A DNA stretch of 64,000 bases. Source: an uncultured Flavobacteriaceae bacterium. Its GTDB lineage: Bacteria > Bacteroidota > Bacteroidia > Flavobacteriales > Flavobacteriaceae. The position numbers and the translations under genes are program-made. Location: NCBI GenBank assembly GCA_947500525.1, contig CANMSH010000003.1:62001-126000 (forward strand), read 5' to 3'. Below are positions 1-64,000 of the stretch, piece by piece; positions within the stretch are counted from its first letter, which is position 1; every line of letters begins with the position of its first letter. The notes beneath the pieces are model-generated. The model saw only the letters and a program-made list of their open reading frames with translations. It searched no databases and was not told where the DNA came from.

Positions 1-2603
1 TGAAAAAGTATTTTAAGATTGTCTCAAAGCAGATTTTAAAAATTGTCATTGCTCTATTCACTTTAGGTCTTGGAGCCCAAGATTTACCTTTTAATTGTGA
101 TTACAATGCTTATTTGTTCCAGCACAATAACGTCTACGCTATTGATTTGGCTTCAGGTAACTCTTATGCGGTTGCAACCGATGTAACACCTGGTAATATA
201 AATGCCGCAGCCTATAATCCAGCAGATGGGTTTATTTGGGGTTCTCTATCTAGTCCTGCGAAATCTATCGTGAGAATTGGTAAAAATTTTGAAACAACTA
301 CATATTATATTGATGAACTTCCAACGAACAACCGTTATGTTGGAGGCATTAGCTCAACAGGTATTTATCATCTCAAAGGAGGTGGAACAAGCTACTATAG
401 AATTGATTTAAACCCTGATTCTCCTAACTATGGAAACTATATATCCACTCAACAACTGTCTAAAAATATTAGTATTCATGATTGGGCATTCAACGCCGTT
501 GATGGTAATATATATACCGTTGAAAAAGGCACGAATTTATTATATAGAATTGTTCCAGAAACGGGCAATGTTGAAAGCTTAGGTGAAGTACCTATTTTAA
601 CCGGCTTAAATTACACGTATGGAGCTGTTTATTTTGATGTAACTGGAAGTTTTTATGTATCGGCGAATCAAACAGGAACTGTATATAGAATAAGTAATGT
701 TCAAGATATAAATGAATCTAGTTCAATAGCCTCAAATATATTTGCATTTGGGCCATCAAGCTCTAGTAACGATGGGGCACGTTGTCCGACGGCTCCGGTT
801 CCTCAAGAAAATTGTAATAACGGAATTGATGATGACGGTGATGGATTGGTTGATTGTGATGACCCATCTTGTTCGGGTGTATCTTCTTGTCCGGTAATTG
901 AGGCGCCTACAAGTGGAGGAAATAATGGTGGTTTAGAAAGTAATAATAGACTATCAGATCAGATAAATAAAAGAAATTTTAATCGCGTAAAAAGTAACTA
1001 CAAATTCGATGAAAGCAACGCCAAGAGAGTTGTAAGGTCTAGTTTATATGCTAAAAAAACATCAAAATCATCGATCAAAATAAAAGATTTTATTCCTATC
1101 GGTATTATTAATGAAGACTACATTGTAGAATCGTCCCCAATGGATCTATTAAACATAACAAATGCATCAGACGTGTATTCTGTTGACTATATGGACGCTG
1201 GAAATATTGTTGCTTCTATTTTGGCTTTAAAAACAGATGAAGGTGTTTACGAACACACAAAGTATATTTGTGATCGTCTCTTGGGAGCTGAATTAATATC
1301 AGTGTCAACGATAGAAATAAAAGGAAAAAGCTTCATTAAATCAATCATTAAAAACACGGACAACTCAATAGAATATGTTTTGAGCTTCTCGGCTAAAAGA
1401 ATAAATTCTGACAAAGAGTTTTCTATAGAAAGTCATTGGAATCTAGATAAATATACTGGTGATAAACAATTCTATAATTTTCAAATTTGGTCAAATTCAA
1501 TTGATGATTTATTACTATTAAGCACAAAAGTACTCGATCTGTTAGAAATTCAAAGTCCAATAGCTGACTATCAATTATCTAAGCCACCAACAGTTTTCGT
1601 AAAAAAAGGTAAATACGTGAATGGTGGATTAGAATTAGAAATAGTAAATACGAATGCTACACAAGAGATAGTGTTTGACGCGGGACTGAGAGAAACAGAA
1701 ACTAGCGCGATTGAATACGTAAGTTCTATAATTGATTTAGAACAAAAATACATCAGCACATTAAAATTAGAAACAGGTAACTTATTTGATATTGGTTTTA
1801 GAATTGGAGATGGTAAGGAAACTCCAGATGATCTATTTATGTCTGACGGTCCATGGGGAGTAGATGACGTAGCCGAGAGTACAGTAATACGAAATTACAC
1901 TATTGACAAAAATACAAGAACAACCAATGAACTTGATTTTCCTATTGAGAGAAATGTATCTCTAACAGCTGAGACTAAAGAGTATGTTTCTCTTTACAGA
2001 GCGTTGACTCCTCGATTTAAACCTGTAGACCTTTCTGAATTTAATAGTTTGAAGCTAAGAGCAAAGGGTACTGGTGAATTAGAAATTAGAATTATAAAAA
2101 ATGGCATTTCAAATTGGGAGGAACAATTTAATACTTCTATTTCTTTAAGTGAGTCTTATCAAGAATACGACATACCAATGTCTAAGTTTACATCTTCAAT
2201 AGCGTCTAATCTTACATTAAATGATGTTGTTTCAATAGTATTTACTATGAAATCGGTTGACGGTACATTGGTGACAAAAAATCTATCGTTACAAGATTTA
2301 AGTTTTTCAAAGATAAAAACTCTTTCTTTAGATGAGGAAAATTTAAAGGAACTAAATCCAACTGTTGCTCCTAATCCAATGTCACAAAAAGCAACAATTA
2401 CATTTTCATCTTCAAAAAATCACATTGCGAATTTATTTATTTACAATGTATCAGGAAAACTTATAAAGCAGTTAAATTTTGATGTGGTTGTAGGACTCAA
2501 TGAAATGGTCATTGACCGAGAATTATTGACCTCTGGTTTGTACTTTTGTAAAATAGGAAGTCCATTTCATCATTATGACACCATAAAATTGATTGTCAAA
2601 TAA
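1..2603 (+). CDS. T9SS-secreted protein with N-terminal propeller-like domain (5' end cut by one base)
   Basis: The reading frame is open from the first base. The window begins with TG of what is almost certainly an ATG, followed by codons giving MKKYFKIVSKQILKIVIALF and a typical signal peptide, so only one base is missing; an internal TTG at 114 would lose the signal peptide. The N-terminal quarter has repeated short beta-type units (VYAIDLASG, YRIVPETG) as in DUF6923/propeller-like secreted proteins. A Cys/Asp-rich stretch near 820-880 (NGIDDDGDGLVDCDDPSC) is a Ca2+-binding-loop type motif common in secreted Bacteroidota proteins. The last ~80 residues (VAPNPMSQKATI ... LTSGLYFCKI) are a type A type-IX-secretion sorting domain, so the protein should be exported to the surface or medium. 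The central ~500 residues are not recognised. Function unknown. Confidence 0.85.
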   Translation, partial: KKYFKIVSKQILKIVIALFTLGLGAQDLPFNCDYNAYLFQHNNVYAIDLASGNSYAVATDVTPGNINAAAYNPADGFIWGSLSSPAKSIVRIGKNFETTTYYIDELPTNNRYVGGISSTGIYHLKGGGTSYYRIDLNPDSPNYGNYISTQQLSKNISIHDWAFNAVDGNIYTVEKGTNLLYRIVPETGNVESLGEVPILTGLNYTYGAVYFDVTGSFYVSANQTGTVYRISNVQDINESSSIASNIFAFGPSSSSNDGARCPTAPVPQENCNNGIDDDGDGLVDCDDPSCSGVSSCPVIEAPTSGGNNGGLESNNRLSDQINKRNFNRVKSNYKFDESNAKRVVRSSLYAKKTSKSSIKIKDFIPIGIINEDYIVESSPMDLLNITNASDVYSVDYMDAGNIVASILALKTDEGVYEHTKYICDRLLGAELISVSTIEIKGKSFIKSIIKNTDNSIEYVLSFSAKRINSDKEFSIESHWNLDKYTGDKQFYNFQIWSNSIDDLLLLSTKVLDLLEIQSPIADYQLSKPPTVFVKKGKYVNGGLELEIVNTNATQEIVFDAGLRETETSAIEYVSSIIDLEQKYISTLKLETGNLFDIGFRIGDGKETPDDLFMSDGPWGVDDVAESTVIRNYTIDKNTRTTNELDFPIERNVSLTAETKEYVSLYRALTPRFKPVDLSEFNSLKLRAKGTGELEIRIIKNGISNWEEQFNTSISLSESYQEYDIPMSKFTSSIASNLTLNDVVSIVFTMKSVDGTLVTKNLSLQDLSFSKIKTLSLDEENLKELNPTVAPNPMSQKATITFSSSKNHIANLFIYNVSGKLIKQLNFDVVVGLNEMVIDRELLTSGLYFCKIGSPFHHYDTIKLIVK

Positions 2604-2654
2604 ATTAATAATATTACAAAAGGTATTATTGAAATATCATTAGTACATCTAAAA

Positions 2655-2696
2655 AAGCGGTAGATAAGTAATTTTAAGAATACTTATCTACCGCTT
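2655..2696. terminator. Perfect 16-bp hairpin after the T9SS gene
   Basis: Arms 2655-2670 and 2681-2696 are exact reverse complements (AAGCGGTAGATAAGTA) around a 10-nt AT-rich loop. The hairpin sits between two convergent genes. There is no good U-run on the plus side (CTTCTTG), so it may be a bidirectional terminator or simply an RNA 3'-end stabiliser. The repeat is seen directly; its function is inferred. Confidence 0.6.
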
Positions 2697-2881
2697 CTTC
2701 TTGTCAAAGCATTTGTTTCATAAAACTATTTGGTTCAAACCACGAGGAAAGTAATTCTTTAAGAGAATTTCTAATCGATGAATACGCATTATTTCAACAA
2801 GAGTATTTACTAAACGAAAGAATTAAGTCATTATCGAGGGCTTTAATTCCACCATCGGACTTAATTATTATAAGAGAATGA
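2678..2881 (+). pseudogene. Possible gene remnant without a start codon
   Basis: A plus-strand frame is open from 2678 to a TGA at 2879-2881 and translates from about 2723 as KLFGSNHEESNSLREFLIDE, then a glutamate/leucine-rich stretch ending SDLIIIRE. The composition looks like real helical protein rather than random AT-rich translation. No ATG or plausible start lies in the frame, and it is separated from the upstream gene by the hairpin and a TAA at 2675-2677. It could be the tail of a decayed gene or chance. The rest of the intergenic stretch 2882-2960 shows nothing. Confidence 0.22.
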
Positions 2882-2960
2882 TTCTCATACTCGTATGAAG
2901 GTAATAAGTGCACAACAACATAAAATTTAGTGACAAATATAAAAGTTAAGGTTTAAAACA

Positions 2961-5018
2961 TTACTCAAATACATTCTTATTGGTTGGTATGTACCACTTG
3001 AATCTCACCCCTAGTTCGGTATATTTAAATCCGGCTGCAGTTACTGAAGCTATATTACTATTTGTTGCATAAAAATTTAACAAACTTCCACCTGCAAATT
3101 TATAGCCTATTTTTGTCTGTATTCTATAAGTGTTCTGCTTTTCGTTTTCATCAATAAATTGATAACCAGTTGCCAAATTTGCTCCGTAGAACCAATTAGA
3201 CTCTTTCGCAATGTCCTCATCTTTTAAAAGATCAACGAATATTTCAACAGCATTGAAATTTTCTGGGCTAAAATATATCGTTGGAACCTGATTCTTGAAA
3301 GTAATATTTTGATAATTAATTCCAGCTTTTAAAATGGGCTTACTCAAAATATTATAGTATAATGACGTAAACAATAAGTTACGTGTATTATTATCGTTTT
3401 GAGTCGTAAAATAGTACTGAGTATACCAACCTAGATTAAAATTGGTACTTAGGTTATAATTCACATAAAAGTTATCCTGTACAATTTCACGAGCAAGAAG
3501 ATCAGCGTTAAAACTTTCAATCGTTCTTTTATATCCAATATCTAAAACCTGTAGCTTAAAAGGTTTGATTTTAAATGATACATCTGATAAAATACGATTA
3601 TACTTATTCTGTTCTGCATTTGTAATATTAAGACCAAGCAATCCCTTAAATGAAATAGATGGATTTAGCTGATACTCAAAACCGGTGTTAAAAGTATTTG
3701 CTGTTGCTTTATTCTCAGACAATCTATTTCTAGTCGTTCTAAAAGTAAAGTCTCCCAGCAATTTAAACTTTGTTGAGACGGGGTATTTTATAGTATTTGT
3801 TAGTGCAATGGCAGAGTTATCTCCATTATCAAAACTATATGCAAATGTATGTTCTGCAAAAGGCGTAAAACTTTCTTCTAGCTTTCTGACAAAGTATAAA
3901 GCATCCTTTTGGTTATCATAATAAGTCAACGTTTTTTTTGCAGCAGTATAAGCCTTATCATAAGAACCTATTGCTTTCAAAGCGTTTGCGCTACCCAAAT
4001 TACCATCGAAAGATGCTACATCATTTTTCAGAATTTGTTCATAGTCTTTAAGACTCTCCTTAAAGTTACTTTTATAAACGTTGAGAGTAGCCCTTAAAGC
4101 CATCGCCCAATTTTCATTTATATTATCTCTATTGATCTCCTTAACAAGCAAAGTAGCCGGTGCGTACTTCTTATTCCAAATTAAAGCTTGGGCATATCTT
4201 TCTTTCGTTTGATTGATTATATATTGATCTGAAATGGATTCTATCTGTCCGTAAGCCTCTTCACTGAGAATTAGCGCCTTTTTCTCAAAACCTTTTAAAT
4301 GATTTAACAATGATAAACCATTCAACTTTATGACATCATTCAACTTTGAGGTAGGCAGACGCTTATAAGTATCTATAGCTTCATCAAACTGATTAGAATT
4401 TATATAAACGTTTGCTAGACTTAATAGGGTTTCCTTGTCATTTTTAAACTCTACCAAGTTGTTTTCTAAAATCTTAACAGCTTCTGAATATTTTTGCCTT
4501 TTTAAATACTCATTTGCCTGACCTAAGCGTACATACTTTTTCGATATTAACGCGTTATTATTTCCAGGAGAAACTTTAAGGGCTTTATCAATATAAATTA
4601 AAGCTTCATCGAACTCTTGTAAATTAGACAGAGTATTAGCATAACCCAACAAGGCCCCAAAACTACTAGGGTTTTCATCAAGTAAAGTTTTATAATAAGG
4701 CTTGGCTCTTGAGAACTCTTTGTTCCATAATAATGATTCGGCATAGTTTAGCTTCATTTCATAGTCATTGGGATACTCCTGTATCAATTTAGTAAAAAGT
4801 GTAACTGCCTTTTGAGAATTTCCATTAAGCCCCACTGCCCTACCATAACACAATTTTGCAGTTCTATTAGCTGGAAATTCCTCTAATATGCCAGAAAAAT
4901 ATTTTTCTGCTTGTGCATACTTTCCACTTTCTAAATAATTAAAACCTTCTTTCATGTCTTGCGCATTTAAACAAGCACAAAAAAATAGTAAAATACAGCA
5001 TATCAAACGGTTAATCAT
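2961..5018 (-). CDS. TPR-repeat protein with C-terminal outer-membrane beta-barrel (exopolysaccharide export candidate)
   Basis: 685 residues. The signal peptide MINRLICCILLFFCACLNAQ is followed by degenerate TPR units to about residue 390 (for example YLESGKYAQAEKYFSGILEE). The last ~290 residues alternate as amphipathic beta strands ending in an aromatic-rich strand, as expected of an outer-membrane barrel. The architecture TPR scaffold plus porin is that of PelB, PgaA and BcsC, which guide exopolysaccharide across the periplasm and outer membrane; YaiO-type barrels are another relative. It is divergent from the STAS/RR-GT2/flippase/GT4 gene group, which supports an export role. The exact family is not certain, and no polysaccharide can be named from sequence. 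Confidence 0.7.
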   Translation of the reverse strand: MINRLICCILLFFCACLNAQDMKEGFNYLESGKYAQAEKYFSGILEEFPANRTAKLCYGRAVGLNGNSQKAVTLFTKLIQEYPNDYEMKLNYAESLLWNKEFSRAKPYYKTLLDENPSSFGALLGYANTLSNLQEFDEALIYIDKALKVSPGNNNALISKKYVRLGQANEYLKRQKYSEAVKILENNLVEFKNDKETLLSLANVYINSNQFDEAIDTYKRLPTSKLNDVIKLNGLSLLNHLKGFEKKALILSEEAYGQIESISDQYIINQTKERYAQALIWNKKYAPATLLVKEINRDNINENWAMALRATLNVYKSNFKESLKDYEQILKNDVASFDGNLGSANALKAIGSYDKAYTAAKKTLTYYDNQKDALYFVRKLEESFTPFAEHTFAYSFDNGDNSAIALTNTIKYPVSTKFKLLGDFTFRTTRNRLSENKATANTFNTGFEYQLNPSISFKGLLGLNITNAEQNKYNRILSDVSFKIKPFKLQVLDIGYKRTIESFNADLLAREIVQDNFYVNYNLSTNFNLGWYTQYYFTTQNDNNTRNLLFTSLYYNILSKPILKAGINYQNITFKNQVPTIYFSPENFNAVEIFVDLLKDEDIAKESNWFYGANLATGYQFIDENEKQNTYRIQTKIGYKFAGGSLLNFYATNSNIASVTAAGFKYTELGVRFKWYIPTNKNVFE

Positions 5019-5168
5019 AGCGTAACTTTTAATTATTGCAAGTTAAGTATATAAAAGGAATCTTTCATCGACAGCGATTGTCGTTTGGTCGAAAGAACAA
5101 TTGCAAATCATCAAGATCTTTGCAATTTTGAATTAAGAAAAAGAAAAATAAATTAAAAAAAATAAGCT
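5019..5168. promoter_or_regulatory. Divergent intergenic control region with CGACA-N5-TGTCG inverted repeat
   Basis: This 150-bp gap separates the TPR-barrel gene (minus) from the STAS gene (plus). At 5069-5083 there is an inverted repeat CGACAGCGATTGTCG, followed by GGTCGAAAG. The heptamer TCGACAG recurs at 15144-15150 in front of the other minus-strand exopolysaccharide operon, inside a TGTCGACA palindrome. This suggests a shared regulator. No clean TAnnTTTG promoter was found here. Confidence 0.35.
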
Positions 5169-5447
5169 ATGGAATTAGAAATTAAAAGAATTAAAGAAGT
5201 CTTCTATTTAAAAGGTAATTTGAACAAATCTACGTTGTCTTATTTAAAAAGTCATTTTAGCTATACCGTTGATTTAGGGCCTAATATCATCATAAACATT
5301 AAAGAAGTTAAGAAAATTGATACTTATGGAGTAAAAGTTCTAGAAGAATTATATGAACAGATTTCATGTATGAATCAACGACTTTGTATTACAGGTTTAC
5401 AGTTTAATCAACTACGTAGAACAGATAATAAACGTCTTACGGCTTAA
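5169..5447 (+). CDS. Stand-alone STAS-domain protein
   Basis: 92 residues with the pattern of a STAS domain: beta strand (EVFYLKGNL), a strand ending at the conserved turn (NIIINIKEVKKIDTYGVKVL, where the Asp-Thr-Tyr-Gly stands at the usual D-S/T-x-G site before helix 2), and a final strand (RLCITGL). STAS proteins are anti-sigma-antagonist-like switches, often controlled by Ser/Thr phosphorylation at that site; here the position is Thr. No kinase or phosphatase partner is adjacent. It precedes the receiver-glycosyltransferase fusion by 182 bp. A role in post-translational control of polysaccharide synthesis is an inference from context. Confidence 0.6.
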   Translation: MELEIKRIKEVFYLKGNLNKSTLSYLKSHFSYTVDLGPNIIINIKEVKKIDTYGVKVLEELYEQISCMNQRLCITGLQFNQLRRTDNKRLTA

Positions 5448-5629
5448 TAAATTTTGCTCGATCCTTTTACGGTTTTTCCACAAAAAATACGTGATTAAAC
5501 CACAAAGATTTACACGCTCTTAACACATTATTAATGAGAAAGATACGTTTCATATATGATTCACATATCACTCATTATAGTTGATATACATAACAGTTTA
5601 TAAGTTTCGATTTATTAAAAAAAATAATT

Positions 5630-6775
5630 ATGAAAATACTAGCAATAGATGATCAGCAATTAATTCTTCTTTCACTAGAAAAGCACCTAGGAGATTTAGG
5701 TTACCTCGTTAAGACAGCGACCAACGGATTAGAAGGGATACGACTTTTTGAAAGTTTCAAACCCGATTTAGTCATTGTAGATATCAATATGGATGGTATG
5801 TCTGGTTTAGACGTCGTTAAAGTTATACGTCAATCGAAAAAGTCTGAGATTCCAATTTTAGTAATGTCGGGGAATACTCGTGAAGATATTATAGTATGCG
5901 GCTTTCACTTAGGGGCCGACGACTATATGAAGAAACCTGTAAGCTTAAACGAAATATCAGCACGTGTAAAAAGAATTATTGGCGCTCCAAAAAATCCTAA
6001 TTTTCAAAGCTTTAAAGATAAATTCAAAACTAAGCTTCTTCAAGAAAATTGTGTTGGTGTAGTAATACCATGTTATAACGAGGAAGAACGTCTTTCGAGT
6101 AAGGAATTTATTGATTTTATAGACAGTAATTTAGGCTATCATTTATGTTTTGTGAATGACGGAAGTAAAGATAACACCTTAGACGTATTAGAAAAACTGA
6201 GAGAAGGAAGAGAAGATTACATTAGTATTCATGATTGTGAACAAAATGGTGGTAAAGGAGAAGCCGTTAGACAAGGTATGCTTCGTTTAGTGAAAGACAA
6301 GCAATTAGATTTCATAGGATTTTTGGATGCCGATTTATCTACAGATTTTAAGGATTTCGATGATTTGGTGAAAACTATTAGTACATCTGATTTTAAAATT
6401 GTTAGTGGGTCGAGAATGTCGAGAATGGGTGCGAATATTACAAAAGAATCTGCACGCAAAATCATTAGTCAAACCATAAACTTCATTATCAGAAAAATAC
6501 TTGGCATGAGCTTTAACGACACGCAATGTGGAGCGAAAATAATGCGTCGCGAAATCGTCACAGAAATTTTTAAAGAAAAGTTCATTACGAGATGGATTTT
6601 CGATGTAGAAATTTTCAAACGAATGCGAATTAAATACGGTAAAGAAAATGCCATTTCTATGATATGCGAGCAACCATTAAAAAAATGGATACATGCAGAT
6701 GGTTCTAAGCTTTCAATGAAGGATTCTATAAAAATTGTTGGGCAACTCGCGCAAATTGCTGTGCATTACAGATAA
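5630..6775 (+). CDS. Response-regulator receiver fused to a GT2 glycosyltransferase
   Basis: 381 residues in one uninterrupted frame. Residues 1-120 are a complete CheY-like receiver: acidic pair D7/D8, phospho-acceptor D51 (VIVDINMDGMSG), S80 (VMSGN) and K102 (KKP). Residues ~141-381 are a GT-A fold family 2 glycosyltransferase of the dolichol-phosphate-mannose synthase-like type: GVVIPCYNEEERL, FVNDGSKDNT, NGGKGEAVRQG, and a DxD motif at D233/D235 (FLDADLS). No transmembrane segment is evident. The flippase follows after 15 bp and then the GT4 gene, so this is an operon. A glycosyltransferase carrying its own phosphorylation input would let a histidine kinase set polysaccharide output directly; that is inference. 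Confidence 0.85.
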   Translation: MKILAIDDQQLILLSLEKHLGDLGYLVKTATNGLEGIRLFESFKPDLVIVDINMDGMSGLDVVKVIRQSKKSEIPILVMSGNTREDIIVCGFHLGADDYMKKPVSLNEISARVKRIIGAPKNPNFQSFKDKFKTKLLQENCVGVVIPCYNEEERLSSKEFIDFIDSNLGYHLCFVNDGSKDNTLDVLEKLREGREDYISIHDCEQNGGKGEAVRQGMLRLVKDKQLDFIGFLDADLSTDFKDFDDLVKTISTSDFKIVSGSRMSRMGANITKESARKIISQTINFIIRKILGMSFNDTQCGAKIMRREIVTEIFKEKFITRWIFDVEIFKRMRIKYGKENAISMICEQPLKKWIHADGSKLSMKDSIKIVGQLAQIAVHYR

Positions 6776-6790
6776 GAACATCTCGCGTAA

Positions 6791-8083
6791 ATGATAAAAT
6801 TGCTATCGAAAATAAAAACCAAGAGAATAACTCCTGAGCAATACTTTATGCTCAGTGTTTTTCTCGTGAATGGTGGAAACTATCTTTACAATTTAATACT
6901 CGGTAGAATACTCGGACCTGAACAATTCGCAGATGCCGCTGTGCTCGTTACCTTCTTATTAGTACTATCTTTTTTAGCTATGACTTATCAATTAGTCACT
7001 GCAAAGTTTTCGGTACTCCTAGATCAAAGTTCTTTACACATTTTTATTGCACGAATGTATAAATCAGGAACAATTACGGGAATTATTCTCGGAATTCTTA
7101 TCATCATATTTGCGAGTTACCTGCAGGATTTATTTAACACTACCTCAGATCGCATGTTTGTAATCTTCGGATTAGGGGTTCCCTTCTATTTTATAATGAG
7201 TGTTAACAGAGGTATCTATCAAGGTAAGAAACACTATAAACCACTTTCAATTACGTATCAAACTGAGATGCTCAGTCGTTTGCTTATTACTATGGCAATA
7301 CTTTACACTATAAACATTCAGTCATCTATTGCGGTGGCTATAGGAATTCTAATTTCTTTTGTGTTCGGTTTATATCCAATTCAACTTCATAAGATCTCCT
7401 TGGGCGTCAAGAAAATTCTTCATACATCCGACAAGGTCAAAATTCGAAATTTCTTCATATTAACAGGGTTTTATGAGCTCACTCAAATTATTATTAACAA
7501 CAGTGACATTTTAATGGTTAAACATTATTTCGTTTCTTTTGACGCAGGATTGTATGCTTCTCTAGCTCTCATAGGGCGCGTTGTATATTTTATAGCTTGG
7601 ATGTTTGTGATGCTATTATTACCGACAGTAGTTTCGCTAAAAAAGGAAGGAAAAGAAACAGCCTCAGTTTTGTTCAAATATATTGGATATATAATCTCCA
7701 TTTCAAGCGTAATAGTTATTGCTTGTTTTCTATTTCCTAACGAAATTATCCTACTGCTTTTCGGAGGTAGTTATACCGCAATGGCTCCTTTATTATATAA
7801 ATACGCGATTGCCACTTCTTTATTCGCCATATCTAACATTTTTGCTTATTATTATTTATCATTAGATAAATATATTCCTGTGATCTTATCAGGAATATTA
7901 GGTATGCTCCAAATAGGATTAATTGCTATGTTTCACAACAACCTAGCTCAGGTTGTTCATATGCAAATTATCGCCATGATCATATTACTCTTTGTGCAAT
8001 TAATCTATTTTTTTAAAAATAGTCATCAAGAAAGAACCTCTGCACTTAATAAAAATTCAAACAATACTTCAAATAAGAAATAG
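6791..8083 (+). CDS. Wzx-like oligosaccharide flippase / polysaccharide biosynthesis membrane protein
   Basis: 430 residues with about 12 predicted membrane helices; the N-terminal motif YNLILGRILGPEQFADAAVL is typical of the polysaccharide-synthase/MOP (Wzx, MATE-related) superfamily. PelG belongs to the same superfamily. It lies between the receiver-GT2 gene and a GT4 gene (2-bp gap to the latter), so it probably moves a lipid-linked intermediate or a polymer across the inner membrane. Substrate unknown. Confidence 0.8.
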   Translation: MIKLLSKIKTKRITPEQYFMLSVFLVNGGNYLYNLILGRILGPEQFADAAVLVTFLLVLSFLAMTYQLVTAKFSVLLDQSSLHIFIARMYKSGTITGIILGILIIIFASYLQDLFNTTSDRMFVIFGLGVPFYFIMSVNRGIYQGKKHYKPLSITYQTEMLSRLLITMAILYTINIQSSIAVAIGILISFVFGLYPIQLHKISLGVKKILHTSDKVKIRNFFILTGFYELTQIIINNSDILMVKHYFVSFDAGLYASLALIGRVVYFIAWMFVMLLLPTVVSLKKEGKETASVLFKYIGYIISISSVIVIACFLFPNEIILLLFGGSYTAMAPLLYKYAIATSLFAISNIFAYYYLSLDKYIPVILSGILGMLQIGLIAMFHNNLAQVVHMQIIAMIILLFVQLIYFFKNSHQERTSALNKNSNNTSNKK

Positions 8084-8085
8084 TT

Positions 8086-9267
8086 ATGAAATTAGCATTA
8101 GTAACAGCATATCCCCCTAGTAAAGTTACCTTGAACGAATATGCGTACCATTTAGTTAAATATTTTAGGCAAAAAAGTGAAGTTTCTGAAATAATTTTAC
8201 TCACCGATTATACAAATGATAAAAAAGATATTTTATTTACCGAAGATGGTTTTAAAATAACTGTAAAGGAGTGCTGGAAATTTAACAGTCATAAGAATAT
8301 CATTAGTATTACAAAGGCTATAAATCAAACAAAACCAGACGCAATACTTTTCAACTTGCAGTTCATGAAATTTGGTGACAAAAAAATTGCCGCAGCATTA
8401 GGTCTATTAGTACCATGGATTTGTAAAATGAAGAAAATCCCAACTATTGCACTTCTCCATAATATTTTAGAACAGGTTGATTTGGATACGGCAGGTTTCA
8501 CTAACAATAAAATTCTTCAAAAGATGTATAATTTTATTGGAACTCTACTGACGAAATTTATTTTAAAAGCGGATATTGTTGCGTTGACCATGCCTAAATA
8601 TGTCGAAATTTTAAAACAAAAATACAAGGCCAACAACGTTGTCAATATTCCTCATGGCACTTTTGAAATTCCTGAAGAGCCTTCTTATGGCTTGGCTCCT
8701 GGTTCCATGAAAGTAATGACATTTGGGAAATTTGGTACCTATAAAAAAGTTGAGATCTTAATTGAAGCAGTAGAAAAAACACGAAAAAAAACAGGTCTAG
8801 ATATCGAAATTGTAATTGCAGGTACAGATAATCCCAACGTACCGGGTTATTTGGCAGCAGTAGAGAAAAAATACATTGATGTACCAAAACTATCTTTTAC
8901 AGGATATGTAGAGGAAAACGATGTGGCTCGAATATTTCAAGAAAGTGCCGTTGTTGTTTTTCCATATACTTCTACCACAGGAAGTTCTGGTGTTCTTCAT
9001 CAAGCTGGAAGTTATGGTAAAGCGGTGATCATGCCAAATCTAGGTGATTTAGCACTTTTGGTGGAAGATGAAGGATATAAAGGTGAATTTTTTGAGCCAA
9101 ACAACGTGGATAGCTTAGCTGAAGGAATTGAAAATATTTTAACAAACGATCTCTACAGAAGAAACCTTGGAAAAGCTAATTATAAAGCCGCAACTTCTTT
9201 ACCTATGAGTCATATTACTGATTTATACATTCAAAAATTTCAACAGATAATGCAAATTAATGAGTAA
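8086..9267 (+). CDS. GT4-family glycosyltransferase
   Basis: 393 residues with GT-B layout. The N-terminal half is Rossmann-like (MKLALVTAYPPSKVTLNEYA). The C-terminal half has the GT4 signature elements: NIPHGT, a donor-site strand MKVMTFGKFGTYKKVE, IVIAGTDNPNVPGY, LSFTGYVEENDVARIF, and VVVFPYTSTTGSSGVLHQAGSYGKAV with the usual Gly-rich acceptor loop (the canonical E-x7-E is replaced by SSGVLHQAGSYG). Cytoplasmic. It starts 2 bp after the flippase and ends overlapping by 11 bp the convergent GH5-like gene. Role: adds sugars in exopolysaccharide assembly (inference). Confidence 0.85.
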   Translation: MKLALVTAYPPSKVTLNEYAYHLVKYFRQKSEVSEIILLTDYTNDKKDILFTEDGFKITVKECWKFNSHKNIISITKAINQTKPDAILFNLQFMKFGDKKIAAALGLLVPWICKMKKIPTIALLHNILEQVDLDTAGFTNNKILQKMYNFIGTLLTKFILKADIVALTMPKYVEILKQKYKANNVVNIPHGTFEIPEEPSYGLAPGSMKVMTFGKFGTYKKVEILIEAVEKTRKKTGLDIEIVIAGTDNPNVPGYLAAVEKKYIDVPKLSFTGYVEENDVARIFQESAVVVFPYTSTTGSSGVLHQAGSYGKAVIMPNLGDLALLVEDEGYKGEFFEPNNVDSLAEGIENILTNDLYRRNLGKANYKAATSLPMSHITDLYIQKFQQIMQINE

Positions 9268-10777
9268 TGTATTCAAACGACGGTTTACGATTACCTTTGG
9301 TATCAATAAAACCATATCTCTTTTGAAAACTTCGGCGCCAAGGTAAATTTCCGACAACAGATGTAGGCACATTTTTAAAATCATATAAAGTCCATGACAT
9401 AAAATGGATGTTATGCTCTTTTAAAATTCCTTGCATTTTTTTATGAAATTTAAGCTGTCTGTTCTTAGAACCTCCAAATGGTTTCCAAAATCCTCCATAA
9501 GAAGAGTTTCCAAACTCTCCTAATACAATAGGTTTATCTGAAATATCATTTTTCATTTTCAAATAAGTAGTCTTAAAGTCATCAATATCTTCGTAATAAT
9601 GAAATGAAACGAAATCAACCTTTTCTTTTAAAAGATAGGCGCTGTTGTGCTTCGCCCATCCAATAGTCACGGCATGCATCTTATCAATTCTTTTTATACC
9701 ATCGATCATGGTATTCAACCAAGCCATTACGTTCTTCTTGCCTCTCGATTTAAAATCTAAATCTGGTTCGTTTTTTACATCCCAAGCAAGTATCGCTTGG
9801 TGATTTTTAAACGATGATACTATTTTTTCTATGTGTTTTAGGTTCATTGTCCAATCTAAAACCGAATAATCTCCATAAAAATCGAATAAGGTTATCATAA
9901 CTTTCAAATCCTTATCTGTTGCAATATCCAACAGTTTTTTCAACTTTTCTAACTTTTCTGGCTTCACTTGTGCCTTACCAAAATCATTATATTGTACAAA
10001 AATTCGAATAGTATTCAGACCTGCATTTTTAATTATTTCAAAATCTTTAGAAATAGTTGTTGAATTAAATGTATCTCCAAACGTATCCCATGGTGTCGAT
10101 TGAGGATAATAGTTTATCCCTTTTATTTGATAGTCGTTAAGTCGATTTTCATTATTGTTTTGAAGAGTATCTTCAACATTTGTTTCTGATCTGACTAAAT
10201 GTCGAATTCTCCAAAAACCATCTTCAAGTAAAAGCACAACTTTATATGTAGAAATCTCTTGAATCTCGGTTATTAAATCATTGTTTTTATATATTTTTTT
10301 ATACTCAGTCACATTGCGATCTGTAAGCATTGCTAGTTGCCCATCTTCACTAAAAAATTCTAAAGTTGGGTGATGTCTTATGGTTGTAGCTTCAATTGAA
10401 ACACTCTTTCTATTGTTTATCTTGATAAAATTATAGATGTTTTTCCTAGCACTTTCCGTATAATAATCATCGATACCTAAGGTGTTATTATTTTTGTATG
10501 CCAGATGTTTAACATACCATGCTTTTAAATAGTCTTTTTCTATTGCTTTTAATGATTGTTCGTCGATTTGACGCCCTTCATTCTTAGTTTCAGACCATGA
10601 TATTGCAGGAACGTAATTTGCTGCTTTTTCTAATTCTAAATGCAACATACTGCTTCGATCGGCTCCTGTATTTAAATATTCAAACACTTTAGCTATTCCA
10701 AAAATGAGAAATACATTTAGTAAAATAAACACTATCAATATGACTCCTCTGGTGATATTTTTATTTAGGTTAATCAT
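9257..10777 (-). CDS. Membrane-anchored GH5-like glycoside hydrolase with NTF2-like domain
   Basis: 506 residues. One N-terminal membrane helix (residues ~12-33) anchors it with the rest in the periplasm. Residues ~70-200 look like an NTF2-like alpha+beta domain (YLKAWYVKHLAY ... GFWRIRHLVRSE). Residues ~215-506 are a TIM-barrel of clan GH-A: GINYYPQSTPWDTFGDT, acid/base E337 in LAWDVKNEPD, HYYEDIDD, nucleophile E421 in IVLGEFGNSS, and a late WTLYDF strand. Closest by motif to GH5/GH39-type beta-glycosidases. Its start overlaps the stop of the preceding gene by 4 bp (translational coupling). A hydrolase tied to a polysaccharide synthesis locus is typical (compare PelA, BcsZ), acting in chain trimming or release. 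Confidence 0.75.
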   Translation of the reverse strand: MINLNKNITRGVILIVFILLNVFLIFGIAKVFEYLNTGADRSSMLHLELEKAANYVPAISWSETKNEGRQIDEQSLKAIEKDYLKAWYVKHLAYKNNNTLGIDDYYTESARKNIYNFIKINNRKSVSIEATTIRHHPTLEFFSEDGQLAMLTDRNVTEYKKIYKNNDLITEIQEISTYKVVLLLEDGFWRIRHLVRSETNVEDTLQNNNENRLNDYQIKGINYYPQSTPWDTFGDTFNSTTISKDFEIIKNAGLNTIRIFVQYNDFGKAQVKPEKLEKLKKLLDIATDKDLKVMITLFDFYGDYSVLDWTMNLKHIEKIVSSFKNHQAILAWDVKNEPDLDFKSRGKKNVMAWLNTMIDGIKRIDKMHAVTIGWAKHNSAYLLKEKVDFVSFHYYEDIDDFKTTYLKMKNDISDKPIVLGEFGNSSYGGFWKPFGGSKNRQLKFHKKMQGILKEHNIHFMSWTLYDFKNVPTSVVGNLPWRRSFQKRYGFIDTKGNRKPSFEYITH

Positions 10778-11988
10778 AAATTTGTATGCTGTAGTTCTTT
10801 CATAAGGCCAGCCACCCTAACTTCAAATGTAAATGTACCTTTCGAAAGCAAAACATCCTTTATTATAAATGATGCCTTGCCGTTTCTAGCAGTTTCTTGA
10901 AATTCATGCGTTAGTACTTTATCTTTTGTTATTTTTAATTCTACGCGTTGCCCATCGGGTATCAATTGATTCATAAAACTTTTTAAACCATCTACTGAGA
11001 GCGTACCCGTTTCTTGTTCAAATATTAAGTCAAATTCTTTAATCGCTTGTTTGTACTCTATGTTTATTTCATTGCTCTCAGCCATACCAGGAATGTAAGC
11101 CTTCACACTCCATTCGTCAGGTTGATCGGGATGAACTATACTCCCAATAGCAGTGCCCATGACCGTCACGCCTGAAGTCTTAAGTACATCACCATTTTTA
11201 TTTCTAATAAAAAAATCTACATAGGTTCCATCGCTCACTATATTATCAAATTGATCTTTTATTATTGATGTTTTAAATTCGGCTAATTGATTACCATCTG
11301 CGAAGCCATGATCTCTATTAACTTCAATTTTAAAATCTATTGGTACGTTTGGCAAAATATCAATAGTGTACTCTTTAGAATATGTATTATCACTTTCTGA
11401 GCTAACTAATGCTCTACCCGCCGTTTTCTTTGCGTAAAAGTTCTTATAGCAAATAAGATTTGAGGTGTAGATGTCAGATGACGATATATCGTCTAAATAT
11501 TGATTTTTTACAATGGCCTTTGTACTATCTGCTACAGGATTATTATACTTATCTAACAAAAGCAATACCATCATCGCAAAATCTTTCTCTCCGGTTTGTA
11601 TAGTATTTGGACCTAAATAAGATTCTATTTGGGCTACATCTTGGTGGGGTTTTATATTGAAAGAACCTCTAATCGCTATTTCTTTGTCGACCTCTAATGC
11701 CCAATTTATCCATCCGGAGTTATGATTCAGATCTTGAGTAAGGTCGAATACAAGAAGGTCGTCTTTTATCATCGGTTCTAAAAAAGTAGTACCATAACTA
11801 TTGGAAACATACAAATTAGCTTTAAGAGCAGTTGAGGAAGAAAAAGTCAACACTATTTGATCTCCTGCTGTGTAAGTTTTTTGCGCATTCACTAATTCGA
11901 CATTGTGCTCAACTTCTTCGTTAATAAGTGCAAAAGACGAAACTAGTATGAATAAAAGTATAATTATATATGTGGCTGTTCTTTTCAT
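10774..11988 (-). CDS. Secreted/periplasmic protein with Ig-like domains
   Basis: 404 residues with signal peptide/anchor MKRTATYIIILLFILVSSFA. The remainder is beta-rich with repeated invasin/Ig-like sequence: KTYTAGDQIVLTFSSS, LLDKYNNPVADSTKAIV and IIKDQFDNIVSDGTYVDFFI, the last two each with a 'D-x-[YF]-x-N-x-V-x-D' turn seen in bacterial Ig-like (Big1-type) domains. No catalytic motif. It overlaps both neighbours (GT-C-like upstream by 1 base, GH5-like downstream by 4 bases), so all three are translationally coupled. Likely a periplasmic structural partner of the two; specific function unknown. Confidence 0.65.
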   Translation of the reverse strand: MKRTATYIIILLFILVSSFALINEEVEHNVELVNAQKTYTAGDQIVLTFSSSTALKANLYVSNSYGTTFLEPMIKDDLLVFDLTQDLNHNSGWINWALEVDKEIAIRGSFNIKPHQDVAQIESYLGPNTIQTGEKDFAMMVLLLLDKYNNPVADSTKAIVKNQYLDDISSSDIYTSNLICYKNFYAKKTAGRALVSSESDNTYSKEYTIDILPNVPIDFKIEVNRDHGFADGNQLAEFKTSIIKDQFDNIVSDGTYVDFFIRNKNGDVLKTSGVTVMGTAIGSIVHPDQPDEWSVKAYIPGMAESNEINIEYKQAIKEFDLIFEQETGTLSVDGLKSFMNQLIPDGQRVELKITKDKVLTHEFQETARNGKASFIIKDVLLSKGTFTFEVRVAGLMKELQHTNL

Positions 11989-14900
11989 TAATTCGGATTA
12001 CCTACGAAACTGTTAAGTTCTATTTTCAAATAATTAAAATTTTGATGGTTGATTTTTTGTAATTCATTGTTTACATGATTTTTTATTCTGTTCGGTACCA
12101 TTTTATCCGAAATAGATACATTCGGCAAACCATTAACCAAACAGTTTAACATATCTGTAGAAATAATTTCGATGGTTTCATTTAATGGAAAAGCGTATTG
12201 AAAACCTCGTTTCCTTTGTTGTCTAATTCCTTCTTCAACAAACTTATGATCAACCCAAATCACTTTCTTTCGGCTATTATAATATGTGAAAATTAGTTGA
12301 GGAACTGTTACTTCTTGTATTCCAGAATTAAACAATTGGCCTGATATCCCCTTATCATCAAATCGAACATCACTTATATGAAGGCTTTTATATAAATCTT
12401 TACCAGATACGTTTCCAGCAACATGTAGGTTAAACTTCATTGGTTCTTTGGTGAACTTTATTGAAGTAAACTCATCAGGATCAAAAGTCGTTGGTATCTC
12501 CTCATCAACATCGGACCAAGCAATTCCTTCAAAATTAATTTTAAAACTAGAAACTTCTTTAGGCATTAACTTATGCTTTACATGATATTTGGCATTATAA
12601 TTTGCCAATGCAGTATCATCATTGGCGTATAGCCACCCCTTTAATGTTACATCAGCAGGAATGTTATCTACGTTTTGAATTTCTCCAACAATTGCATACT
12701 CTGTTCCTTTTTTAATTAAGGTTGCTGAAAGTATTTCGATTACTGGTTGCTTTAACAAATCTTCATGATGAGTTTGTTCAGTTGTAATTCTTCGCCTACC
12801 GTGGTTCACATATATAGATGCATTTTGAGAATACAACTGATCTGGTGGTAAATCAGCATCTATTTTTTCTTGCTTTATAAACCATTTATCCCCTTTCTTA
12901 ATTAATGATTTGAAAAATGTTTTATTAATTTTTTCTAAAGGTGTAATCCACGTTGTTTGAACTAGAGCATTCGCAATGGTATCATTTATCTTATTGATTT
13001 CACACTGTATAGCGTCCAACTTAGCATAAGAACTTAATAACCCGTCTGAGACTGATATTTCTAACATATACTGAGATATGCTTAAGCTTTTACTTTTATC
13101 AATTAAGGCATAAGCTTTTTCGAAATTTTTGAAATCTAGAGCGTCATAGTACGAAAGAATAGCATTTTCTGGTGTCCTGTGAGCGTCATTATCCGTATAA
13201 ATTTTATGAATAGAAACAAGCACAATGACCAATAGGATATAGCTCCATATGTGTGTAATATTCCATATAGGTCTTGAAAATTTTGAATATTGATTTGTAT
13301 GATTTAGATAAACGGGAATGGATATTATTCTGTCATTCATGGTCCTTATCCAAATTGTTCTAATATGCACCAAAATGGCAATCAAAATGGTCAGCAAAGG
13401 AATCACACCCCACATTACTTTTTGCCAAGTCGCTATATCATTCTTGGGCAAAATTGAAGACACTGGAGGTATATTTAAACGCTCCCAAACCATGATACCA
13501 TTCTCTAATTGACATAATCGCTGCCAACCGCAGAAATAAAGTATAGGATCATAGAACTTATCATTAGAAAATACGTATTTAAGATTGTACTTTTCTGGAA
13601 CTGTTAAGAATTGCTGAAGAGATCCAATTCCTTCAATTCCTTTAAATTTAGAATTCTCTAAGCGCTCTATTGCTTTCGTCGTTAATTCGGGTAATTGTCT
13701 TGCTGAGTGGTAATTACCATCTACAGTCATTGCCTTAGTTTGCGCAGATAACCAAGCCATTTGATCTCCAAACCCTAAAGTTAAATAACGCCATTGATCA
13801 TGCTGATCTTGATTTAAAAAATTTACAATGGGTAACATTTTTATAGGTTGAGGCTGCGAAGGCCTGAAGTAACTCAATGTCATAGTAGAAATAGTCATGA
13901 ACAAGAGCAGAACTGCAAGAAAACTACCAAACAATCGATAATAAACGGTGCCCACTTTTTTGACAATTAAAATTTTCAAATCTGCTTCAACCATTCTAAA
14001 AATAAATTCTCCAAAAAGAGGTAAAGCCATTAAAGAGGCCCACAAAGTAAACCGATCTAACGTAAGAATATTAAAGGCATTTTCGCCTAAAAGCAACTTA
14101 GGAATTGGCGTGGTTCCTCCAGAACCTAAAATGAATAAGATCGTTATTGAAATTCCAAAAAATAAATATCGCTTGCTATAAAACCTATAAAATATATAGG
14201 GCAAAAAGATCAATAAAATGCCCCAAGGAATAAGAAAAAATACCAATCCCGAAGATCCTATTTCAATAAAATTATCTCTCGAACCATGTGGTATCGGAAC
14301 TTGAGTTATTGGGTTGTTCTTTGTATTTATCCAATAAGGTAAAATACAAATTATAATAAGTATTAAGGACGAAAAACCAAAACCGATAATTCTTTTAAAT
14401 AATTTTTTAAAAGAGTCTAAAAATATCCTAAAATTCACTTTTTGAATAGCGTCTGCCTTCTCAGAAGATTCATCCATAATGGCCATTCCGATTAACGGAA
14501 ATATGAAAAAAACCATGCCAAAAATAGGTGTCACATGATGTGAACAAACGGTCACAGCAATTAGCGATAATGAGGTCACAAGGTATTTCAATTTCCCGGA
14601 TCTTAACCATAGATAAATTTCGGGTAAGGCATGCATTAAAATAGATACCCCAACAATACTTGGAAGCTGACCAAATAAATGCAATGTTTCGGCGAACGAA
14701 GAGGAGAATACAGCTAGAATAGCAGCATAACCGGCAACCTTTCTATTCGAGGTTAGCAATAATGAAAACCTATAGACCCCGGTGATAAATAAAATAACAC
14801 TTAGAATTCCTACAAAAAAAAGTCCAAATTTTAATCCTCCGATAAGAGAAAAAAGAGCAATCATTTGATGCACCAAAGGAGGGTAACTCATTACCGTAAA

Positions 14901-15080
14901 TCCTGTATACCATTTAAAATTCCAAGGTTCAAACCAACTTTCTGTGTAGTGATCGGCAAAGAATAAATGAATTAGTGCATCATAGGTACTTTCTAAGGTG
15001 AAAAATATCGAAGTTCCATGAAACACTAAGCCAATGAGCAGGGCTGAGATTAAGTATTTATTAGTTGATTTTGGCATCAA
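11988..15080 (-). CDS. Large GT-C-like polytopic membrane protein with periplasmic C-terminal region
   Basis: 1030 residues. Roughly the first 410 residues hold about ten hydrophobic helices. An early luminal loop contains DALIHLFFADHYTESW, which resembles the Asp-containing first loop of GT-C enzymes and PTPS-related membrane proteins. A further helix is near residue 550 and another near 620. The region from about 650 is soluble: an NTF2-like segment (PENAILSYYDALDFKNFEKA) and then beta-rich domains. GT-C enzymes use polyprenyl-phosphate sugars on the periplasmic face. It is the first gene of a three-gene operon with the Ig-like and GH5-like proteins. The GT-C assignment rests on topology and loop motif, so polymerase or ligase functions are also possible. 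Confidence 0.6.
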   Translation of the reverse strand: MMPKSTNKYLISALLIGLVFHGTSIFFTLESTYDALIHLFFADHYTESWFEPWNFKWYTGFTVMSYPPLVHQMIALFSLIGGLKFGLFFVGILSVILFITGVYRFSLLLTSNRKVAGYAAILAVFSSSFAETLHLFGQLPSIVGVSILMHALPEIYLWLRSGKLKYLVTSLSLIAVTVCSHHVTPIFGMVFFIFPLIGMAIMDESSEKADAIQKVNFRIFLDSFKKLFKRIIGFGFSSLILIIICILPYWINTKNNPITQVPIPHGSRDNFIEIGSSGLVFFLIPWGILLIFLPYIFYRFYSKRYLFFGISITILFILGSGGTTPIPKLLLGENAFNILTLDRFTLWASLMALPLFGEFIFRMVEADLKILIVKKVGTVYYRLFGSFLAVLLLFMTISTMTLSYFRPSQPQPIKMLPIVNFLNQDQHDQWRYLTLGFGDQMAWLSAQTKAMTVDGNYHSARQLPELTTKAIERLENSKFKGIEGIGSLQQFLTVPEKYNLKYVFSNDKFYDPILYFCGWQRLCQLENGIMVWERLNIPPVSSILPKNDIATWQKVMWGVIPLLTILIAILVHIRTIWIRTMNDRIISIPVYLNHTNQYSKFSRPIWNITHIWSYILLVIVLVSIHKIYTDNDAHRTPENAILSYYDALDFKNFEKAYALIDKSKSLSISQYMLEISVSDGLLSSYAKLDAIQCEINKINDTIANALVQTTWITPLEKINKTFFKSLIKKGDKWFIKQEKIDADLPPDQLYSQNASIYVNHGRRRITTEQTHHEDLLKQPVIEILSATLIKKGTEYAIVGEIQNVDNIPADVTLKGWLYANDDTALANYNAKYHVKHKLMPKEVSSFKINFEGIAWSDVDEEIPTTFDPDEFTSIKFTKEPMKFNLHVAGNVSGKDLYKSLHISDVRFDDKGISGQLFNSGIQEVTVPQLIFTYYNSRKKVIWVDHKFVEEGIRQQRKRGFQYAFPLNETIEIISTDMLNCLVNGLPNVSISDKMVPNRIKNHVNNELQKINHQNFNYLKIELNSFVGNPN

Positions 15081-15334
15081 TATTTAAACCTATTTTTTAT
15101 TTTTAAATATATAATAAACTTAGCCTTTGATGCTAAGAGTTTGTCGACAGGAAGTTTTCATTCGACTTTAGAAAACGTTTGTTCAACATAAACACAATAT
15201 TTTTGTAACCAAATTTAAAAATCGATCGTCTACAAAAAGACACAAATTCTATTTGAAATCTATTTTATATTGTATTAAGTTTTATGGCAAGAAATAGAAA
15301 CCTCCTTCAATCTGTTTTTTACAAAAGGTATTTT
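15081..15334. promoter_or_regulatory. Upstream region of the GT-C/Ig/GH5 operon
   Basis: This 254-bp gap holds a TGTCGACA palindrome at 15142-15149 and an inverted repeat GTTTTC/GAAAAC at 15154-15176 around ATTCGACTTTA. On the minus strand there is a TAAATTTG (-7-type) element at 15217-15210, but no TTTG at the ideal distance. The heptamer TCGACAG is shared with 5068-5074. No gene seen. Confidence 0.35.
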
Positions 15335-16012
15335 TTAAATAAAACCTCTTCGCCTAGCTTCTCCAATTAAATCTTCATCATTTGCCTTATCTAATTCGAG
15401 CACATTTTTTATTTGTATTTTTCTTTTCTCTATTGCACTGAGTGAAAGATTTATATAATTAACCAAGTTTTTGGTTTTGACTCCTTTTGATAAATGAAAT
15501 ATAATTTTTCTATTTATTTCATCTAGTAAGGTTTCTCCAAAATTCATTGTTTGATTTCTAAAAAACTTGTTAACTGTATTACTATAATACGGAGGGTCAT
15601 TCACAATAGCATTAAACGCAATTAAAAATTCATTGGGAGTAAGATCATTTTTAATTAACAGACCATCTGGATTAACGGTCTTCAAAATATTATGTATCCT
15701 ATGATTTTCGTTGAACATCGTTAGAATTACAATTTTCAAATTAGGGAGCAGTTTTTTGGCATAAACAGAAAGGCCTTCCCCAGAAATAATTTCACTATTT
15801 GAAGCTGCCGGCAGCTTAATATCTGAGAACAATATATCATATGGTTCGGTATTGGTAGAGGCTTTTAATTTATCAATCGCAACATCACAGTTATGGGCGG
15901 TATCAATAGAAAAATCATATTGATCAAAATTCTTCGAAGTAAGTAAGTTTCTATAGGCTTCAACAATCATTGGATGATCGTCTACTATCAACAATTTAAG
16001 CTTTTTTTTCAT
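15335..16012 (-). CDS. NarL/LuxR-like response regulator
   Basis: 225 residues. The receiver domain is N-terminal (LLIVDDHPMIVEAYRNLL; phospho-acceptor Asp in ILFSDIKLP; VILTMFNE; the Lys in LLIKND), followed by a C-terminal helix-turn-helix (KTKNLVNYINLSLSAIEKRKIQIKNVL) that is shortened or divergent relative to typical LuxR domains. It lies 94 bp downstream of the TPR histidine kinase and is almost certainly its partner. Because it sits next to the exopolysaccharide locus, it could control the TCGACAG-bearing promoters; that is an inference. Confidence 0.8.
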   Translation of the reverse strand: MKKKLKLLIVDDHPMIVEAYRNLLTSKNFDQYDFSIDTAHNCDVAIDKLKASTNTEPYDILFSDIKLPAASNSEIISGEGLSVYAKKLLPNLKIVILTMFNENHRIHNILKTVNPDGLLIKNDLTPNEFLIAFNAIVNDPPYYSNTVNKFFRNQTMNFGETLLDEINRKIIFHLSKGVKTKNLVNYINLSLSAIEKRKIQIKNVLELDKANDEDLIGEARRRGFI

Positions 16013-16106
16013 ATAGATTTGTGTTTATAAATGTTTGCTAGCGCCTCTCAAAGCTCTGCTTAATATAGCAAAAAAAAATTAAGTAAAACAATTTCGCAGA
16101 TGCATT

Positions 16107-18149
16107 CTATGCATTCGGGATAGATATTTTTATAGATGTCCCTTCTTTTAAAACAGAAATAATATCTACTTTTCCATTGAATTTTTTAGCTCTCGATTTT
16201 ACATTTTGCAAACCAATTCCATTGGCTTCATCCTTTTGATTAAATCCTACTCCGTCATCTTTAATTTCTAACACCAAATTATTGTTTTCTAACCTAAATT
16301 CAACAAACACATTTTTTGCTTTCGCATGTTTATTAATATTTTGAGTTGTTTCTTGAATTATTCTATATAAATTCATTTTTAGCTGCCCTGGCATCTCTTG
16401 CCAACGAATTCGTTCGTCATTCTTGAATTCAAAATTAAAATAGGTAATGGTACTTTGGTCTGACAATAATGTTTTTATCAATGTTTCATATCCAATATTA
16501 GAAGTCGCAATGTTTGATTTTTCATTTAGTTCATGCGATACGTCCCTTATTTCCTCTTCTATTTTTTGAAGATCATTAATGTATTTTTCCCTTTTCTGAA
16601 CAGTATCCTCATCAGCATTATGATTTAAATTACTTAAGATAAGCCGTGTACCAAATAACTTGCCCAATATTCCATCATGTAATTCCTCAGATATGCGCTT
16701 TTTTTCCATCTTACTTCCCTCATCCAATTTGTTTTGCTGAGTAATCATCAAATTGTATATATCTTCGTTTGCTTTCTGCTGTTCTTTTTCAAATAAAAGT
16801 GTTTTGTTTTTGATACTTTGTGAGCGTATAACATAAATTAAAATTCCGAATGACAGTATCAAAATAGATATTGCTAAAATGGTTTCCTTTTGCTTACTTA
16901 ATCTTTTGTTCTTCACAATGAATTCATTCGTTTGAAACTGAATTCTTGTGAATTTATTTTTAAGCGCCCTTTCTTGAATTCGTAGACTATCATTCAATTT
17001 TATATAGTCGCTCATATATTGAACATTATTGTTCTTATCTAACTTAGCTAAGATTAATAAAGACGAGAGGTATTCTTTAAAATTGTTAGTCTTTAACGAT
17101 AATACATTTGCCTCTAAAGCATATTGTTTAGCCTTTATTGAATCCTTTAAGAAAATATAATACTCGGCCAAATGCAATTTGTTTACTGCAATGCCCATAT
17201 AATCTTTAATACTATCTCTAAGCCTCAGAGATTCAAGCAATTCACTTTCAATATTTTCTACGTGATCAATTTTAAACTTACTATAAGCTAAATTATCAAG
17301 TAACATGGCATATAGTTTTAGGTTACTATCCTCTAATTGGTCAGTAGACAGGGCCTGTCGATAATATTCAATTGCCTCCGAATAATTTCCTTTATTCTTA
17401 TAAACAACTCCAATATTATTCAACGTATTCTCCTTAAAGGTATTTTTTCTTTTAATTTTTCTTTGATATTCTAAGGCAATTTTATGATTTTCAATGGCAT
17501 CATCAAACTCCCCTAGATTATTAAAACTGATAGCTAAATTATTATAACATCGATATAATTCTTCATATTTATTTAAAGGTTTCAATTTAGCAATAGCCTT
17601 AATAGTCGTAATTTCACTCCCTGTAAAATCTTTAACGTCAGACTGAACAATTGCCATGCTGAGCAACATTCTTCCTGCAAAATCTTCATTTCCTAAGTTG
17701 TCATATATTTTTTGGGCTTTAGCGTAGACATAATATGCACTGTCTTTAATTCCATTTTTAGAATAAAACCCTCCCAAATCCCAATAATTTGCCGCTAAAC
17801 TCGATGAATCTTTCAACGCTTTTGATAAGTTAACCGATTCTTGATTTAGTTTCCTAAAATGCAACGAATCGTTAAGTCGATAATAACGAAAAGAAATTTT
17901 AAGAAGATAACTGTTCCTCAGTGAATCGTCACTTTCTTTTTGGGTTAATCTATATGCTTTCCGTAAAAACTCTTTTCGTTTTTCTAAATCAAACTTTGAA
18001 TCTTTAGCATAATTTAGATATGCCTTTATGTTATCTTGATTTACCTTAAAAGATTTTTCAGAAGGTGTATTTGGATTAAAAACAAAGAAGTTAATCAACA
18101 AATGAATATATAGTAAAAAAGTATTCAACCCCATAAATTTGTAGTTCAA
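16107..18149 (-). CDS. TPR-containing sensor histidine kinase (HisKA_3/HATPase)
   Basis: 680 residues. The signal peptide is followed by periplasmic TPR units over ~residues 80-390 (GEFDDAIENHKIALEYQRKI, GNYSEAIEYYRQALSTDQ). One transmembrane helix (TILAISILILSFGILIYVI) leads into a coiled coil and a HisKA_3 dimerisation domain with the phospho-His in ISEELHDGILGKLFGTRL. The HATPase has its N box (RIIQETTQNINKHAKA) and G box (LEIKDDGVGFN, GIGLQNVKSRAKKF). This NarX/DesK-type layout is common in flavobacteria. It pairs with the downstream NarL-type regulator. The signal sensed is unknown. Confidence 0.85.
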   Translation of the reverse strand: MNYKFMGLNTFLLYIHLLINFFVFNPNTPSEKSFKVNQDNIKAYLNYAKDSKFDLEKRKEFLRKAYRLTQKESDDSLRNSYLLKISFRYYRLNDSLHFRKLNQESVNLSKALKDSSSLAANYWDLGGFYSKNGIKDSAYYVYAKAQKIYDNLGNEDFAGRMLLSMAIVQSDVKDFTGSEITTIKAIAKLKPLNKYEELYRCYNNLAISFNNLGEFDDAIENHKIALEYQRKIKRKNTFKENTLNNIGVVYKNKGNYSEAIEYYRQALSTDQLEDSNLKLYAMLLDNLAYSKFKIDHVENIESELLESLRLRDSIKDYMGIAVNKLHLAEYYIFLKDSIKAKQYALEANVLSLKTNNFKEYLSSLLILAKLDKNNNVQYMSDYIKLNDSLRIQERALKNKFTRIQFQTNEFIVKNKRLSKQKETILAISILILSFGILIYVIRSQSIKNKTLLFEKEQQKANEDIYNLMITQQNKLDEGSKMEKKRISEELHDGILGKLFGTRLILSNLNHNADEDTVQKREKYINDLQKIEEEIRDVSHELNEKSNIATSNIGYETLIKTLLSDQSTITYFNFEFKNDERIRWQEMPGQLKMNLYRIIQETTQNINKHAKAKNVFVEFRLENNNLVLEIKDDGVGFNQKDEANGIGLQNVKSRAKKFNGKVDIISVLKEGTSIKISIPNA

Positions 18150-18162
18150 AGTTATAGAATTA

Positions 18163-18199
18163 AAACAAAGAACTGCCCATTTTAGACAGTTCTTTGTTT
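18163..18199 (-). terminator. Intrinsic terminator after the small lipoprotein gene
   Basis: A 13-bp perfect stem (18163-18175 with 18187-18199, arm CAGTTCTTTGTTT) has an 11-nt loop. In the minus direction it continues into TTTAATT. It lies between the 54-residue lipoprotein gene and the histidine kinase gene, and would separate their transcripts. Confidence 0.55.
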
Positions 18200-18217
18200 A
18201 AAAAGTTAATAGTCATA

Positions 18218-18382
18218 TTAACCATCTGGTCTGTCTCCTCCTTCATTACCTTCTTCACCAGTTTTCACATGAATCTCTTCAATTGTCTCATTTTGAGGGT
18301 CGTCAATTGTTACATCCGAATCGCAAGCATAAAAGCTTAATGATAACAATAGGATCGCACATATATTTCTTATTTTTTTCAT
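18218..18382 (-). CDS. Small lipoprotein, 54 residues
   Basis: A short gene translated from ATG at 18382: MKKIRNICAILLLSLSFYAC forms a clear lipoprotein signal peptide with lipobox SFYAC. The mature part is acidic and low-complexity (DSDVTIDDPQNETIEEIHVK, ending EEGNEGGDRPDG). It has its own terminator downstream and lies just upstream of the TPR histidine kinase, whose sensor domain faces the periplasm. It could be a signalling accessory or a simple envelope lipoprotein. No family recognised. Confidence 0.6.
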   Translation of the reverse strand: MKKIRNICAILLLSLSFYACDSDVTIDDPQNETIEEIHVKTGEEGNEGGDRPDG

Positions 18383-18412
18383 ATTATTAGTTTTAAATGT
18401 TAGTGTATTGGT

Positions 18413-18483
18413 ATGTATTCAAAATACATTTCGAAATCGCTATTCGTCAATAGGATACAGGGGTTACATAATTAAGTTATGTA
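18413..18483. promoter_or_regulatory. Two inverted repeats upstream of the small lipoprotein
   Basis: ATGTATT/AATACAT arms at 18413-18419 and 18423-18429 (3-nt centre), and TACATAA-N5-TTATGTA at 18465-18483. Both lie 30-100 bp upstream of the lipoprotein start, where operators would be expected. The candidate binders are the two neighbouring response regulators. The repeats are seen; the function is a guess. The rest of the 18383-18642 gap holds no gene that I can support. Confidence 0.25.
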
Positions 18484-18642
18484 CTAGTAAGACAACTCAT
18501 TATGTTTAAAAGTGAAGCTTCAAATTCAATTCAAATGTAGTATAGAATAATACTACTAACTAGCATATATACAGCGTTTTAGTAGATGTGCCACAAATAA
18601 GAGTATATGACATGAAGTTAAGAGTCAATGGTATGTATGTTA

Positions 18643-19383
18643 CTAGTTCAATGAATTAAGTGCATTCTTAGAAAGTGATTTTTCTAAATTATTCACATTT
18701 CTTTTGTACGATCTAGAAAAGGGAATAATATATGTGCAATTTTTGATATTACATTTTGACTTCCCGAAATGAATCCTTGATACATAGTCGCTGTTAATAA
18801 TATAACTATTATGAATTCTAATAAAGTTTTTAGGTAAAATCAATTCGAATGATTTCAACGTTTTATAAGCACTTACCGTACTATCGTCGTTCATGAAAAA
18901 ATCGGTAGCATTATTATCAGCCTTCAAAAAAAGTATTTCATCTATTTCAATAAACCTGTAATCTTTATACGATTTTAAGCATAACTTGTTAAACTCGTTT
19001 AAATTCGATTTTTTCTTGATTTTTGATACAACTTTTCTTAACTCTAATTCGCTAACAGGTTTTAAAATATAGTCGAAAAAATTATTCTTTAAAAAGTCAT
19101 AGGCGTAATTTTTTGTAGAAGATATTGCTACAAATTTAGGTAGTTCAATGACATACTGGTAGAGCTCATTAATGAAGTGAATAGCATCAAAGCACCCTCG
19201 ATTGTTCGCACCATCTATATTTATAAAAACCACATCTGGTGTGTATTTTAAAATTGAATTCACCGATTCTTGATAGCAAAAAGAAACTCCAACACATTCA
19301 AAATCCGTAAAAGCTTCGAACCTTCCTTTCAATATATCGATGGTGGACTTTTCACTGTCTATAATAGTATACTTCCAATTCAT
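18643..19383 (-). CDS. LytTR-family regulator with degenerate receiver domain
   Basis: 246 residues. The N-terminal ~120 residues fold like a receiver, but the phospho-acceptor position is Asn (N55 in VVFINIDG, against the usual VFLDI), and the first acidic pair is reduced to IIDSEK; the Lys (K108, YILKPVSE) remains. The C-terminal ~100 residues are a LytTR DNA-binding domain (FIEIDEILFLKADNNATDFF, LPKNFIRIHNSYIINSDYV). It may therefore work without phosphorylation or respond by another route. No histidine kinase of the LytS type is adjacent. Divergent from the secreted unknown at 19554. Confidence 0.8.
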   Translation of the reverse strand: MNWKYTIIDSEKSTIDILKGRFEAFTDFECVGVSFCYQESVNSILKYTPDVVFINIDGANNRGCFDAIHFINELYQYVIELPKFVAISSTKNYAYDFLKNNFFDYILKPVSELELRKVVSKIKKKSNLNEFNKLCLKSYKDYRFIEIDEILFLKADNNATDFFMNDDSTVSAYKTLKSFELILPKNFIRIHNSYIINSDYVSRIHFGKSKCNIKNCTYIIPFSRSYKRNVNNLEKSLSKNALNSLN

Positions 19384-19553
19384 AGCATTTAATTTAGGTG
19401 CCTAAATTAAGTTGGTACGACAATTTATTATTACGGTTATTACACCAAAAAAATGTGGTTTTTAGGTAGAGCCAATGAGAGCTTAATAAGTAAATTTATC
19501 TGAATCAAAATTGATGCAAAAAAAATCGTCGCTCAACATTTAAACATAAATTC

Positions 19554-20504
19554 ATGAAAAAGATACTTTTATTCTTTTATCTACTTTCGATTTCTTGTTT
19601 TTCCCAGACAAAAATAGACGAGCAACGTTCAATCTTAATTGCATTTAATTACCTCAATAACCAAAAAGAAACAATAAAACATATCAAGAATAATTTTCCT
19701 GAGCTAAGCAATGCATGTGATCTTGCCGTATTAAATTTTGATACAAATTATGCATATGCGAAACGAAACATATACCTAAAAGTTCAAGAAATCTATCAAG
19801 ATGGGTTTGCCTCCTATCTCTCCATGTTAAATTCTAATCTGAAGTCCTATTTTCAAGCAAACAAAATGGCGCGAAAGGAATCTCTTAGTTATATAAAACA
19901 GTTGAATATGCGTGCCAAAGGTTCTATAGAAACTCCAATTAAAAAAACTCTTAACGAATATCAATCCATCGAGTTAGATTTAATAGAAATAACCCAACGA
20001 TATGAAGTTATTAGCTATACACAAAATCAGAAATTTGAATTTAGTATTGAAGTTCCCAAAAATTGGAAGAGTATTGAAGATTCATCTTCTAATGCTCTCA
20101 AAATGTTTCGGAGCAATTTCGGTACTGGATCAAGAATAATTACTGTACACAAAATAAACAATCCGAATAAAGTCTCCTTTATGACGAAAAAAGCACTCAT
20201 GAGCTCAATTCCATTAAACAGTTATAATGTAATAATTTCAAAAGAAATTATTAATGATGAACTAATTCATGTTATTGATTATGACGAAATAAATCCAATT
20301 GCTCTTTCTAACGAAAAAAGAAAAGTTAAAAGGTTCTATTTATTCAAAGGTCAAAATATATTCGTTATAGCTTGTTCTGTATACCCGACTCAAAGCGAAC
20401 AACTGAGTACATTTGCCGAGAAATCAACGCATTTATTTAAATCAATTGCGGCCTCAATTAAATATACAAACAGCAATAAAACTAATACTCTTGTAAAGCT
20501 TTGA
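19554..20504 (+). CDS. Secreted protein of unknown function
   Basis: 316 residues with signal peptide MKKILLFFYLLSISCFSQ. Residues ~20-140 are helical and lysine-rich. The C-terminal ~150 residues begin with FEFSIEVPKNWKSIEDSSSN and continue as beta strands with IITVHKINNP and GQNIFVIACSVYP, reminiscent of PsbP/DUF1795-type domains that start with a 'P-x-x-W' strand. No catalytic motif. It is transcribed away from the LytTR regulator, which may control it. The domain parallel is weak. Confidence 0.65.
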   Translation: MKKILLFFYLLSISCFSQTKIDEQRSILIAFNYLNNQKETIKHIKNNFPELSNACDLAVLNFDTNYAYAKRNIYLKVQEIYQDGFASYLSMLNSNLKSYFQANKMARKESLSYIKQLNMRAKGSIETPIKKTLNEYQSIELDLIEITQRYEVISYTQNQKFEFSIEVPKNWKSIEDSSSNALKMFRSNFGTGSRIITVHKINNPNKVSFMTKKALMSSIPLNSYNVIISKEIINDELIHVIDYDEINPIALSNEKRKVKRFYLFKGQNIFVIACSVYPTQSEQLSTFAEKSTHLFKSIAASIKYTNSNKTNTLVKL

Positions 20505-20518
20505 CATATCAAAATTGA

Positions 20519-20602
20519 TTACCTCCTTTATACCTAATGATTTTAAAAACTTTCCCTTGGTATTTACAATTATTTACACACTAAATCATTAGGTAGAGGT
20601 AA
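20519..20602. repeat. Long interrupted inverted repeat
   Basis: The left part TTACCTC (20519-20525), a CTTTA bulge and TACCTAATGATTT (20531-20543) pairs with AAATCATTAGGTA (20583-20595) plus GAGGTAA (20596-20602). This gives 20 matched pairs around a 39-nt loop. It follows the secreted gene by 15 bp, lacks a U-run, and is longer than a usual terminator. It could be a structured RNA, a 3'-end element or a remnant of a small mobile element. The 296-bp gap otherwise holds only promoter-like sequence. Confidence 0.5.
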
Positions 20603-20751
20603 CTTTTATAGCCTCATTCACGACTATTATCAACAACTATTTCACCTGTTAAATACTTATTTAAAATAGTGCTCACTATTTCTGTTAATATTATTGACAT
20701 ATGTGTAAGGTTTTACCTCAAGAAATACATGGTTTCTCAATCATCCAATTA

Positions 20752-20759
20752 TACATTTG
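20752..20759 (+). promoter_or_regulatory. Candidate -7 element for the T9SS protein gene
   Basis: TACATTTG fits the Bacteroidota TAnnTTTG element and lies 41 bp before the ATG at 20801. No good TTTG is seen 19 bp upstream, so support is partial. Confidence 0.35.
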
Positions 20760-20800
20760 ATACTTAACTTGATAGGGATATTAATTTTAAATCTATCCCT

Positions 20801-23506
20801 ATGAAAAAAAGTGTTACACTCAAAATTTTAGTTTCCATTGTATTTTTAATTGGATCGATAACTTCTACAATGGCTCAATTACAAAACACAAATTGGAAGT
20901 TTGGTAATCAAGCTGCATTAAATTTTAATGACGGAACCTTACCCCCAACAGTCGTTTCAACAAGTGCAATGATAGCGAATGGAAGTTCTGCGTCAGTTAG
21001 TGATGCATCCGGAAACCTTCTTTTTTATACAAATGGTTCTGACGTATGGAACAGCAATAATCAAATTATGCCAAACGGTTTCGGTTTATTTTGCGACACT
21101 TCAATGAGCCAATCGGTCATTATCGTACCTAATCCTTCAAATGCAGACGAGTATTATATTATCACAAACCGTGGGAATATCATGGGGCAAACCGGACTCT
21201 ATTACACTATAGTAAACATGGTTGCTGATGGTGGACTTGGAGATGTAGATAAAACACGAAAGAACGTACTCTTTATGGAAGAGAACGCTAGCGAAAAACT
21301 AACCGTAATCAAAAATCCAGCAGAAGATTCATATTGGCTTGTCTCATTTGCCTCAAGTGACAACCCACTGGTATATGACACTTTATACGCATTCAAAGTA
21401 AATACTTCAGGAATCAATCTTATTGCAGAATCTCTTTTCACCTTTGGTACACAAGATGATATTAACACTGGTGGTCAATTGAAATTTTCTCCTGACCAAA
21501 AAACTGTTGCTTTGGTACATAATACCTTCCTAAACAACGGAGAATCAAATGTAGTTACAGCCCTCTTTACATTTAATTTCGATTCCACTAGTGGATCATT
21601 TTCTTCGAAAAAATCTTCCTTCCTTTTAGGAAGTTATCTCTATGGTAATGGAGTAGAATTCTCACCTGACAGTAATTTAATATATTTCTCGAGTGTAAAT
21701 TCTTTTGGGAATTCTTTGCAACAACTTGACTTCAAAAATATAGGAATGGGGAGTTTTCCAACTTCCTTATACAGTGGTCCCAACACAATCTTTGGTCTTC
21801 AACTTGGTATTGACAACAAAATATATACGGTAAGTTCAACCGGTTTTTTAGGAACGGTTAATGATCCCAATCTAAGTGGAACAAGTTCTAATTTTGTAGA
21901 TCAAAATATTGCTTTTAATCCTGCCAATGCCATAAAACAGCTACCTCAAACTGTTCCTCCCCTCTTCGGGTCTACGATGAAACTGTTAAAAGTCTATAAT
22001 ACATCATATTCAAATGATACTATCACGAAAATAAAAGCTACAGATTCAGGGGTTACAGTATTCGGAATAATTGGTGCAGACAATGAAGATAATCTTCCAG
22101 GTTTAGGCGATGGTTTTATAGCAGAATATAGTAGTTCGAACGATGTTTTAAACTCCCAAATGCAACAAATACCTTATGAAACTCCAATTAGTATCGATGA
22201 GAATGTTTATGCATGGGATACTCTCATGACCTCTACAACAGACTTGAATGGAAACTTAAATAAAAGCTATAAATTAAGTAAATACAATAGTAGTAATTCT
22301 TTAGACTTCGAAATTACAACGGTAAATATTAATGAAGAACTTATTGAAGATGCAACCAGTGACCAAACTCTATTACTATTTCCTACATCCTCATACCAAG
22401 ATGTTTCTATAGTGGGTAGTACTGGAAGAACATGGACAAAGAGCGCCAGTCAAGTCTTCGCACAAGACAGTACCGTATTTACAAGAACATATAACCTAGC
22501 GCGTTTTGATAATTCTGGAACACTCATAAACGTTATTGAGTTATTAAACTACAAATGGGCTAGAAACACCACAGGCGGTACAGATCTTGTTACATTTCCG
22601 GCGAAACTAATTGGTGATTCAAACACACTTTACTTTACTGTTACTTCTAGAGATGATGGTGTTTTTACCGAAAAAGCAACCATAAATTTAAATGATGGTC
22701 AATCTCACAAGAACGGAGAATGGTTAATTTCATATGATATTAGAAATAATACGTATACACAGGCAAAATTGATTGGCCAAAATGGTTCGGTCATCCCTAC
22801 TGAACTTATATATAATCAATCTACATTGTTTAAGAAACGTAAAAATGACATTTATAAATTAGATGCGAATTTGAATGAAACGGATAGTCTATCTTTCACT
22901 AAACTAGAAATTTTTGAAACAAACCCTATTGATGGCTCCATGATCGTTAGAGGTGGAAACAATCGCACGCTTAAAAAAATTGATTCTGATCTAAACGAAG
23001 TTTGGTCTAAAAGTCTAGGTAAAAAATTTACCATTGAGCATGCATCTGAAGCTCCAAATGGTTCAGTTTATATTAGTGGATCTTACATTGAAGATGCCAA
23101 ATTTGATAACCCAGAAACCATAGATCTTGCTCACAATGTTGGTACTGATGTTTTCATTGCCCTTATAGACGGATTACCAATTGAAGTGCCTGAGACGAAA
23201 GTCACTACATATAGTGAAGAAACAGATCGAGTTCAAAGAGATTCTGAATCAACGGTTGTTGAAAAAGAGTATATTACTTTTCCAAATCCTTTTGAAAATA
23301 CGCTATCAATTGTTCCAAATTTAAAATCGAGTTTTATGCTTCAAGTATTTGATCAAAATGGAAGGTTAGTCTATACGAAAAACTTGAAAAAAGAAAGCAA
23401 TGAGAACCATTCTATAAATACATCTAGATTTACATCAGGCATGTACTATTTAAAGATTACAGATGAAAATTCTAAAATTATCTATAAAAACGTTTTGAAA
23501 CTATAA
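20801..23506 (+). CDS. T9SS-secreted propeller-type surface protein
   Basis: 901 residues. Signal peptide to ~residue 25 (ITSTMAQ). The N-terminal ~370 residues match the secreted flavobacterial propeller type (NTNWKFGNQAALNF, ASGNLLFYTNGSDVWNSNNQ, KFSPDQKTVALVHN, VEFSPDSNLIYFSS). The middle ~430 residues are a second beta-rich propeller-like region. The last ~75 residues (ITFPNPFENTLSI ... FTSGMYYLKITDENSKII) are a type A sorting domain for type IX secretion. Such proteins are surface or secreted; adhesion or gliding functions are known for relatives, but none can be assigned here. A strong terminator follows. Confidence 0.8.
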   Translation: MKKSVTLKILVSIVFLIGSITSTMAQLQNTNWKFGNQAALNFNDGTLPPTVVSTSAMIANGSSASVSDASGNLLFYTNGSDVWNSNNQIMPNGFGLFCDTSMSQSVIIVPNPSNADEYYIITNRGNIMGQTGLYYTIVNMVADGGLGDVDKTRKNVLFMEENASEKLTVIKNPAEDSYWLVSFASSDNPLVYDTLYAFKVNTSGINLIAESLFTFGTQDDINTGGQLKFSPDQKTVALVHNTFLNNGESNVVTALFTFNFDSTSGSFSSKKSSFLLGSYLYGNGVEFSPDSNLIYFSSVNSFGNSLQQLDFKNIGMGSFPTSLYSGPNTIFGLQLGIDNKIYTVSSTGFLGTVNDPNLSGTSSNFVDQNIAFNPANAIKQLPQTVPPLFGSTMKLLKVYNTSYSNDTITKIKATDSGVTVFGIIGADNEDNLPGLGDGFIAEYSSSNDVLNSQMQQIPYETPISIDENVYAWDTLMTSTTDLNGNLNKSYKLSKYNSSNSLDFEITTVNINEELIEDATSDQTLLLFPTSSYQDVSIVGSTGRTWTKSASQVFAQDSTVFTRTYNLARFDNSGTLINVIELLNYKWARNTTGGTDLVTFPAKLIGDSNTLYFTVTSRDDGVFTEKATINLNDGQSHKNGEWLISYDIRNNTYTQAKLIGQNGSVIPTELIYNQSTLFKKRKNDIYKLDANLNETDSLSFTKLEIFETNPIDGSMIVRGGNNRTLKKIDSDLNEVWSKSLGKKFTIEHASEAPNGSVYISGSYIEDAKFDNPETIDLAHNVGTDVFIALIDGLPIEVPETKVTTYSEETDRVQRDSESTVVEKEYITFPNPFENTLSIVPNLKSSFMLQVFDQNGRLVYTKNLKKESNENHSINTSRFTSGMYYLKITDENSKIIYKNVLKL

Positions 23507-23528
23507 TTGGCGTAATACATTCAAATTT

Positions 23529-23555
23529 AAAAAGAGGTCTAGATGGCCTCTTTTT
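23529..23555. terminator. Bidirectional intrinsic terminator
   Basis: Stem AAAAAGAGG/CCTCTTTTT (23529-23537 and 23547-23555) with a 9-nt loop, flanked by an A-run on one side and a T-run on the other. It sits between convergent genes (the T9SS protein and glpK-glpD) and can terminate both. Confidence 0.75.
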
Positions 23556-23562
23556 TTATTAT

Positions 23563-26500
23563 TTAAATAAGTTCTTCATCATAATAATGTGTAGCATCTT
23601 CTAATAATATCGACAGCATCTCTTTTTCTTTAACAATTCTTGTATCGTCCCAGTCAAGATACTCAATCATATCATTAATGATTAAATCTTTAAATTTTGA
23701 TACGCTAGCAATGTTAAAATATAAGCGACCAGTTCGGCGCACAAAAAAATCAGCCAAACTATTCGTCATTTCATGATGTACACAATACCATAACTCGGCT
23801 CTAATTAACCTTTCTGTAATTAATTTATTGACGAAAAAATCCGTCTTATTCAAAATAATATCGGCTTGTTTACCGTAAGTCGTAGTTAAATACCAAGCAT
23901 AATATGAATCATCAATACCAATTACCTTTAATTTATTTTCAAGCTCTTTTTGATAAACCCCAACTTCTTTCGTCGTAGACATTGGCTGGGATGTCAACGT
24001 AATTTTTTCGGTATCCGTTTTTGTAAATTTAGATCTGCGTTTAGAGCTCATTGATTTCATAACGACCTCAATCACCCGCTGTGCCATTTTTCGATATCCT
24101 GTTAATTTTCCACCCGCGATAGAAATCAAACCACTATCAGAAACGAAAGTCTCATCTTTGCGCGATAGTTCAGAAGGATCTTTCTTATCTTCATGAATTA
24201 AAGGGCGAAGACCTGCCCAATTCGACTCAACATCATTAATCGTTGCTTTCACCGTTGGGAACGTTTTATTTACGGCATTCAACAAATAATTCACATCATC
24301 TTTAGTAGCCACTACTCTATCGAGATTACCCGTGTAATTGGTGTCTGTTGTACCAACATATGTAACTCTTCCTCTAGGTATGGCGAATATCATACGACCA
24401 TCATCTACATCAAAGTAAACTGATTGTTTTATAGGCAATTTTTCCGCTGGGAAAACAATATGAACGCCTTTTGTAAGATGCAATCTTTTATGATTCATTG
24501 AGGCATCTTTTGTACGTAACAAATCCACCCATGGGCCTGCAGCAGACACAAAGTTTCTTGAGGTAATATTTAATCGTATACCTGTATTATGATCAACACA
24601 ATTAACGCTTTGAATCTTTCGTTCACTATCATAAACGAATTCTTCCATCTCACAATAATTAATGATGGTTGCTCCAAAGTCAGACGCTTTTTTTAAGAGC
24701 TCTATGGTTAAACGAGCGTCATCTGTTCGATATTCGGCATAGTACCCTCCTCCTAATAATGAAGCTTCATCTAACAACGGTTCTTTTAAAATTGTCTCTT
24801 CAGTATCTAACATTTTTCGACGATCATCACCTTCAACATTCGCTAAAATATCGTATACTTTTAAACCAATAGACGTAAGCATTTTACCATAATTACCTCC
24901 TTCTATTAAAGGTAAGAGCATTTTCTCTGGAACCACTAAATGTGGGGCTAATTTATGTACAATGGCTCTTTCGGTTCCTGATTCTTTCACCAAACCAATT
25001 TCCATTTGTTTTAGATAACGCAAACCTCCGTGAATCAGTTTCGTGGATTTATTACTGGTTCCAGAAGCAAAATCGTTCTTTTCTACTAAACATGTTTTTA
25101 AACCACGAGATGCTGCATCTAAAGCAATTCCGGCCCCCGTAACTCCGCCTCCAATAATAATAAGATCGAAAGTAGTTGAGGCCAATTTCTTAAGTTGCTT
25201 TTCCCTATCCAAAATAGAAAAACGTTGTTCTTTTTCATTTTTCTTGGAAGTAGATGTTCTTGTTCTCTCAACTGCTTTTATCCATCCTTTATACTTTTGC
25301 TTTCGAATCTTTCGATCCATTTGAGGTTCAAAGACAGTATCTACATTTCTAATCTCATCAATATCCTCTTTGGTCCAAACATCTGCTTTTATACCTGCCA
25401 ACAAAGCCGCTCCCAAAGCTGTGACTTCAAGCATTTTTGGCCTATCAACGGCTACATTTAGTATATCAGATTGAAATTGCATTAAGTAATTATTTGCAGA
25501 AGCACCTCCATCTACTTTTAGGGTAGTCATTTGCTTACCACTATCTTCTATCATTGCATCTAACACATCTTTTGTTTGATATGCCAACGCCTCTACTGTT
25601 GCTTTAATAATATGTTTCCTACCGCTATCTAAGGTCAAGCCATAAATAGCCCCCTTAGCATTCGCATCCCAATATGGCGCTCCTAATCCAGCAAAAGCTG
25701 GTACTACATATAAATCTTTTAATGGCGGAATTTCGTTACAAATTGCTTCTGTTTCAGATGCCTTCGTTATCATTTTCATTTGATCTCTCAACCATTGAAT
25801 TGAAGCACCTCCAACAAAAACACTACCTTCTAGGGCATATTTTACCTTTTCATCTTCTAAACTACATGTCAAAGTGGTTAACAAACCATTTTTTGAATGT
25901 ACTTGTTTTTTTCCCGTATTTAATAATAAGAAACAACCCGTACCATATGTATTCTTAGCCATCCCAGCTTTATAGCCTCCTTGGCCAAAAAGTGATGCTT
26001 GTTGATCCCCTGCAACTCCGTATATCGGAATTTGTTTTTTTTGATAAGTCACAAAACCAAAGTCAGATGAAGAGTTTTGAACTTGAGGCATCATAGACTT
26101 CGGAATATCCATCACCTCTAACATTTTATCATCCCAGCATAGGTCTTTGATATTATATAACATTGTACGAGACGCATTGGTGTGATCGGTAACATGCTTT
26201 TCACCATTAGAAAACTTGTATATTAACCAACTGTCAATTGTACCGAACATTAAATTCCCTTGATCTGCCTTTTCTCTTGCACCATCTACATTGTCTAGAA
26301 TCCATTTTAGTTTTGTTCCAGAAAAATAAGAGTCAATAACAAGGCCTGTATGTGTTCTCACATAATCTTCTAAGCCTTTTGCTTTTAGTTCGTCACAAAT
26401 TGCCGTAGTTCTTTTATCTAACCAAACAATTGCCCTATGAATCGGTTCACCCGTTTGTTTATCCCAAACTACGGTCGTTTCTCTCTGATTCGTTATTCCA

Positions 26501-26730
26501 ATTGCCGAGACGTCATTAGCAGTAATCTTCGCCTCTTTCATAATAGTTTCAAAGGCTTCCTTTTGGTCATTGAAAATCTCATTCGCATCATGTTCGACCC
26601 AACCAGATTGAGGATAATGTTGCGTCAATTCTTTTTGAGAAACTTTCACAATCTCTCCTTTTACATTAAATAAAATTGCACGCGTACTGGTGGTTCCTTG
26701 ATCAAAGGCGATGATATATTTTCGACTCAT
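23563..26730 (-). CDS. Bifunctional glycerol kinase - glycerol-3-phosphate dehydrogenase fusion
   Basis: 1055 residues in one frame. Residues 1-~490 are a full-length glycerol kinase (IIAFDQGTTSTRAILF, GITNQRETTVVWDKQTG, catalytic Asp242 in GVAGDQQASLFGQ, KVDGGASANNYLMQ, ending KGWIKAVERT). A short Lys/Ser/Glu linker (~491-502) leads to a full-length FAD-dependent GlpD from ~503: FDLIIIGGGVTGAGIALDAA, NKSTKLIHGGLRYLKQ, TYVGTTDTNY, SIAGGKLTGYRKMAQRVIE and a C-terminal cap domain. Both enzymes keep their known motifs, so the chain should convert glycerol plus ATP to dihydroxyacetone phosphate, passing electrons to quinone. It is the last gene of the GH36/SSS operon (24 bp from the symporter gene), which ties it to glycerol released from a galactosyl-glycerol. 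Confidence 0.92.
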   Translation of the reverse strand: MSRKYIIAFDQGTTSTRAILFNVKGEIVKVSQKELTQHYPQSGWVEHDANEIFNDQKEAFETIMKEAKITANDVSAIGITNQRETTVVWDKQTGEPIHRAIVWLDKRTTAICDELKAKGLEDYVRTHTGLVIDSYFSGTKLKWILDNVDGAREKADQGNLMFGTIDSWLIYKFSNGEKHVTDHTNASRTMLYNIKDLCWDDKMLEVMDIPKSMMPQVQNSSSDFGFVTYQKKQIPIYGVAGDQQASLFGQGGYKAGMAKNTYGTGCFLLLNTGKKQVHSKNGLLTTLTCSLEDEKVKYALEGSVFVGGASIQWLRDQMKMITKASETEAICNEIPPLKDLYVVPAFAGLGAPYWDANAKGAIYGLTLDSGRKHIIKATVEALAYQTKDVLDAMIEDSGKQMTTLKVDGGASANNYLMQFQSDILNVAVDRPKMLEVTALGAALLAGIKADVWTKEDIDEIRNVDTVFEPQMDRKIRKQKYKGWIKAVERTRTSTSKKNEKEQRFSILDREKQLKKLASTTFDLIIIGGGVTGAGIALDAASRGLKTCLVEKNDFASGTSNKSTKLIHGGLRYLKQMEIGLVKESGTERAIVHKLAPHLVVPEKMLLPLIEGGNYGKMLTSIGLKVYDILANVEGDDRRKMLDTEETILKEPLLDEASLLGGGYYAEYRTDDARLTIELLKKASDFGATIINYCEMEEFVYDSERKIQSVNCVDHNTGIRLNITSRNFVSAAGPWVDLLRTKDASMNHKRLHLTKGVHIVFPAEKLPIKQSVYFDVDDGRMIFAIPRGRVTYVGTTDTNYTGNLDRVVATKDDVNYLLNAVNKTFPTVKATINDVESNWAGLRPLIHEDKKDPSELSRKDETFVSDSGLISIAGGKLTGYRKMAQRVIEVVMKSMSSKRRSKFTKTDTEKITLTSQPMSTTKEVGVYQKELENKLKVIGIDDSYYAWYLTTTYGKQADIILNKTDFFVNKLITERLIRAELWYCVHHEMTNSLADFFVRRTGRLYFNIASVSKFKDLIINDMIEYLDWDDTRIVKEKEMLSILLEDATHYYDEELI

Positions 26731-26754
26731 AAATGATACTAATACGTTATATGG

Positions 26755-28410
26755 TTAAAAAATAAAATAAGTACTTAATACAAGTATAGTAATGACGATT
26801 CCAATAATTTTGGCATATTTCCAAGGTGTAGTATCTATCTCTTCAGTAACCTCAGGAACATATATATCTTTCTTAGGATATAATTTACCTATGATCAACA
26901 TGATTATAATGTTTACTACAAACAAGATTCCCATGATATGCAAAAAGTGCGGATACGCCTTCGCCTTAATAACCTTTAAGGCTTCAGGATCTGTAATACC
27001 ATTTGCGGCAGCTTCAGTTAAAGCGTTATTTACGGCATTTGGGCCTAAAAGTAATAGACTAATCAAATACATAATAACACCACCAATTAACGCAATTTTT
27101 GCACCTAAAGCAGGAACTCTCTTAGATAAAATTCCGATCACTACAACCGCCAATATTGGCACACTTAAACTACCCAGAGCTTGTTGTATATAGGAGAACA
27201 AACCGTCGGGGGCGTTCGCTATAAAAGGAGCAATGCTCATGGATATAATTGCTAAGAAAAGTCCAAAAATTTTCCCTGCTTTTACCGTTTGCTGTTCACT
27301 GGCATTTTTATTAAAATGTTGCTTGTATAAATCAAAACCAAATAAGGTTGCACTACTATTTAATAAACTATTAAATGAACTCAATACAGCTCCAAATAAA
27401 ACGGCTGCAAAAAATCCAGTAAATTCTGGTCTCAATACTTTACGTACTAAAGCGGGATATGCTTGGTCTGCATTTTCTAAACTTCCGTCAAACAAATGCC
27501 AAGCTATTATTCCCGGTAACACTACGATTACAGGTATTAAAAATTTAACGAAGGCTGCCAGCATCATGCCTTTTTGACCTTCTTTTAGACTCTTTGCTCC
27601 GAACACTCTTTGTAAAATAGATTGGTTGGTACCCCAATAATACATTTGAGCAATCATCATTCCAGTGAATATCGTTCCAAAAGGAATTGAAGAAGTAATA
27701 TCTCCTTTTACATTAAACTTTTCAGGATTACTATCCCAAAGTGTGCTAAAACCTTCGCTGATGCTTCCATCTCCTATCATCATTAGACCAAAAATAGGAA
27801 TCAATAATCCTCCTATTAAAAGACCTATGGCATTGATTAAATCAGAAACTGCCACGGCTTTTAAACCACCAAAAATTGCGTAAACAATACCTATCGCACC
27901 AATACTCCAAACGCATAACCAAATCACTCCCGATTCAGACATACCTAAGAGCTCTGGTAAGTCAAACATTGTGCTAAAGGCTAAAGAACCCGAATAAAGA
28001 ATAGTTGGCAATAATACAACTCCAAAAGCTATTAAAAACAATATAGAAAGTATGGTTTTTGTTTGTTCATCAAATCTCCCTTGAATAAATTCTGGAATTG
28101 TTGTGATACCGGATTTCATATATTTCGGTAATAGCAAAATTGCCGTTAATACCATTGCAATAGCTGCTAGTGTTTCCCAGGCCATTACCAAAACTCCTTC
28201 GGCAAAAGATTGTCCGTTTAAACCTACAATCTGTTCAGCAGAAAGGTTTGTTAAAAGCAAGGAACCAGCAATAGTAATTGCTCCAAGGCTTCTTCCTCCG
28301 AGATAATAACCATCGGCTGTACTTTCATCGGTACTTCTTGTTTTATACCAAGCTACAAAACCCACTAAAAGGGTAAATCCGAAAAAAGAAATGATAGATG
28401 TTGAATTCAT
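26755..28410 (-). CDS. Sodium/solute symporter (SSS/SLC5 family)
   Basis: 551 residues with about 14 hydrophobic helices and SSS motifs: DGYYLGGRSLGAITIAGSLL, NLSAEQIVGLNGQSF, GLKAVAVSDLINAIG and the late helix with SFNSLLNSSATLFGFDLY. It is most like the sugar branch (SglT/YidK). It starts 6 bp after the GH36 gene and precedes glpK-glpD. Since the GH36 has no signal peptide, this permease probably carries the intact glycoside across the inner membrane; myo-inositol, galactose or glycoside substrates are all compatible with the family. Confidence 0.85.
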   Translation of the reverse strand: MNSTSIISFFGFTLLVGFVAWYKTRSTDESTADGYYLGGRSLGAITIAGSLLLTNLSAEQIVGLNGQSFAEGVLVMAWETLAAIAMVLTAILLLPKYMKSGITTIPEFIQGRFDEQTKTILSILFLIAFGVVLLPTILYSGSLAFSTMFDLPELLGMSESGVIWLCVWSIGAIGIVYAIFGGLKAVAVSDLINAIGLLIGGLLIPIFGLMMIGDGSISEGFSTLWDSNPEKFNVKGDITSSIPFGTIFTGMMIAQMYYWGTNQSILQRVFGAKSLKEGQKGMMLAAFVKFLIPVIVVLPGIIAWHLFDGSLENADQAYPALVRKVLRPEFTGFFAAVLFGAVLSSFNSLLNSSATLFGFDLYKQHFNKNASEQQTVKAGKIFGLFLAIISMSIAPFIANAPDGLFSYIQQALGSLSVPILAVVVIGILSKRVPALGAKIALIGGVIMYLISLLLLGPNAVNNALTEAAANGITDPEALKVIKAKAYPHFLHIMGILFVVNIIIMLIIGKLYPKKDIYVPEVTEEIDTTPWKYAKIIGIVITILVLSTYFIF

Positions 28411-28416
28411 AAATTG

Positions 28417-30186
28417 TTAAATTTGAGTTAGTTGTACAATTCCACAAGCAGGCACCTCAATATCAATTAATTCTTTCAGAATTAATTCATTTTGGCTCAC
28501 ACGATTGCCTTTGCAATCATATACTTTGCATTGATATCTACCCATATTTTTAGCCACTTTTATAATCATACTAGTGGCTAATTGAGCATTTAAAATATCA
28601 ATGTTTTTATGTGCTTGTTCCAAATGTACTATATATTCGTCATACAATCCAACTATAAGGCTATCATTTTTAGAGACTTGCTGAATCGGATAATTCGCTA
28701 AGGGTTTGCTCGGAATAAACTGTCCGTTTATAAAGGTATCTTTATGCTCATTCCAATATGATGTATAAAAAGAAACCATTTCTAAATGATCTTTAGGTAA
28801 TTGATGGAGTTTAACAGAAATTTGAGGAACACCAAACATGGTATTCACCATTTGCAGTGCAGCTATTTCCACTTTTTCTTTCATATGCCAGGTAATCATA
28901 TCAGAATGCACCGCAGTTTCACCCGCCAACATCCTAATATCTGTAATTCTAACTCTATTCATCGTGGCATCTCCTGGACAATCAAATGCGCGAAACATAT
29001 TACCATATTTACGCATAGCCGGTCCTGTATATTTTTGCCTGAATTCTATAAAAACATCAGGGTTTATTTCACGTAAAGCATTAATAACATCAGTCATTAA
29101 ACGATCAACAGCTTCGTTAATAGAAGCATAATCTCTACCTTCGATGGCACCAAGAACAGTGTCTGGATACAGTCTAAAATCATCAATAAAGTCTAGTTTG
29201 AATCCATCTAAATCCCATGTTGAAGCGGCTCTTTTATATATCGTTATCAGATATGCCCGTACCTCTGGAAATCTAGGATCAAAAACAGGTGCCCAGCGAT
29301 GATTTTCGGTTAAGAATTTACCTTTAAATCGTTGATATGCTTTTGATTTCTTACCACAAAATGGCACAGAATACCAAAAACCAACTTTCAACCCAATTTC
29401 TTGTATACTACTTATAAACTCTTTAGGATTGGTAAGTCGCTCTGGAAGCCAATCACCCGTATAATCATAACCTCTGTTCGAATCATTAGTTTGCCAACCA
29501 TCATCAATAATGATGGCTTCATAACCCAACTTCTTGGCTAACTTACATTCTTTGATTAGCTCTTTAGCATTTAATTCTTGATGAAATTGATACCAAGTAG
29601 AATATAAAGGAACTTTGGCTATTTCAGGAACGTATGCTGGTTTTAAACTATCAAAAGTTTCCCACCAAACAGAAGTTTCATTTAATGCTGAAGAGAAATG
29701 TTTTTTACCCGTATCAATTCTTAACTGAATTTTAAATTCTTTCAGTTTTAATTTTCTTTCTTTAAAAAGTGTAACATGACAATAAAAACAATTATTCTCT
29801 TCACGAATTCTCGCATTTAATTCTAATTTATTTATCGCATTAGAACAAGCAAATGTCAATACATTGTTATCGTCATGAGAGAAAAGCGAAATGACAGGCG
29901 CATCAATTGAAATTCTAGACTCCATATGTTCTAATTCCCAATCTGCCTGTATACGTTTAGAAAAATCGGTGGTAGGCTTCCACACACCTTTAATATTATG
30001 CGCCGGAATCTTCCACTGCAAGGTAATAGGTTGTACTTCCATATACGCATCGGCAGTTAACCGAAAATCATAAATTTTAATCTCGTCTTCGTCAAGAACC
30101 TTTTTTAAAACGGCATCCATATTGGCTGGCACACCTGTTATTAATATTTCATTCAACTCCTGCACTATTGTAGTATCTATCATCAT
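28417..30186 (-). CDS. Cytoplasmic GH36 alpha-galactosidase
   Basis: 589 residues with no signal peptide. A beta-sandwich occupies residues ~1-190, then a TIM barrel: YEAIIIDDGWQTND, GFWYSVPFCG, nucleophile D332 in GFKLDFIDDF, and the acid/base region at D402/D406 (MFRAFDCPGDATMNRVRI); a C-terminal beta domain follows. The motifs fit GH36/GH-D clan alpha-galactosidases. The start could be either of the two first Met codons. It lies 1 bp after the FG-GAP lipoprotein gene and 6 bp before the symporter. Cytoplasmic location means a small imported substrate. With glycerol kinase/GlpD in the same operon, 2-O-alpha-galactosyl-glycerol (floridoside) or isofloridoside is the leading candidate; raffinose-type sugars are the alternative. 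Confidence 0.85.
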   Translation of the reverse strand: MMIDTTIVQELNEILITGVPANMDAVLKKVLDEDEIKIYDFRLTADAYMEVQPITLQWKIPAHNIKGVWKPTTDFSKRIQADWELEHMESRISIDAPVISLFSHDDNNVLTFACSNAINKLELNARIREENNCFYCHVTLFKERKLKLKEFKIQLRIDTGKKHFSSALNETSVWWETFDSLKPAYVPEIAKVPLYSTWYQFHQELNAKELIKECKLAKKLGYEAIIIDDGWQTNDSNRGYDYTGDWLPERLTNPKEFISSIQEIGLKVGFWYSVPFCGKKSKAYQRFKGKFLTENHRWAPVFDPRFPEVRAYLITIYKRAASTWDLDGFKLDFIDDFRLYPDTVLGAIEGRDYASINEAVDRLMTDVINALREINPDVFIEFRQKYTGPAMRKYGNMFRAFDCPGDATMNRVRITDIRMLAGETAVHSDMITWHMKEKVEIAALQMVNTMFGVPQISVKLHQLPKDHLEMVSFYTSYWNEHKDTFINGQFIPSKPLANYPIQQVSKNDSLIVGLYDEYIVHLEQAHKNIDILNAQLATSMIIKVAKNMGRYQCKVYDCKGNRVSQNELILKELIDIEVPACGIVQLTQI

Positions 30187-30187
30187 C

Positions 30188-33100
30188 TTAGTTTTTATTG
30201 ATGCTAAACATCATTACCGTATCATTATTCTGGCTTACAAGCACTTTTTTTTCATTATACATAGTCGTAATTTCAATTATATGATGTGATTGCCCAGGCA
30301 CATAAAAACCTGATTCTTTACTTGGTATCACCTCAAAACCGCCTTCACTTCCTTTCAAATAAACACCCATGAGGGCATCATATTTTCCGTAGTTTGTTTC
30401 AGCAGTAAAATCGTTACCAACTAGCAACACATCTAAATAACCATCATCATTTATATCTTTTACTAACATATCATTTATTGGAGCAACTTGACACGCATCA
30501 GGCAGTGCAACCACTTTAAAAATTCCATTTCCCATATTTTCAATATAACTGCTTGCAAATGTATCCGCTTTAAGTGTACTTTCCTTTAGGTTCGTTATAT
30601 TTAATAAATCTATAAAATTAACTTTCGAAAAAGATGCGTATGTCAAATATGTATCTTTCAACTTTACTATTTGCTTCATGATATCATCTCGAGTATGTAC
30701 GGGTAATAGCTCGTATCCATTTTTTGTCTTAAAATATTGAGCGAGTACCGGATCTAAGCTTCCATTGTTATCAAAATCTTTAGAATAGACATACACTGGT
30801 TTTTTCTCTTTCGGCAAAACAAAACCATTTAACCCTTGGTTACCTACGATAAAGTCAATATCGCCATCATTATCAAAATCTCCTGCTTCAATAGAATTCC
30901 ACCAACCCGAAACTGCTATGTCTTCACTCTTTCGATTGATCCAACGAGATTTCATTTTCTTTAATTTCCCCCGATTATTTTTATAAATTGTAATTGGCAT
31001 CCATTCACCTACTATTATAAGGTCGTCCCAATCATCACCATCAATGTCTATCCAAAGTGCGTCGGTAATCATACCAATTTCTAATAATTCATCATTTTCA
31101 AGTGCTTTAAACGCACCTGCATTATTTTGTAATAATTGACTTTTGGGTGCTGTTGGGTATTTTCCTTTTACTATTCTGCTTCCAACGAAAAAATCGATAT
31201 CACCATCTTTATCAAAATCACTTGGTTTTATACAGGCAGCCGTTTCAAACACTTTAGGTAGCGCGTTTACGGCTAAGGAAAAACTACCAGATCCATTATT
31301 TAAATAGAGTTGATCTTGATAAACTGATGCCCCTAATTTAAATTCTGTACCGCCGTTTGCAACATACAAATCCAAGTCCTTATCATTATCAATATCGATG
31401 AAGACAGCAGCTGTATTTTCAGGGGCAGCTTCTAATTTTTGTCGAATCTCATAGATTCCATCTTTGTTTTGACCTAAAATTAAGCCTGGTGCATCTTTGC
31501 TTCCGCCAAAAAACAGTTCATCCCCTGGTTTGCCATCAACGTTCGCCGCCGTGATACATGGACCAAATTTATTATACTGACGCATCAGTAAATGTTGAAA
31601 TACATAATCATGCCCTCCGTTCTCTTGATGTTTTATCGAAATAGTAGCACTATCTTGAGTAAAGATTTTTGTAGGTAAAATTTCAGAATAACGTTTTAAA
31701 TGCTGTATTGATTCACTATCTACAATTAGCACCTGATTTTTTGCTACCTCATAAAGTTTAGAAATACTGGTATCGGGCCAAGCGATTTCTATCGAATCTA
31801 CTCGCTCAGATTTCAATCCAAAATGTAAAATAGGTTCAACAGATGATAAATATCCTCGTACTACAGATTGATATTGCTGCTGCTGTTCTCCATCTTCCCA
31901 AATAGTGACTTTTGCACCAATGGCCTTTACGTTTTTTCGCGCTCCTTTTAATTTAATTCTTAAATAGTTCGCGTTACTCCTATGCCTTGTTTGATTCTCT
32001 ATTATTGAACCTCTGTCATTTATATTATTTACAATAATATCTAAATCGCCATCATTATCTAAATCTGCATAAACAGCACCATTTGAAAATGACTGATTTT
32101 CAGATATCCAGGTATTCGATACATTCTCAAAATGGGAACGCTCAGTATTTTCATAAAAAAAGTTATTCAACTTAACTCCTTTAACGTTTTGAAGATTTTT
32201 CTTCACGGCTGTATTACGCGTCTCGTCAGTGCCAAAAATACTGCTATTGTTCGAATAGCTTACAAAATCTAAATCCGTAATATCCTTTACATACCCATTT
32301 GTTATATAAATATCTTTATCTCCATCATTGTCGAAATCCGCCATCAAAGGAGCCCAACTCCAATCGGTACTGGCGATGCCAGACATATAACTCACCTCAC
32401 TGGTTTTTAAAGGTTTCGCATCGATAAAACCATTATTTAGTTGAAGTGTATTGCGAATATATTGCGATGCATAATTATTCCTTTGCGACAACAAATATTT
32501 GTCATAATTTGTGGTACCTAACATCGATTTTTGGCGTGTATAATCTTGAGGTAGCATGTCTAAAACTAATACATCAGGTAGGGCATCATTATTTATATCG
32601 GCAACATCCACACCCATTGCATTAAATGTTTGATGAGGCATCCATTGCTGACTCATTTCTATAAAACCAAGATGTCTTTTTAGCACACTATCAACCCCCT
32701 GATTTATGTAAAGAAGATCATCAGTGATAAAATCATTTGATATATATACATCCGGTAAACCATCATCATTAAAGTCGTTTAATGCTATTCCTAATCCAAA
32801 TCCACGATGCGTAATACCGAGATCCTGGGATACATCCGTGAATATAGGGTGGTCAATGCCTTCAACGGTATCATTGCGCAATAGCGCATCTTGAATATGA
32901 ATTGGCTGATACTTTTTCGGAATCAGGGCATTCTTAGACCGTGTGCTTTCACCATTATGAACAATATATGCATCTAAATCTCCGTCAAGATCATAATCAA
33001 AAAAAAGTGTTTGCTGAGCGTATAAGCCATCATCTAAATTGTAGGAAGCCGCTTGCTCTTCGAATTGTGGAATACCATCATTATTTATCCCTTTATTTAT

Positions 33101-33532
33101 GAATAGCAAATTATTACAGTCATTGTTGCAATTAAAGCCTCCAACACTTAAGTAAATGTCTTCCAATTGATCATTATTTATATCTACTACCGACACTCCC
33201 GTCACCCATGTATTTGTTTCAAAACTAGATTTTTTACTAATATCTTCGAAGGTAAAATTCCCTCTATTTAGGTAAATTTTTGATGAAACTTGATTACCTG
33301 TAAAAACAATATCTTGCAAACCGTCATTATTGAAATCACCGATACCAACACCTCCCCCATTATAGGAATATTGAAATTCTATGACATTAATAGAATCATT
33401 TTCGATTATAGTATTGGAAAATGTGACTCCCGAATCTCTTGAATCAACATATCTAAAAATCGCGCTTTCATTTTTAGTGCAAGAAGCTAGAAAAAGAAGA
33501 CATATAATATATAGGGTACATTGATTTGACAT
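30188..33532 (-). CDS. FG-GAP/VCBS-repeat lipoprotein with ASPIC/UnbV domain
   Basis: 1114 residues. Lipoprotein signal with lipobox LLFLASC. Many FG-GAP-type Ca2+-binding repeats (GIGDFNNDGLQDIVFTGN, DYDLDGDLDAYIVHNG, ADFDNDGDKDIYITNG, DFDNDGDIDFIVGNQ) form two propeller-like blocks. Between them at ~residues 530-610 is an ASPIC/UnbV segment (GAKVTIWEDGEQQQQYQSVV, SIEIAWPDTSISKLYEV). Such proteins often accompany SusC/SusD pairs in Bacteroidota and are expected on the cell surface; their exact role (ligand capture or scaffolding) is not settled. It lies after the SusD terminator and 1 bp before GH36. Confidence 0.8.
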   Translation of the reverse strand: MSNQCTLYIICLLFLASCTKNESAIFRYVDSRDSGVTFSNTIIENDSINVIEFQYSYNGGGVGIGDFNNDGLQDIVFTGNQVSSKIYLNRGNFTFEDISKKSSFETNTWVTGVSVVDINNDQLEDIYLSVGGFNCNNDCNNLLFINKGINNDGIPQFEEQAASYNLDDGLYAQQTLFFDYDLDGDLDAYIVHNGESTRSKNALIPKKYQPIHIQDALLRNDTVEGIDHPIFTDVSQDLGITHRGFGLGIALNDFNDDGLPDVYISNDFITDDLLYINQGVDSVLKRHLGFIEMSQQWMPHQTFNAMGVDVADINNDALPDVLVLDMLPQDYTRQKSMLGTTNYDKYLLSQRNNYASQYIRNTLQLNNGFIDAKPLKTSEVSYMSGIASTDWSWAPLMADFDNDGDKDIYITNGYVKDITDLDFVSYSNNSSIFGTDETRNTAVKKNLQNVKGVKLNNFFYENTERSHFENVSNTWISENQSFSNGAVYADLDNDGDLDIIVNNINDRGSIIENQTRHRSNANYLRIKLKGARKNVKAIGAKVTIWEDGEQQQQYQSVVRGYLSSVEPILHFGLKSERVDSIEIAWPDTSISKLYEVAKNQVLIVDSESIQHLKRYSEILPTKIFTQDSATISIKHQENGGHDYVFQHLLMRQYNKFGPCITAANVDGKPGDELFFGGSKDAPGLILGQNKDGIYEIRQKLEAAPENTAAVFIDIDNDKDLDLYVANGGTEFKLGASVYQDQLYLNNGSGSFSLAVNALPKVFETAACIKPSDFDKDGDIDFFVGSRIVKGKYPTAPKSQLLQNNAGAFKALENDELLEIGMITDALWIDIDGDDWDDLIIVGEWMPITIYKNNRGKLKKMKSRWINRKSEDIAVSGWWNSIEAGDFDNDGDIDFIVGNQGLNGFVLPKEKKPVYVYSKDFDNNGSLDPVLAQYFKTKNGYELLPVHTRDDIMKQIVKLKDTYLTYASFSKVNFIDLLNITNLKESTLKADTFASSYIENMGNGIFKVVALPDACQVAPINDMLVKDINDDGYLDVLLVGNDFTAETNYGKYDALMGVYLKGSEGGFEVIPSKESGFYVPGQSHHIIEITTMYNEKKVLVSQNNDTVMMFSINKN

Positions 33533-33562
33533 GAAATAATCATAAATAATTTAAAAACGATG

Positions 33563-33595
33563 AAAAAAACCAAGTGGCCTTTTACAACCACTTGG
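33563..33595 (-). terminator. Intrinsic terminator inside the operon, after SusD
   Basis: Stem CCAAGTGG/CCACTTGG (33588-33595 and 33570-33577), 10-nt loop, followed in the minus direction by seven T. It lies between susD and the FG-GAP gene and should make susC/susD more abundant than the downstream enzymes by partial read-through, a common arrangement in Sus-type operons. Confidence 0.8.
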
Positions 33596-33633
33596 CTCCT
33601 AATTTAAACATATGAAAACAAAGTTAACTCAAA

Positions 33634-35190
33634 TTAATAACCAGAATTTTGCTGCAAATTAGAATTTGCATCAATTTCTGGTTGTGGTATCCAAACCAAT
33701 TCATGTTTACCTGATACAAAAACGCCTCCATTACTCAATGACTTAGGATGTGTTCCATGTAAAGAATTTGCTCCCAAATAATCATCCGCTAATCCCCATC
33801 TCACCAAGTCAAAAAATCGATGTGATTCTCCAACTAATTCTAAGGTACGTTCTTCAATGATTGCGGTTCTCATTTGATCTTGAGACAAGCCACTGTATGT
33901 GCTTATTCCAGCTCGAGTTCTTACTAAATTTATATTACCTTCGGCTTCTCCAGTCTTACCTTGTTCGTTCAACGCTTCGGCCAACATCAACAACACATCA
34001 GAATATCTAATTAATCTCCAGTTATTACCTGTATCAATACCACTTGCCGGGACATCAGCTCTCACACCATTATCCATTCCCGAATATTTCTTGGTAAAAA
34101 TAGGCTCTACTCCTTCTGCTGCTGCAACACTTATCTCTCCGGCAAAATCTGTTAAGAAAGGAACTCCGCCGTATCCAGTAGCTCCAGGATAATCATAAGC
34201 AATACTCTCATTACGTCTTACAACATCTCCATTAGCTTCAAAAAGATCTTTTACCCATGGGTTCATATAGTGCCCTTGATCTAAAGAATGCTCTGGTGGT
34301 GAATAATCAATTACATAATTTGCTAAAGTTCCAGAACCAGAAACATCCACACCCCATACCCAGTTTTCCGGATCGCCCTTATATTGAATTTCGAAAACTG
34401 ATTCTACATTATTTTCATTATTGATTCCAAAATTATCACCGTATTGTGCTGCGGGAAGTAATGAGTAGCCCATAGTTGTCACTGCTTTGAAATCTGTCTC
34501 GGCGTCTGCCCAATTTTTCAAATACAAATGAGTTTTACCTCTAAACGCTGTCGCAGAACCTTTTGTAGGCCTTCCTAAATCACCACTACCCCAAGAAGAT
34601 GGCAGTCTATTTGCTGCTTCAGTAAAATCTGCAATTGATTGCGCCCACAACTCTGTTTGCGTCGCCGCGGATGGAAATAAATTATCAGGGGCTGATTCTA
34701 AAACCAACGGCGTATTACCGTATAGAGCCGCCAAATACCAATAGGCAAAACCTCTACAGAAATAAGCCTGGCCTAAAAATCCATCCCGCTCAGTTTGGCT
34801 TGCAACATTTGTTTCATCTACATTTTCTAAAATCAAATTGGCCCTGAGAATTACTTTATATAATTCTTGATAAGGTTCTAAGGCCCATCTAGCGGTTCCA
34901 GGCCCTCCCTGAAAAGTAGACATGGCCGTATTTGTATCGAATGGGCGAATATTAAACTCATCTGATCGTAATATGGCACCAGTGTGTACAATTCGTCCCC
35001 AAAAAAATGTATTAGCGATTGGATGAAACATACCATTCACCGCTAATTTAGCATCATCGGCATCTTGCCAAAATGATTCTGAACCAATCGAATTTGGATT
35101 TACCTGGTTCAGAAAACTCTCACTACAACTTACTGTAAAAAGCAATAAGATTGCAACTAAATAGTTTGTAATTCTTAAATTAGTTTTCAT
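33634..35190 (-). CDS. SusD/RagB-family outer-membrane lipoprotein (galactosyl-glycerol locus)
   Basis: Starting at ATG 35190 gives MKTNLRITNYLVAILLLFTV followed by the lipobox VSCSESF; a longer in-frame start at 35271 would overlap the SusC gene and bury the signal peptide, so I reject it. About 518 residues with SusD features: SESFLNQVNPNSI near the N-terminus, TPR-like helices (YFCRGFAYWYLAALYGNTPLV), and a C-terminal segment RYSDVLLMLAEALNEQGKT ... EERTLELVGESHRFFDLVRWG. It binds substrate at the surface as lid of the SusC channel, whose gene ends 22 bp upstream. Ligand inferred from the operon. Confidence 0.9.
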   Translation of the reverse strand: MKTNLRITNYLVAILLLFTVSCSESFLNQVNPNSIGSESFWQDADDAKLAVNGMFHPIANTFFWGRIVHTGAILRSDEFNIRPFDTNTAMSTFQGGPGTARWALEPYQELYKVILRANLILENVDETNVASQTERDGFLGQAYFCRGFAYWYLAALYGNTPLVLESAPDNLFPSAATQTELWAQSIADFTEAANRLPSSWGSGDLGRPTKGSATAFRGKTHLYLKNWADAETDFKAVTTMGYSLLPAAQYGDNFGINNENNVESVFEIQYKGDPENWVWGVDVSGSGTLANYVIDYSPPEHSLDQGHYMNPWVKDLFEANGDVVRRNESIAYDYPGATGYGGVPFLTDFAGEISVAAAEGVEPIFTKKYSGMDNGVRADVPASGIDTGNNWRLIRYSDVLLMLAEALNEQGKTGEAEGNINLVRTRAGISTYSGLSQDQMRTAIIEERTLELVGESHRFFDLVRWGLADDYLGANSLHGTHPKSLSNGGVFVSGKHELVWIPQPEIDANSNLQQNSGY

Positions 35191-35212
35191 AATCTTTATT
35201 AAATTTATTTTA

Positions 35213-38200
35213 TTAAAAGCCCAATTGTAATCCCACAGTGAATGTTCTGGCATTAGGATATGCCCTTGCATCTATACCCCGACCTAATATTGGATTTAAG
35301 CCGCGAGGTGAACGTCCTCCTGATGTGGAAGCTACATCAGGGTCATACCCTGTATAATCAGTTATTACAAAGAGGTTCTGAGCGTTTAAATATACTCTAG
35401 CTGAACCAATCCAATCTACAGCTAATTTCTCATTAAATGTATAACCAATTTCAACAGTTTTTAATCTTAAATACGAACCGTCCTCAACAAAATAGGTCGA
35501 TGCTGCTCTATTACCGCCTGCGTCACTCGTAGTTGCTCTTGGCACATCCGTAATCGTATTCGTTGGTGTCCAAGCCCTTAATACATCTACTAATTTATTA
35601 TCATCAGACCAGAACGTATTAAAAAATTTGTTCTGATTCCAAATTTCATTACCCTGTACCCCTTGGAAAAATAAACTAAAATCTAAGTTTTTATAATTAC
35701 CAGCGAAGTTAATACCGTAGGTAAAATCGGGAGTTGGATCTCCAATAACAGATTGATCGTCTACAGTTACCATTCCATCTCCATTTATATCAGCTCTTTG
35801 GAAATCTCCAGGTTGCACTAAGGATCTTCTTACAGGGTCATTGGCAGTATTTGGATCATTATCGATCGATGCTTGATCAGGATATACTCCTAAAATTGTG
35901 TATCCAAAAAATACCCCAAGCGGTTGCCCTTCAATAAAACGGTTTACCGTTCTACCATCTTCATCTACTCCGGGACCAATAATAGGATTTGGCAATGAGG
36001 TCAACTCATTCTTTACTGTAGCCAAATTGAATCCTACACTATAATTAAAGTTTTCACTTGGAGAGTCGGTATAGTTCAAACCTAATTCAAACCCTCTGTT
36101 GTTTATGTTACCTGCATTTTGAATTACTGGTAAACTTGTACCACTAGAAGAAGGTATGCTTACGGCCACTAAAACATCTTCAACATCTTTGTTAAAATAG
36201 TCAGCAGTCAATGACAATTTATTATTTAATAGGGTCGCGTCAATACCTACGTTTAGGGTTTTAGAAACTTCCCATTTAATATCTTCATCTACTAACTGTG
36301 TTAAGGCATATCCGAAAGCAAAATCTTGTTGCTCACCAAAGGCAGTATTCGATGTTAGCCCAAATACCGATTGATAGGCATAGTCAGCAATATTTTGAGA
36401 TCCTAATTCACCATAACCAGCTCGTACTTTTAAAGTGTTTACGACTCCATCTTCATTCCAAAAGTCCTCATTACTCACCCTCCAACCTACTGAAAACGAA
36501 GGAAAATATCCTACACGATTTCCATCTCTAAATTTAGAAGAAGCATCTCTACGCATAGATGCCGTTAACAAGTACTTATCATCATATTTATAATTGATAT
36601 TTCCAAAATAAGATAGCAATCCACTTACTGTGCGTTGACCTCCAGTTGCCACTACATTAGAAGCATCAGCGGCCCCAACATTTCTGATATCATTCGAAGG
36701 CAATCCGTTAACCGTCGTAGATAAAGCATTACCATCGATATCTTGTCTTGAAACACCTATAAGAGCTTGTATATTACTCTTTCCAAACGACTTTTTATAT
36801 GTCAAAGTTCCATCCATGATGGTTGAAAGCGTTTCTGAACGTGTTTCTGTTAAATCGTTTAATTCATTTAAATTATTGAGTGCATCAGAATTACTCATGA
36901 AATATGTCGGGCGAAATAGTGTATAATATTGATTGACATAATCGACCCCTACATTTACTTTCCCTGTGAGCCCTTCAACAATTTCATAGCTTGCGCTTAA
37001 ACTTCCCAATACGTTTCTTGACGTTAATAGGTTATCTTCTAAAGTTGCCAATGCGAATTTGTTAATCCCTCCAAAATTGTGAATACTAAATTCGGGTGCT
37101 TCAAAACCACCCTCATTTTCTGGTACGTTTCGTCTCAAAATAGGAGCTGTAGAACCTTCAAAACCAAACCAATCATTTGTTTGCAACTTGGTTTGTGCCA
37201 ACGATAACGATTCTTCAATCTTTACTTTGCCCACGTTGAATTTACTATTCAAACGCACATTAATTTTTTCGAATCCAGATCCGACAAGAATACCATCTTG
37301 TTTAAAGTAATTCGAGGAGAATAAATAAGAAGAACTCTCTCCACCACCTGAAACTGAAAATCCATAATCTTCTACAGAACCATTATTTAAAGAAAGGTCT
37401 TGCCAATCCGTACTAACACCTGTACTAGGAAATACGAATCCTGTACCATCATTTTGTTCTAGCTGATTTCTATATTGTTCGAATTGTGGTCCGTTCAAAT
37501 AATCTAGGAGTCTGCTTGGCGTATCTACTCCTGCTCTTATATCTAGTGTCACTTTTGGAGACGTATCTGTGGTACCTCTATCTGTTGTAACAATTACTAC
37601 TCCATTTGCTGCTCTGGAACCATAGATTGCGGCCGAAGCTGCGTCTTTAAGAACTTGAATATTTTTAAAATCTTTCGAATTCAAATAATACAAATCGTTT
37701 ACAATCATTCCATCGACTACGTATAAGGGAAATGAGTTTGTGAGTGAACTAATTCCTCTAATGAATACATTTGCTGGACCTCCGGGTTGCCCACCAAAAC
37801 TTTCAACCTGCACACCGGTAATTTTACCTTGTAAAGCAATTGTGGGGTTACTTGCAACAACTTGCTTTATGGCTGCTCCTTTTATTGATGATACCGCTCC
37901 AGTAATATCTCGTTTATTTTGTGAACCATAACCTACCACTACCACCTCATCTAAAGCCTGTGAATCACCATCTAAGGTAACATTGATAGTCGTTTGACCA
38001 TTTAAAGGTACTTCCTTTGTGATATAGCCAACAAAACTAAAGACTAAAGTGGCATTCGCATCCACGTTATTCAAGACATAATTACCATCAAAATCGGTAC
38101 TTGTACCGTTATCTGTTCCTTTTACAACTACATTTACCCCTGGTAAAGGGCCACTCACTTCTGATACTGTACCAGAAACGGTTACCGTTTGGGCAGAAAT

Positions 38201-38260
38201 ACTGTTACTAACCAGTATTATTGCAAAAACGATAAGTTGTTTACATACTTTTTTTAGCAT
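35213..38260 (-). CDS. SusC/RagA-family TonB-dependent transporter (galactosyl-glycerol locus)
   Basis: 1015 residues. Signal peptide (MLKKVCKQLIVFAIILVSNS), then a CarboxypepD_reg-like domain (VTVSGTVSEVSGPLPGVNVV), a TonB-box region (EVVVVGYGSQNKRDITGAVS), a plug with the conserved YVVDGMIVND and GSRAANGVVIVTT, and a barrel to the C-terminal Phe (TFVGLQLGF-type end, here TFTVGLQLGF). It imports the locus substrate across the outer membrane with the SusD lid. First gene of the operon, with a good promoter at 38350-38380. Confidence 0.92.
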   Translation of the reverse strand: MLKKVCKQLIVFAIILVSNSISAQTVTVSGTVSEVSGPLPGVNVVVKGTDNGTSTDFDGNYVLNNVDANATLVFSFVGYITKEVPLNGQTTINVTLDGDSQALDEVVVVGYGSQNKRDITGAVSSIKGAAIKQVVASNPTIALQGKITGVQVESFGGQPGGPANVFIRGISSLTNSFPLYVVDGMIVNDLYYLNSKDFKNIQVLKDAASAAIYGSRAANGVVIVTTDRGTTDTSPKVTLDIRAGVDTPSRLLDYLNGPQFEQYRNQLEQNDGTGFVFPSTGVSTDWQDLSLNNGSVEDYGFSVSGGGESSSYLFSSNYFKQDGILVGSGFEKINVRLNSKFNVGKVKIEESLSLAQTKLQTNDWFGFEGSTAPILRRNVPENEGGFEAPEFSIHNFGGINKFALATLEDNLLTSRNVLGSLSASYEIVEGLTGKVNVGVDYVNQYYTLFRPTYFMSNSDALNNLNELNDLTETRSETLSTIMDGTLTYKKSFGKSNIQALIGVSRQDIDGNALSTTVNGLPSNDIRNVGAADASNVVATGGQRTVSGLLSYFGNINYKYDDKYLLTASMRRDASSKFRDGNRVGYFPSFSVGWRVSNEDFWNEDGVVNTLKVRAGYGELGSQNIADYAYQSVFGLTSNTAFGEQQDFAFGYALTQLVDEDIKWEVSKTLNVGIDATLLNNKLSLTADYFNKDVEDVLVAVSIPSSSGTSLPVIQNAGNINNRGFELGLNYTDSPSENFNYSVGFNLATVKNELTSLPNPIIGPGVDEDGRTVNRFIEGQPLGVFFGYTILGVYPDQASIDNDPNTANDPVRRSLVQPGDFQRADINGDGMVTVDDQSVIGDPTPDFTYGINFAGNYKNLDFSLFFQGVQGNEIWNQNKFFNTFWSDDNKLVDVLRAWTPTNTITDVPRATTSDAGGNRAASTYFVEDGSYLRLKTVEIGYTFNEKLAVDWIGSARVYLNAQNLFVITDYTGYDPDVASTSGGRSPRGLNPILGRGIDARAYPNARTFTVGLQLGF

Positions 38261-38320
38261 AAGATAAATAATTAAGTTGATTGTTTTAAATAGTTAGTGT
38301 TAGTTTAAAAAAGCTTAAAA

Positions 38321-38346
38321 TGTATGCTATGATACACTATGCTACA
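38321..38346 (-). promoter_or_regulatory. Candidate operator at the susC transcription start
   Basis: The sequence TGTATGCTATGATACA (38321-38336) has inverted TGTAT/ATACA arms, and TATGCTA repeats directly at 38323 and 38338 (15-bp period). It begins just downstream of the -7 element and would cover +1 of the susC transcript, an ideal repressor position. The adjacent GntR-type regulator is the obvious candidate binder. Confidence 0.4.
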
Positions 38347-38349
38347 AAG

Positions 38350-38380
38350 CAAAATTAAAACAAAAATTGAGATATCCAAA
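38350..38380 (-). promoter_or_regulatory. Promoter of the galactosyl-glycerol susC operon
   Basis: On the minus strand TTTG (38380-38377), exactly 19 nt, then TAATTTTG (38357-38350): a full match to the Bacteroidota TTTG-N19-TAnnTTTG promoter. The leader before the ATG at 38260 is about 80-85 nt. The remaining part of the 38261-38504 gap holds nothing else recognised. Confidence 0.7.
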
Positions 38381-38504
38381 AAATAAATGTAAAAATCACA
38401 CTTAATGAATAATATTGTATATAAAAAAATGTATTTCTTTCATTTTTAAGAAATGTAACTTAATATTTGTCGAGATCTTTTAAACTAATGCCCTAATCAA
38501 AAGA

Positions 38505-39515
38505 TTAAATAGAGTTTCTTTTAATTAAATTGGAAGGAACAATGCGCTGCGTAGTATTACCTTCTTTAATATGAACTGCAGCAGACAATGCCATATCTTT
38601 AAAATCAATTGAGATTGTTGTGATTCCTCCAAAAATGAATTCTTTAACAACATTGTCATTGTGGGATAGTATTCCAACATCTTTACCGACCTTATATTCG
38701 GCATTTCGACAGTCTTTTAAAAACTCCCATAAGAAGGTATCGCTAATAAAAAAATAAGAGTGGTTCTTTTTTAGCATTCCCTTTTTGTATTTTTTTTCAA
38801 CAACCCCGGTTACATCATGATTATCAATAAATTTATGAAAGGCATTCAGGATTCCAATAGGATAATCAGCATCATCTCTAAAGAATAAAATGAACTTTTT
38901 ATAACGACTAACTTCAGGTAATAATTCGACTAATTTTTCGTACGTTTTATTTTCAAACTCTTGCGATATGTACGAATAGTCTTTTGGCATTTGAATAAAT
39001 CGATCAATAATTAGCAATTTTTGAGGAACGATTCTTTTTAACAAGGGGATGACCTTTTGATCTTGAACAGGTGCAATGACGTATTTACCATACTTACCTC
39101 GAATGTTGGTTACAATGGTCTCAAAAATAGTATAATTGTTATGATGAAAATAAACGTCTATTTGAAATCGCTTACCTAGTTCTTTTCTAAACGTATTGTA
39201 AAATTCTTTTTGGAAACTTTGAAATGCGAAAAGAAGTAAGGCAACCTTCATGGTCACTTTGGTTTCTTGACTAACAATAAAGTAACCTTTTAATTTTTTA
39301 GACTCTACAAGCCCTCTTTCCTTCAACGCTTCGTACGCTCGCACAATGGTCTTACGTGCAAACCCCAATTCTTCGACCATTACATTAATCGAAGGCAATT
39401 TATCTCCTGTTTTCAAAAAGCCTTCATCTATAGATTCTAGCACTCCATTAACTAATTGTTCGTGCTTGGACAAGGCATTATATTCGGTAAGTTCTTTTAT
39501 TTTTTCTATTAACAA
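38505..39515 (-). CDS. GntR-family regulator with sugar-binding-type C-terminal domain
   Basis: 336 residues. A winged helix of GntR type (~15-80: LVNGVLESIDEGFLKTGDKL, SINVMVEELGFARKTIVRAY) is followed by a periplasmic-binding/LacI-like effector domain (~88-336). The start is TTG at 39515: an in-frame TAA lies two codons upstream (39519-39521), and the next Met is inside the DNA-binding domain, so the TTG is forced. It is encoded next to the galactosyl-glycerol operon in the same direction, and probably senses that substrate or a product such as galactose. It is transcribed separately from the susC operon, 244 bp upstream. Confidence 0.8.
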   Translation of the reverse strand: MLIEKIKELTEYNALSKHEQLVNGVLESIDEGFLKTGDKLPSINVMVEELGFARKTIVRAYEALKERGLVESKKLKGYFIVSQETKVTMKVALLLFAFQSFQKEFYNTFRKELGKRFQIDVYFHHNNYTIFETIVTNIRGKYGKYVIAPVQDQKVIPLLKRIVPQKLLIIDRFIQMPKDYSYISQEFENKTYEKLVELLPEVSRYKKFILFFRDDADYPIGILNAFHKFIDNHDVTGVVEKKYKKGMLKKNHSYFFISDTFLWEFLKDCRNAEYKVGKDVGILSHNDNVVKEFIFGGITTISIDFKDMALSAAVHIKEGNTTQRIVPSNLIKRNSI

Positions 39516-39832
39516 AGCTTAGTAGTTGATCTATGTTGATAACCGCAAATTAGTGAAAAATAGATAAAAAAAAAGAAACCAAAGAAGTATAAATATTGAA
39601 TATAGCATGGAAACCCTACCTTTATTTAACATTAAAGAGATACAAATAGTCCTACTTTTACATGTTACGTATCTCATCATTATCCTTATTTCTATAGCTA
39701 GCACACTTATTTTTTCTCAAAATACAAGCGTCTATTTCAGTATGTTTATCAATCGACAAAATACTCCTAAATCAGAACAACTTAATCAACATTTTAGAGG
39801 CTTACGCTAAAGACATTACGGTAAATGAGATT
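39516..39832. other. Intergenic gap without a convincing gene
   Basis: 317 bp between the GntR regulator and the KDPG aldolase. A plus-strand frame of 67 codons (39607-39810) reads a hydrophobic helix but has no ribosome-binding site, promoter or conserved look. An A-rich tract lies at 39565-39575. Nothing else is recognised. Confidence 0.4.
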
Positions 39833-40501
39833 CTATTTTCTAATTTCTTTTATCAACGATAAGGTTGCGCTTACAAGCTCTTCTAACCCTTCATAATCTC
39901 TATTCTTTAGTATATCCTTACTTATTAGTTTCGAACCCATTCCTACACAGGTAACACCTGCATCAAACCATCCTTTTAGGTTATCTTCATCAGTGCTTAC
40001 ACCTCCAGTTGGCATTACACTTGTCCAAGGTTGAGGACCTTTAATAGCCTTTACAAAGCCAGGGCCATAAGTTGATCCTGGAAACAACTTGACTATTTCA
40101 CAGCCTAATTCTTCTGCTTTATTAATTTCAGTTAATGAACCACAACCTGGAGACCATAATACTTTACGTCTATTGCATACCACTGCGATATCCTCTCTTA
40201 ACGATGGTGTTACAATGAAATTTGCTCCCATTTGCATGAACATTGATGCAGCAGCACCATCTGTTATTGACCCAACTCCCATAATCATACCTGGTAATTC
40301 GGCAATAGCGTATTTATTTAACTCTAAAAATACTTCAAAGGCGAAATCACCTCTAGCGGTAAATTCGAGTAAGCGAGCTCCGCCATCATAACATGCTTTC
40401 AAAACTTTTTTTCCTAACTCAATGTTTGGATGATAAAATAAAGGAACCATTCCTTGCTCTTTCATCACTGAAGCAACTTCAATTCTTGAATATTGTGCCA
40501 T
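39833..40501 (-). CDS. eda: KDPG/KHG aldolase
   Basis: 222 residues. Class I aldolase motifs: the strand VPLFYHPNIELGKKVLKACY, LLEFTARGDFAFEVF (usually E-x-T-x-R), IMGVGSITDGA, FIVTPSLREDIAVVC with the Schiff-base region shifted, EIVKLFPGSTYGPGFVKAIKGPQ and PTGGVSTDEDNLKGWFDAG. It splits 2-keto-3-deoxy-6-phosphogluconate into pyruvate and glyceraldehyde-3-phosphate, the last step of alginate monomer catabolism. It follows kdgK by 19 bp. The Schiff-base Lys is in VKLFP. Confidence 0.9.
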   Translation of the reverse strand: MAQYSRIEVASVMKEQGMVPLFYHPNIELGKKVLKACYDGGARLLEFTARGDFAFEVFLELNKYAIAELPGMIMGVGSITDGAAASMFMQMGANFIVTPSLREDIAVVCNRRKVLWSPGCGSLTEINKAEELGCEIVKLFPGSTYGPGFVKAIKGPQPWTSVMPTGGVSTDEDNLKGWFDAGVTCVGMGSKLISKDILKNRDYEGLEELVSATLSLIKEIRK

Positions 40502-40520
40502 TTTATATATTTTATTTTAA

Positions 40521-41561
40521 TTATCTCGCTACTCTTCCTGAGGCATCACCTCCCATTAATTTTTCTACTTCGGGAACGGTTACTAAATTTGCGTCTCCTT
40601 TAATAGTATGTTTTAAGCAAGAAGCTGCTACGGCAAAATCTAGTGCATTTTGATCATCTTCAGGGTACTTTAATAATCCATAAATCAAACCTCCCATAAA
40701 CGAATCTCCACCACCAACTCTATCTACGATATCAGTAATTTGATATTGACGGGTCTCATACATTTTCTTACCATCATATAACACTCCTGCCCATGTATTA
40801 TGCGATGCAGAAATAGAACCTCTTAGGGTTGTAATTACTTTTTTCGCATTTGGAAATTTTTTCATCATCTGTTTACAAACAGATAAAAAAGCTTCTGCCT
40901 TTACGTCATGGCCGTGCTTATGTACATCTAATCCTTCTGGGTGTATTCCGAAATGCTTTTCAGCATCTTCTTCATTCCCTAAAATGATATCACAATATGA
41001 AGTTAATTCTGTCATTATTTTCTCACGATCACCTCCGTACTTCCATAATTTTGCTCTATAATTTAAATCTGTTGAAATTGTTACGCCCATTTCACTTGCC
41101 ACTTTAACAGCTTCCAAACAAGCATCTGCAGCTCCTTGAGATATTGCAGGCGTAATACCCGTCCAATGAAACCAAGCTACATCTTTAAAAACAGCTTTCC
41201 AATCTATCATTCCTGGTTTTATTTCGGCAATAGCAGAATGCGCTCTATCGTATACCACTTTACTACCTCTACTCACAGCTCCTGTCTCTAAGAAATAAAT
41301 CCCTAATCGATCTCCTCCGTACACTATTTTATCTACTCCAACACCTCTTTTACGCATCTCCATCATGGCACAAGCCCCAATGTCATTCTTCGGTAAACGC
41401 GTAACAAAATCTACTGGCACGCCATAATTTGCAAGAGAAACAGCCACATTTGACTCTCCTCCACCATAGACTACATCAAAACTATTCGCTTGCGAGAATC
41501 TTAAAAAACCTGGAGGTGATAATCTCAGCATTATCTCTCCGAAAGTCACTACTTTTTTCAT
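40521..41561 (-). CDS. kdgK: 2-keto-3-deoxygluconate kinase (PfkB family)
   Basis: 346 residues. PfkB/ribokinase motifs: VTFGEIMLRLSPPG at the start, GGGESNVAVSLANYG (sugar site), DLNYRAKLW, ILGNEEDAEKHFG, and DRVGGGDSFMGGLIYGLL with the catalytic Asp. It phosphorylates KDG to KDPG, linking the DEH reductase product to the aldolase. First gene of the kdgK-eda operon, divergent from the LacI-type gene; operators lie in the intergenic region. Confidence 0.93.
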   Translation of the reverse strand: MKKVVTFGEIMLRLSPPGFLRFSQANSFDVVYGGGESNVAVSLANYGVPVDFVTRLPKNDIGACAMMEMRKRGVGVDKIVYGGDRLGIYFLETGAVSRGSKVVYDRAHSAIAEIKPGMIDWKAVFKDVAWFHWTGITPAISQGAADACLEAVKVASEMGVTISTDLNYRAKLWKYGGDREKIMTELTSYCDIILGNEEDAEKHFGIHPEGLDVHKHGHDVKAEAFLSVCKQMMKKFPNAKKVITTLRGSISASHNTWAGVLYDGKKMYETRQYQITDIVDRVGGGDSFMGGLIYGLLKYPEDDQNALDFAVAASCLKHTIKGDANLVTVPEVEKLMGGDASGRVAR

Positions 41562-41595
41562 TCTTAAATATTTAAATTAGTTCTTAAATTTTTGA

Positions 41596-41617
41596 TTTAG
41601 TTAATCGATTAACCAAA
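41596..41617. promoter_or_regulatory. LacI-type operator A (kdgK side)
   Basis: A 22-bp near-palindrome with perfect core GTTAATCGATTAAC (41600-41613) and a central CG, as expected for LacI-family proteins; one mismatched pair in the outer arms. It lies 35 bp upstream of the kdgK start and shares the TTAATCG half-site with operator B, centre to centre 78 bp. Confidence 0.65.
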
Positions 41618-41646
41618 TTCGCTAAAAATAAATCAAAACGCTATAT

Positions 41647-41677
41647 TTTGATTCTAAAAGTTAAAACTATACCTTTG
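41647..41677 (+). promoter_or_regulatory. Promoter of the LacI-type regulator gene
   Basis: TTTG (41647-41650), 19 nt, then TACCTTTG (41670-41677) fits the Bacteroidota consensus exactly. The -7 element overlaps operator B, so the gene is probably autoregulated. The implied leader is only about 23 nt. Confidence 0.7.
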
Positions 41678-41695
41678 CTTAATCGTTTAAGCAAA
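41674..41695. promoter_or_regulatory. LacI-type operator B (autoregulatory)
   Basis: A 22-bp near-palindrome whose inner 20 bases are TTGCTTAATCGTTTAAGCAA, with a central CG and one mismatch pair (T/T next to the centre). It covers the end of the -7 element and the expected start of transcription of the LacI-type gene. Confidence 0.7.
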
Positions 41696-41706
41696 TATAT
41701 AAAAAA

Positions 41707-42744
41707 TTGACAAATAAAAAAAGAACGACTATAAAAGACATTGCAAACAAGCTCGACATATCTACAGCAGCAGTATCTAAAGCCTTACACGATGATCCTC
41801 GCATAAGTGTAAAAACCAAAACAGCGGTTAGACGCGTTGCCGAAGAACTCAACTACCAACCTAATCATCTTGCCAGTGCACTAAGACGCGGAAAGAGCAA
41901 TTTAGTTGGAGTTATAGTACCAAAAACAAACAGCAACTTCTTTTCGTCTCTCATTCAAAACATTGAGGAAGTTTTAAGTAAAGAAGGCTATAATATTATT
42001 ATCACACAATCAAATGAATCTTTCGAAAAAGAATGCGATAACATAGATACGTTGCTATTTACACAGGTTGATGGTATCATTGCTTCTATGGCAAATGAAA
42101 CCATTGACTTATCTTATTATGAAAAAGTGAAATCTAAAGGGATTCCTTTAGTTCTATTTGATCGTGGTGAGAATAATTTAAACGTTGATTATATAGGAAT
42201 TAATGATTATGAGAGCAGTCATATGATTATAGAGCATCTCATTCAGCAAGATTGTAAACGTATTGCACATATTGGCGGTTATAAGCATACCCGAATCTTC
42301 AACAATAGAATTAGAGGCTATATTGATGCTTTAAAAAAATATAAGTTGCCTTTTGATGATGAACTTTTGTTAGAGAGTAATCTAACAGTAGAAGATGGTA
42401 GAAAAAAAATGCATGAATTGCTCAAACTTAAAAATAGACCAGATGCAGTTTATGTAGCGGGCGATTATGCAGCTTTAGGTGCCTTAGAAGTACTAAAAGA
42501 ACAAAAAATTAAGGTTCCCCAAGAAATTGCACTTGTTGGTTTTGGCAATGAACCTTTTACTGATATGGTTTCTCCAAAAATTACCAGCATCAATCAATAC
42601 AGCAATGAAATTGGAAAATTGGCCGCACAGACTTTTTTAGAGCGTGTGAAACAAACTGGTGTGAGGCAAACTTTGAATAAGAAAATTTTAAATGCTGAAA
42701 TAATTGTTCGGGATTCATCAAATAAAAAAACCTCTCTTAAATAA
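41707..42744 (+). CDS. LacI-family transcriptional regulator of the KDG branch
   Basis: 345 residues. LacI helix-turn-helix and hinge at the N-terminus (TTIKDIANKLDISTAAVSKA, RRVAEELNYQPNHLASAL), then a periplasmic-binding-like effector domain (NLVGVIVPKTNSNFFSSLIQ, RIAHIGGYKHTRIFNNRIRG, PDAVYVAGDYAALGALEVL, EIALVGFGNEPFTDMVSPKI). The start is TTG at 41707, supported by the promoter placed just upstream; there is no ATG at a sensible position. Divergent from kdgK-eda, and the two 22-bp operators point to control of both. Effector probably KDG or KDPG (inference). Confidence 0.88.
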   Translation: MTNKKRTTIKDIANKLDISTAAVSKALHDDPRISVKTKTAVRRVAEELNYQPNHLASALRRGKSNLVGVIVPKTNSNFFSSLIQNIEEVLSKEGYNIIITQSNESFEKECDNIDTLLFTQVDGIIASMANETIDLSYYEKVKSKGIPLVLFDRGENNLNVDYIGINDYESSHMIIEHLIQQDCKRIAHIGGYKHTRIFNNRIRGYIDALKKYKLPFDDELLLESNLTVEDGRKKMHELLKLKNRPDAVYVAGDYAALGALEVLKEQKIKVPQEIALVGFGNEPFTDMVSPKITSINQYSNEIGKLAAQTFLERVKQTGVRQTLNKKILNAEIIVRDSSNKKTSLK

Positions 42745-42755
42745 GAAAGGTCTTT
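42729..42755. terminator. Terminator between convergent LacI-type and SDR genes
   Basis: An imperfect hairpin (ACCTCTCTTA against TAAGAAAGGT) overlaps the stop codon of the LacI-type gene. It has A-rich sequence on the left and TCTTTTT on the right, so it could work for both strands. Confidence 0.5.
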
Positions 42756-42787
42756 TTGTTCTAAACTAAATTATTCCTACTATCTAT

Positions 42788-43552
42788 TTATATTCCTAAG
42801 GCCTGACCTCCCCCAACTTGTATCGTTTCTGCGGTAATAAACGCCGCATCTTTGCTTGCTAAGAAAGAAACAACGCCAGCAACATCTTCTGGTTGTCCTA
42901 ATCTACCTAGCATAATATTGTTTGCCCAAGAAGCAAATACTTCAGGCTTCGTTGATTTGATTTGTTTGTGAAAATCAGTGTCAATCGTACCTGGAGATAC
43001 AGCATTTACTCTAATTCCGTATTCTGCCAAATCTTTTGCTAAGGCTCTTGTTATGGCATGCACTCCTGCTTTTGATGTTCCGTAGATACCTGCTCCTGGG
43101 CCTCCGGCATTCCATCCAGCGTTTGATGTATAATTCACAATAGAGGCGTTATCACTTTTCTTCAAATAAGGAATCGCTGCTCTCGAAGCAAAAAATGTCG
43201 AGTCTAAATTTAATGCCATTACAAAACGATAAAATTCTGTTGTCATCTCTTCAAATCGAGATCTGCCACCCAAACCTCCAGCATTATTTACCAATACGTC
43301 AATCTTACCATATTTTTCTCCAATCGCATTAATATTTGTAGTCACCGCTTCTTCGTTTGTTACATCAAAACCGTAATATTCTGCAGTAATTCCTTCTGCA
43401 GTGAGTTCTGCAACTCTTTTAGCTCCCTGGTCATCTTGGATTCCGTTTAAGACCACGGTATATCCATCTTTCCCCAGTCTTTTTGCTACTTGGAAACCTA
43501 TACCTCCTGTTGCTCCCGTAATTATAGCTACTTTTCCATTTAATGTACTCAT
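42788..43552 (-). CDS. SDR-family oxidoreductase, probable DEH reductase
   Basis: 254 residues. Short-chain dehydrogenase motifs: IITGATGGIGFQVAKRLG (TGxxxGxG), NNAG (VLVNNAGGLGG), catalytic Ser with Y-x-x-x-K (IYGTSKAG), and VNAVSPGTIDTD. In alginate catabolism the monomer 4-deoxy-L-erythro-5-hexoseulose uronate (DEH) is reduced to KDG by such an SDR. It follows the uronate permease by 67 bp, and its product would feed kdgK. The second SDR at 56747 is an alternative DEH reductase. Confidence 0.85.
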   Translation of the reverse strand: MSTLNGKVAIITGATGGIGFQVAKRLGKDGYTVVLNGIQDDQGAKRVAELTAEGITAEYYGFDVTNEEAVTTNINAIGEKYGKIDVLVNNAGGLGGRSRFEEMTTEFYRFVMALNLDSTFFASRAAIPYLKKSDNASIVNYTSNAGWNAGGPGAGIYGTSKAGVHAITRALAKDLAEYGIRVNAVSPGTIDTDFHKQIKSTKPEVFASWANNIMLGRLGQPEDVAGVVSFLASKDAAFITAETIQVGGGQALGI

Positions 43553-43619
43553 ATTGTTGTTTTTTAATTTTTGATCTTTATTCTATAATTTATGAATGAT
43601 CTAGAAATCTCTCTAAATC

Positions 43620-44924
43620 TTATGTTGTTTTTGGTTGTAAGGGTTCAATTTTCGGACATAATATCCAAATGGCTAACAATGCGATTATTGCTAGTGCACC
43701 ACCAATTAAAAACGCTGGAGTATAATTACCACCTTTTGTTATGAATGTTACCAAGATTGTGAGTCCTGCTGCACCAAGTTTCGCGGCCATTCCTGCAAAT
43801 CCAGATAGTGTACCTACAATTTTTCCACTAAAGAGATCACTTGGAATCGTTTGTATATTTCCAATTGCTACTTGAAATCCAAAAAGTAAAACGGCCATAA
43901 TAATGACAGCGTTCATAGCAGTTCCTGGCGCTTTCAATAAAAAGAAACAGGGTATCATAATAATACAGCCCAATGTAATTGTCATCTTTCTTGTCTTATC
44001 TACTGACCATCCTGCCGAAAGTCTATTTTTAGCAAGTAGACCACCAAATATAGCACCAATCATGGCTCCCACATAAGGTACCCAGGCTGAGAATGCTATC
44101 TCTTTTACGTTCATACCAAATACTTCTGAAAGATAAATGGGTATCCAAACGATGAAAAGCCACCAAATAGGATCAATTGCAGCTGATGCGATAATCACAC
44201 CCCAACTTTCTTTATGTTTAAGAAGTTTACTTGTACTAGGATTGTATCCTTCATCATAATTTCCTTCTTCGTCAATATCTTTATGTTGTTGCCCTGAAAG
44301 TATATACTGTTTCTCATCATCTGATAACCAAGGGTGCGTTTTTGGTGGTGATTTTACAATGAACATCCAAGGTAACAACCATAATAACCCAAGGACACCT
44401 ACGACTATAAAGATGGCCTTCCACGAGAAAAAAGCAGCCAATAATCCAATAATTGGATATGCTACAATTCCTCCTATTGCTGCTCCAGAGTTAAAAATTC
44501 CTTGTGCCAGTGCTCTCTCCTTTGTAGGAAACCATTCCGCATTAGCTTTGGCTGCGCCAGGCCAGTTTCCGGCCTCTGCAATTCCTAAAATGGATCTGAA
44601 TATTGAAAAACTCAGCATTCCTTGTGCAAATGCATGCAATACTGTAGCAATTGACCATACACTAATAGAAAGTGCAAATCCTATTCGTGTGCCTATCCAA
44701 TCAAAAATTTTCCCAAAGAGCGCTTGGCCTCCTGCATAAGACAAAATAAATACGGTTGATATCGTACCATAAATCGCTTTATGACCATCTTCATCCATAT
44801 CAGGAAACAGGTCTTTAGCAATATCGGGCCATAAGGCACCAAATGCTTGCCTATCTATATAATTTATGACTGCCGCCAAAGCTACTAAACCTACGACCCA
44901 CCATCTTAATCCTTTAATCTTCAT
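43620..44924 (-). CDS. MFS permease of the hexuronate (anion:cation symporter) type
   Basis: 434 residues with 12 hydrophobic helices. The N-terminal motif VGLVALAAVINYIDRQAFGAL, the loop GKIFDWIGTRIGFALSISVW and the GIAEAGNWPGAAKANAEWFP segment are characteristic of ExuT-like transporters of the ACS family. It probably imports DEH or unsaturated uronate monomers released by the exolytic lyases. Followed by the SDR gene. No TTGGTnnACCAA box was found in its 223-bp upstream gap. Confidence 0.88.
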   Translation of the reverse strand: MKIKGLRWWVVGLVALAAVINYIDRQAFGALWPDIAKDLFPDMDEDGHKAIYGTISTVFILSYAGGQALFGKIFDWIGTRIGFALSISVWSIATVLHAFAQGMLSFSIFRSILGIAEAGNWPGAAKANAEWFPTKERALAQGIFNSGAAIGGIVAYPIIGLLAAFFSWKAIFIVVGVLGLLWLLPWMFIVKSPPKTHPWLSDDEKQYILSGQQHKDIDEEGNYDEGYNPSTSKLLKHKESWGVIIASAAIDPIWWLFIVWIPIYLSEVFGMNVKEIAFSAWVPYVGAMIGAIFGGLLAKNRLSAGWSVDKTRKMTITLGCIIMIPCFFLLKAPGTAMNAVIIMAVLLFGFQVAIGNIQTIPSDLFSGKIVGTLSGFAGMAAKLGAAGLTILVTFITKGGNYTPAFLIGGALAIIALLAIWILCPKIEPLQPKTT

Positions 44925-45147
44925 GATTTGTATTTATTAAAACAAATTAGTTTTTTGATATCTTTCAATAAAAGCAATACACTTCTATCACAACTATACT
45001 CGACAGCTGTATTATTCTTGATTCAATCTTCTTTACCTGATATAACTATATATGTAGAACTTCGAATATTATGCTTACTATTAATTCTCTCCCTATTTTA
45101 TACGTTGAACCAACAAATCTGCACTTCTAAATTCAGTTGATTCACTA

Positions 45148-45849
45148 TTAAATATTATAACAATACTGATACAACACCTTGAAATGAACTTTCATTTTTG
45201 CTTTCGCCAGTTTCGGATCTTGTGCTTTGATCGCTTCATAGATATCATTATGTTCTTGTATACCTATTGTCGCTTGACCTTTATCACATACATGGTACTT
45301 TTCAAAATTTGTTATAATTTCTGGTGTGATGGTTAACATGAAAGTGTTCATGGTACTATTGCCACTAGCCTTCGCAATTGCCAAATGAAATAATAAATCT
45401 TCTTGAACCGCATCCTCTCCGTTTAAAACTTTGTTCTTATATGCCTCTAGGGTATGTTTTAAATGTTTTAAATCTTCTTCAGTGCGTCTTAGAGCTGCTA
45501 GTTTCACTGTTTTCAATTCTAATAAAATACGCGTTTCAACTAATGATTTAAAATCAGGATCTTCCAGCCTTAAAATATCCTCTATCATTCCATTCATTGC
45601 AATCACACCAATATTTGCTACAAACGTTCCACTCTGTGGAATAGATTTTAACAAGCCATAAAATTCTAATTTCTGGATAGCTTCTCTCACATTACTTCTT
45701 GTCACTTCAAACTTTTCGGACAACATTCTTTCAGAAGGCAATTTATCTCCAGGCTCTAAATTTTTATAATTGATCAAATCTCGAATCTTAGAAATTATTC
45801 GATTTTGAACCGATAGATTATCATTTTTTGTTAGTATTTCTAATTTCAT
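45148..45849 (-). CDS. FadR-type GntR repressor, AusR-like alginate regulator
   Basis: 233 residues. GntR winged helix (RIISKIRDLINYKNLEPGDK, LPSERMLSEKFEVTRSNVRE) and a C-terminal FCD all-helical effector domain with metal-ligand-type residues (DLLFHLAIAKASGNSTM, EHNDIYEAI). A GntR-family repressor (AusR) of alginate catabolism is described in Zobellia galactanivorans, from memory; this gene sits at the equivalent place between the permease and the lyase/Sus operon. The repeated TGGTnnACCA boxes at three alginate promoters have the GT-AC symmetry typical of FadR-type GntR sites, and a variant (CTGGCTAACCAG) lies in front of this gene. Confidence 0.85.
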   Translation of the reverse strand: MKLEILTKNDNLSVQNRIISKIRDLINYKNLEPGDKLPSERMLSEKFEVTRSNVREAIQKLEFYGLLKSIPQSGTFVANIGVIAMNGMIEDILRLEDPDFKSLVETRILLELKTVKLAALRRTEEDLKHLKHTLEAYKNKVLNGEDAVQEDLLFHLAIAKASGNSTMNTFMLTITPEIITNFEKYHVCDKGQATIGIQEHNDIYEAIKAQDPKLAKAKMKVHFKVLYQYCYNI

Positions 45850-45874
45850 ATACTCCTAATATAATTCCGATAAA

Positions 45875-45886
45875 CTGGCTAACCAG
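45875..45886. promoter_or_regulatory. Variant TGGTnnACCA box before the GntR repressor gene
   Basis: CTGGCTAACCAG, one change from the TTGGTTAACCAA box of the PL17 promoter, located 26 bp upstream of the repressor start. It would allow autoregulation. Confidence 0.45.
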
Positions 45887-45974
45887 CTTCTTATGTTAAA
45901 TTTAAGTAAAAACTAAATGATAAAAAACAAATTCATCTATTATGTTTTACTTTTCTTGCTTTAATTTATTGAGC

Positions 45975-46000
45975 TTTACTGGCGAAGATCAACCAGTAAA
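45975..46000. terminator. Hairpin after the lyase operon
   Basis: Perfect 8-bp arms TTTACTGG/CCAGTAAA (45975-45982 and 45993-46000) with a 10-nt loop, 49 bp downstream of the last PL7 gene. There is no clear U-run, so it may act as a 3'-end stabiliser rather than a strong terminator. Confidence 0.45.
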
Positions 46001-46048
46001 ACCCAACAAGTAATTAACTAATTCAAACTACTACTTTATTTTTTTTGA

Positions 46049-46951
46049 TCAATGACTTACTGTCAAATCATAATATTTTACCCGTGCAAAAGAACCTTCA
46101 TCTTTCGTTTGCAAATAATTACCAGCTTTAAAATAATTCTCAAATACGCCCCATTTTTCTAGGTGAATACCTTCAAATACCTTCGCTGTGTTTTCGTTTA
46201 GAACCACTTCAATTCTCCCAGTAGAGACCTTCACCTCTACCGTAAATTTATCAAACCCAACTGTCTCCGGAAAAATATAACTTTCACCATCTTTCCACGA
46301 GTCTGTCTCTAAAATTTCCATATCTGAAACAGTAAGATCCTTTAATGCTTTTACTACTACTCTCACTTTTTCATTTTGCCAATAAACTTTTAATACTGGT
46401 GGCGCATTATTATCATCTTCACCTATTAGATCACGTTGTTCATTGGTCAACCTACCGTGGATTTGCATAACCATTGTACGATGAAAATCACCATCACTAT
46501 CTCGAGATATTTCATCCATTTCAAGTGTACCCTTCATATTTCCTCCTTGGGCGAATGTCCAATTCGTTGTATTACTTCCTGGGACCATTTGCTCTCTCAA
46601 TTCGGTTCTTGAATACGACGAATTTGCGGTCGAAGCTCCCGGGTATGTATAAAAAACCAATGCTCCATTTAACGAATCATTATACATAAAAGGCTTTAAT
46701 GTTTCATTTGTAGCATAATTTAATATTTCGGGCGGTTTCACTTCCGTGGGATTACCAACGGGCAATGTCACTTTCCAATTGTTTAAATCTATATTTGGCA
46801 ACTTAAACGTCTCTTCAACGGGCTCTTCTTCAACAATTTCAACACCAGGTGTATCATCATTTTTATCTTGACAATTCATAAAGCTTAACAGCAACATCAT
46901 TGTCAAAAACGACTTTATAAATGATAGTGTATTTCGTGTTATAACAACCAT
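46049..46951 (-). CDS. PL7 alginate lyase, lipoprotein
   Basis: 300 residues. Lipobox SFMNC (Cys27) followed by an acidic spacer. The PL7 jelly-roll motifs are all present: RTELREQ (~115-121), QIH (163-165, with the catalytic His) and YFKAGNYLQ (from ~273, with the catalytic Tyr). It cleaves alginate by beta-elimination; the QIH form is often linked to activity on G-containing or mixed blocks. It starts 1 bp after the paralogous PL7 gene and ends the sus operon. Confidence 0.92.
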   Translation of the reverse strand: MVVITRNTLSFIKSFLTMMLLLSFMNCQDKNDDTPGVEIVEEEPVEETFKLPNIDLNNWKVTLPVGNPTEVKPPEILNYATNETLKPFMYNDSLNGALVFYTYPGASTANSSYSRTELREQMVPGSNTTNWTFAQGGNMKGTLEMDEISRDSDGDFHRTMVMQIHGRLTNEQRDLIGEDDNNAPPVLKVYWQNEKVRVVVKALKDLTVSDMEILETDSWKDGESYIFPETVGFDKFTVEVKVSTGRIEVVLNENTAKVFEGIHLEKWGVFENYFKAGNYLQTKDEGSFARVKYYDLTVSH

Positions 46952-46952
46952 T

Positions 46953-47876
46953 CTAATGTTTTACTGATAATTCATAAAATTTGACCTTTGCAAAAGATCC
47001 TTCATCTCTAGATTGAAAGTAGTTTCCTGCTTTAAAGTAATTTTCAAAAATCCCCCATTTTTCCATATGAATATTCTTGTATACTTTAAATTCATTATTA
47101 TTCAATACTACTACCATCTTACCTTTAGATACTTTTACTTCTAATGTGAACTTTCTAAAGCCTACTTCTTGCTCAAATGTAAAACCTTTGTCATTACCCC
47201 AGGCCGCTTCATGCAATAAGGTATTTCCTGACAACTGCGTTACTTTTAAAACTTTGGTCTTTACTCGTATCTTTCCATTTTGCCAATAAATCTTTAACAT
47301 TGGAGGTGCATTATTATCTTTGGCTCCTATCAAATCACGTTGTTCATTGGTTAAGCGTCCGTGAATTTGCATAATAATTACCTTGTGATATTTTCCATTC
47401 TTATCTTTTGAAACATCTTCAATAGAAAGTTTTCCTTTCATATTTCCGCCTTGTTCAAATGTCCAATTTACATTGTTATCACCTGGAACCATTTGCTCTC
47501 TCAACTCTGATCTAGAATACTTTGTATTCGCCGTTGTAGAGTTGGTAGGATATGCATAAAAAACCAACCCTCCTGCCTTAGTAGAATCATTGTACATGTA
47601 TGGTTTCAACGATTCATTCGTAGCATAATTCGAAATTTCTGGTGGTTCTACTTCCAAAGGCTTCCCATTCTCTTTATTTACAGGAACAGTTACCTTCCAA
47701 TGACTTAAATCTATCTTTGGTATTTTATATTTTTTCTTCTTTTTTTTCTTTTTTTGTTTTGCTTCAACTTTTGCATCCGATTCTGCAACGCTACTTTTCT
47801 TATCTTGAGCAGTAGCGTTGACAGATAGAAACAGAGTTAATATAGTTATTATTAATTCTTTTCGGAAGCTTTTCAT
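46953..47876 (-). CDS. PL7 alginate lyase with poly-lysine linker
   Basis: 307 residues. Signal peptide ending in ATAQ, then a spacer that runs into eight consecutive lysines (~42-49) before the catalytic domain. PL7 motifs RSELREQ, QIHGRLT and YFKAGNYFQ are intact. It is clearly a paralogue of the next gene, but with an ordinary signal peptide (no lipobox) instead of a lipoprotein one. It follows the PKD lipoprotein gene by 8 bp. Probably endolytic by position in the operon; location periplasmic or secreted. Confidence 0.92.
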   Translation of the reverse strand: MKSFRKELIITILTLFLSVNATAQDKKSSVAESDAKVEAKQKKKKKKKKYKIPKIDLSHWKVTVPVNKENGKPLEVEPPEISNYATNESLKPYMYNDSTKAGGLVFYAYPTNSTTANTKYSRSELREQMVPGDNNVNWTFEQGGNMKGKLSIEDVSKDKNGKYHKVIIMQIHGRLTNEQRDLIGAKDNNAPPMLKIYWQNGKIRVKTKVLKVTQLSGNTLLHEAAWGNDKGFTFEQEVGFRKFTLEVKVSKGKMVVVLNNNEFKVYKNIHMEKWGIFENYFKAGNYFQSRDEGSFAKVKFYELSVKH

Positions 47877-47884
47877 TTTACAGA

Positions 47885-48862
47885 CTAGTTGTTAATTGCT
47901 GTAATCGTTACAGAATCAGCACGTATTTCTTCGGCACCACTGTTGTATCCGAAGTCTCCTCCGCCACCTCCAGAAGCCGGTCCTCCGATACCTCTTATAA
48001 ATAATGCAACGCTAGTATTAGCTCCTGCATTAAATGTATAGGTATACATAATATAGCCATCATCATTCGGATTCTCTTGTACTTCAACTAACAAATTATT
48101 TGCAGCGTCTTCAACTTGAGCAATCGATGAATACCCATAACCGTCTTGAGGAAAATCTACTGTATTTGTGTAATACGTTGGAGAATAACCACTATCGTAA
48201 CCCGTTCCAGCCAATACTCTTAATTCAAGCATACTTGCCGGGCCACCAGCTTCTAAAGCTTTAAAAGAGGTTACTATCTCGATCGTATAATCTGCATTCG
48301 GGGTCACTTCAAATTCTTGGTATGCATGATCTGGCTCATTATTGTCGAACTTAATCACATTATCAGAACCACCATTACCAGAACTAGATTCTCCTTGATC
48401 TCCGATACTTTTATTAATCCAACCAGAACAAGCACAATCTGAACCAGATGATTTAGGCAACTTTGTAAAGTCACCATTAATTAAAACAGGATCTGGAACA
48501 TCTGCTTCTTCGGGCTCCACTATTTCAATTGTTTGAGAAACTGTACTCACTACTCCATTACCGTCAGAGGCAGTCAATGTTACTGTAAACGTACCCTCAC
48601 CTGGATAGGTATTTATTCCGTCTAAATCTGTAGACGTATTTCCATCACCAAAATCCCATGAATACGTTGTTGCACTTTTTGATAAATTAGCAAAAGTGTA
48701 TGTTTCCCAGGCATCTCCCGCTCCTTGAGTTGCAGAAAAGTTTGCACTCGGTGGTGTTGCATCTGCGATAGAACCTGCTTCTGGTAAGTCAAATTCGTAA
48801 TCACAAGACACTAATGAGATCGATAGAATCATAGCGCTAAAAAGCAATATGCTCGTCTTCAT
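47885..48862 (-). CDS. PKD-domain surface lipoprotein (SusE/F-position glycan-binding candidate)
   Basis: 325 residues from ATG 48862 (MKTSILLFSAMILSISLVSC, a clear lipobox). An upstream in-frame start at 48892 would add ten charged residues before the signal and is less likely. A PKD domain covers ~30-120 (SANFSATQG, YSWDFGDGNTSTDLDG, TVTLTASDGNG). The C-terminal ~200 residues form a Gly/Asp-rich jelly-roll-like region (VLINGDFTKLPKSSG at its start) resembling carbohydrate-binding modules. It lies between SusD and the two PL7 genes, the position of surface glycan-binding proteins. Alginate binding is inferred. Confidence 0.75.
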   Translation of the reverse strand: MKTSILLFSAMILSISLVSCDYEFDLPEAGSIADATPPSANFSATQGAGDAWETYTFANLSKSATTYSWDFGDGNTSTDLDGINTYPGEGTFTVTLTASDGNGVVSTVSQTIEIVEPEEADVPDPVLINGDFTKLPKSSGSDCACSGWINKSIGDQGESSSGNGGSDNVIKFDNNEPDHAYQEFEVTPNADYTIEIVTSFKALEAGGPASMLELRVLAGTGYDSGYSPTYYTNTVDFPQDGYGYSSIAQVEDAANNLLVEVQENPNDDGYIMYTYTFNAGANTSVALFIRGIGGPASGGGGGDFGYNSGAEEIRADSVTITAINN

Positions 48863-48920
48863 TCGTCTTTTATATTTTCTATAATTAGTCATAATTATGG
48901 TTTTATATTATTGATTCTGT

Positions 48921-50351
48921 TTAGTAACCAGGGTTTTGCGTTAAAACACCGTTACTTAAATTTATTTCTCTTTGCGGAATAGGTAATAAGAGATCCGTAG
49001 CACTAAAGCCTAGTCCATTTGCTCCAGAAAAAGCAGATAAAACATCTTGAGCAACTCCAAAACGACCTAAATCAAACCATCTCTGATTCTCAAAAGCTAA
49101 TTCTACTCTTCGCTCATCTAATAATTCTTGTTTTGTAATTTCACCATCAGCATCATCCGCTAGACCAGCTCTATTTCTCACCAAATTAAATGATGTTAAT
49201 GCATTTGAACTCGATGTTGATGTTCCTCCAGCTAAAATGGCCTCTACATGCATAAGAAGCACATCAGCATATCTTAACACAATCCAATCATTTCCTGCAG
49301 AAGTTGGGTCTGAAGAAGTTACAGGGATCCCTAAAGATGCATCTCCATCTGGTAAATACTTCACAACTTGAAATTGACCCGCTTGACCTGAGTCTTCTCT
49401 ATATCCAATTCTATTTCCTCCAAAAGCATCTAAAGCTGCTCTTGCGTCGGCAGTTACATAGTTTACTCCACTCGTTCTTCCTACAGCGTTTAACCATTCT
49501 GCCGAGAAATTTTGGCTATTTTGATTATCACTTGCTAAATAACCTACCGCGAAGATAACCTCATCGTTGCCTTCGTTATAAAAAACATCTTTAAAATCAG
49601 CTTCTAGTGCAAAACCTCTTGCAGGGCTCATAATAGACTCTAATAATACTTGTGCATCAGTGTAATTACCTAAGGTTAAATGTACCTTGGCCAATAAACC
49701 TTCGGCTGCCGCTTTTGAAGCTCTATTTTTAGAGTCATCATTTAAACCAGCTACGGCAGTAGTTAAATCACTTACGATTAGATTATAAACTGTTGACTGA
49801 GCAACTCGTGTATAAGAAATATCAGCATCAGATGGGCTTATCAAACCTTCGACTAACGGAATATCTCCAAATAATCTTACTAAGTTAAAATAGGCATAAG
49901 CTCTTACAAATTTTGCTTCAGCTTCCAATCTCGTAGCTGCTGATGGTGATGCTGTTCCTAGATTATCTAAAACTAAGTTCGCCGAGTAAATAATATTGTA
50001 ATAACTTCTATAATAGTCATCTACAATACCATTTGTAGCTTCGATGTTAAAACTTTCAAATTGAGCAGCTTCACCTTCACTACTCTTTGTTCGTGTATTA
50101 TCACTACGCATTTCAGTTAAATAAAACTCTACCTGCACCGCATGGTTTAAGTTATTATTCGTAATCTTTAACGCGTTTACGCCCTGTATTTCATTATACA
50201 TATTAACGGCAGCAGCTTCTAACTCCTCGTCTCCTGCAAAAAACGAATCACCGTTTTCTGCAGACACTAACTCTGGCGATAAATATGTGTCTTCACAAGA
50301 AGAAACAAACATTGCCAATAATAGGAATGCTAAAAATTTTATTTGTTTCAT
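48921..50351 (-). CDS. SusD/RagB-family lipoprotein (alginate locus)
   Basis: 476 residues. Lipobox in MKQIKFLAFLLLAMFVSSCE. SusD features: helices with EAKFVRAYAYFNLVRLFGDI, then ASKAAAEGLLAKVHLTLGNY, and the C-terminal RYADVLLMHVEAILAGG ... ERRVELAFENQRWFDLGRFG plus LLPIPQREINLSNGVLTQNP. It caps the SusC channel and binds oligo-alginate. 31 bp after susC. Confidence 0.92.
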   Translation of the reverse strand: MKQIKFLAFLLLAMFVSSCEDTYLSPELVSAENGDSFFAGDEELEAAAVNMYNEIQGVNALKITNNNLNHAVQVEFYLTEMRSDNTRTKSSEGEAAQFESFNIEATNGIVDDYYRSYYNIIYSANLVLDNLGTASPSAATRLEAEAKFVRAYAYFNLVRLFGDIPLVEGLISPSDADISYTRVAQSTVYNLIVSDLTTAVAGLNDDSKNRASKAAAEGLLAKVHLTLGNYTDAQVLLESIMSPARGFALEADFKDVFYNEGNDEVIFAVGYLASDNQNSQNFSAEWLNAVGRTSGVNYVTADARAALDAFGGNRIGYREDSGQAGQFQVVKYLPDGDASLGIPVTSSDPTSAGNDWIVLRYADVLLMHVEAILAGGTSTSSSNALTSFNLVRNRAGLADDADGEITKQELLDERRVELAFENQRWFDLGRFGVAQDVLSAFSGANGLGFSATDLLLPIPQREINLSNGVLTQNPGY

Positions 50352-50382
50352 AATATTTTCTCTTTATTATTAATAGTATTTC

Positions 50383-53300
50383 TTAAAATCCAACATTAAT
50401 TCCTACAGATACTGTACTAAACACAGGCGAACCTGCTCTTTGATATCCATACGTAGTTGCACTCGTATTATTTATAGACTCTGGATTGAAACCAGTATAA
50501 CCATCTGCAGTTAAATACAGTAAGTTTTGTGCCGCTAGGTATATCCTAGCACTAGACATTTTTAATTTACCTAAAGTATTCTCTCCAAAGTTATATCCCA
50601 AATTCACATTACGCAATGCAATGTATGATGCATCTTGAATGATATCATTGGTAAATATCTTTTGCTTAATAAAAGCTTGATCTGGCGTTGTTGCAGTATT
50701 GAAATCTTGAGAACTATTAAATTGATTGAATAAATATTGATCACCCATATTTCTAATCTCAGCACCATGACTTCCTTGAACCATAAAACTTAAATCAAAG
50801 TTTTTGTATTTGAAATCATTTGAAAGACTCCATACTAAATCTGGATACGGATTTCCTAAAATTGTTTTGTCATCATCATCAATAATACCATCTCCATTTA
50901 AATCTTTTACATATACATCTTGTGCTTCTCCACCAACTGGGTGATATGGATTGTTGATAAACTCTAATGGAATATCTCTATCTACTACCCATCCATAATA
51001 AGATGATATTGGATTTCCTTCGAGATTGATCCATTCTGCCGCTCTTTTAGAGTCAACATTTTGAATTTGACCATTAGAATCTGCAAAATCTACCAATTCA
51101 TTTTCATTTCTCGAAGCAATTAATGTAGAAGACCATTTAAAGTTTTCTTTAGTAACATTTCTAGTTCGTAATTCTACTTCGATACCAGAGTTTTCAACCT
51201 TTCCAATATTTACTAATGCATTGGTAAAACCAGTTGTAGAAGAAATAGGATTATCTAACAATAATTGATCACTTGTTCTCACATAATAGTCTACAGATCC
51301 AGATAAGAAATTATTAAATAATGAAAAATCAATACCTGGGTTAAATTCTATAGATCGTTCCCATTTTAAATCAGGATTAGCAATATTAAGTGCATCAACC
51401 GCGGCTGTTAAATTTCCGTCGATTGCAGCTGAAGCTTGTTGATTGTCTAATAAAGATAGGTAAGGAAAATTATCAACTAACGAACCTCCAGACGTTCTAA
51501 AAGCATTGTTACCTGTAACACCATAACTTACTCTAAATTTCAATCTATTAATAAGTTCACTGTCTGCTAAAAAATCTTCGTTATGCACATTCCACCCGAA
51601 AGATCCTGCCATAAAATCACCATACTTATTATTCGGGCCGAATACTGAACTACCATCTCGTCTATAACTTAATGAAGCTAAATATTTATCATCAAAAGCA
51701 TAATTCAATCTTCCGAAAAATGATAATAATGTATTTTCAAATTCAAATCTTTGACGATTCGTAATTCGATCTGCAGCAAATAGATATGGCTGAGAATCAT
51801 CTTCAAATTCACTTCCTTGAATCGTACTAAATTCTAATCTATTTTTCTCAGCAGACATACCAACTACAGCATTTATTTCATGCTTATTTATCTCTTTAGC
51901 ATACGATAATACATTATCAGACACCCAGTGATATGAGCGTTGTCTAGTACTATCTAGTCTAGAAGCACTTGCACCATTTCTGTTTGATTGTACCCCTTGA
52001 TATCTAATTCCTCTTCTACTTTGTTGATCTCCTGAAAAGGCCGCTCGAAAGCTTAAATTGTCAGTTATTTTATAATTAGCATACACACTACCAAATAGTT
52101 TGAATCTAAATTCTCTTCTGTCACGTTCAAGAACTTTTGCTCCTGGATTTGTATTGGATGTATTACTAATATCTGTTCCTCCAGAGGCTATTGGCTGCAT
52201 GGTTGCTAAATCGAAATCATCGAACATACGCTGAATTGCATAATCACCTACCTGAGCATTTGCATATTTACCACCATCTCTTAATCTATTTACAAATTGA
52301 ATTGTATTTTCATCTAAGTAAAGTGGTAACCAAGGAGTTTGTCTTAAGATATCATGTGTAGACCCATCAAATCTTCTTCTATTTGTATACGAAGGAGTCA
52401 ATGACAATCCAACAGAAAGTCTCTTTGAAAGCTTTACATCAAATTTTGCCTTGAAACTATATTTTTTAAAATCATCAGTTAACAATACACCTTCATCATG
52501 TAAGTAGTTTAAGTTCGTACTAAATCTGAACTTTTCACTTCCTCCTCTGGCAGCAAACGAATGGTTCGTTATTACACCTCCATCAAAAATAATATCTTGC
52601 CAATCTTGGTCTACACCAATTAATTGCTTTACTCTTGTTCTATCTGATATTGTTCCAGTTGCAGCTTGCTCTGCAGCAGCAGTTTCGGCAACACTAAAAT
52701 AATAGTCATCACTTTGTCTTGCGCTCTTATAACCTGTCAACATATTGTAGGTGAATTTTACACCTCCAGCTTTACCATCTTTTGTAGTAATCATGATTAC
52801 ACCATTACCACCTCTAGAACCAAATATTGCTCCAGATGCGGCATCTTTTAATACTTCAAACGATGCTACGTCATTCATATCTAGTGCACTTAAAAAGTCG
52901 GCATCTACAACAATACCATCTACAACTATTAAAGGGCTTGCATCACCAGTAATAGAACCTACACCTCTAATGCGGATTGTAGGCGCTGAACCAGCTTCTC
53001 CTTCAGTTGCAGCAATATTAACACCCGAAACTTGACCTACCAGCGCATCATCAACTCTGGCCACTGAAATTTGATCGAGTTTCTCGTTCACTACCTTAGA
53101 AATAGACCCAGTAAGGTGTGATTTCTTTTGAGTACCATAACCAACAACAACAACTTCCTCCAGCGTATTAGCATCTTCAGCTAGCGTGAGATTAATGGTT
53201 GCTTGATTTGTAATAGTAACACTTTGAGTTACATATCCAATAGAAGAGAACTGTAAGACGTCTCCACTTTTAACTTCAATAGAATATTTTCCATCGAAAT

Positions 53301-53490
53301 CTGTAGATGTTCCTTTTGAGGAACCTTTAATAAGTACAGTTACTCCCGGGATAGGCGATTGGTCGGCTGCTGACGTTATCGTACCTGTCACTGTGTAACT
53401 ACCTTGGGCAAATAATAAACCATTCACTAGTAATAGTGCCATTACAGCCAGTTTAGTTTTTAAATTCATAATTGATTTTGTTATGTTCAT
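50383..53490 (-). CDS. SusC/RagA-family TonB-dependent transporter (alginate locus)
   Basis: Up to 1035 residues. The first ATG is at 53490, but the signal peptide proper starts at an in-frame ATG at 53469 (MNLKTKLAVMALLLVNGLLF), which is probably the true start. CarboxypepD_reg domain (TVTGTITSAADQSPIPGVTV), TonB-box segment EVVVVGYGTQKKSHLTGSIS, plug with ASPLIVVDGIVVD and GSRGGNGVIMITT, then the barrel ending in FSTVSVGINVGF. It imports alginate oligosaccharides. First gene of susC-susD-PKD-PL7-PL7, with a leader of about 320 nt from a promoter at ~53820. Confidence 0.93.
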   Translation of the reverse strand: MNITKSIMNLKTKLAVMALLLVNGLLFAQGSYTVTGTITSAADQSPIPGVTVLIKGSSKGTSTDFDGKYSIEVKSGDVLQFSSIGYVTQSVTITNQATINLTLAEDANTLEEVVVVGYGTQKKSHLTGSISKVVNEKLDQISVARVDDALVGQVSGVNIAATEGEAGSAPTIRIRGVGSITGDASPLIVVDGIVVDADFLSALDMNDVASFEVLKDAASGAIFGSRGGNGVIMITTKDGKAGGVKFTYNMLTGYKSARQSDDYYFSVAETAAAEQAATGTISDRTRVKQLIGVDQDWQDIIFDGGVITNHSFAARGGSEKFRFSTNLNYLHDEGVLLTDDFKKYSFKAKFDVKLSKRLSVGLSLTPSYTNRRRFDGSTHDILRQTPWLPLYLDENTIQFVNRLRDGGKYANAQVGDYAIQRMFDDFDLATMQPIASGGTDISNTSNTNPGAKVLERDRREFRFKLFGSVYANYKITDNLSFRAAFSGDQQSRRGIRYQGVQSNRNGASASRLDSTRQRSYHWVSDNVLSYAKEINKHEINAVVGMSAEKNRLEFSTIQGSEFEDDSQPYLFAADRITNRQRFEFENTLLSFFGRLNYAFDDKYLASLSYRRDGSSVFGPNNKYGDFMAGSFGWNVHNEDFLADSELINRLKFRVSYGVTGNNAFRTSGGSLVDNFPYLSLLDNQQASAAIDGNLTAAVDALNIANPDLKWERSIEFNPGIDFSLFNNFLSGSVDYYVRTSDQLLLDNPISSTTGFTNALVNIGKVENSGIEVELRTRNVTKENFKWSSTLIASRNENELVDFADSNGQIQNVDSKRAAEWINLEGNPISSYYGWVVDRDIPLEFINNPYHPVGGEAQDVYVKDLNGDGIIDDDDKTILGNPYPDLVWSLSNDFKYKNFDLSFMVQGSHGAEIRNMGDQYLFNQFNSSQDFNTATTPDQAFIKQKIFTNDIIQDASYIALRNVNLGYNFGENTLGKLKMSSARIYLAAQNLLYLTADGYTGFNPESINNTSATTYGYQRAGSPVFSTVSVGINVGF

Positions 53491-53598
53491 ATGCTTAGTT
53501 TGGGAATACTTTAAAAAGTATTAATAATGAGTATAGCTAACTCATTCAATTTTCAAATTACTAAAGCCTTCATACCTACGTTAATCAACAGATTTTTG

Positions 53599-53710
53599 TA
53601 TTTTTGCAGAAATCATGTTTTAGTAATTGATTACATGTATTTTGAATTTTACTTCCCTCCAACAAGAAGTAATTTTATTAAAGGATAGGCGAGCACCTGT
53701 CCTTTTTTTT
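53599..53710 (+). ncRNA. Candidate antisense sRNA in the alginate susC leader
   Basis: On the plus strand a -7-type element TATTTTTG (53599-53606) is followed ~75 bp later by a strong intrinsic terminator (53680-53710), with no open reading frame between. The implied RNA of ~95-100 nt would be fully antisense to the susC 5' leader. It contains a second hairpin at 53649-53672 (TTACTTC/GAAGTAA) with a CCTCC-bearing loop. Antisense RNAs at susC leaders are known in Bacteroides (DonS type). The -33 element is not visible, so this remains a candidate. Confidence 0.4.
53680..53710 (+). terminator. Strong intrinsic terminator, plus strand, within the susC leader
   Basis: Stem AAAGGATAGG/CCTGTCCTTT (53680-53689 and 53696-53705, one G-T pair), 6-nt loop, followed by a T-run to 53710. 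No plus-strand gene precedes it. In the minus direction it has no U-run, so it should not stop susC transcription. Confidence 0.7.
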
Positions 53711-53784
53711 AGTTTAAGGGCTATTTATAGTCATAAAATAAAAAGAGATTTTCATGTTAAGTATTTGATTTAGTTTAGTTTAAA

Positions 53785-53827
53785 TTGGTTTTCCAAATTG
53801 GTAAACCAAATTGGTTTTCCAAATATA
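53785..53827 (-). promoter_or_regulatory. susC promoter with three tandem GntR-type boxes
   Basis: Three boxes at an exact 13-bp period: TTGGTTTTCCAA (53785), TTGGTAAACCAA (53798) and TTGGTTTTCCAA (53811). On the minus strand the outermost box overlaps a TATATTTG -7 element (53827-53820). A repressor bound here would block initiation and early elongation. The -33 region is T-rich but not a clean TTTG. Confidence 0.7.
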
Positions 53828-53930
53828 TGTTATTATTTTGTTAAATAAAAAATAAATTGTAAGTTTTTAATGTTAAAACGTACAAGCACTTGCCTTTACG
53901 TTGCATCCATACTTACTGATGATTTCTTCT

Positions 53931-53951
53931 AATCGATTTCATTAATCGATT
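53931..53951. terminator. AATCGATT hairpin after kdgF
   Basis: The self-complementary octamer AATCGATT occurs at 53931-53938 and 53944-53951 with 5 nt between, and can form an 8-bp stem. A T-run follows on the plus side only. It may end transcripts coming from the left, or mark the 3' end of the kdgF mRNA. The other parts of the 53491-53956 gap are described in the promoter and sRNA entries. Confidence 0.35.
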
Positions 53952-53956
53952 TTTTC

Positions 53957-54334
53957 TTATGATTCTTTATCTCCAAAATAAGATACTTCACCACCACTTA
54001 AAAAATCTTCTCGAACAGGACTAAAAGTGTCTATTAACATTCCCTCTTCCAAGCAAACTGCACTATGAAGTAAATTAGGCTCTATATACACCCCATCTCC
54101 TGCCTCAACAATTTTCTTTTCTCCATTAATTTCAAACTCAAATTTACCGGAGACGCAGTACGTAGCCTGTGTATGAAAATGTTGATGCGGAGCACCTAAT
54201 GCACCTTTTTCAAATTTCACCTGTACCATCATAATTTGATTATCATAGCCTAGAAACTTTCTTGATACTCCACCTCCGAGTGTTTCCCATTCCATATCTT
54301 TTGTAATGATATATTTTTCACTAAATCTTTTCAT
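53957..54334 (-). CDS. kdgF: KdgF-type cupin (unsaturated uronate to ketoacid conversion)
   Basis: 125 residues. A single cupin barrel with metal-ligand histidines in APHQHFHTQATYCVSGKFEF and a C-terminal His in EPNLLHSAVCLEEG, plus PVREDFL near the end, which is typical of KdgF. KdgF speeds the linearisation of 4,5-unsaturated uronate monomers to DEH. It follows the exolytic PL17 gene by 19 bp, which makes exactly that monomer. Confidence 0.88.
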   Translation of the reverse strand: MKRFSEKYIITKDMEWETLGGGVSRKFLGYDNQIMMVQVKFEKGALGAPHQHFHTQATYCVSGKFEFEINGEKKIVEAGDGVYIEPNLLHSAVCLEEGMLIDTFSPVREDFLSGGEVSYFGDKES

Positions 54335-54353
54335 ATATTCTTAATTATTGTTT

Positions 54354-56630
54354 TTAATTGATTTCTTTTAAGACATAAGGACCTTGCCAACTGATCTCTG
54401 TATTATTAATTTCTAATTTGTGGGTCGTTTCTTTATCGTTATTTTGATTGGCAATCACAAAAGCCTTTCTTTTATCATTATTCGTTACTATCTCAACGGC
54501 CGTGTATGCCTTCGAATCTAATAACAATTCTATACGTTTAATATTACTGTAGGCATTTACAGCTAATTCAGATACTGGATTATAGGTGCCATGTGATTCT
54601 ATAGTAGATACAAATACTGTGTTTTTAGTATTGTTTTTACGGAGCAGTAATCCGGGTTCATTGCGTAGATTAAAAGATGGATCGTTTGCTCCGATTCTTG
54701 TTAAAAGAACCTCATCATTATTGGAGGTGATTGCCGAATATGTGTAAAACTTATTTCGAATTAACCAGCTTAACTTTATATTCTCTCCCGTGGCAACAGC
54801 ACTGGCTTCTTCGTATAAATGTTGATAGCCATTTGAGTTACCCAAAATTTGAGAAACATCATTTTTAGCATATTTAAAGTTTGTTTGAATAATTTGACCC
54901 AAATAGTATATTGGCATGTCATAGTTGTTTTCTTTTTCCGATTCTACTCTCATAATGTCCAGGACATACGGATTCTTGTATTCAGCATCTTTTATGAGCA
55001 CCATTGTACGATGTAACTGAGTTCCCGGATAAGCATTTTCTTCCTTGGCACTTGACACTTGTATATTCTCATTTTCAGTGCCAAAAATGTATTTATTAGA
55101 GTGATACCTACTACCGATATCATATTTCCCTTGAAAATGTGACTCCTCATTTTGAATCAACGTATTATGTGCAATAGATTGCTTTGCCCATGTTTTATTT
55201 TCTTTTAGATAATTACCTCCTCCTTTTTGCTCAACATTCACATATCGAGCCATTCCATAATCTTGTATCACCTCTTTACCATCTTCGAACAATGCAAACG
55301 ATAGTTTATCGTAATGCCCATGACTCAAACCATGTGCCGTATATTTATGTACCAATTCGAGATCACCACTCCTTAAAATACCTACAGCCCCTTCATCTCC
55401 ATTTGCTCCGTCTGATAATTCTATAGATTGCTTCTTAAATGGTTTCGACTTTCCTTCTTTTATTCCGAGGGCCACAGCCAATCCGGCATCATCAAGGGTT
55501 ACTTCGGCTTGTTTTTCTGCGATACTTAACAATTCAGGATTGTTTCCACCAAAGTGATATGCGATATCAACAGCAGACACTAATGAACTATTAAAATATG
55601 ACATTCCTTTCTGGGCGTCATTCAATAAAAAGAAATCACCATCTGCATCTGTTAAATTTAATAAGGCATTTACTCCTTTTAACAAGACTCCATCCTTATA
55701 GTTTAATACTTTTAGTGCTGGTTTTTTATTTTGTAAAGCTTGTGCAAATATTAAAAACGGATACATGGCATAACGCTGGTAATAAGGCCCTTCTGTATAG
55801 TATCCGTCAGGTGAAAAAGGCTCATCAAGATTGGCAAAAAAACCAAACTTCCCATCTTTATTTATGTATCCACCATCATTGTCCTTGAGCGTCTTATCCA
55901 AATTAATATCTTTCAATCCGTACAGGGCAGTTTCTAAAAGATCGTCATCTTCCATCACAAGAGCGATCATTCCTACGGCTACATTACCCCAAGTACTATG
56001 ATTGTGTACCCTATTAAAAAATTGAGGGTTCTGTTTAGAAATAAAATTAGCATAGGGTTTGAACAAATCCTTTTCAAGTATATCACGTTCTTCTTTTGTC
56101 AAATACTCGTAAATACAATCATACGCTTGACTAGTGTAGACTAACCAATTTGAATCATTCAAGCATTGCCAAAATAACTTTCCTCGGGCATAAGATCTTG
56201 GTTTAGGGTGTACAGGTAAATTGGGGTACATCTTAGCATATTCAAACAACATATCCTTTACAAACTTAGCATACTTTTCATCACCTAGAATTTGGTATAA
56301 TACACCAGCTTTTTGCATCAATACATAATTCTTTTTATGTGTTTCATGTGTATAACCTCCTGAATAGTCTTTGGGAATTGGAACGTCAAATCCATAGGAA
56401 ATAGCTCTGTCTATAGTTTCTTGAGCGGCAGCTAGAGTGTTATCAAAAATAGGAATGCTTCCTAGTGCTGATTTAATGTCATTAACACCTGACTTTGTCA
56501 AAATTAAACTTGGATGCGAAGCTATCTCTGATTGTGCCTTATCCGAAACAATAGTTTGCTCTTTTTTACAAGAAATCAACAATAAAACAATTACAATTAA
56601 GGTAAAACTGGAGCGCCTTTGAAATTTCAT
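54354..56630 (-). CDS. PL17 oligoalginate lyase (exolytic)
   Basis: From ATG 56630 (MKFQRRSSFTLIVIVLLLIS with lipobox LLISC), 758 residues; a longer frame begins with a TTG that lies inside the operator and is not a start. The N-terminal (alpha/alpha)-barrel alginate_lyase domain carries RVHNHSTWGNVAVGMIAL with the catalytic Asn-His pair. The C-terminal heparinase II/III-type beta domain has HKYTAHGLSHGHYDKLSFAL and a catalytic-loop Tyr region (DYGMARYVNVEQKGG). PL17 enzymes release unsaturated monomers from oligo-alginate. Operon with kdgF, with its own promoter and two operator boxes. Confidence 0.92.
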   Translation of the reverse strand: MKFQRRSSFTLIVIVLLLISCKKEQTIVSDKAQSEIASHPSLILTKSGVNDIKSALGSIPIFDNTLAAAQETIDRAISYGFDVPIPKDYSGGYTHETHKKNYVLMQKAGVLYQILGDEKYAKFVKDMLFEYAKMYPNLPVHPKPRSYARGKLFWQCLNDSNWLVYTSQAYDCIYEYLTKEERDILEKDLFKPYANFISKQNPQFFNRVHNHSTWGNVAVGMIALVMEDDDLLETALYGLKDINLDKTLKDNDGGYINKDGKFGFFANLDEPFSPDGYYTEGPYYQRYAMYPFLIFAQALQNKKPALKVLNYKDGVLLKGVNALLNLTDADGDFFLLNDAQKGMSYFNSSLVSAVDIAYHFGGNNPELLSIAEKQAEVTLDDAGLAVALGIKEGKSKPFKKQSIELSDGANGDEGAVGILRSGDLELVHKYTAHGLSHGHYDKLSFALFEDGKEVIQDYGMARYVNVEQKGGGNYLKENKTWAKQSIAHNTLIQNEESHFQGKYDIGSRYHSNKYIFGTENENIQVSSAKEENAYPGTQLHRTMVLIKDAEYKNPYVLDIMRVESEKENNYDMPIYYLGQIIQTNFKYAKNDVSQILGNSNGYQHLYEEASAVATGENIKLSWLIRNKFYTYSAITSNNDEVLLTRIGANDPSFNLRNEPGLLLRKNNTKNTVFVSTIESHGTYNPVSELAVNAYSNIKRIELLLDSKAYTAVEIVTNNDKRKAFVIANQNNDKETTHKLEINNTEISWQGPYVLKEIN

Positions 56631-56636
56631 AAAATA

Positions 56637-56666
56637 TTGGTTAACCAAACTGGTAAACCAAATATA
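56637..56666 (-). promoter_or_regulatory. PL17-kdgF promoter with two tandem GntR-type boxes
   Basis: A perfect palindrome TTGGTTAACCAA at 56637-56648 and CTGGTAAACCAA at 56650-56661, 13 bp apart. The upstream box overlaps the minus-strand -7 element TATATTTG (56666-56659). The nearest box ends only 6 bp before the ATG, so the leader is very short and repression would be tight. Confidence 0.72.
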
Positions 56667-56746
56667 TAACTATTTTTTGAAACTATCATAGCCAGATGAG
56701 CAATTCTTATTTTTCAATTAATATCCCTTGATTATCTACTATTCAT

Positions 56747-57517
56747 TTACATATTGTAAACACCTCCATTAATATCGAGGGTAGCGCCAGTAATAAAGCC
56801 ATCATATTCAGACGCCAGATACAATACTGCGCGCGCCACGTCGCCCACATTACCCGCTCGCTGAATTGGTATACCTGCTATTGTTGCATCTGCAGATTCT
56901 TTAGTAGTATGTGTATCATGAAATAGGGTACCTAGTATAAGCCCGGGCGCAACGGCGTTTACTCTAGTTCCTTGAGCTCCCAATTCTGTAGAGAGTGCTC
57001 GTGTATAGGTTAAAATAGCCCCTTTACTGGTAGCATAGGCCAGAGAACCTGGATGCCCTCCTTTTCTTCCTGCAAGTGATGCCAAATTAACAATACTGCT
57101 GTTTTCATTCTTAGCAAGATATGGTGCAGCCGCTCTTGTCACAAACATCATAGAGGTCAAATTTATATCCATGACTTTATACCAAAATTCAGTTCCAATT
57201 TCATTCAACATTTTTCGTGCAACGAGTGAACCTGCATTATTAATTAGAATATCCAAACCACCCAGTGCTTCTATTGTTTTTTCAACTAATACATTAGCAT
57301 CTTCTTCCTTCGTTAAATCACCTTTTATGATGACTGCCTTTTGTCCTTTTTTTAATGCATATTCCATCAATTCTTTTGCCTTATCTTGACTAGAAAAATA
57401 ATGGATGGCAACATGCGCTCCAGAATCAATAAAATGCTTCGAAATTGATTCTCCAATTCCCTGAGCACCCGCTGTTATTAAAACTCTCTTATCCGCTAAT
57501 TTATTAATGTTACCCAT
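56747..57517 (-). CDS. SDR-family oxidoreductase in the alginate lyase operon
   Basis: 256 residues. SDR motifs: VLITAGAQGIGESISKHF (here TAGAQGIG instead of TGxxxGIG), ILINNAGSL, Ser and Y-x-x-x-K in SLAYATSKGAIL, and NAVAPGLILGT. Last gene of the PL6-PL7-NRAMP-PL7-SDR operon, 11 bp after the PL7 gene. Candidate DEH reductase or a dehydrogenase for a related uronate derivative; only distantly similar to the SDR at 42788. Confidence 0.82.
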   Translation of the reverse strand: MGNINKLADKRVLITAGAQGIGESISKHFIDSGAHVAIHYFSSQDKAKELMEYALKKGQKAVIIKGDLTKEEDANVLVEKTIEALGGLDILINNAGSLVARKMLNEIGTEFWYKVMDINLTSMMFVTRAAAPYLAKNENSSIVNLASLAGRKGGHPGSLAYATSKGAILTYTRALSTELGAQGTRVNAVAPGLILGTLFHDTHTTKESADATIAGIPIQRAGNVGDVARAVLYLASEYDGFITGATLDINGGVYNM

Positions 57518-57528
57518 GTTTTAATTTT

Positions 57529-58617
57529 TTAATTAATTCTATCATTCTTCGTGAAATAGCCCATGTTAGAAATTGCAGCTTTACTTACTTCTAAGTTCGC
57601 CGTTTTAAACCACACCTCGGTGTAATTTCCATCTTCGTATTGTTTCTTAATATCACCTCCGTGTGTTTCTGCTCCAGAACACCAATTTTTATTTATCTCA
57701 GGAGATTTTCCATTCGTTTGATTGTATGATCCTAACTTAAAAAAAAGACCTTCATTCGCATATGCCTTTTTGCGCTCTACTCCATCTTGTCCGATGGGCA
57801 CAAATAGCTCTTGAACTTGTTTTGGAATATCTGCTGATGTGGTATACTCTGATTCGATTAAATTTTTTGTAAATATTTTGGTTTCGTGCCCTTCGCTCCT
57901 AAATTTCAAATTCATTATCCCATCCTTAACAATAATCTCGTAACTAAACTCCTCACCTAATGCGATACCATCCGTGGGCTCTTCTGGATAGGTATTTTCA
58001 TTGCTGCCAACTGCAGAAAAGTCATACCCCCAAACAGCAGTAGAATAATCCCATCTCCCTGAATTATCTTCGCCCTCGGTATTGATTTCATAATGCCAAA
58101 AAACTGAACCTTTGGTATGACCAGGGAACTTCTTATAAAAAATTTTAAGCGGTTCATTTTCATGTCCATCTGCACTATGAATTTGACCAATAACAACCGA
58201 GTATGAAGCTGCCACACGAGCATCTCCCGTTGTTGATACATTCATTATTTTGAGACTAGCTGCTAATTTATCATCGGCAGTTGTAGGATACCATTTTTTC
58301 AATTGGGCTAATTCGGTTCGGCAATTGTTTGATGTACCATGAGTATTCCCAGCATTTGGCGTTTTATAAACTACCCAATCCTCTTTACCATCATTGACTG
58401 TATAAAAGAAATCTTTGTGTTCGAAATCATTAGCGACACCAACATTTGATCCATCTCCTAAAATTAAATTCCAGTCCTCAAAAAAAGGAGTCACGTCACT
58501 CGCATAGACTAATTTTGGCCCGTCCTTTTTAACGGTTTTTTGAGGTTTCACGCAACTATTCAGGAAAAGAAGAATACCAAGAACTCCAAACAGATATGTG
58601 TTATTTTGTTTCGTCAT
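57529..58617 (-). CDS. PL7 alginate lyase, lipoprotein (PL7_5-like)
   Basis: 362 residues. Lipobox LFLNSC. The lyase motifs are the variant set CRTELAQ, VVIGQIHSADGHENEPLKIF and FFKLGSYNQ (the first Tyr is Phe). The long GHENEPLKIFYKKFPGHTKG insert and sequence resemblance to exolytic PL7 subfamily 5 enzymes such as Zobellia AlyA5 suggest release of short products. A close paralogue lies at 59935. Sandwiched between the NRAMP-like transporter gene (18 bp) and the SDR gene (11 bp). Confidence 0.88.
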   Translation of the reverse strand: MTKQNNTYLFGVLGILLFLNSCVKPQKTVKKDGPKLVYASDVTPFFEDWNLILGDGSNVGVANDFEHKDFFYTVNDGKEDWVVYKTPNAGNTHGTSNNCRTELAQLKKWYPTTADDKLAASLKIMNVSTTGDARVAASYSVVIGQIHSADGHENEPLKIFYKKFPGHTKGSVFWHYEINTEGEDNSGRWDYSTAVWGYDFSAVGSNENTYPEEPTDGIALGEEFSYEIIVKDGIMNLKFRSEGHETKIFTKNLIESEYTTSADIPKQVQELFVPIGQDGVERKKAYANEGLFFKLGSYNQTNGKSPEINKNWCSGAETHGGDIKKQYEDGNYTEVWFKTANLEVSKAAISNMGYFTKNDRIN

Positions 58618-58635
58618 TTTGAATAAGGTTTGTTT

Positions 58636-59910
58636 TTAAAAATACTCCAATAAGGCCAGTGTACCGTTATAGGAAATCAATAGTGAGAAAAACAATGCAG
58701 CAAAGATTCCTACGTAAACCCCCATGCTCGTTTTATAACCTTTCATGACTTTTTTATTACGCAGTATTAGTATAATTCCAAGAATAACAATTGGCAATAC
58801 GAACACATTAAATACTTGTGATAAAATTTGAATTTCGATAGGATTTGCCCCAAAAACAGGTCCTATTAACGCAACTAAACATGCCACTGCCGTAATAATT
58901 CGAAATTGGCGCGAATTGGTATCTATTGTTCCAGATTGATAGTCGGCCACCAAAAGGGGAGCTATAAGTAAGCAAGGAAAAATAGAAGATAAACCAGCAC
59001 TCAATGCTCCAAAAAAGAAAATGACAACTGCCCATTTGCCTGCAACTGGTTCTAAAGTATTTGCCATATCTAGTACATGAGTAACTTCTTTACCCTGACC
59101 AAACAAAGCTCCGGAAGCTACGGCCATAATAGTGGCACTTATTACAAATATTAAAATTGCTGCTGTAATCGCATCTTTCTTTTGTTGGTCTACGTTTTTG
59201 ATGGTCCATCCTTTTCCCTTTACGAATAATGGACGAGATAAAAATGTAGCCGCGGCCATCGTTGTACCTACAAACGCGGCAACTAGCATTTTTCCACCTG
59301 GCACTTCCGGTATCGTTGGTACCAAACCTTTCACTACATCTATCGGTAAGGGTTGTACGAAAAATAATGAGAGTAGAAACGAAAACCCCATGAAGGTGAC
59401 AAAGATGATCAATATCTTTTCAAAAAAAGAATATTTCCCTACCAGCATTAATAAATAAAAAGTAACAATTATAGTAATCGCGATTATTAGAACCGACACA
59501 TACTTATGAGCATTCAATCCTTCAAAGTTTAAGGCGAGTATTTCGAAAATAATATTTGATGAAATTCCTAAAATTCCCATGAGAGAATTCCATTGCCCAA
59601 ATGTGATTCCAATAATAACTAAGATTGCTAATGTTTTACCAAATTTTAGATGTTTTTTAAATCCGTAAAGCGCAGTTTCTCCAGATATTAAGGCATAATT
59701 TCCGTAAGCAAACATCAAAATTCCCGAAAAAAGACAACTTAATAAAAGTACCCACAACAACTGCATATTAAATTTACTTCCGGCAACAATCATAGAAGTG
59801 ACACTGCCCGTACCGATAGTATATCCAATAGCAAAAATACCTGGTCCAAAACTTAAAACTAAAGCAACAATTTTCTTGATTAAGGATGTGTTAGTTGATG
59901 TTGCTTTCAT
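58636..59910 (-). CDS. NRAMP-fold transporter lacking the metal-binding motifs
   Basis: 424 residues with about 11 hydrophobic helices. The N-terminal LSFGPGIFAIGYTIGTGSVT aligns with NRAMP helix 1, but the metal-coordinating DPGN is GTGS. In helix 6 the MPH motif is MAA (VGTTMAAATFLSRP). The general NRAMP pattern (GETALYGFKK, GFSFLLSLFFVQP) is otherwise kept. Both main metal-ligand motifs are gone, so Mn/Fe transport is unlikely. Encoded inside a lyase operon between two PL7 genes, so an organic substrate such as a uronate, or a different ion, is possible. Inner membrane. Confidence 0.78.
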   Translation of the reverse strand: MKATSTNTSLIKKIVALVLSFGPGIFAIGYTIGTGSVTSMIVAGSKFNMQLLWVLLLSCLFSGILMFAYGNYALISGETALYGFKKHLKFGKTLAILVIIGITFGQWNSLMGILGISSNIIFEILALNFEGLNAHKYVSVLIIAITIIVTFYLLMLVGKYSFFEKILIIFVTFMGFSFLLSLFFVQPLPIDVVKGLVPTIPEVPGGKMLVAAFVGTTMAAATFLSRPLFVKGKGWTIKNVDQQKKDAITAAILIFVISATIMAVASGALFGQGKEVTHVLDMANTLEPVAGKWAVVIFFFGALSAGLSSIFPCLLIAPLLVADYQSGTIDTNSRQFRIITAVACLVALIGPVFGANPIEIQILSQVFNVFVLPIVILGIILILRNKKVMKGYKTSMGVYVGIFAALFFSLLISYNGTLALLEYF

Positions 59911-59934
59911 AATACTGGGGTATAAAATTTATTT

Positions 59935-60957
59935 CTAATTGCTTGGCTTTGTGCTTTCTCCTACTGTTGCTTTTCTAAACCAAACTTCGGCATAACTTCC
60001 GTTGGCATATTGCTTTGAGATATTACCATCGTACGTTTCTGACTTTGTACTCTTAGCATTCGCTTGATTGTAAGCTCCTTGTTTAAAATAATTTAGTTCA
60101 CCAGCATATGCCTTTTCTCGTTCAACACCACCTCCTTTTTCTCTATTTGCATATACTTTTATTACTTGTTCTGGGATATCTTTTTTTGTCGCAAATTCAG
60201 ATTTGATAAGGCTCTTTGTAAATTGAATCGTTTCATGATTTTCGCTAGTAAAAGTCAAATACATAATACCTTTATAGACATTTACCTCGTAACTAAACTC
60301 TTCTCCTAGAGCAATACCATCAGTTGGTTCTTCAGGATACCTATCTGGACTTGAACCAACAACAGAAAAATCATACCCCCAAATCGCAGTTGAATAATCA
60401 AATCTTCCAATATTATCTCCTTTTGTATTGATTTCGTAATTCCAAAAGACAGAGCCTTTTGTATGCCCTGGAAATTTTTTATAGTAGATCTTTAATGGTT
60501 CATTTTCATGACCTTCTCCACTATGAATTTGACCGATGACCACACAGTATGAAGATGCTGCAGTTGCATCACCCGTTGTTGAAACATGCTTTACTTTGAG
60601 CGTTCCTGTTAACTTACCTCCTTCTTCAGGAATCCAATGTCTTTTTTCGCCTAGTTCTGTTCTTGTATTACTAGATGTTCTTGAAGTTACGCCAGAGTTT
60701 GGTGTTTTATAAACCACCCAATCCGTTCCATTTTCAGTTTCAACATAAAAAAAGTCATCTTTTTGAAAGTTAACCAAACTATCAGTTCGTGTGCCATCTC
60801 CTAAAAGGATTTTCCATTCTTTCATAAAAGGAAGCACATCGCTTGGATATTTCAAATTACCTTCAACTTTATCGTTCAAAACTGAATCAGGTTTGACAGT
60901 ATTTTTACACGCAAAGAGTACTGAACATATTATTAAGAGATGTATTACTTTTTTCAT
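59935..60957 (-). CDS. PL7 alginate lyase, lipoprotein (paralogue of the 57529 gene)
   Basis: 340 residues. Lipobox SVLFAC. Motifs RTELGEK, VVIGQIHSGEGHENEPLKIY and YFKQGAYNQ are intact, including the Tyr that is Phe in the paralogue. Shares nearly all core segments with the 57529 product (SDVLPFMKEWKILLGDGT versus SDVTPFFEDWNLILGDGS). 19 bp after the PL6 gene and 24 bp before the NRAMP-like gene. Probably periplasmic or surface-attached and exolytic. Confidence 0.88.
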   Translation of the reverse strand: MKKVIHLLIICSVLFACKNTVKPDSVLNDKVEGNLKYPSDVLPFMKEWKILLGDGTRTDSLVNFQKDDFFYVETENGTDWVVYKTPNSGVTSRTSSNTRTELGEKRHWIPEEGGKLTGTLKVKHVSTTGDATAASSYCVVIGQIHSGEGHENEPLKIYYKKFPGHTKGSVFWNYEINTKGDNIGRFDYSTAIWGYDFSVVGSSPDRYPEEPTDGIALGEEFSYEVNVYKGIMYLTFTSENHETIQFTKSLIKSEFATKKDIPEQVIKVYANREKGGGVEREKAYAGELNYFKQGAYNQANAKSTKSETYDGNISKQYANGSYAEVWFRKATVGESTKPSN

Positions 60958-60976
60958 TTATTTCTGTTTGGATTAC

Positions 60977-63307
60977 TTAATACATCAATTTTAACTTCAA
61001 ATTTTCTTCCGTTTTTATCTTTCCTGAATTTGAAACTTCATTGTTAGTGGCTCCGTTGTTTTTTGCTCCCCACAAAATAGAAACGAAATCAACTGGATTA
61101 TTTTTAAACGTATTATCGGCAATATGTACGTTGATTATTCCTCTATGATTCAACAGTATTTTGTTTTTCTCATCTATGCCACAATCGGTGAAAGAGCTAT
61201 TTGTTATTGAAAGATTACCTCCAATAGTCGATTCGTCATAACCCCCTCGATAATAATCAATCACATTTTGCCTAACACTCTTAAAGCTACAATTAGTTAT
61301 AGTTAAATATTCGGTGTTATAATCTCCCTTATCATTTGTCTCTTCAGATAATTCTATTCCGTTTACACAATCATTAATGTAGGTACTATCGAATGTAACA
61401 CATTCGGCAAACGATTCTTTATAGGCTTTTAAAACATAATCAAAATTGGCTATTTCACAATTTACTACGGTCAATCCAAAATGATTTGACATATTCTCTT
61501 TTAAACTGGCAAACGCATAATTTGAATTATTTCCGCTTAACAGCGCATTCTTTAATGTTAATTTTCCGTAAGGATGTAACTCAAAAAGAGGTGAGTTAGA
61601 TGACCCCGAGTACATTAGTGCTGCTTTATTATCAGCATTAGATTGAATAGTCAATATTTTATTGATTACCAAAGAAGTATTCAATTCATAAGAACCTTGA
61701 CCTAACATTATAATATCTCCGTCAGTAGCCTCCTTAATTTTGACCCTTAATTCTTCTGTGTTTGTTACAGTATGTGTAACTGGATCTTTTGAAATTGTTT
61801 CATTTGAAAACCACGTCGCTCCATACTTAGATTTATCTAAAATATTTGGGGCAGAAACGTCAAAGTCAACTACTGCACCAATACCTTTATTTCCCTTTCG
61901 GGAAACCCCGAATAAATCATTCTCAATGGTATTAAAATCAAAACCAGCATAAGCTTCTATGCTATCTGGAACTCCAGAAGGAAGAACGATGTTTTCTGAT
62001 TTTTTTATTAATTCTAGGGAAGCCTCAGAAATACCATCATTAAAGCCTTCAAAGTTCACTCCTTGATTATGAACAATATTATTCTTGAACGTTACTCCAT
62101 CTGCCTTATCGTTTTCAACAACTATCGCTGCTAATCCCTTTTCATTATAAACAACGTTATTAGCAACTGTGGTCCTTATGGCTCTCGCCGAACGAATTTC
62201 GGATTTTGGAAGCACATCAGCTTGGTCAATATTCGTACCAACTCCAAACTGCCAAGGTGAGCTACAGTTAACGTAAGTATTGTAAGCCACCACAACATCG
62301 GTCACTTGATTGTATCGATTTAAGGGTGACTTTGGGATCCCATTCATTACGGCCAAAGGACTCCTAAAACTCTTTCCTTTTAAACCATAAAAATAATTAT
62401 TAATTACCCAGTGCCCTGTGTTAATAATACGTATACCTCCATAATTTTCATTCACACCATCTCCAATAAAATAATTTCCATCTATCGTTACATAATTACC
62501 ATGTCTCGTAACTAATGAGCCTTCGCTCTTATAAAAAACATTGTTCTTAAAAACGTTAAAATTAGTTTTACTCGAAATCACTTCAACCTCACCGTTGCAT
62601 TCTTCAAATAAATTGTTGGCAACAAAAGTATGGCTTGGCGACATAGACGTATAACTATCACCTAATTGTATCGTCTCTCCACTAGGACCTCCTTTTACAG
62701 GTCTTGGTCCGAAATGATTATTTATAATTTTATGATAATTATTAATACTTTCAATACCAGCAATACTTACTCTGACTGTTGGACCACGATTGGTTTTTCC
62801 TGCGATATAAGAATTACTTAACTCATTATTTCTTCCCCAAAACTGAACCCACAAATCGCTATTATCACGTTTCGGTTTGTTAAAATCTTCAATTACACAA
62901 TTCGTTACTTTACAGTTATTGGATATTTCGTCTGGTTTATCCTTGTTACTTATTTTAAAATCAATCACTGCATTTGATGGTGAGTATCCATTTTTGAAAT
63001 AGAGTCCTTTAACAACTAAATATGATCCACCAAACTTCAAGTATGATTTGCCTTCGATAGAAACTTTACCTTCAGTTTCTGCCCTTAACGTTATTGGTTT
63101 ACTTTTTGAACCTTCTCCACGAAACCTAATTTCAACATCCTTCCAAATCCCATCTTTCAATACGATTTCATCACCTGGCTGGGCTACTTTTATGGCTTCG
63201 TTCAGTTCTTCTATGTTTTGTACTAGATTTATGTTGTTTTGTACATCTTTACAAGAAAGAAGACAACAGCACATTAAAAAACAGATAAAAAGGGGGCGAT
63301 ATTTCAT
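60977..63307 (-). CDS. PL6 alginate lyase (chondroitinase-B-like), lipoprotein
   Basis: 776 residues. Lipobox CCCLLSCKD. The N-terminal right-handed beta-helix has the PL6 core: AQPGDEIVLKDGIWKDVEIR, WVQFWGRNNELSNSYI, GETIQLGDSYTSMSPS, EVISSKTNFN with the catalytic Lys and SLVTRHGNYVTIDGNYF with the catalytic Arg. A second beta-helix follows from ~residue 500, as in two-domain PL6 enzymes such as AlyGC. It acts on alginate, most often with preference for MG or G regions depending on subgroup. First gene of the second lyase operon, directly behind a two-box operator. Confidence 0.92.
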   Translation of the reverse strand: MKYRPLFICFLMCCCLLSCKDVQNNINLVQNIEELNEAIKVAQPGDEIVLKDGIWKDVEIRFRGEGSKSKPITLRAETEGKVSIEGKSYLKFGGSYLVVKGLYFKNGYSPSNAVIDFKISNKDKPDEISNNCKVTNCVIEDFNKPKRDNSDLWVQFWGRNNELSNSYIAGKTNRGPTVRVSIAGIESINNYHKIINNHFGPRPVKGGPSGETIQLGDSYTSMSPSHTFVANNLFEECNGEVEVISSKTNFNVFKNNVFYKSEGSLVTRHGNYVTIDGNYFIGDGVNENYGGIRIINTGHWVINNYFYGLKGKSFRSPLAVMNGIPKSPLNRYNQVTDVVVAYNTYVNCSSPWQFGVGTNIDQADVLPKSEIRSARAIRTTVANNVVYNEKGLAAIVVENDKADGVTFKNNIVHNQGVNFEGFNDGISEASLELIKKSENIVLPSGVPDSIEAYAGFDFNTIENDLFGVSRKGNKGIGAVVDFDVSAPNILDKSKYGATWFSNETISKDPVTHTVTNTEELRVKIKEATDGDIIMLGQGSYELNTSLVINKILTIQSNADNKAALMYSGSSNSPLFELHPYGKLTLKNALLSGNNSNYAFASLKENMSNHFGLTVVNCEIANFDYVLKAYKESFAECVTFDSTYINDCVNGIELSEETNDKGDYNTEYLTITNCSFKSVRQNVIDYYRGGYDESTIGGNLSITNSSFTDCGIDEKNKILLNHRGIINVHIADNTFKNNPVDFVSILWGAKNNGATNNEVSNSGKIKTEENLKLKLMY

Positions 63308-63317
63308 ATATATAGAA

Positions 63318-63370
63318 TTGGTTTACCAGTTTGGTTTACCAAATATATACATATTTATTTAGTATCCAAA
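63318..63370 (-). promoter_or_regulatory. PL6-operon promoter with two tandem GntR-type boxes
   Basis: TTGGTTTACCAG (63318-63329) and TTGGTTTACCAA (63331-63342), 13 bp apart. Minus-strand promoter: TTTG (63370-63367), 19 nt, TATATTTG (63347-63340), a full consensus match, with the -7 element overlapping the outer box. The start of transcription falls within the boxes. Confidence 0.78.
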
Positions 63371-63408
63371 TACTTTTCTAATTAGGCTCAACATCGCTGG
63401 CAGAAATA

Positions 63409-64000
63409 TTAAATATGAAACCAATCTTGAACGTTCGAAATTACCGCATCGTCTCCAGCCTTACTTTCGAATTCATTGTTTTGCTGATTATAGGTATAAG
63501 GTTTACTCCATTCATCAATATTTGTGACTATTTGCTGAATCGCGTCACACATAAACAGCACCTCTTGGTTGGTAGTTACGGGGTGCAAAGATAAACGCAC
63601 CCACCCTGGCTTAATCGTTAAATTTTTATCTATAATACCTCTAGTAATTTTTTTCGACTTGTCTTCGCTAAGATCGAACAAATGATGACTATATGTACTC
63701 GCGCAAGACCACCCTCCTCTTGATTGAATACCAAAACGATCATTTAACAAACGTACTATTAAATTATAATGAATGTCTTTAATACCAAAAGAAACGCATC
63801 CAATTCTTGGCTCATCATTATAGCCCAATAAGAACAACCCTGGAATTTCTTGTAGCTTTTCAAAACACAAGGCTAATAATTCTTCTTCTCTTTTGGCTAT
63901 ATTTTCAACACCCATTTTATCTTTTAACTGCATTGCTAATGCGGCTCTCATTACCTGCAAAAAACCTGGTGTTCCACCATCTTCTTTCGTCTCTATATCA
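63409..64000 (-). CDS. Class V aminotransferase-fold PLP protein, C-terminal part (cut by window edge)
   Basis: The frame stays open to the right edge (residues reading ETKEDGGTPGFLQVMRAALA at the cut), so a TTG at 63960 is internal, not the start. The visible ~197 residues include EDGGTPGFLQ, a typical class V (SufS/cysteine desulfurase-like) segment, the small domain (RIGCVSFGIKDIHYNLIVRL), and RGGWSCASTYSHHLFDLS at the place of the catalytic-Cys loop of cysteine desulfurases. Stops at 63409; the upstream part including the PLP lysine is outside. Separated by 101 bp from the PL6 gene and probably unrelated to alginate use. Confidence 0.82.
   Translation of the reverse strand, partial: DIETKEDGGTPGFLQVMRAALAMQLKDKMGVENIAKREEELLALCFEKLQEIPGLFLLGYNDEPRIGCVSFGIKDIHYNLIVRLLNDRFGIQSRGGWSCASTYSHHLFDLSEDKSKKITRGIIDKNLTIKPGWVRLSLHPVTTNQEVLFMCDAIQQIVTNIDEWSKPYTYNQQNNEFESKAGDDAVISNVQDWFHI

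Follow-up and report, generated by a model that had tools for sequence, protein, structure and literature searches.

The closest described relatives of the locus analysed here are the SusC/SusD PULs of Bacteroidetes, with which it shares the joint presence of SusC and SusD, a surface lipoprotein, a glycoside hydrolase, a transporter and a dedicated regulator. SusC and SusD are adjacent, and a carbohydrate-active enzyme (GH36-like) lies in the same operon with gaps of 1–101 nt, whereas the third mark of a PUL, a polysaccharide substrate with an extracellular depolymerase, was not found. The locus differs from a PUL in several respects: its seven genes include no secreted depolymerase, a small heteroside is the proposed substrate, the pathway for the aglycone (GlpK-GlpD) is placed inside the operon and the regulator is of the GntR/LacI type. 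We regard it as a variant of the known SusCD loci, and it suggests that SusCD systems can serve small osmolytes instead of polysaccharides. The raf/mel α-galactoside operons likewise combine an α-galactosidase with a dedicated transporter and a regulator; in our locus, in contrast, glycerol kinase and dehydrogenase replace the sucrose or glucose genes and uptake is TonB-dependent.

Floridoside is described in the literature as a main photosynthate and osmotic compound of red algae. At the level of titles and the first lines of abstracts, our literature searches listed no bacterial catabolic pathway for floridoside. With its genes, its operator and its predicted regulon, the locus allows a direct test of which bacteria consume floridoside and by what route; cultured carriers include Zobellia (Zobellia uliginosa), Aquimarina and Maribacter.

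Gene content of the locus

The analysed stretch of 64,000 nucleotides, hereafter the window, contains seven locus genes at 23563–39515 on the minus strand (Table 1). A sequence-only reading had described SusC, SusD, an FG-GAP/ASPIC lipoprotein, a GH36 enzyme, an SSS symporter and GlpK-GlpD beside a GntR/LacI-type regulator, and all of these genes were found in that order. From SusC onward the intergenic gaps are 22, 101, 1, 6 and 24 nt, consistent with a single transcript, and the regulator gene lies 244 nt upstream of SusC. The start of SusD was set by its lipoprotein signal, as the listed ORF begins farther upstream. The FG-GAP/ASPIC lipoprotein carries the lipobox LASC in its translation and is probably a surface binding partner. 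Judged from translations and Pfam, the seven products include no secreted glycosidase, as the same reading had stated.

Table 1. Features of the locus in the window.
Feature	Position	Strand	Evidence
Regulator, GntR-type HTH + LacI/periplasmic-binding-like sensor	38505..39515	-	PF00392 9e-10
Presumed Bacteroidetes-type promoter TTTG-N19-TAATTTTG before SusC	38350..38380	-	Position; TAnnTTTG upstream of operator
Predicted operator GTAGCATAGTGTATCATAG, two TA[G/T]CATAG repeats, 10-bp period	38327..38345	-	Conservation
SusC/RagA TonB-dependent outer-membrane transporter	35213..38260	-	TIGR04056 828.6 bits, cut-off 368
SusD/RagB surface lipoprotein	33634..35190	-	PF07980 2.6e-35
FG-GAP/ASPIC (UnbV) lipoprotein, 1114 aa	30188..33532	-	PF13517 3.3e-57, PF07593 9.3e-19
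GH36-like α-galactosidase (putative), 589 aa, predicted cytoplasmic	28417..30186	-	PF02065 27.2 bits
Sodium:solute symporter (SSS), vSGLT/PRK10484 type, inner membrane	26755..28410	-	NF007790 727 bits, cut-off 401
Glycerol kinase part, residues 1-495 of fused GlpK-GlpD	25246..26730	-	NF000756, TIGR01311
GlpD-like FAD-dependent glycerol-3-phosphate dehydrogenase part, residues ~518-1055	23563..25179	-	PF01266 6e-53, PF16901 5e-16

The glycerol kinase and the GlpD-like dehydrogenase are both present, as claimed in that reading, and form one open frame of 1055 aa (23563–26730), which refines it. The kinase part exceeded the cut-offs of two GlpK equivalogs (NF000756, 759 bits against 498; TIGR01311, 697.6 against 590.35). 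The GlpD part matched Pfam DAO and DAO_C and stayed under the equivalog cut-offs (NF008899, 315 against 360; NF033461, 467 against 840); we propose only that it would work like a glycerol-3-phosphate dehydrogenase. A galK-galT pair is present elsewhere in the window genome.

The GH36-like enzyme and the symporter

The GH36-like protein matched Melibiase (PF02065) marginally, the gathering score being 27, and did not match the GH36N and GH36C Pfam domains. The assignment was later backed by the predicted fold: with the AlphaFold2 model (pLDDT 82.7) the top PDB matches were GH36-type (E 1e-23), the best being the GH36 galactosaminidase 9awt (FpGalNase, TMq 0.66), and α-galactosidases occupied most of the next 30 ranks. 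Compared with AgaA (4fnr), 3mi6 and 9awt, the overall fold is alike (TMq about 0.53-0.66) and the DDGW and KxD motifs align, whereas identity is 12-14% and the length is 589 aa instead of about 730. In alignment, D332 falls on the nucleophile motif of GH36, at the Asp of KWD in 3mi6, which corresponds to D478 in AgaA. Because the profile comparison with canonical GH36 spanned just 153 columns, the acid/base residue could not be aligned; D429, invariant in 25 sequences, is a candidate by motif only. The protein is a putative α-galactosidase and belongs to a GH36-like branch for which we predict a new specificity. Signal peptides were judged by eye throughout; as had been claimed, none was seen on this protein, nor on 24 aligned orthologues, and most of the more distant relatives that were read do begin with one.

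The SSS symporter scored over the cut-offs of both TIGR00813 (306 bits) and NF007790. It resembles vSGLT, the Vibrio sodium/galactose symporter (structure 2xq2, E=4e-61), also in most of the ligand residues: in alignments it keeps Gln, Glu, Asn, Lys and Gln at the galactose-ligand places, and differs from this site at Ser and Tyr. These two changes might fit a larger substrate.

Conservation among relatives

The order GntR-SusC-SusD-(FG-GAP)-GH36 was found in 16 of 24 regions of other orthologues with at least 57% identity, from 16 genus codes. In L068, the nearest relative with a name, all seven genes stand in the same order, with 80–96% identity. We concluded that the locus is not a chance assembly.

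An operon primarily for glycerol uptake, with the galactosidase as an accessory, would agree with the fused GlpK-GlpD being the sole strong GlpK or GlpD match of the window genome. Among 69 relatives with at least 50% identity, however, the symporter was found in 63, SusD in 53 and SusC in 49, against 30 for GlpD and 26 for GlpK, and in two genus mates homologues of GlpK and GlpD occur where the GH36 orthologue is missing. Glycerol uptake would not be expected to involve SusC/SusD or a vSGLT-type symporter, and we consider this explanation very improbable.

Among the best 80 of 490 relatives, a set in which L086 and L087 come from one carrier genome and L133 and L143 from one MAG, glpK/glpD was present in 33 stretches, galK/galT/galE in 20 and both groups in 12; neither was seen in 39, several of which run into a contig end. 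The position of the glycerol genes varies: GH36-SSS-GlpK-GlpD in L073, GH36-GlpKD-SSS in L103, GlpD-GH36-SSS-GlpK in L137 and GlpD-GH36-galK-GlpK in L144. On a quick GH36 tree, in which state changes and not gains were counted, glp changed 13 times, gal 10 times and lacZ 8 times. α-Glucosylglycerol was rejected as a substrate, as galK/galT/galE in the relatives point to galactose.

Regulator, predicted operator and predicted regulon

A profile of 18 regulator homologues (15 with at least 53% identity to that of the window, two with 33-34%) matched GntR HTH structures over the N-terminus and the LacI-type structures 2qu7, 3k4h, 3tb6 and 3bil over parts of residues 167-337. The two-part architecture, GntR HTH and LacI sensor, is that of AraR, and the DNA-binding and sensor structures of the arabinose repressor were matched; unlike in AraR, the predicted operator consists of two direct repeats and precedes galactoside and glycerol genes. 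The predicted operator lies where transcription is expected to start, some 67 nt ahead of the SusC ATG and behind a putative promoter of the Bacteroidetes consensus type. It precedes SusC in 51 of 60 regions, which count some genomes twice owing to overlap between the unnamed regions and the named loci (e.g. L052, L117) and collapse to 24 distinct sites, compared to 22 of 1200 letter shuffles. In 40 of these 51 regions TAnnTTTG stands at most 16 nt upstream of it, where control windows gave an expectation of 0.61. Within the 60 regions the operator was absent from eight Saprospiraceae regions and from L047. A palindrome was rejected as the operator, none being common to more than six SusC upstream regions, and the repeat is direct. 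Nor did an operator before GntR hold, with 1 of 58 regions.

The strict operator pattern gave 21 sites in 20 genomes, compared to 1 for the reversed pattern, and of the five sites outside the locus four lie directly before glpK or glpD. We then compared 15 genomes with the locus but without linked glp genes, three of which share one genus code and one of which (G050) has a locus that stops at a contig end, with genomes without an orthologue; L213 (G334), in which the glp genes are linked, was left out. The operator was found before the unlinked glpK/glpD in 8 of the 15, and not before the glp genes read in the other 7. In the controls it was found in 1 of 40 glp control regions (pooled p=4e-5): 1 of 20 in the first set (17 glpK, 2 fused, 1 glpD start), the site being in G075, and 0 of 20 in the glpD set added later. 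The locus-genome regions were 5-7 kb long and the controls 1.2 kb; none of the eight sites is more than about 60 nt away from where the aligned gene begins. Because glpK and glpD are apart and were both read in five genomes (G341, G086, G211, G215, G350), and only one was read in the controls, each gene was also tested separately. The effect was weak for glpK (5 of 14 compared with 1 of 19; p=0.06), and for glpD it was 3 of 6 against 0 of 20 (p=0.008) with few genomes. No operator was seen at 10 bits before the window's own gal operon or its LacZ gene.

Galactose and glycerol as the parts of the substrate are thus well supported, because of the linked glp and gal genes in relatives and the operator before unlinked glpK/glpD. 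A general α-galactoside locus for melibiose, raffinose or galactan side chains, with the glycerol genes as passengers, would suit the action of GH36 enzymes on such sugars, the fold-match titles naming structures with melibiose, raffinose and stachyose, and the GH36 PULs of other strains that are assigned to galactomannan in PMC12313589. The glycerol genes nevertheless accompany the locus in varied positions and appear in the predicted regulon, which speaks against raffinose or melibiose; the seven genes include no secreted glycosidase; and loci with GH97 and sulfatase form a separate branch, mostly with signal peptides. We consider such a general locus improbable.

Proposed pathway and substrate

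It is likely, in our judgement, that the locus is dedicated to α-galactosylglycerol, foremost floridoside (2-O-α-D-galactosyl-glycerol) and/or isofloridoside. SusC/SusD, aided by the FG-GAP lipoprotein, would draw the intact heteroside across the outer membrane, and the vSGLT-type symporter would move it with sodium across the inner membrane. The GH36-like enzyme would cleave it in the cytoplasm to galactose and glycerol. Glycerol would be converted by the fused GlpK-GlpD to glycerol-3-phosphate and dihydroxyacetone phosphate, and galactose would enter the Leloir pathway, whose galK-galT genes lie in another part of the genome. The GntR/LacI-type protein would bind the predicted operator and repress the SusC promoter, leaving the operator when the heteroside or a product binds. 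Intact uptake and intracellular cleavage, as the sequence-only reading had proposed, is well supported at the level of the substrate class, an α-galactoside of glycerol, by the Leloir and glycerol genes and the operator. As a whole that reading is supported in part: floridoside as the specific substrate is a proposal, with isofloridoside as an equal candidate that sequence does not distinguish. According to PMC8509150, a GH36 α-galactosidase can join galactose to glycerol through reverse hydrolysis, which yields isofloridoside, so glycerol is tolerated as an aglycone in the GH36 fold.

An α-galactosylglycerol would not need LacZ (GH2) in the locus. Digalactosylglycerol, α-Gal-1,6-β-Gal-glycerol, is a real rival because LacZ without a signal peptide lies in the gene runs of five relatives (L123, L132, L138, L140, L146), that of L138 holding GH36, SSS, galK and GlpD as well. 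The substrate would then be the head group left when DGDG, a galactolipid of thylakoids, loses its acyl chains. GH36 would release the α-galactose from it, a LacZ-type enzyme would release the β-galactose, and the glycerol would pass to GlpK/GlpD. LacZ with a signal peptide is divergent from GntR in four others (L071, L073, L074, L075), and the eight changes of lacZ on the tree also fit. LacZ at or next to the locus makes digalactosylglycerol a candidate for the family as a whole, but only 11 of the best 80 of 490 relatives have it there, three of these adjoining distant-branch members (L140, L142, L145). In the window genome, the locus contains no LacZ, and the only strong LacZ-type gene, located some 80 kb away beside a sulfatase-like gene, encodes a signal peptide; GH42, GH35 and GH1 were unmatched. 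This genome is 90% complete, and six additional GH2-barrel matches in it are weaker. In the carriers G138, G086 and G350 all GH2 matches are weaker, with best E values of 1e-8, 4e-9 and 3e-29; the last of these lies in a frame of 631 aa. None of the three carriers has GH35 or GH1, and GH42 is weak in G138 and missing from the other two. The carrier Maribacter algarum 4-528 (L096) is not the strain with detected β-galactosidase in PMC12313589. We regard the digalactosylglycerol route as unlikely, though less so than the other alternatives.

Among the relatives, 20 MAGs are named in the format of one seaweed survey, the sample code of which is given in PMC10233909; their origin is judged from this name format. 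Red-alga codes were found in 17, Ulva in 2 and Saccharina in 1, with 0 from seawater and 0 from sediment. The excess of red algae shrank to p=0.03 when only seaweed genomes served as background and to p=0.09 when the comparison stayed inside Saprospiraceae, with a confounded background whose counts include isolate genomes and species perhaps outside the collection. The secreted LacZ-type product and the red-alga codes favour floridoside/isofloridoside in the window genome. We lean slightly towards a dedicated, widely shared regulon for floridoside (and isofloridoside), in which one repressor and one operator would link selfish uptake by SusCD to glycerol catabolism and to a GH36-like floridosidase that works inside the cell and comes from a branch at the margin of GH36, in many flavobacterial genera and, without this operator, in Saprospiraceae. 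If so, floridoside would be a main carbon currency from red algae to their epiphytes.

The fusion of GlpK and GlpD was rejected as a hallmark of the locus. Of 397 family genomes, at least 15 have one stop-free frame across both parts, which in one case is broken off by the end of the contig, and a few more genomes, e.g. G018, show the two parts in frames longer than 1080 aa. As 11 of the 15 listed genomes have no GH36 orthologue, we consider the fusion a general flavobacterial variant.

Gene content of the locus

All seven genes described in the sequence-only reading were found on the minus strand at 23563-39515, with identities that match the Pfam/NCBIfam assignments. The intergenic gaps from SusC onward were 22, 101, 1, 6 and 24 nt. 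The adjoining gene on the other strand (20801-23506) encodes a T9SS-tagged protein. The upstream neighbour at 39833-45849, read by eye from translations (KDPG-type aldolase, sugar kinase, SDR, MFS transporter, LacI and GntR regulators), is likely an alginate-monomer (KDG) locus.

Genes of the locus in upstream-to-downstream order, and the predicted operator
Feature	Position	Length	Remarks
Regulator		336 aa	First; GntR helix-turn-helix and LacI-like sensor
SusC			Second; Pfam/NCBIfam
SusD			Third; Pfam/NCBIfam
FG-GAP/ASPIC lipoprotein		1114 aa	After SusD
GH36-like enzyme		589 aa	After the FG-GAP/ASPIC lipoprotein; no signal peptide by eye
vSGLT-type sodium symporter			After the GH36-like gene; E 4e-61 to 2xq2
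Glycerol kinase fused to GlpD-like FAD dehydrogenase	23563-26730	1055 aa	One ORF, last in the locus
Predicted operator	38327-38345		

The GH36-like enzyme

The GH36-like protein scored 27.2 bits against PF02065, at a cut-off of 27. When its AlphaFold2 model, built from 25 orthologous sequences (pLDDT 82.7), was used in a fold search, GH36-type enzymes ranked first (FpGalNase, 9awt, TMq 0.66, 12% identity), followed by SpAga, AgaA and others and then by GH31 α-galactosidases. In a local alignment D332 fell on the KWD aspartate of 3mi6, the same residue as D478 of AgaA; the AgaA mutants D478A and D548N appear in PDB titles. D228-D229 matched the DDGW motif in the alignment, and D429, invariant among the aligned orthologues, is proposed by motif only as the acid/base residue.

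The branch without signal peptide was the one associated with glycerol (glp) and galactose (gal) genes. Members at 40-50% identity that stand beside GH97 or sulfatases had, by eye, a signal peptide at the start in most cases. Six loci with distant relatives, mostly with signal peptides and adjoining GH97 and sulfatase genes (L056, L058, L059, L060, L142, L145), probably represent a separate sulfated-galactan system.

Relatives of the locus

Of the 397 genomes searched from this family, 63 gave GH36-like matches, at 25 places with at least 57% identity (the window's own included), at 12 with 41-50% and in a weak tail. The search gave no match in two more species that belong to the window's genus. 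The order GntR-SusC-SusD-(FG-GAP)-GH36 was present in 16 of the 24 regions fetched around other close orthologues.

Scanning named genomes yielded 490 relatives; the gene counts that follow are from the best 80 of these. Among the 80 stretches, glpK or glpD was found in 33 and galK, galT or galE in 20, with both groups in 12 and neither in 39; LacZ was found in 11. By our rough estimate, any one single-copy gene of a 4-Mb genome has a chance of about 0.5% of falling within a 20-kb stretch. Pfam identities were obtained for representatives of the counted genes. The placement of the glycerol genes varied between loci, and on the GH36 tree the state changed 13 times for glycerol genes, 10 times for gal genes and 8 times for lacZ.

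Three other gene types were noted. Genes for vanadium-haloperoxidase-like lipoproteins occurred in 13 of these best 80 stretches, one identified by structure match (L080:16640-17965; 4cit, E 4e-184) and the others, in L076, L077, L082, L086, L096, L097, L101, L120, L132, L137, L146 and L147, by 28-67% identity to it; halogen chemistry is thus repeatedly associated with presumed galactosylglycerol use. A LacA/Maa-type sugar O-acetyltransferase was present at L033:10923-11483, between GH36 and symporter, and in 14 of the 80 named loci. Lac operons likewise contain an acetyltransferase, and the enzyme may possibly detoxify surplus galactoside. Some Aquimarina versions of the locus carried a NagD-like HAD phosphatase (L106:13595-14380, L107, L125).

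A predicted operator before SusC and before unlinked glycerol genes

A conserved repeat, TAGCATAG-WS-TATCATAG, was found before SusC; the predicted operator is 19 bp long. It matched the window's site at 16/23 or better in 51 of 60 regions, compared with 22 of 1200 letter shuffles; upstream of GntR this level was reached in 1 of 58 regions. It was not found upstream of SusC in L047 and eight Saprospiraceae regions (L123, L124, L129, L137, L138, L141, L143, L144), among which L129 has a site upstream of GntR instead. As a Bacteroidetes -7 element lay immediately 5' of the operator in 40 of the 51 cases, the operator covers the expected transcription start, which is the place of a repressor site. 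From position, the GntR protein is the presumed binder.

Using a strict pattern on 20 whole genomes we found 21 sites in 15 genomes, compared with 1 site for the reversed pattern. Five of the 21 were away from the locus, and four of these lay just upstream of glpK (genomes G236, G001) or glpD (G341, G086). The fifth (27.8 bits; L186, G236:C1:4888500-4895500) preceded a gene that by eye is TetR-like. With a weight matrix, 8 of the 15 genomes that have the locus without linked glycerol genes showed the operator before a glpK or glpD elsewhere in the genome (G001, G236, G388, G377, G211, G018, G086, G341; three belong to one genus); it was not found before these genes in G026, G102, G120, G396, G050, G215 and G350. 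Zobellia uliginosa and Aquimarina litoralis are cultured carriers of the locus, and Zobellia has its unlinked glpK-glpD downstream of the operator. Among control genomes without a GH36 orthologue, a first set of 20 regions, 17 of which lie upstream of glpK, contained it once, and a set of 20 glpD regions contained none. Fisher tests gave p=0.0019 for 8/15 against 1/20 and p=4e-5 against the pooled controls, 1/40; for glpK alone (5/14 against 1/19) p was 0.06, and for separate glpD alone (3/6 against 0/20) 0.008. The single positive control (L223, G075:C12; 24.6 bits before glpK) could mean that this genome has lost the locus or that the regulator serves another purpose there.

The operator thus connects glycerol catabolism with the regulation of the galactosidase locus, with no need to argue from gene neighbourhood. 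Together with the glp and gal genes in relatives, it strongly supports the galactosylglycerol class as substrate. This part of the sequence-only reading stood; floridoside itself, which it had named, is the likely substrate as predicted from sequence.

Glycerol and galactose genes of the window's genome

In this genome, which is 90% complete, the fused GlpK-GlpD was the only strong match to GlpK or GlpD. Through the fusion, glycerol-3-phosphate could be passed on to the membrane dehydrogenase by channelling. A single GlpK-GlpD open frame occurred in at least 15 of the 397 family genomes, 11 of those 15 being without GH36 orthologue, and titles and abstracts in the literature searched described no such fusion. 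A gal cluster was located at C3:273.6-277.7 kb (L198, G000:C3:272500-279500); it starts with a GntR/LacI-type paralogue 31% identical to the regulator of the locus, and contains a mutarotase-like ORF (by eye), galK and galT. This arrangement was repeated in L201 and L202. The operator was not found at the gal cluster.

Floridoside or digalactosylglycerol

In a literature collection with few subscription journals, titles and abstract starts of the listed matches on floridoside, galactosylglycerol or digalactosylglycerol contained no bacterial floridoside pathway, nor did those of the literature on Zobellia and GH36; a term search of the main text of the Zobellia galactanivorans transcriptome paper (PMC5613140) gave neither floridoside nor GH36.

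The main rival substrate is digalactosylglycerol, the head of the galactolipid DGDG, and it is possibly the true one for some Saprospiraceae. Five loci, four of them from Saprospiraceae, have a LacZ without signal peptide within the same gene run and so encode both hydrolases that digalactosylglycerol requires (L123, L132, L138, L140, L146); L138 adds galK and GlpD. Most loci lack such a LacZ. In the carrier genomes G138, G086 and G350 all GH2 matches were weaker ones and neither GH35 nor GH1 was detected, GH42 being absent from G086 and G350 and weak in G138. The window's genome has one strong LacZ-type GH2, which lies about 80 kb from the locus, carries a signal peptide and has a sulfatase-like gene next to it, and six further, weaker GH2-barrel matches; GH42, GH35 and GH1 gave no match in this 90% complete genome. 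The red alga Gelidium was the source of carrier 4-528 (L096, Maribacter algarum); among the six strains, only one, a strain other than 4-528, was recorded with β-galactosidase (both from the excerpt of PMC12313589).

Twenty-one relatives' loci, in 20 MAGs, bear names in the format of the Weihai seaweed survey. By the letter code in the excerpted text of PMC10233909, the hosts of these MAGs were red algae in 17 cases, Ulva in 2 and Saccharina in 1, with none from seawater or sediment. The excess of red algae gave p=0.0002 against all 2584 genomes of the survey (1148 red) and p=0.03 against its 1801 seaweed genomes; within Saprospiraceae it was 9/11, compared with 74/129 for the MAGs that the table gives as unclassified Saprospiraceae (p=0.09). 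On this evidence we rank floridoside or isofloridoside first for the window, ahead of digalactosylglycerol. In the same excerpted text, codes H and R (Gelidium/Grateloupia) are swapped between figure legend and methods; both are red algae.
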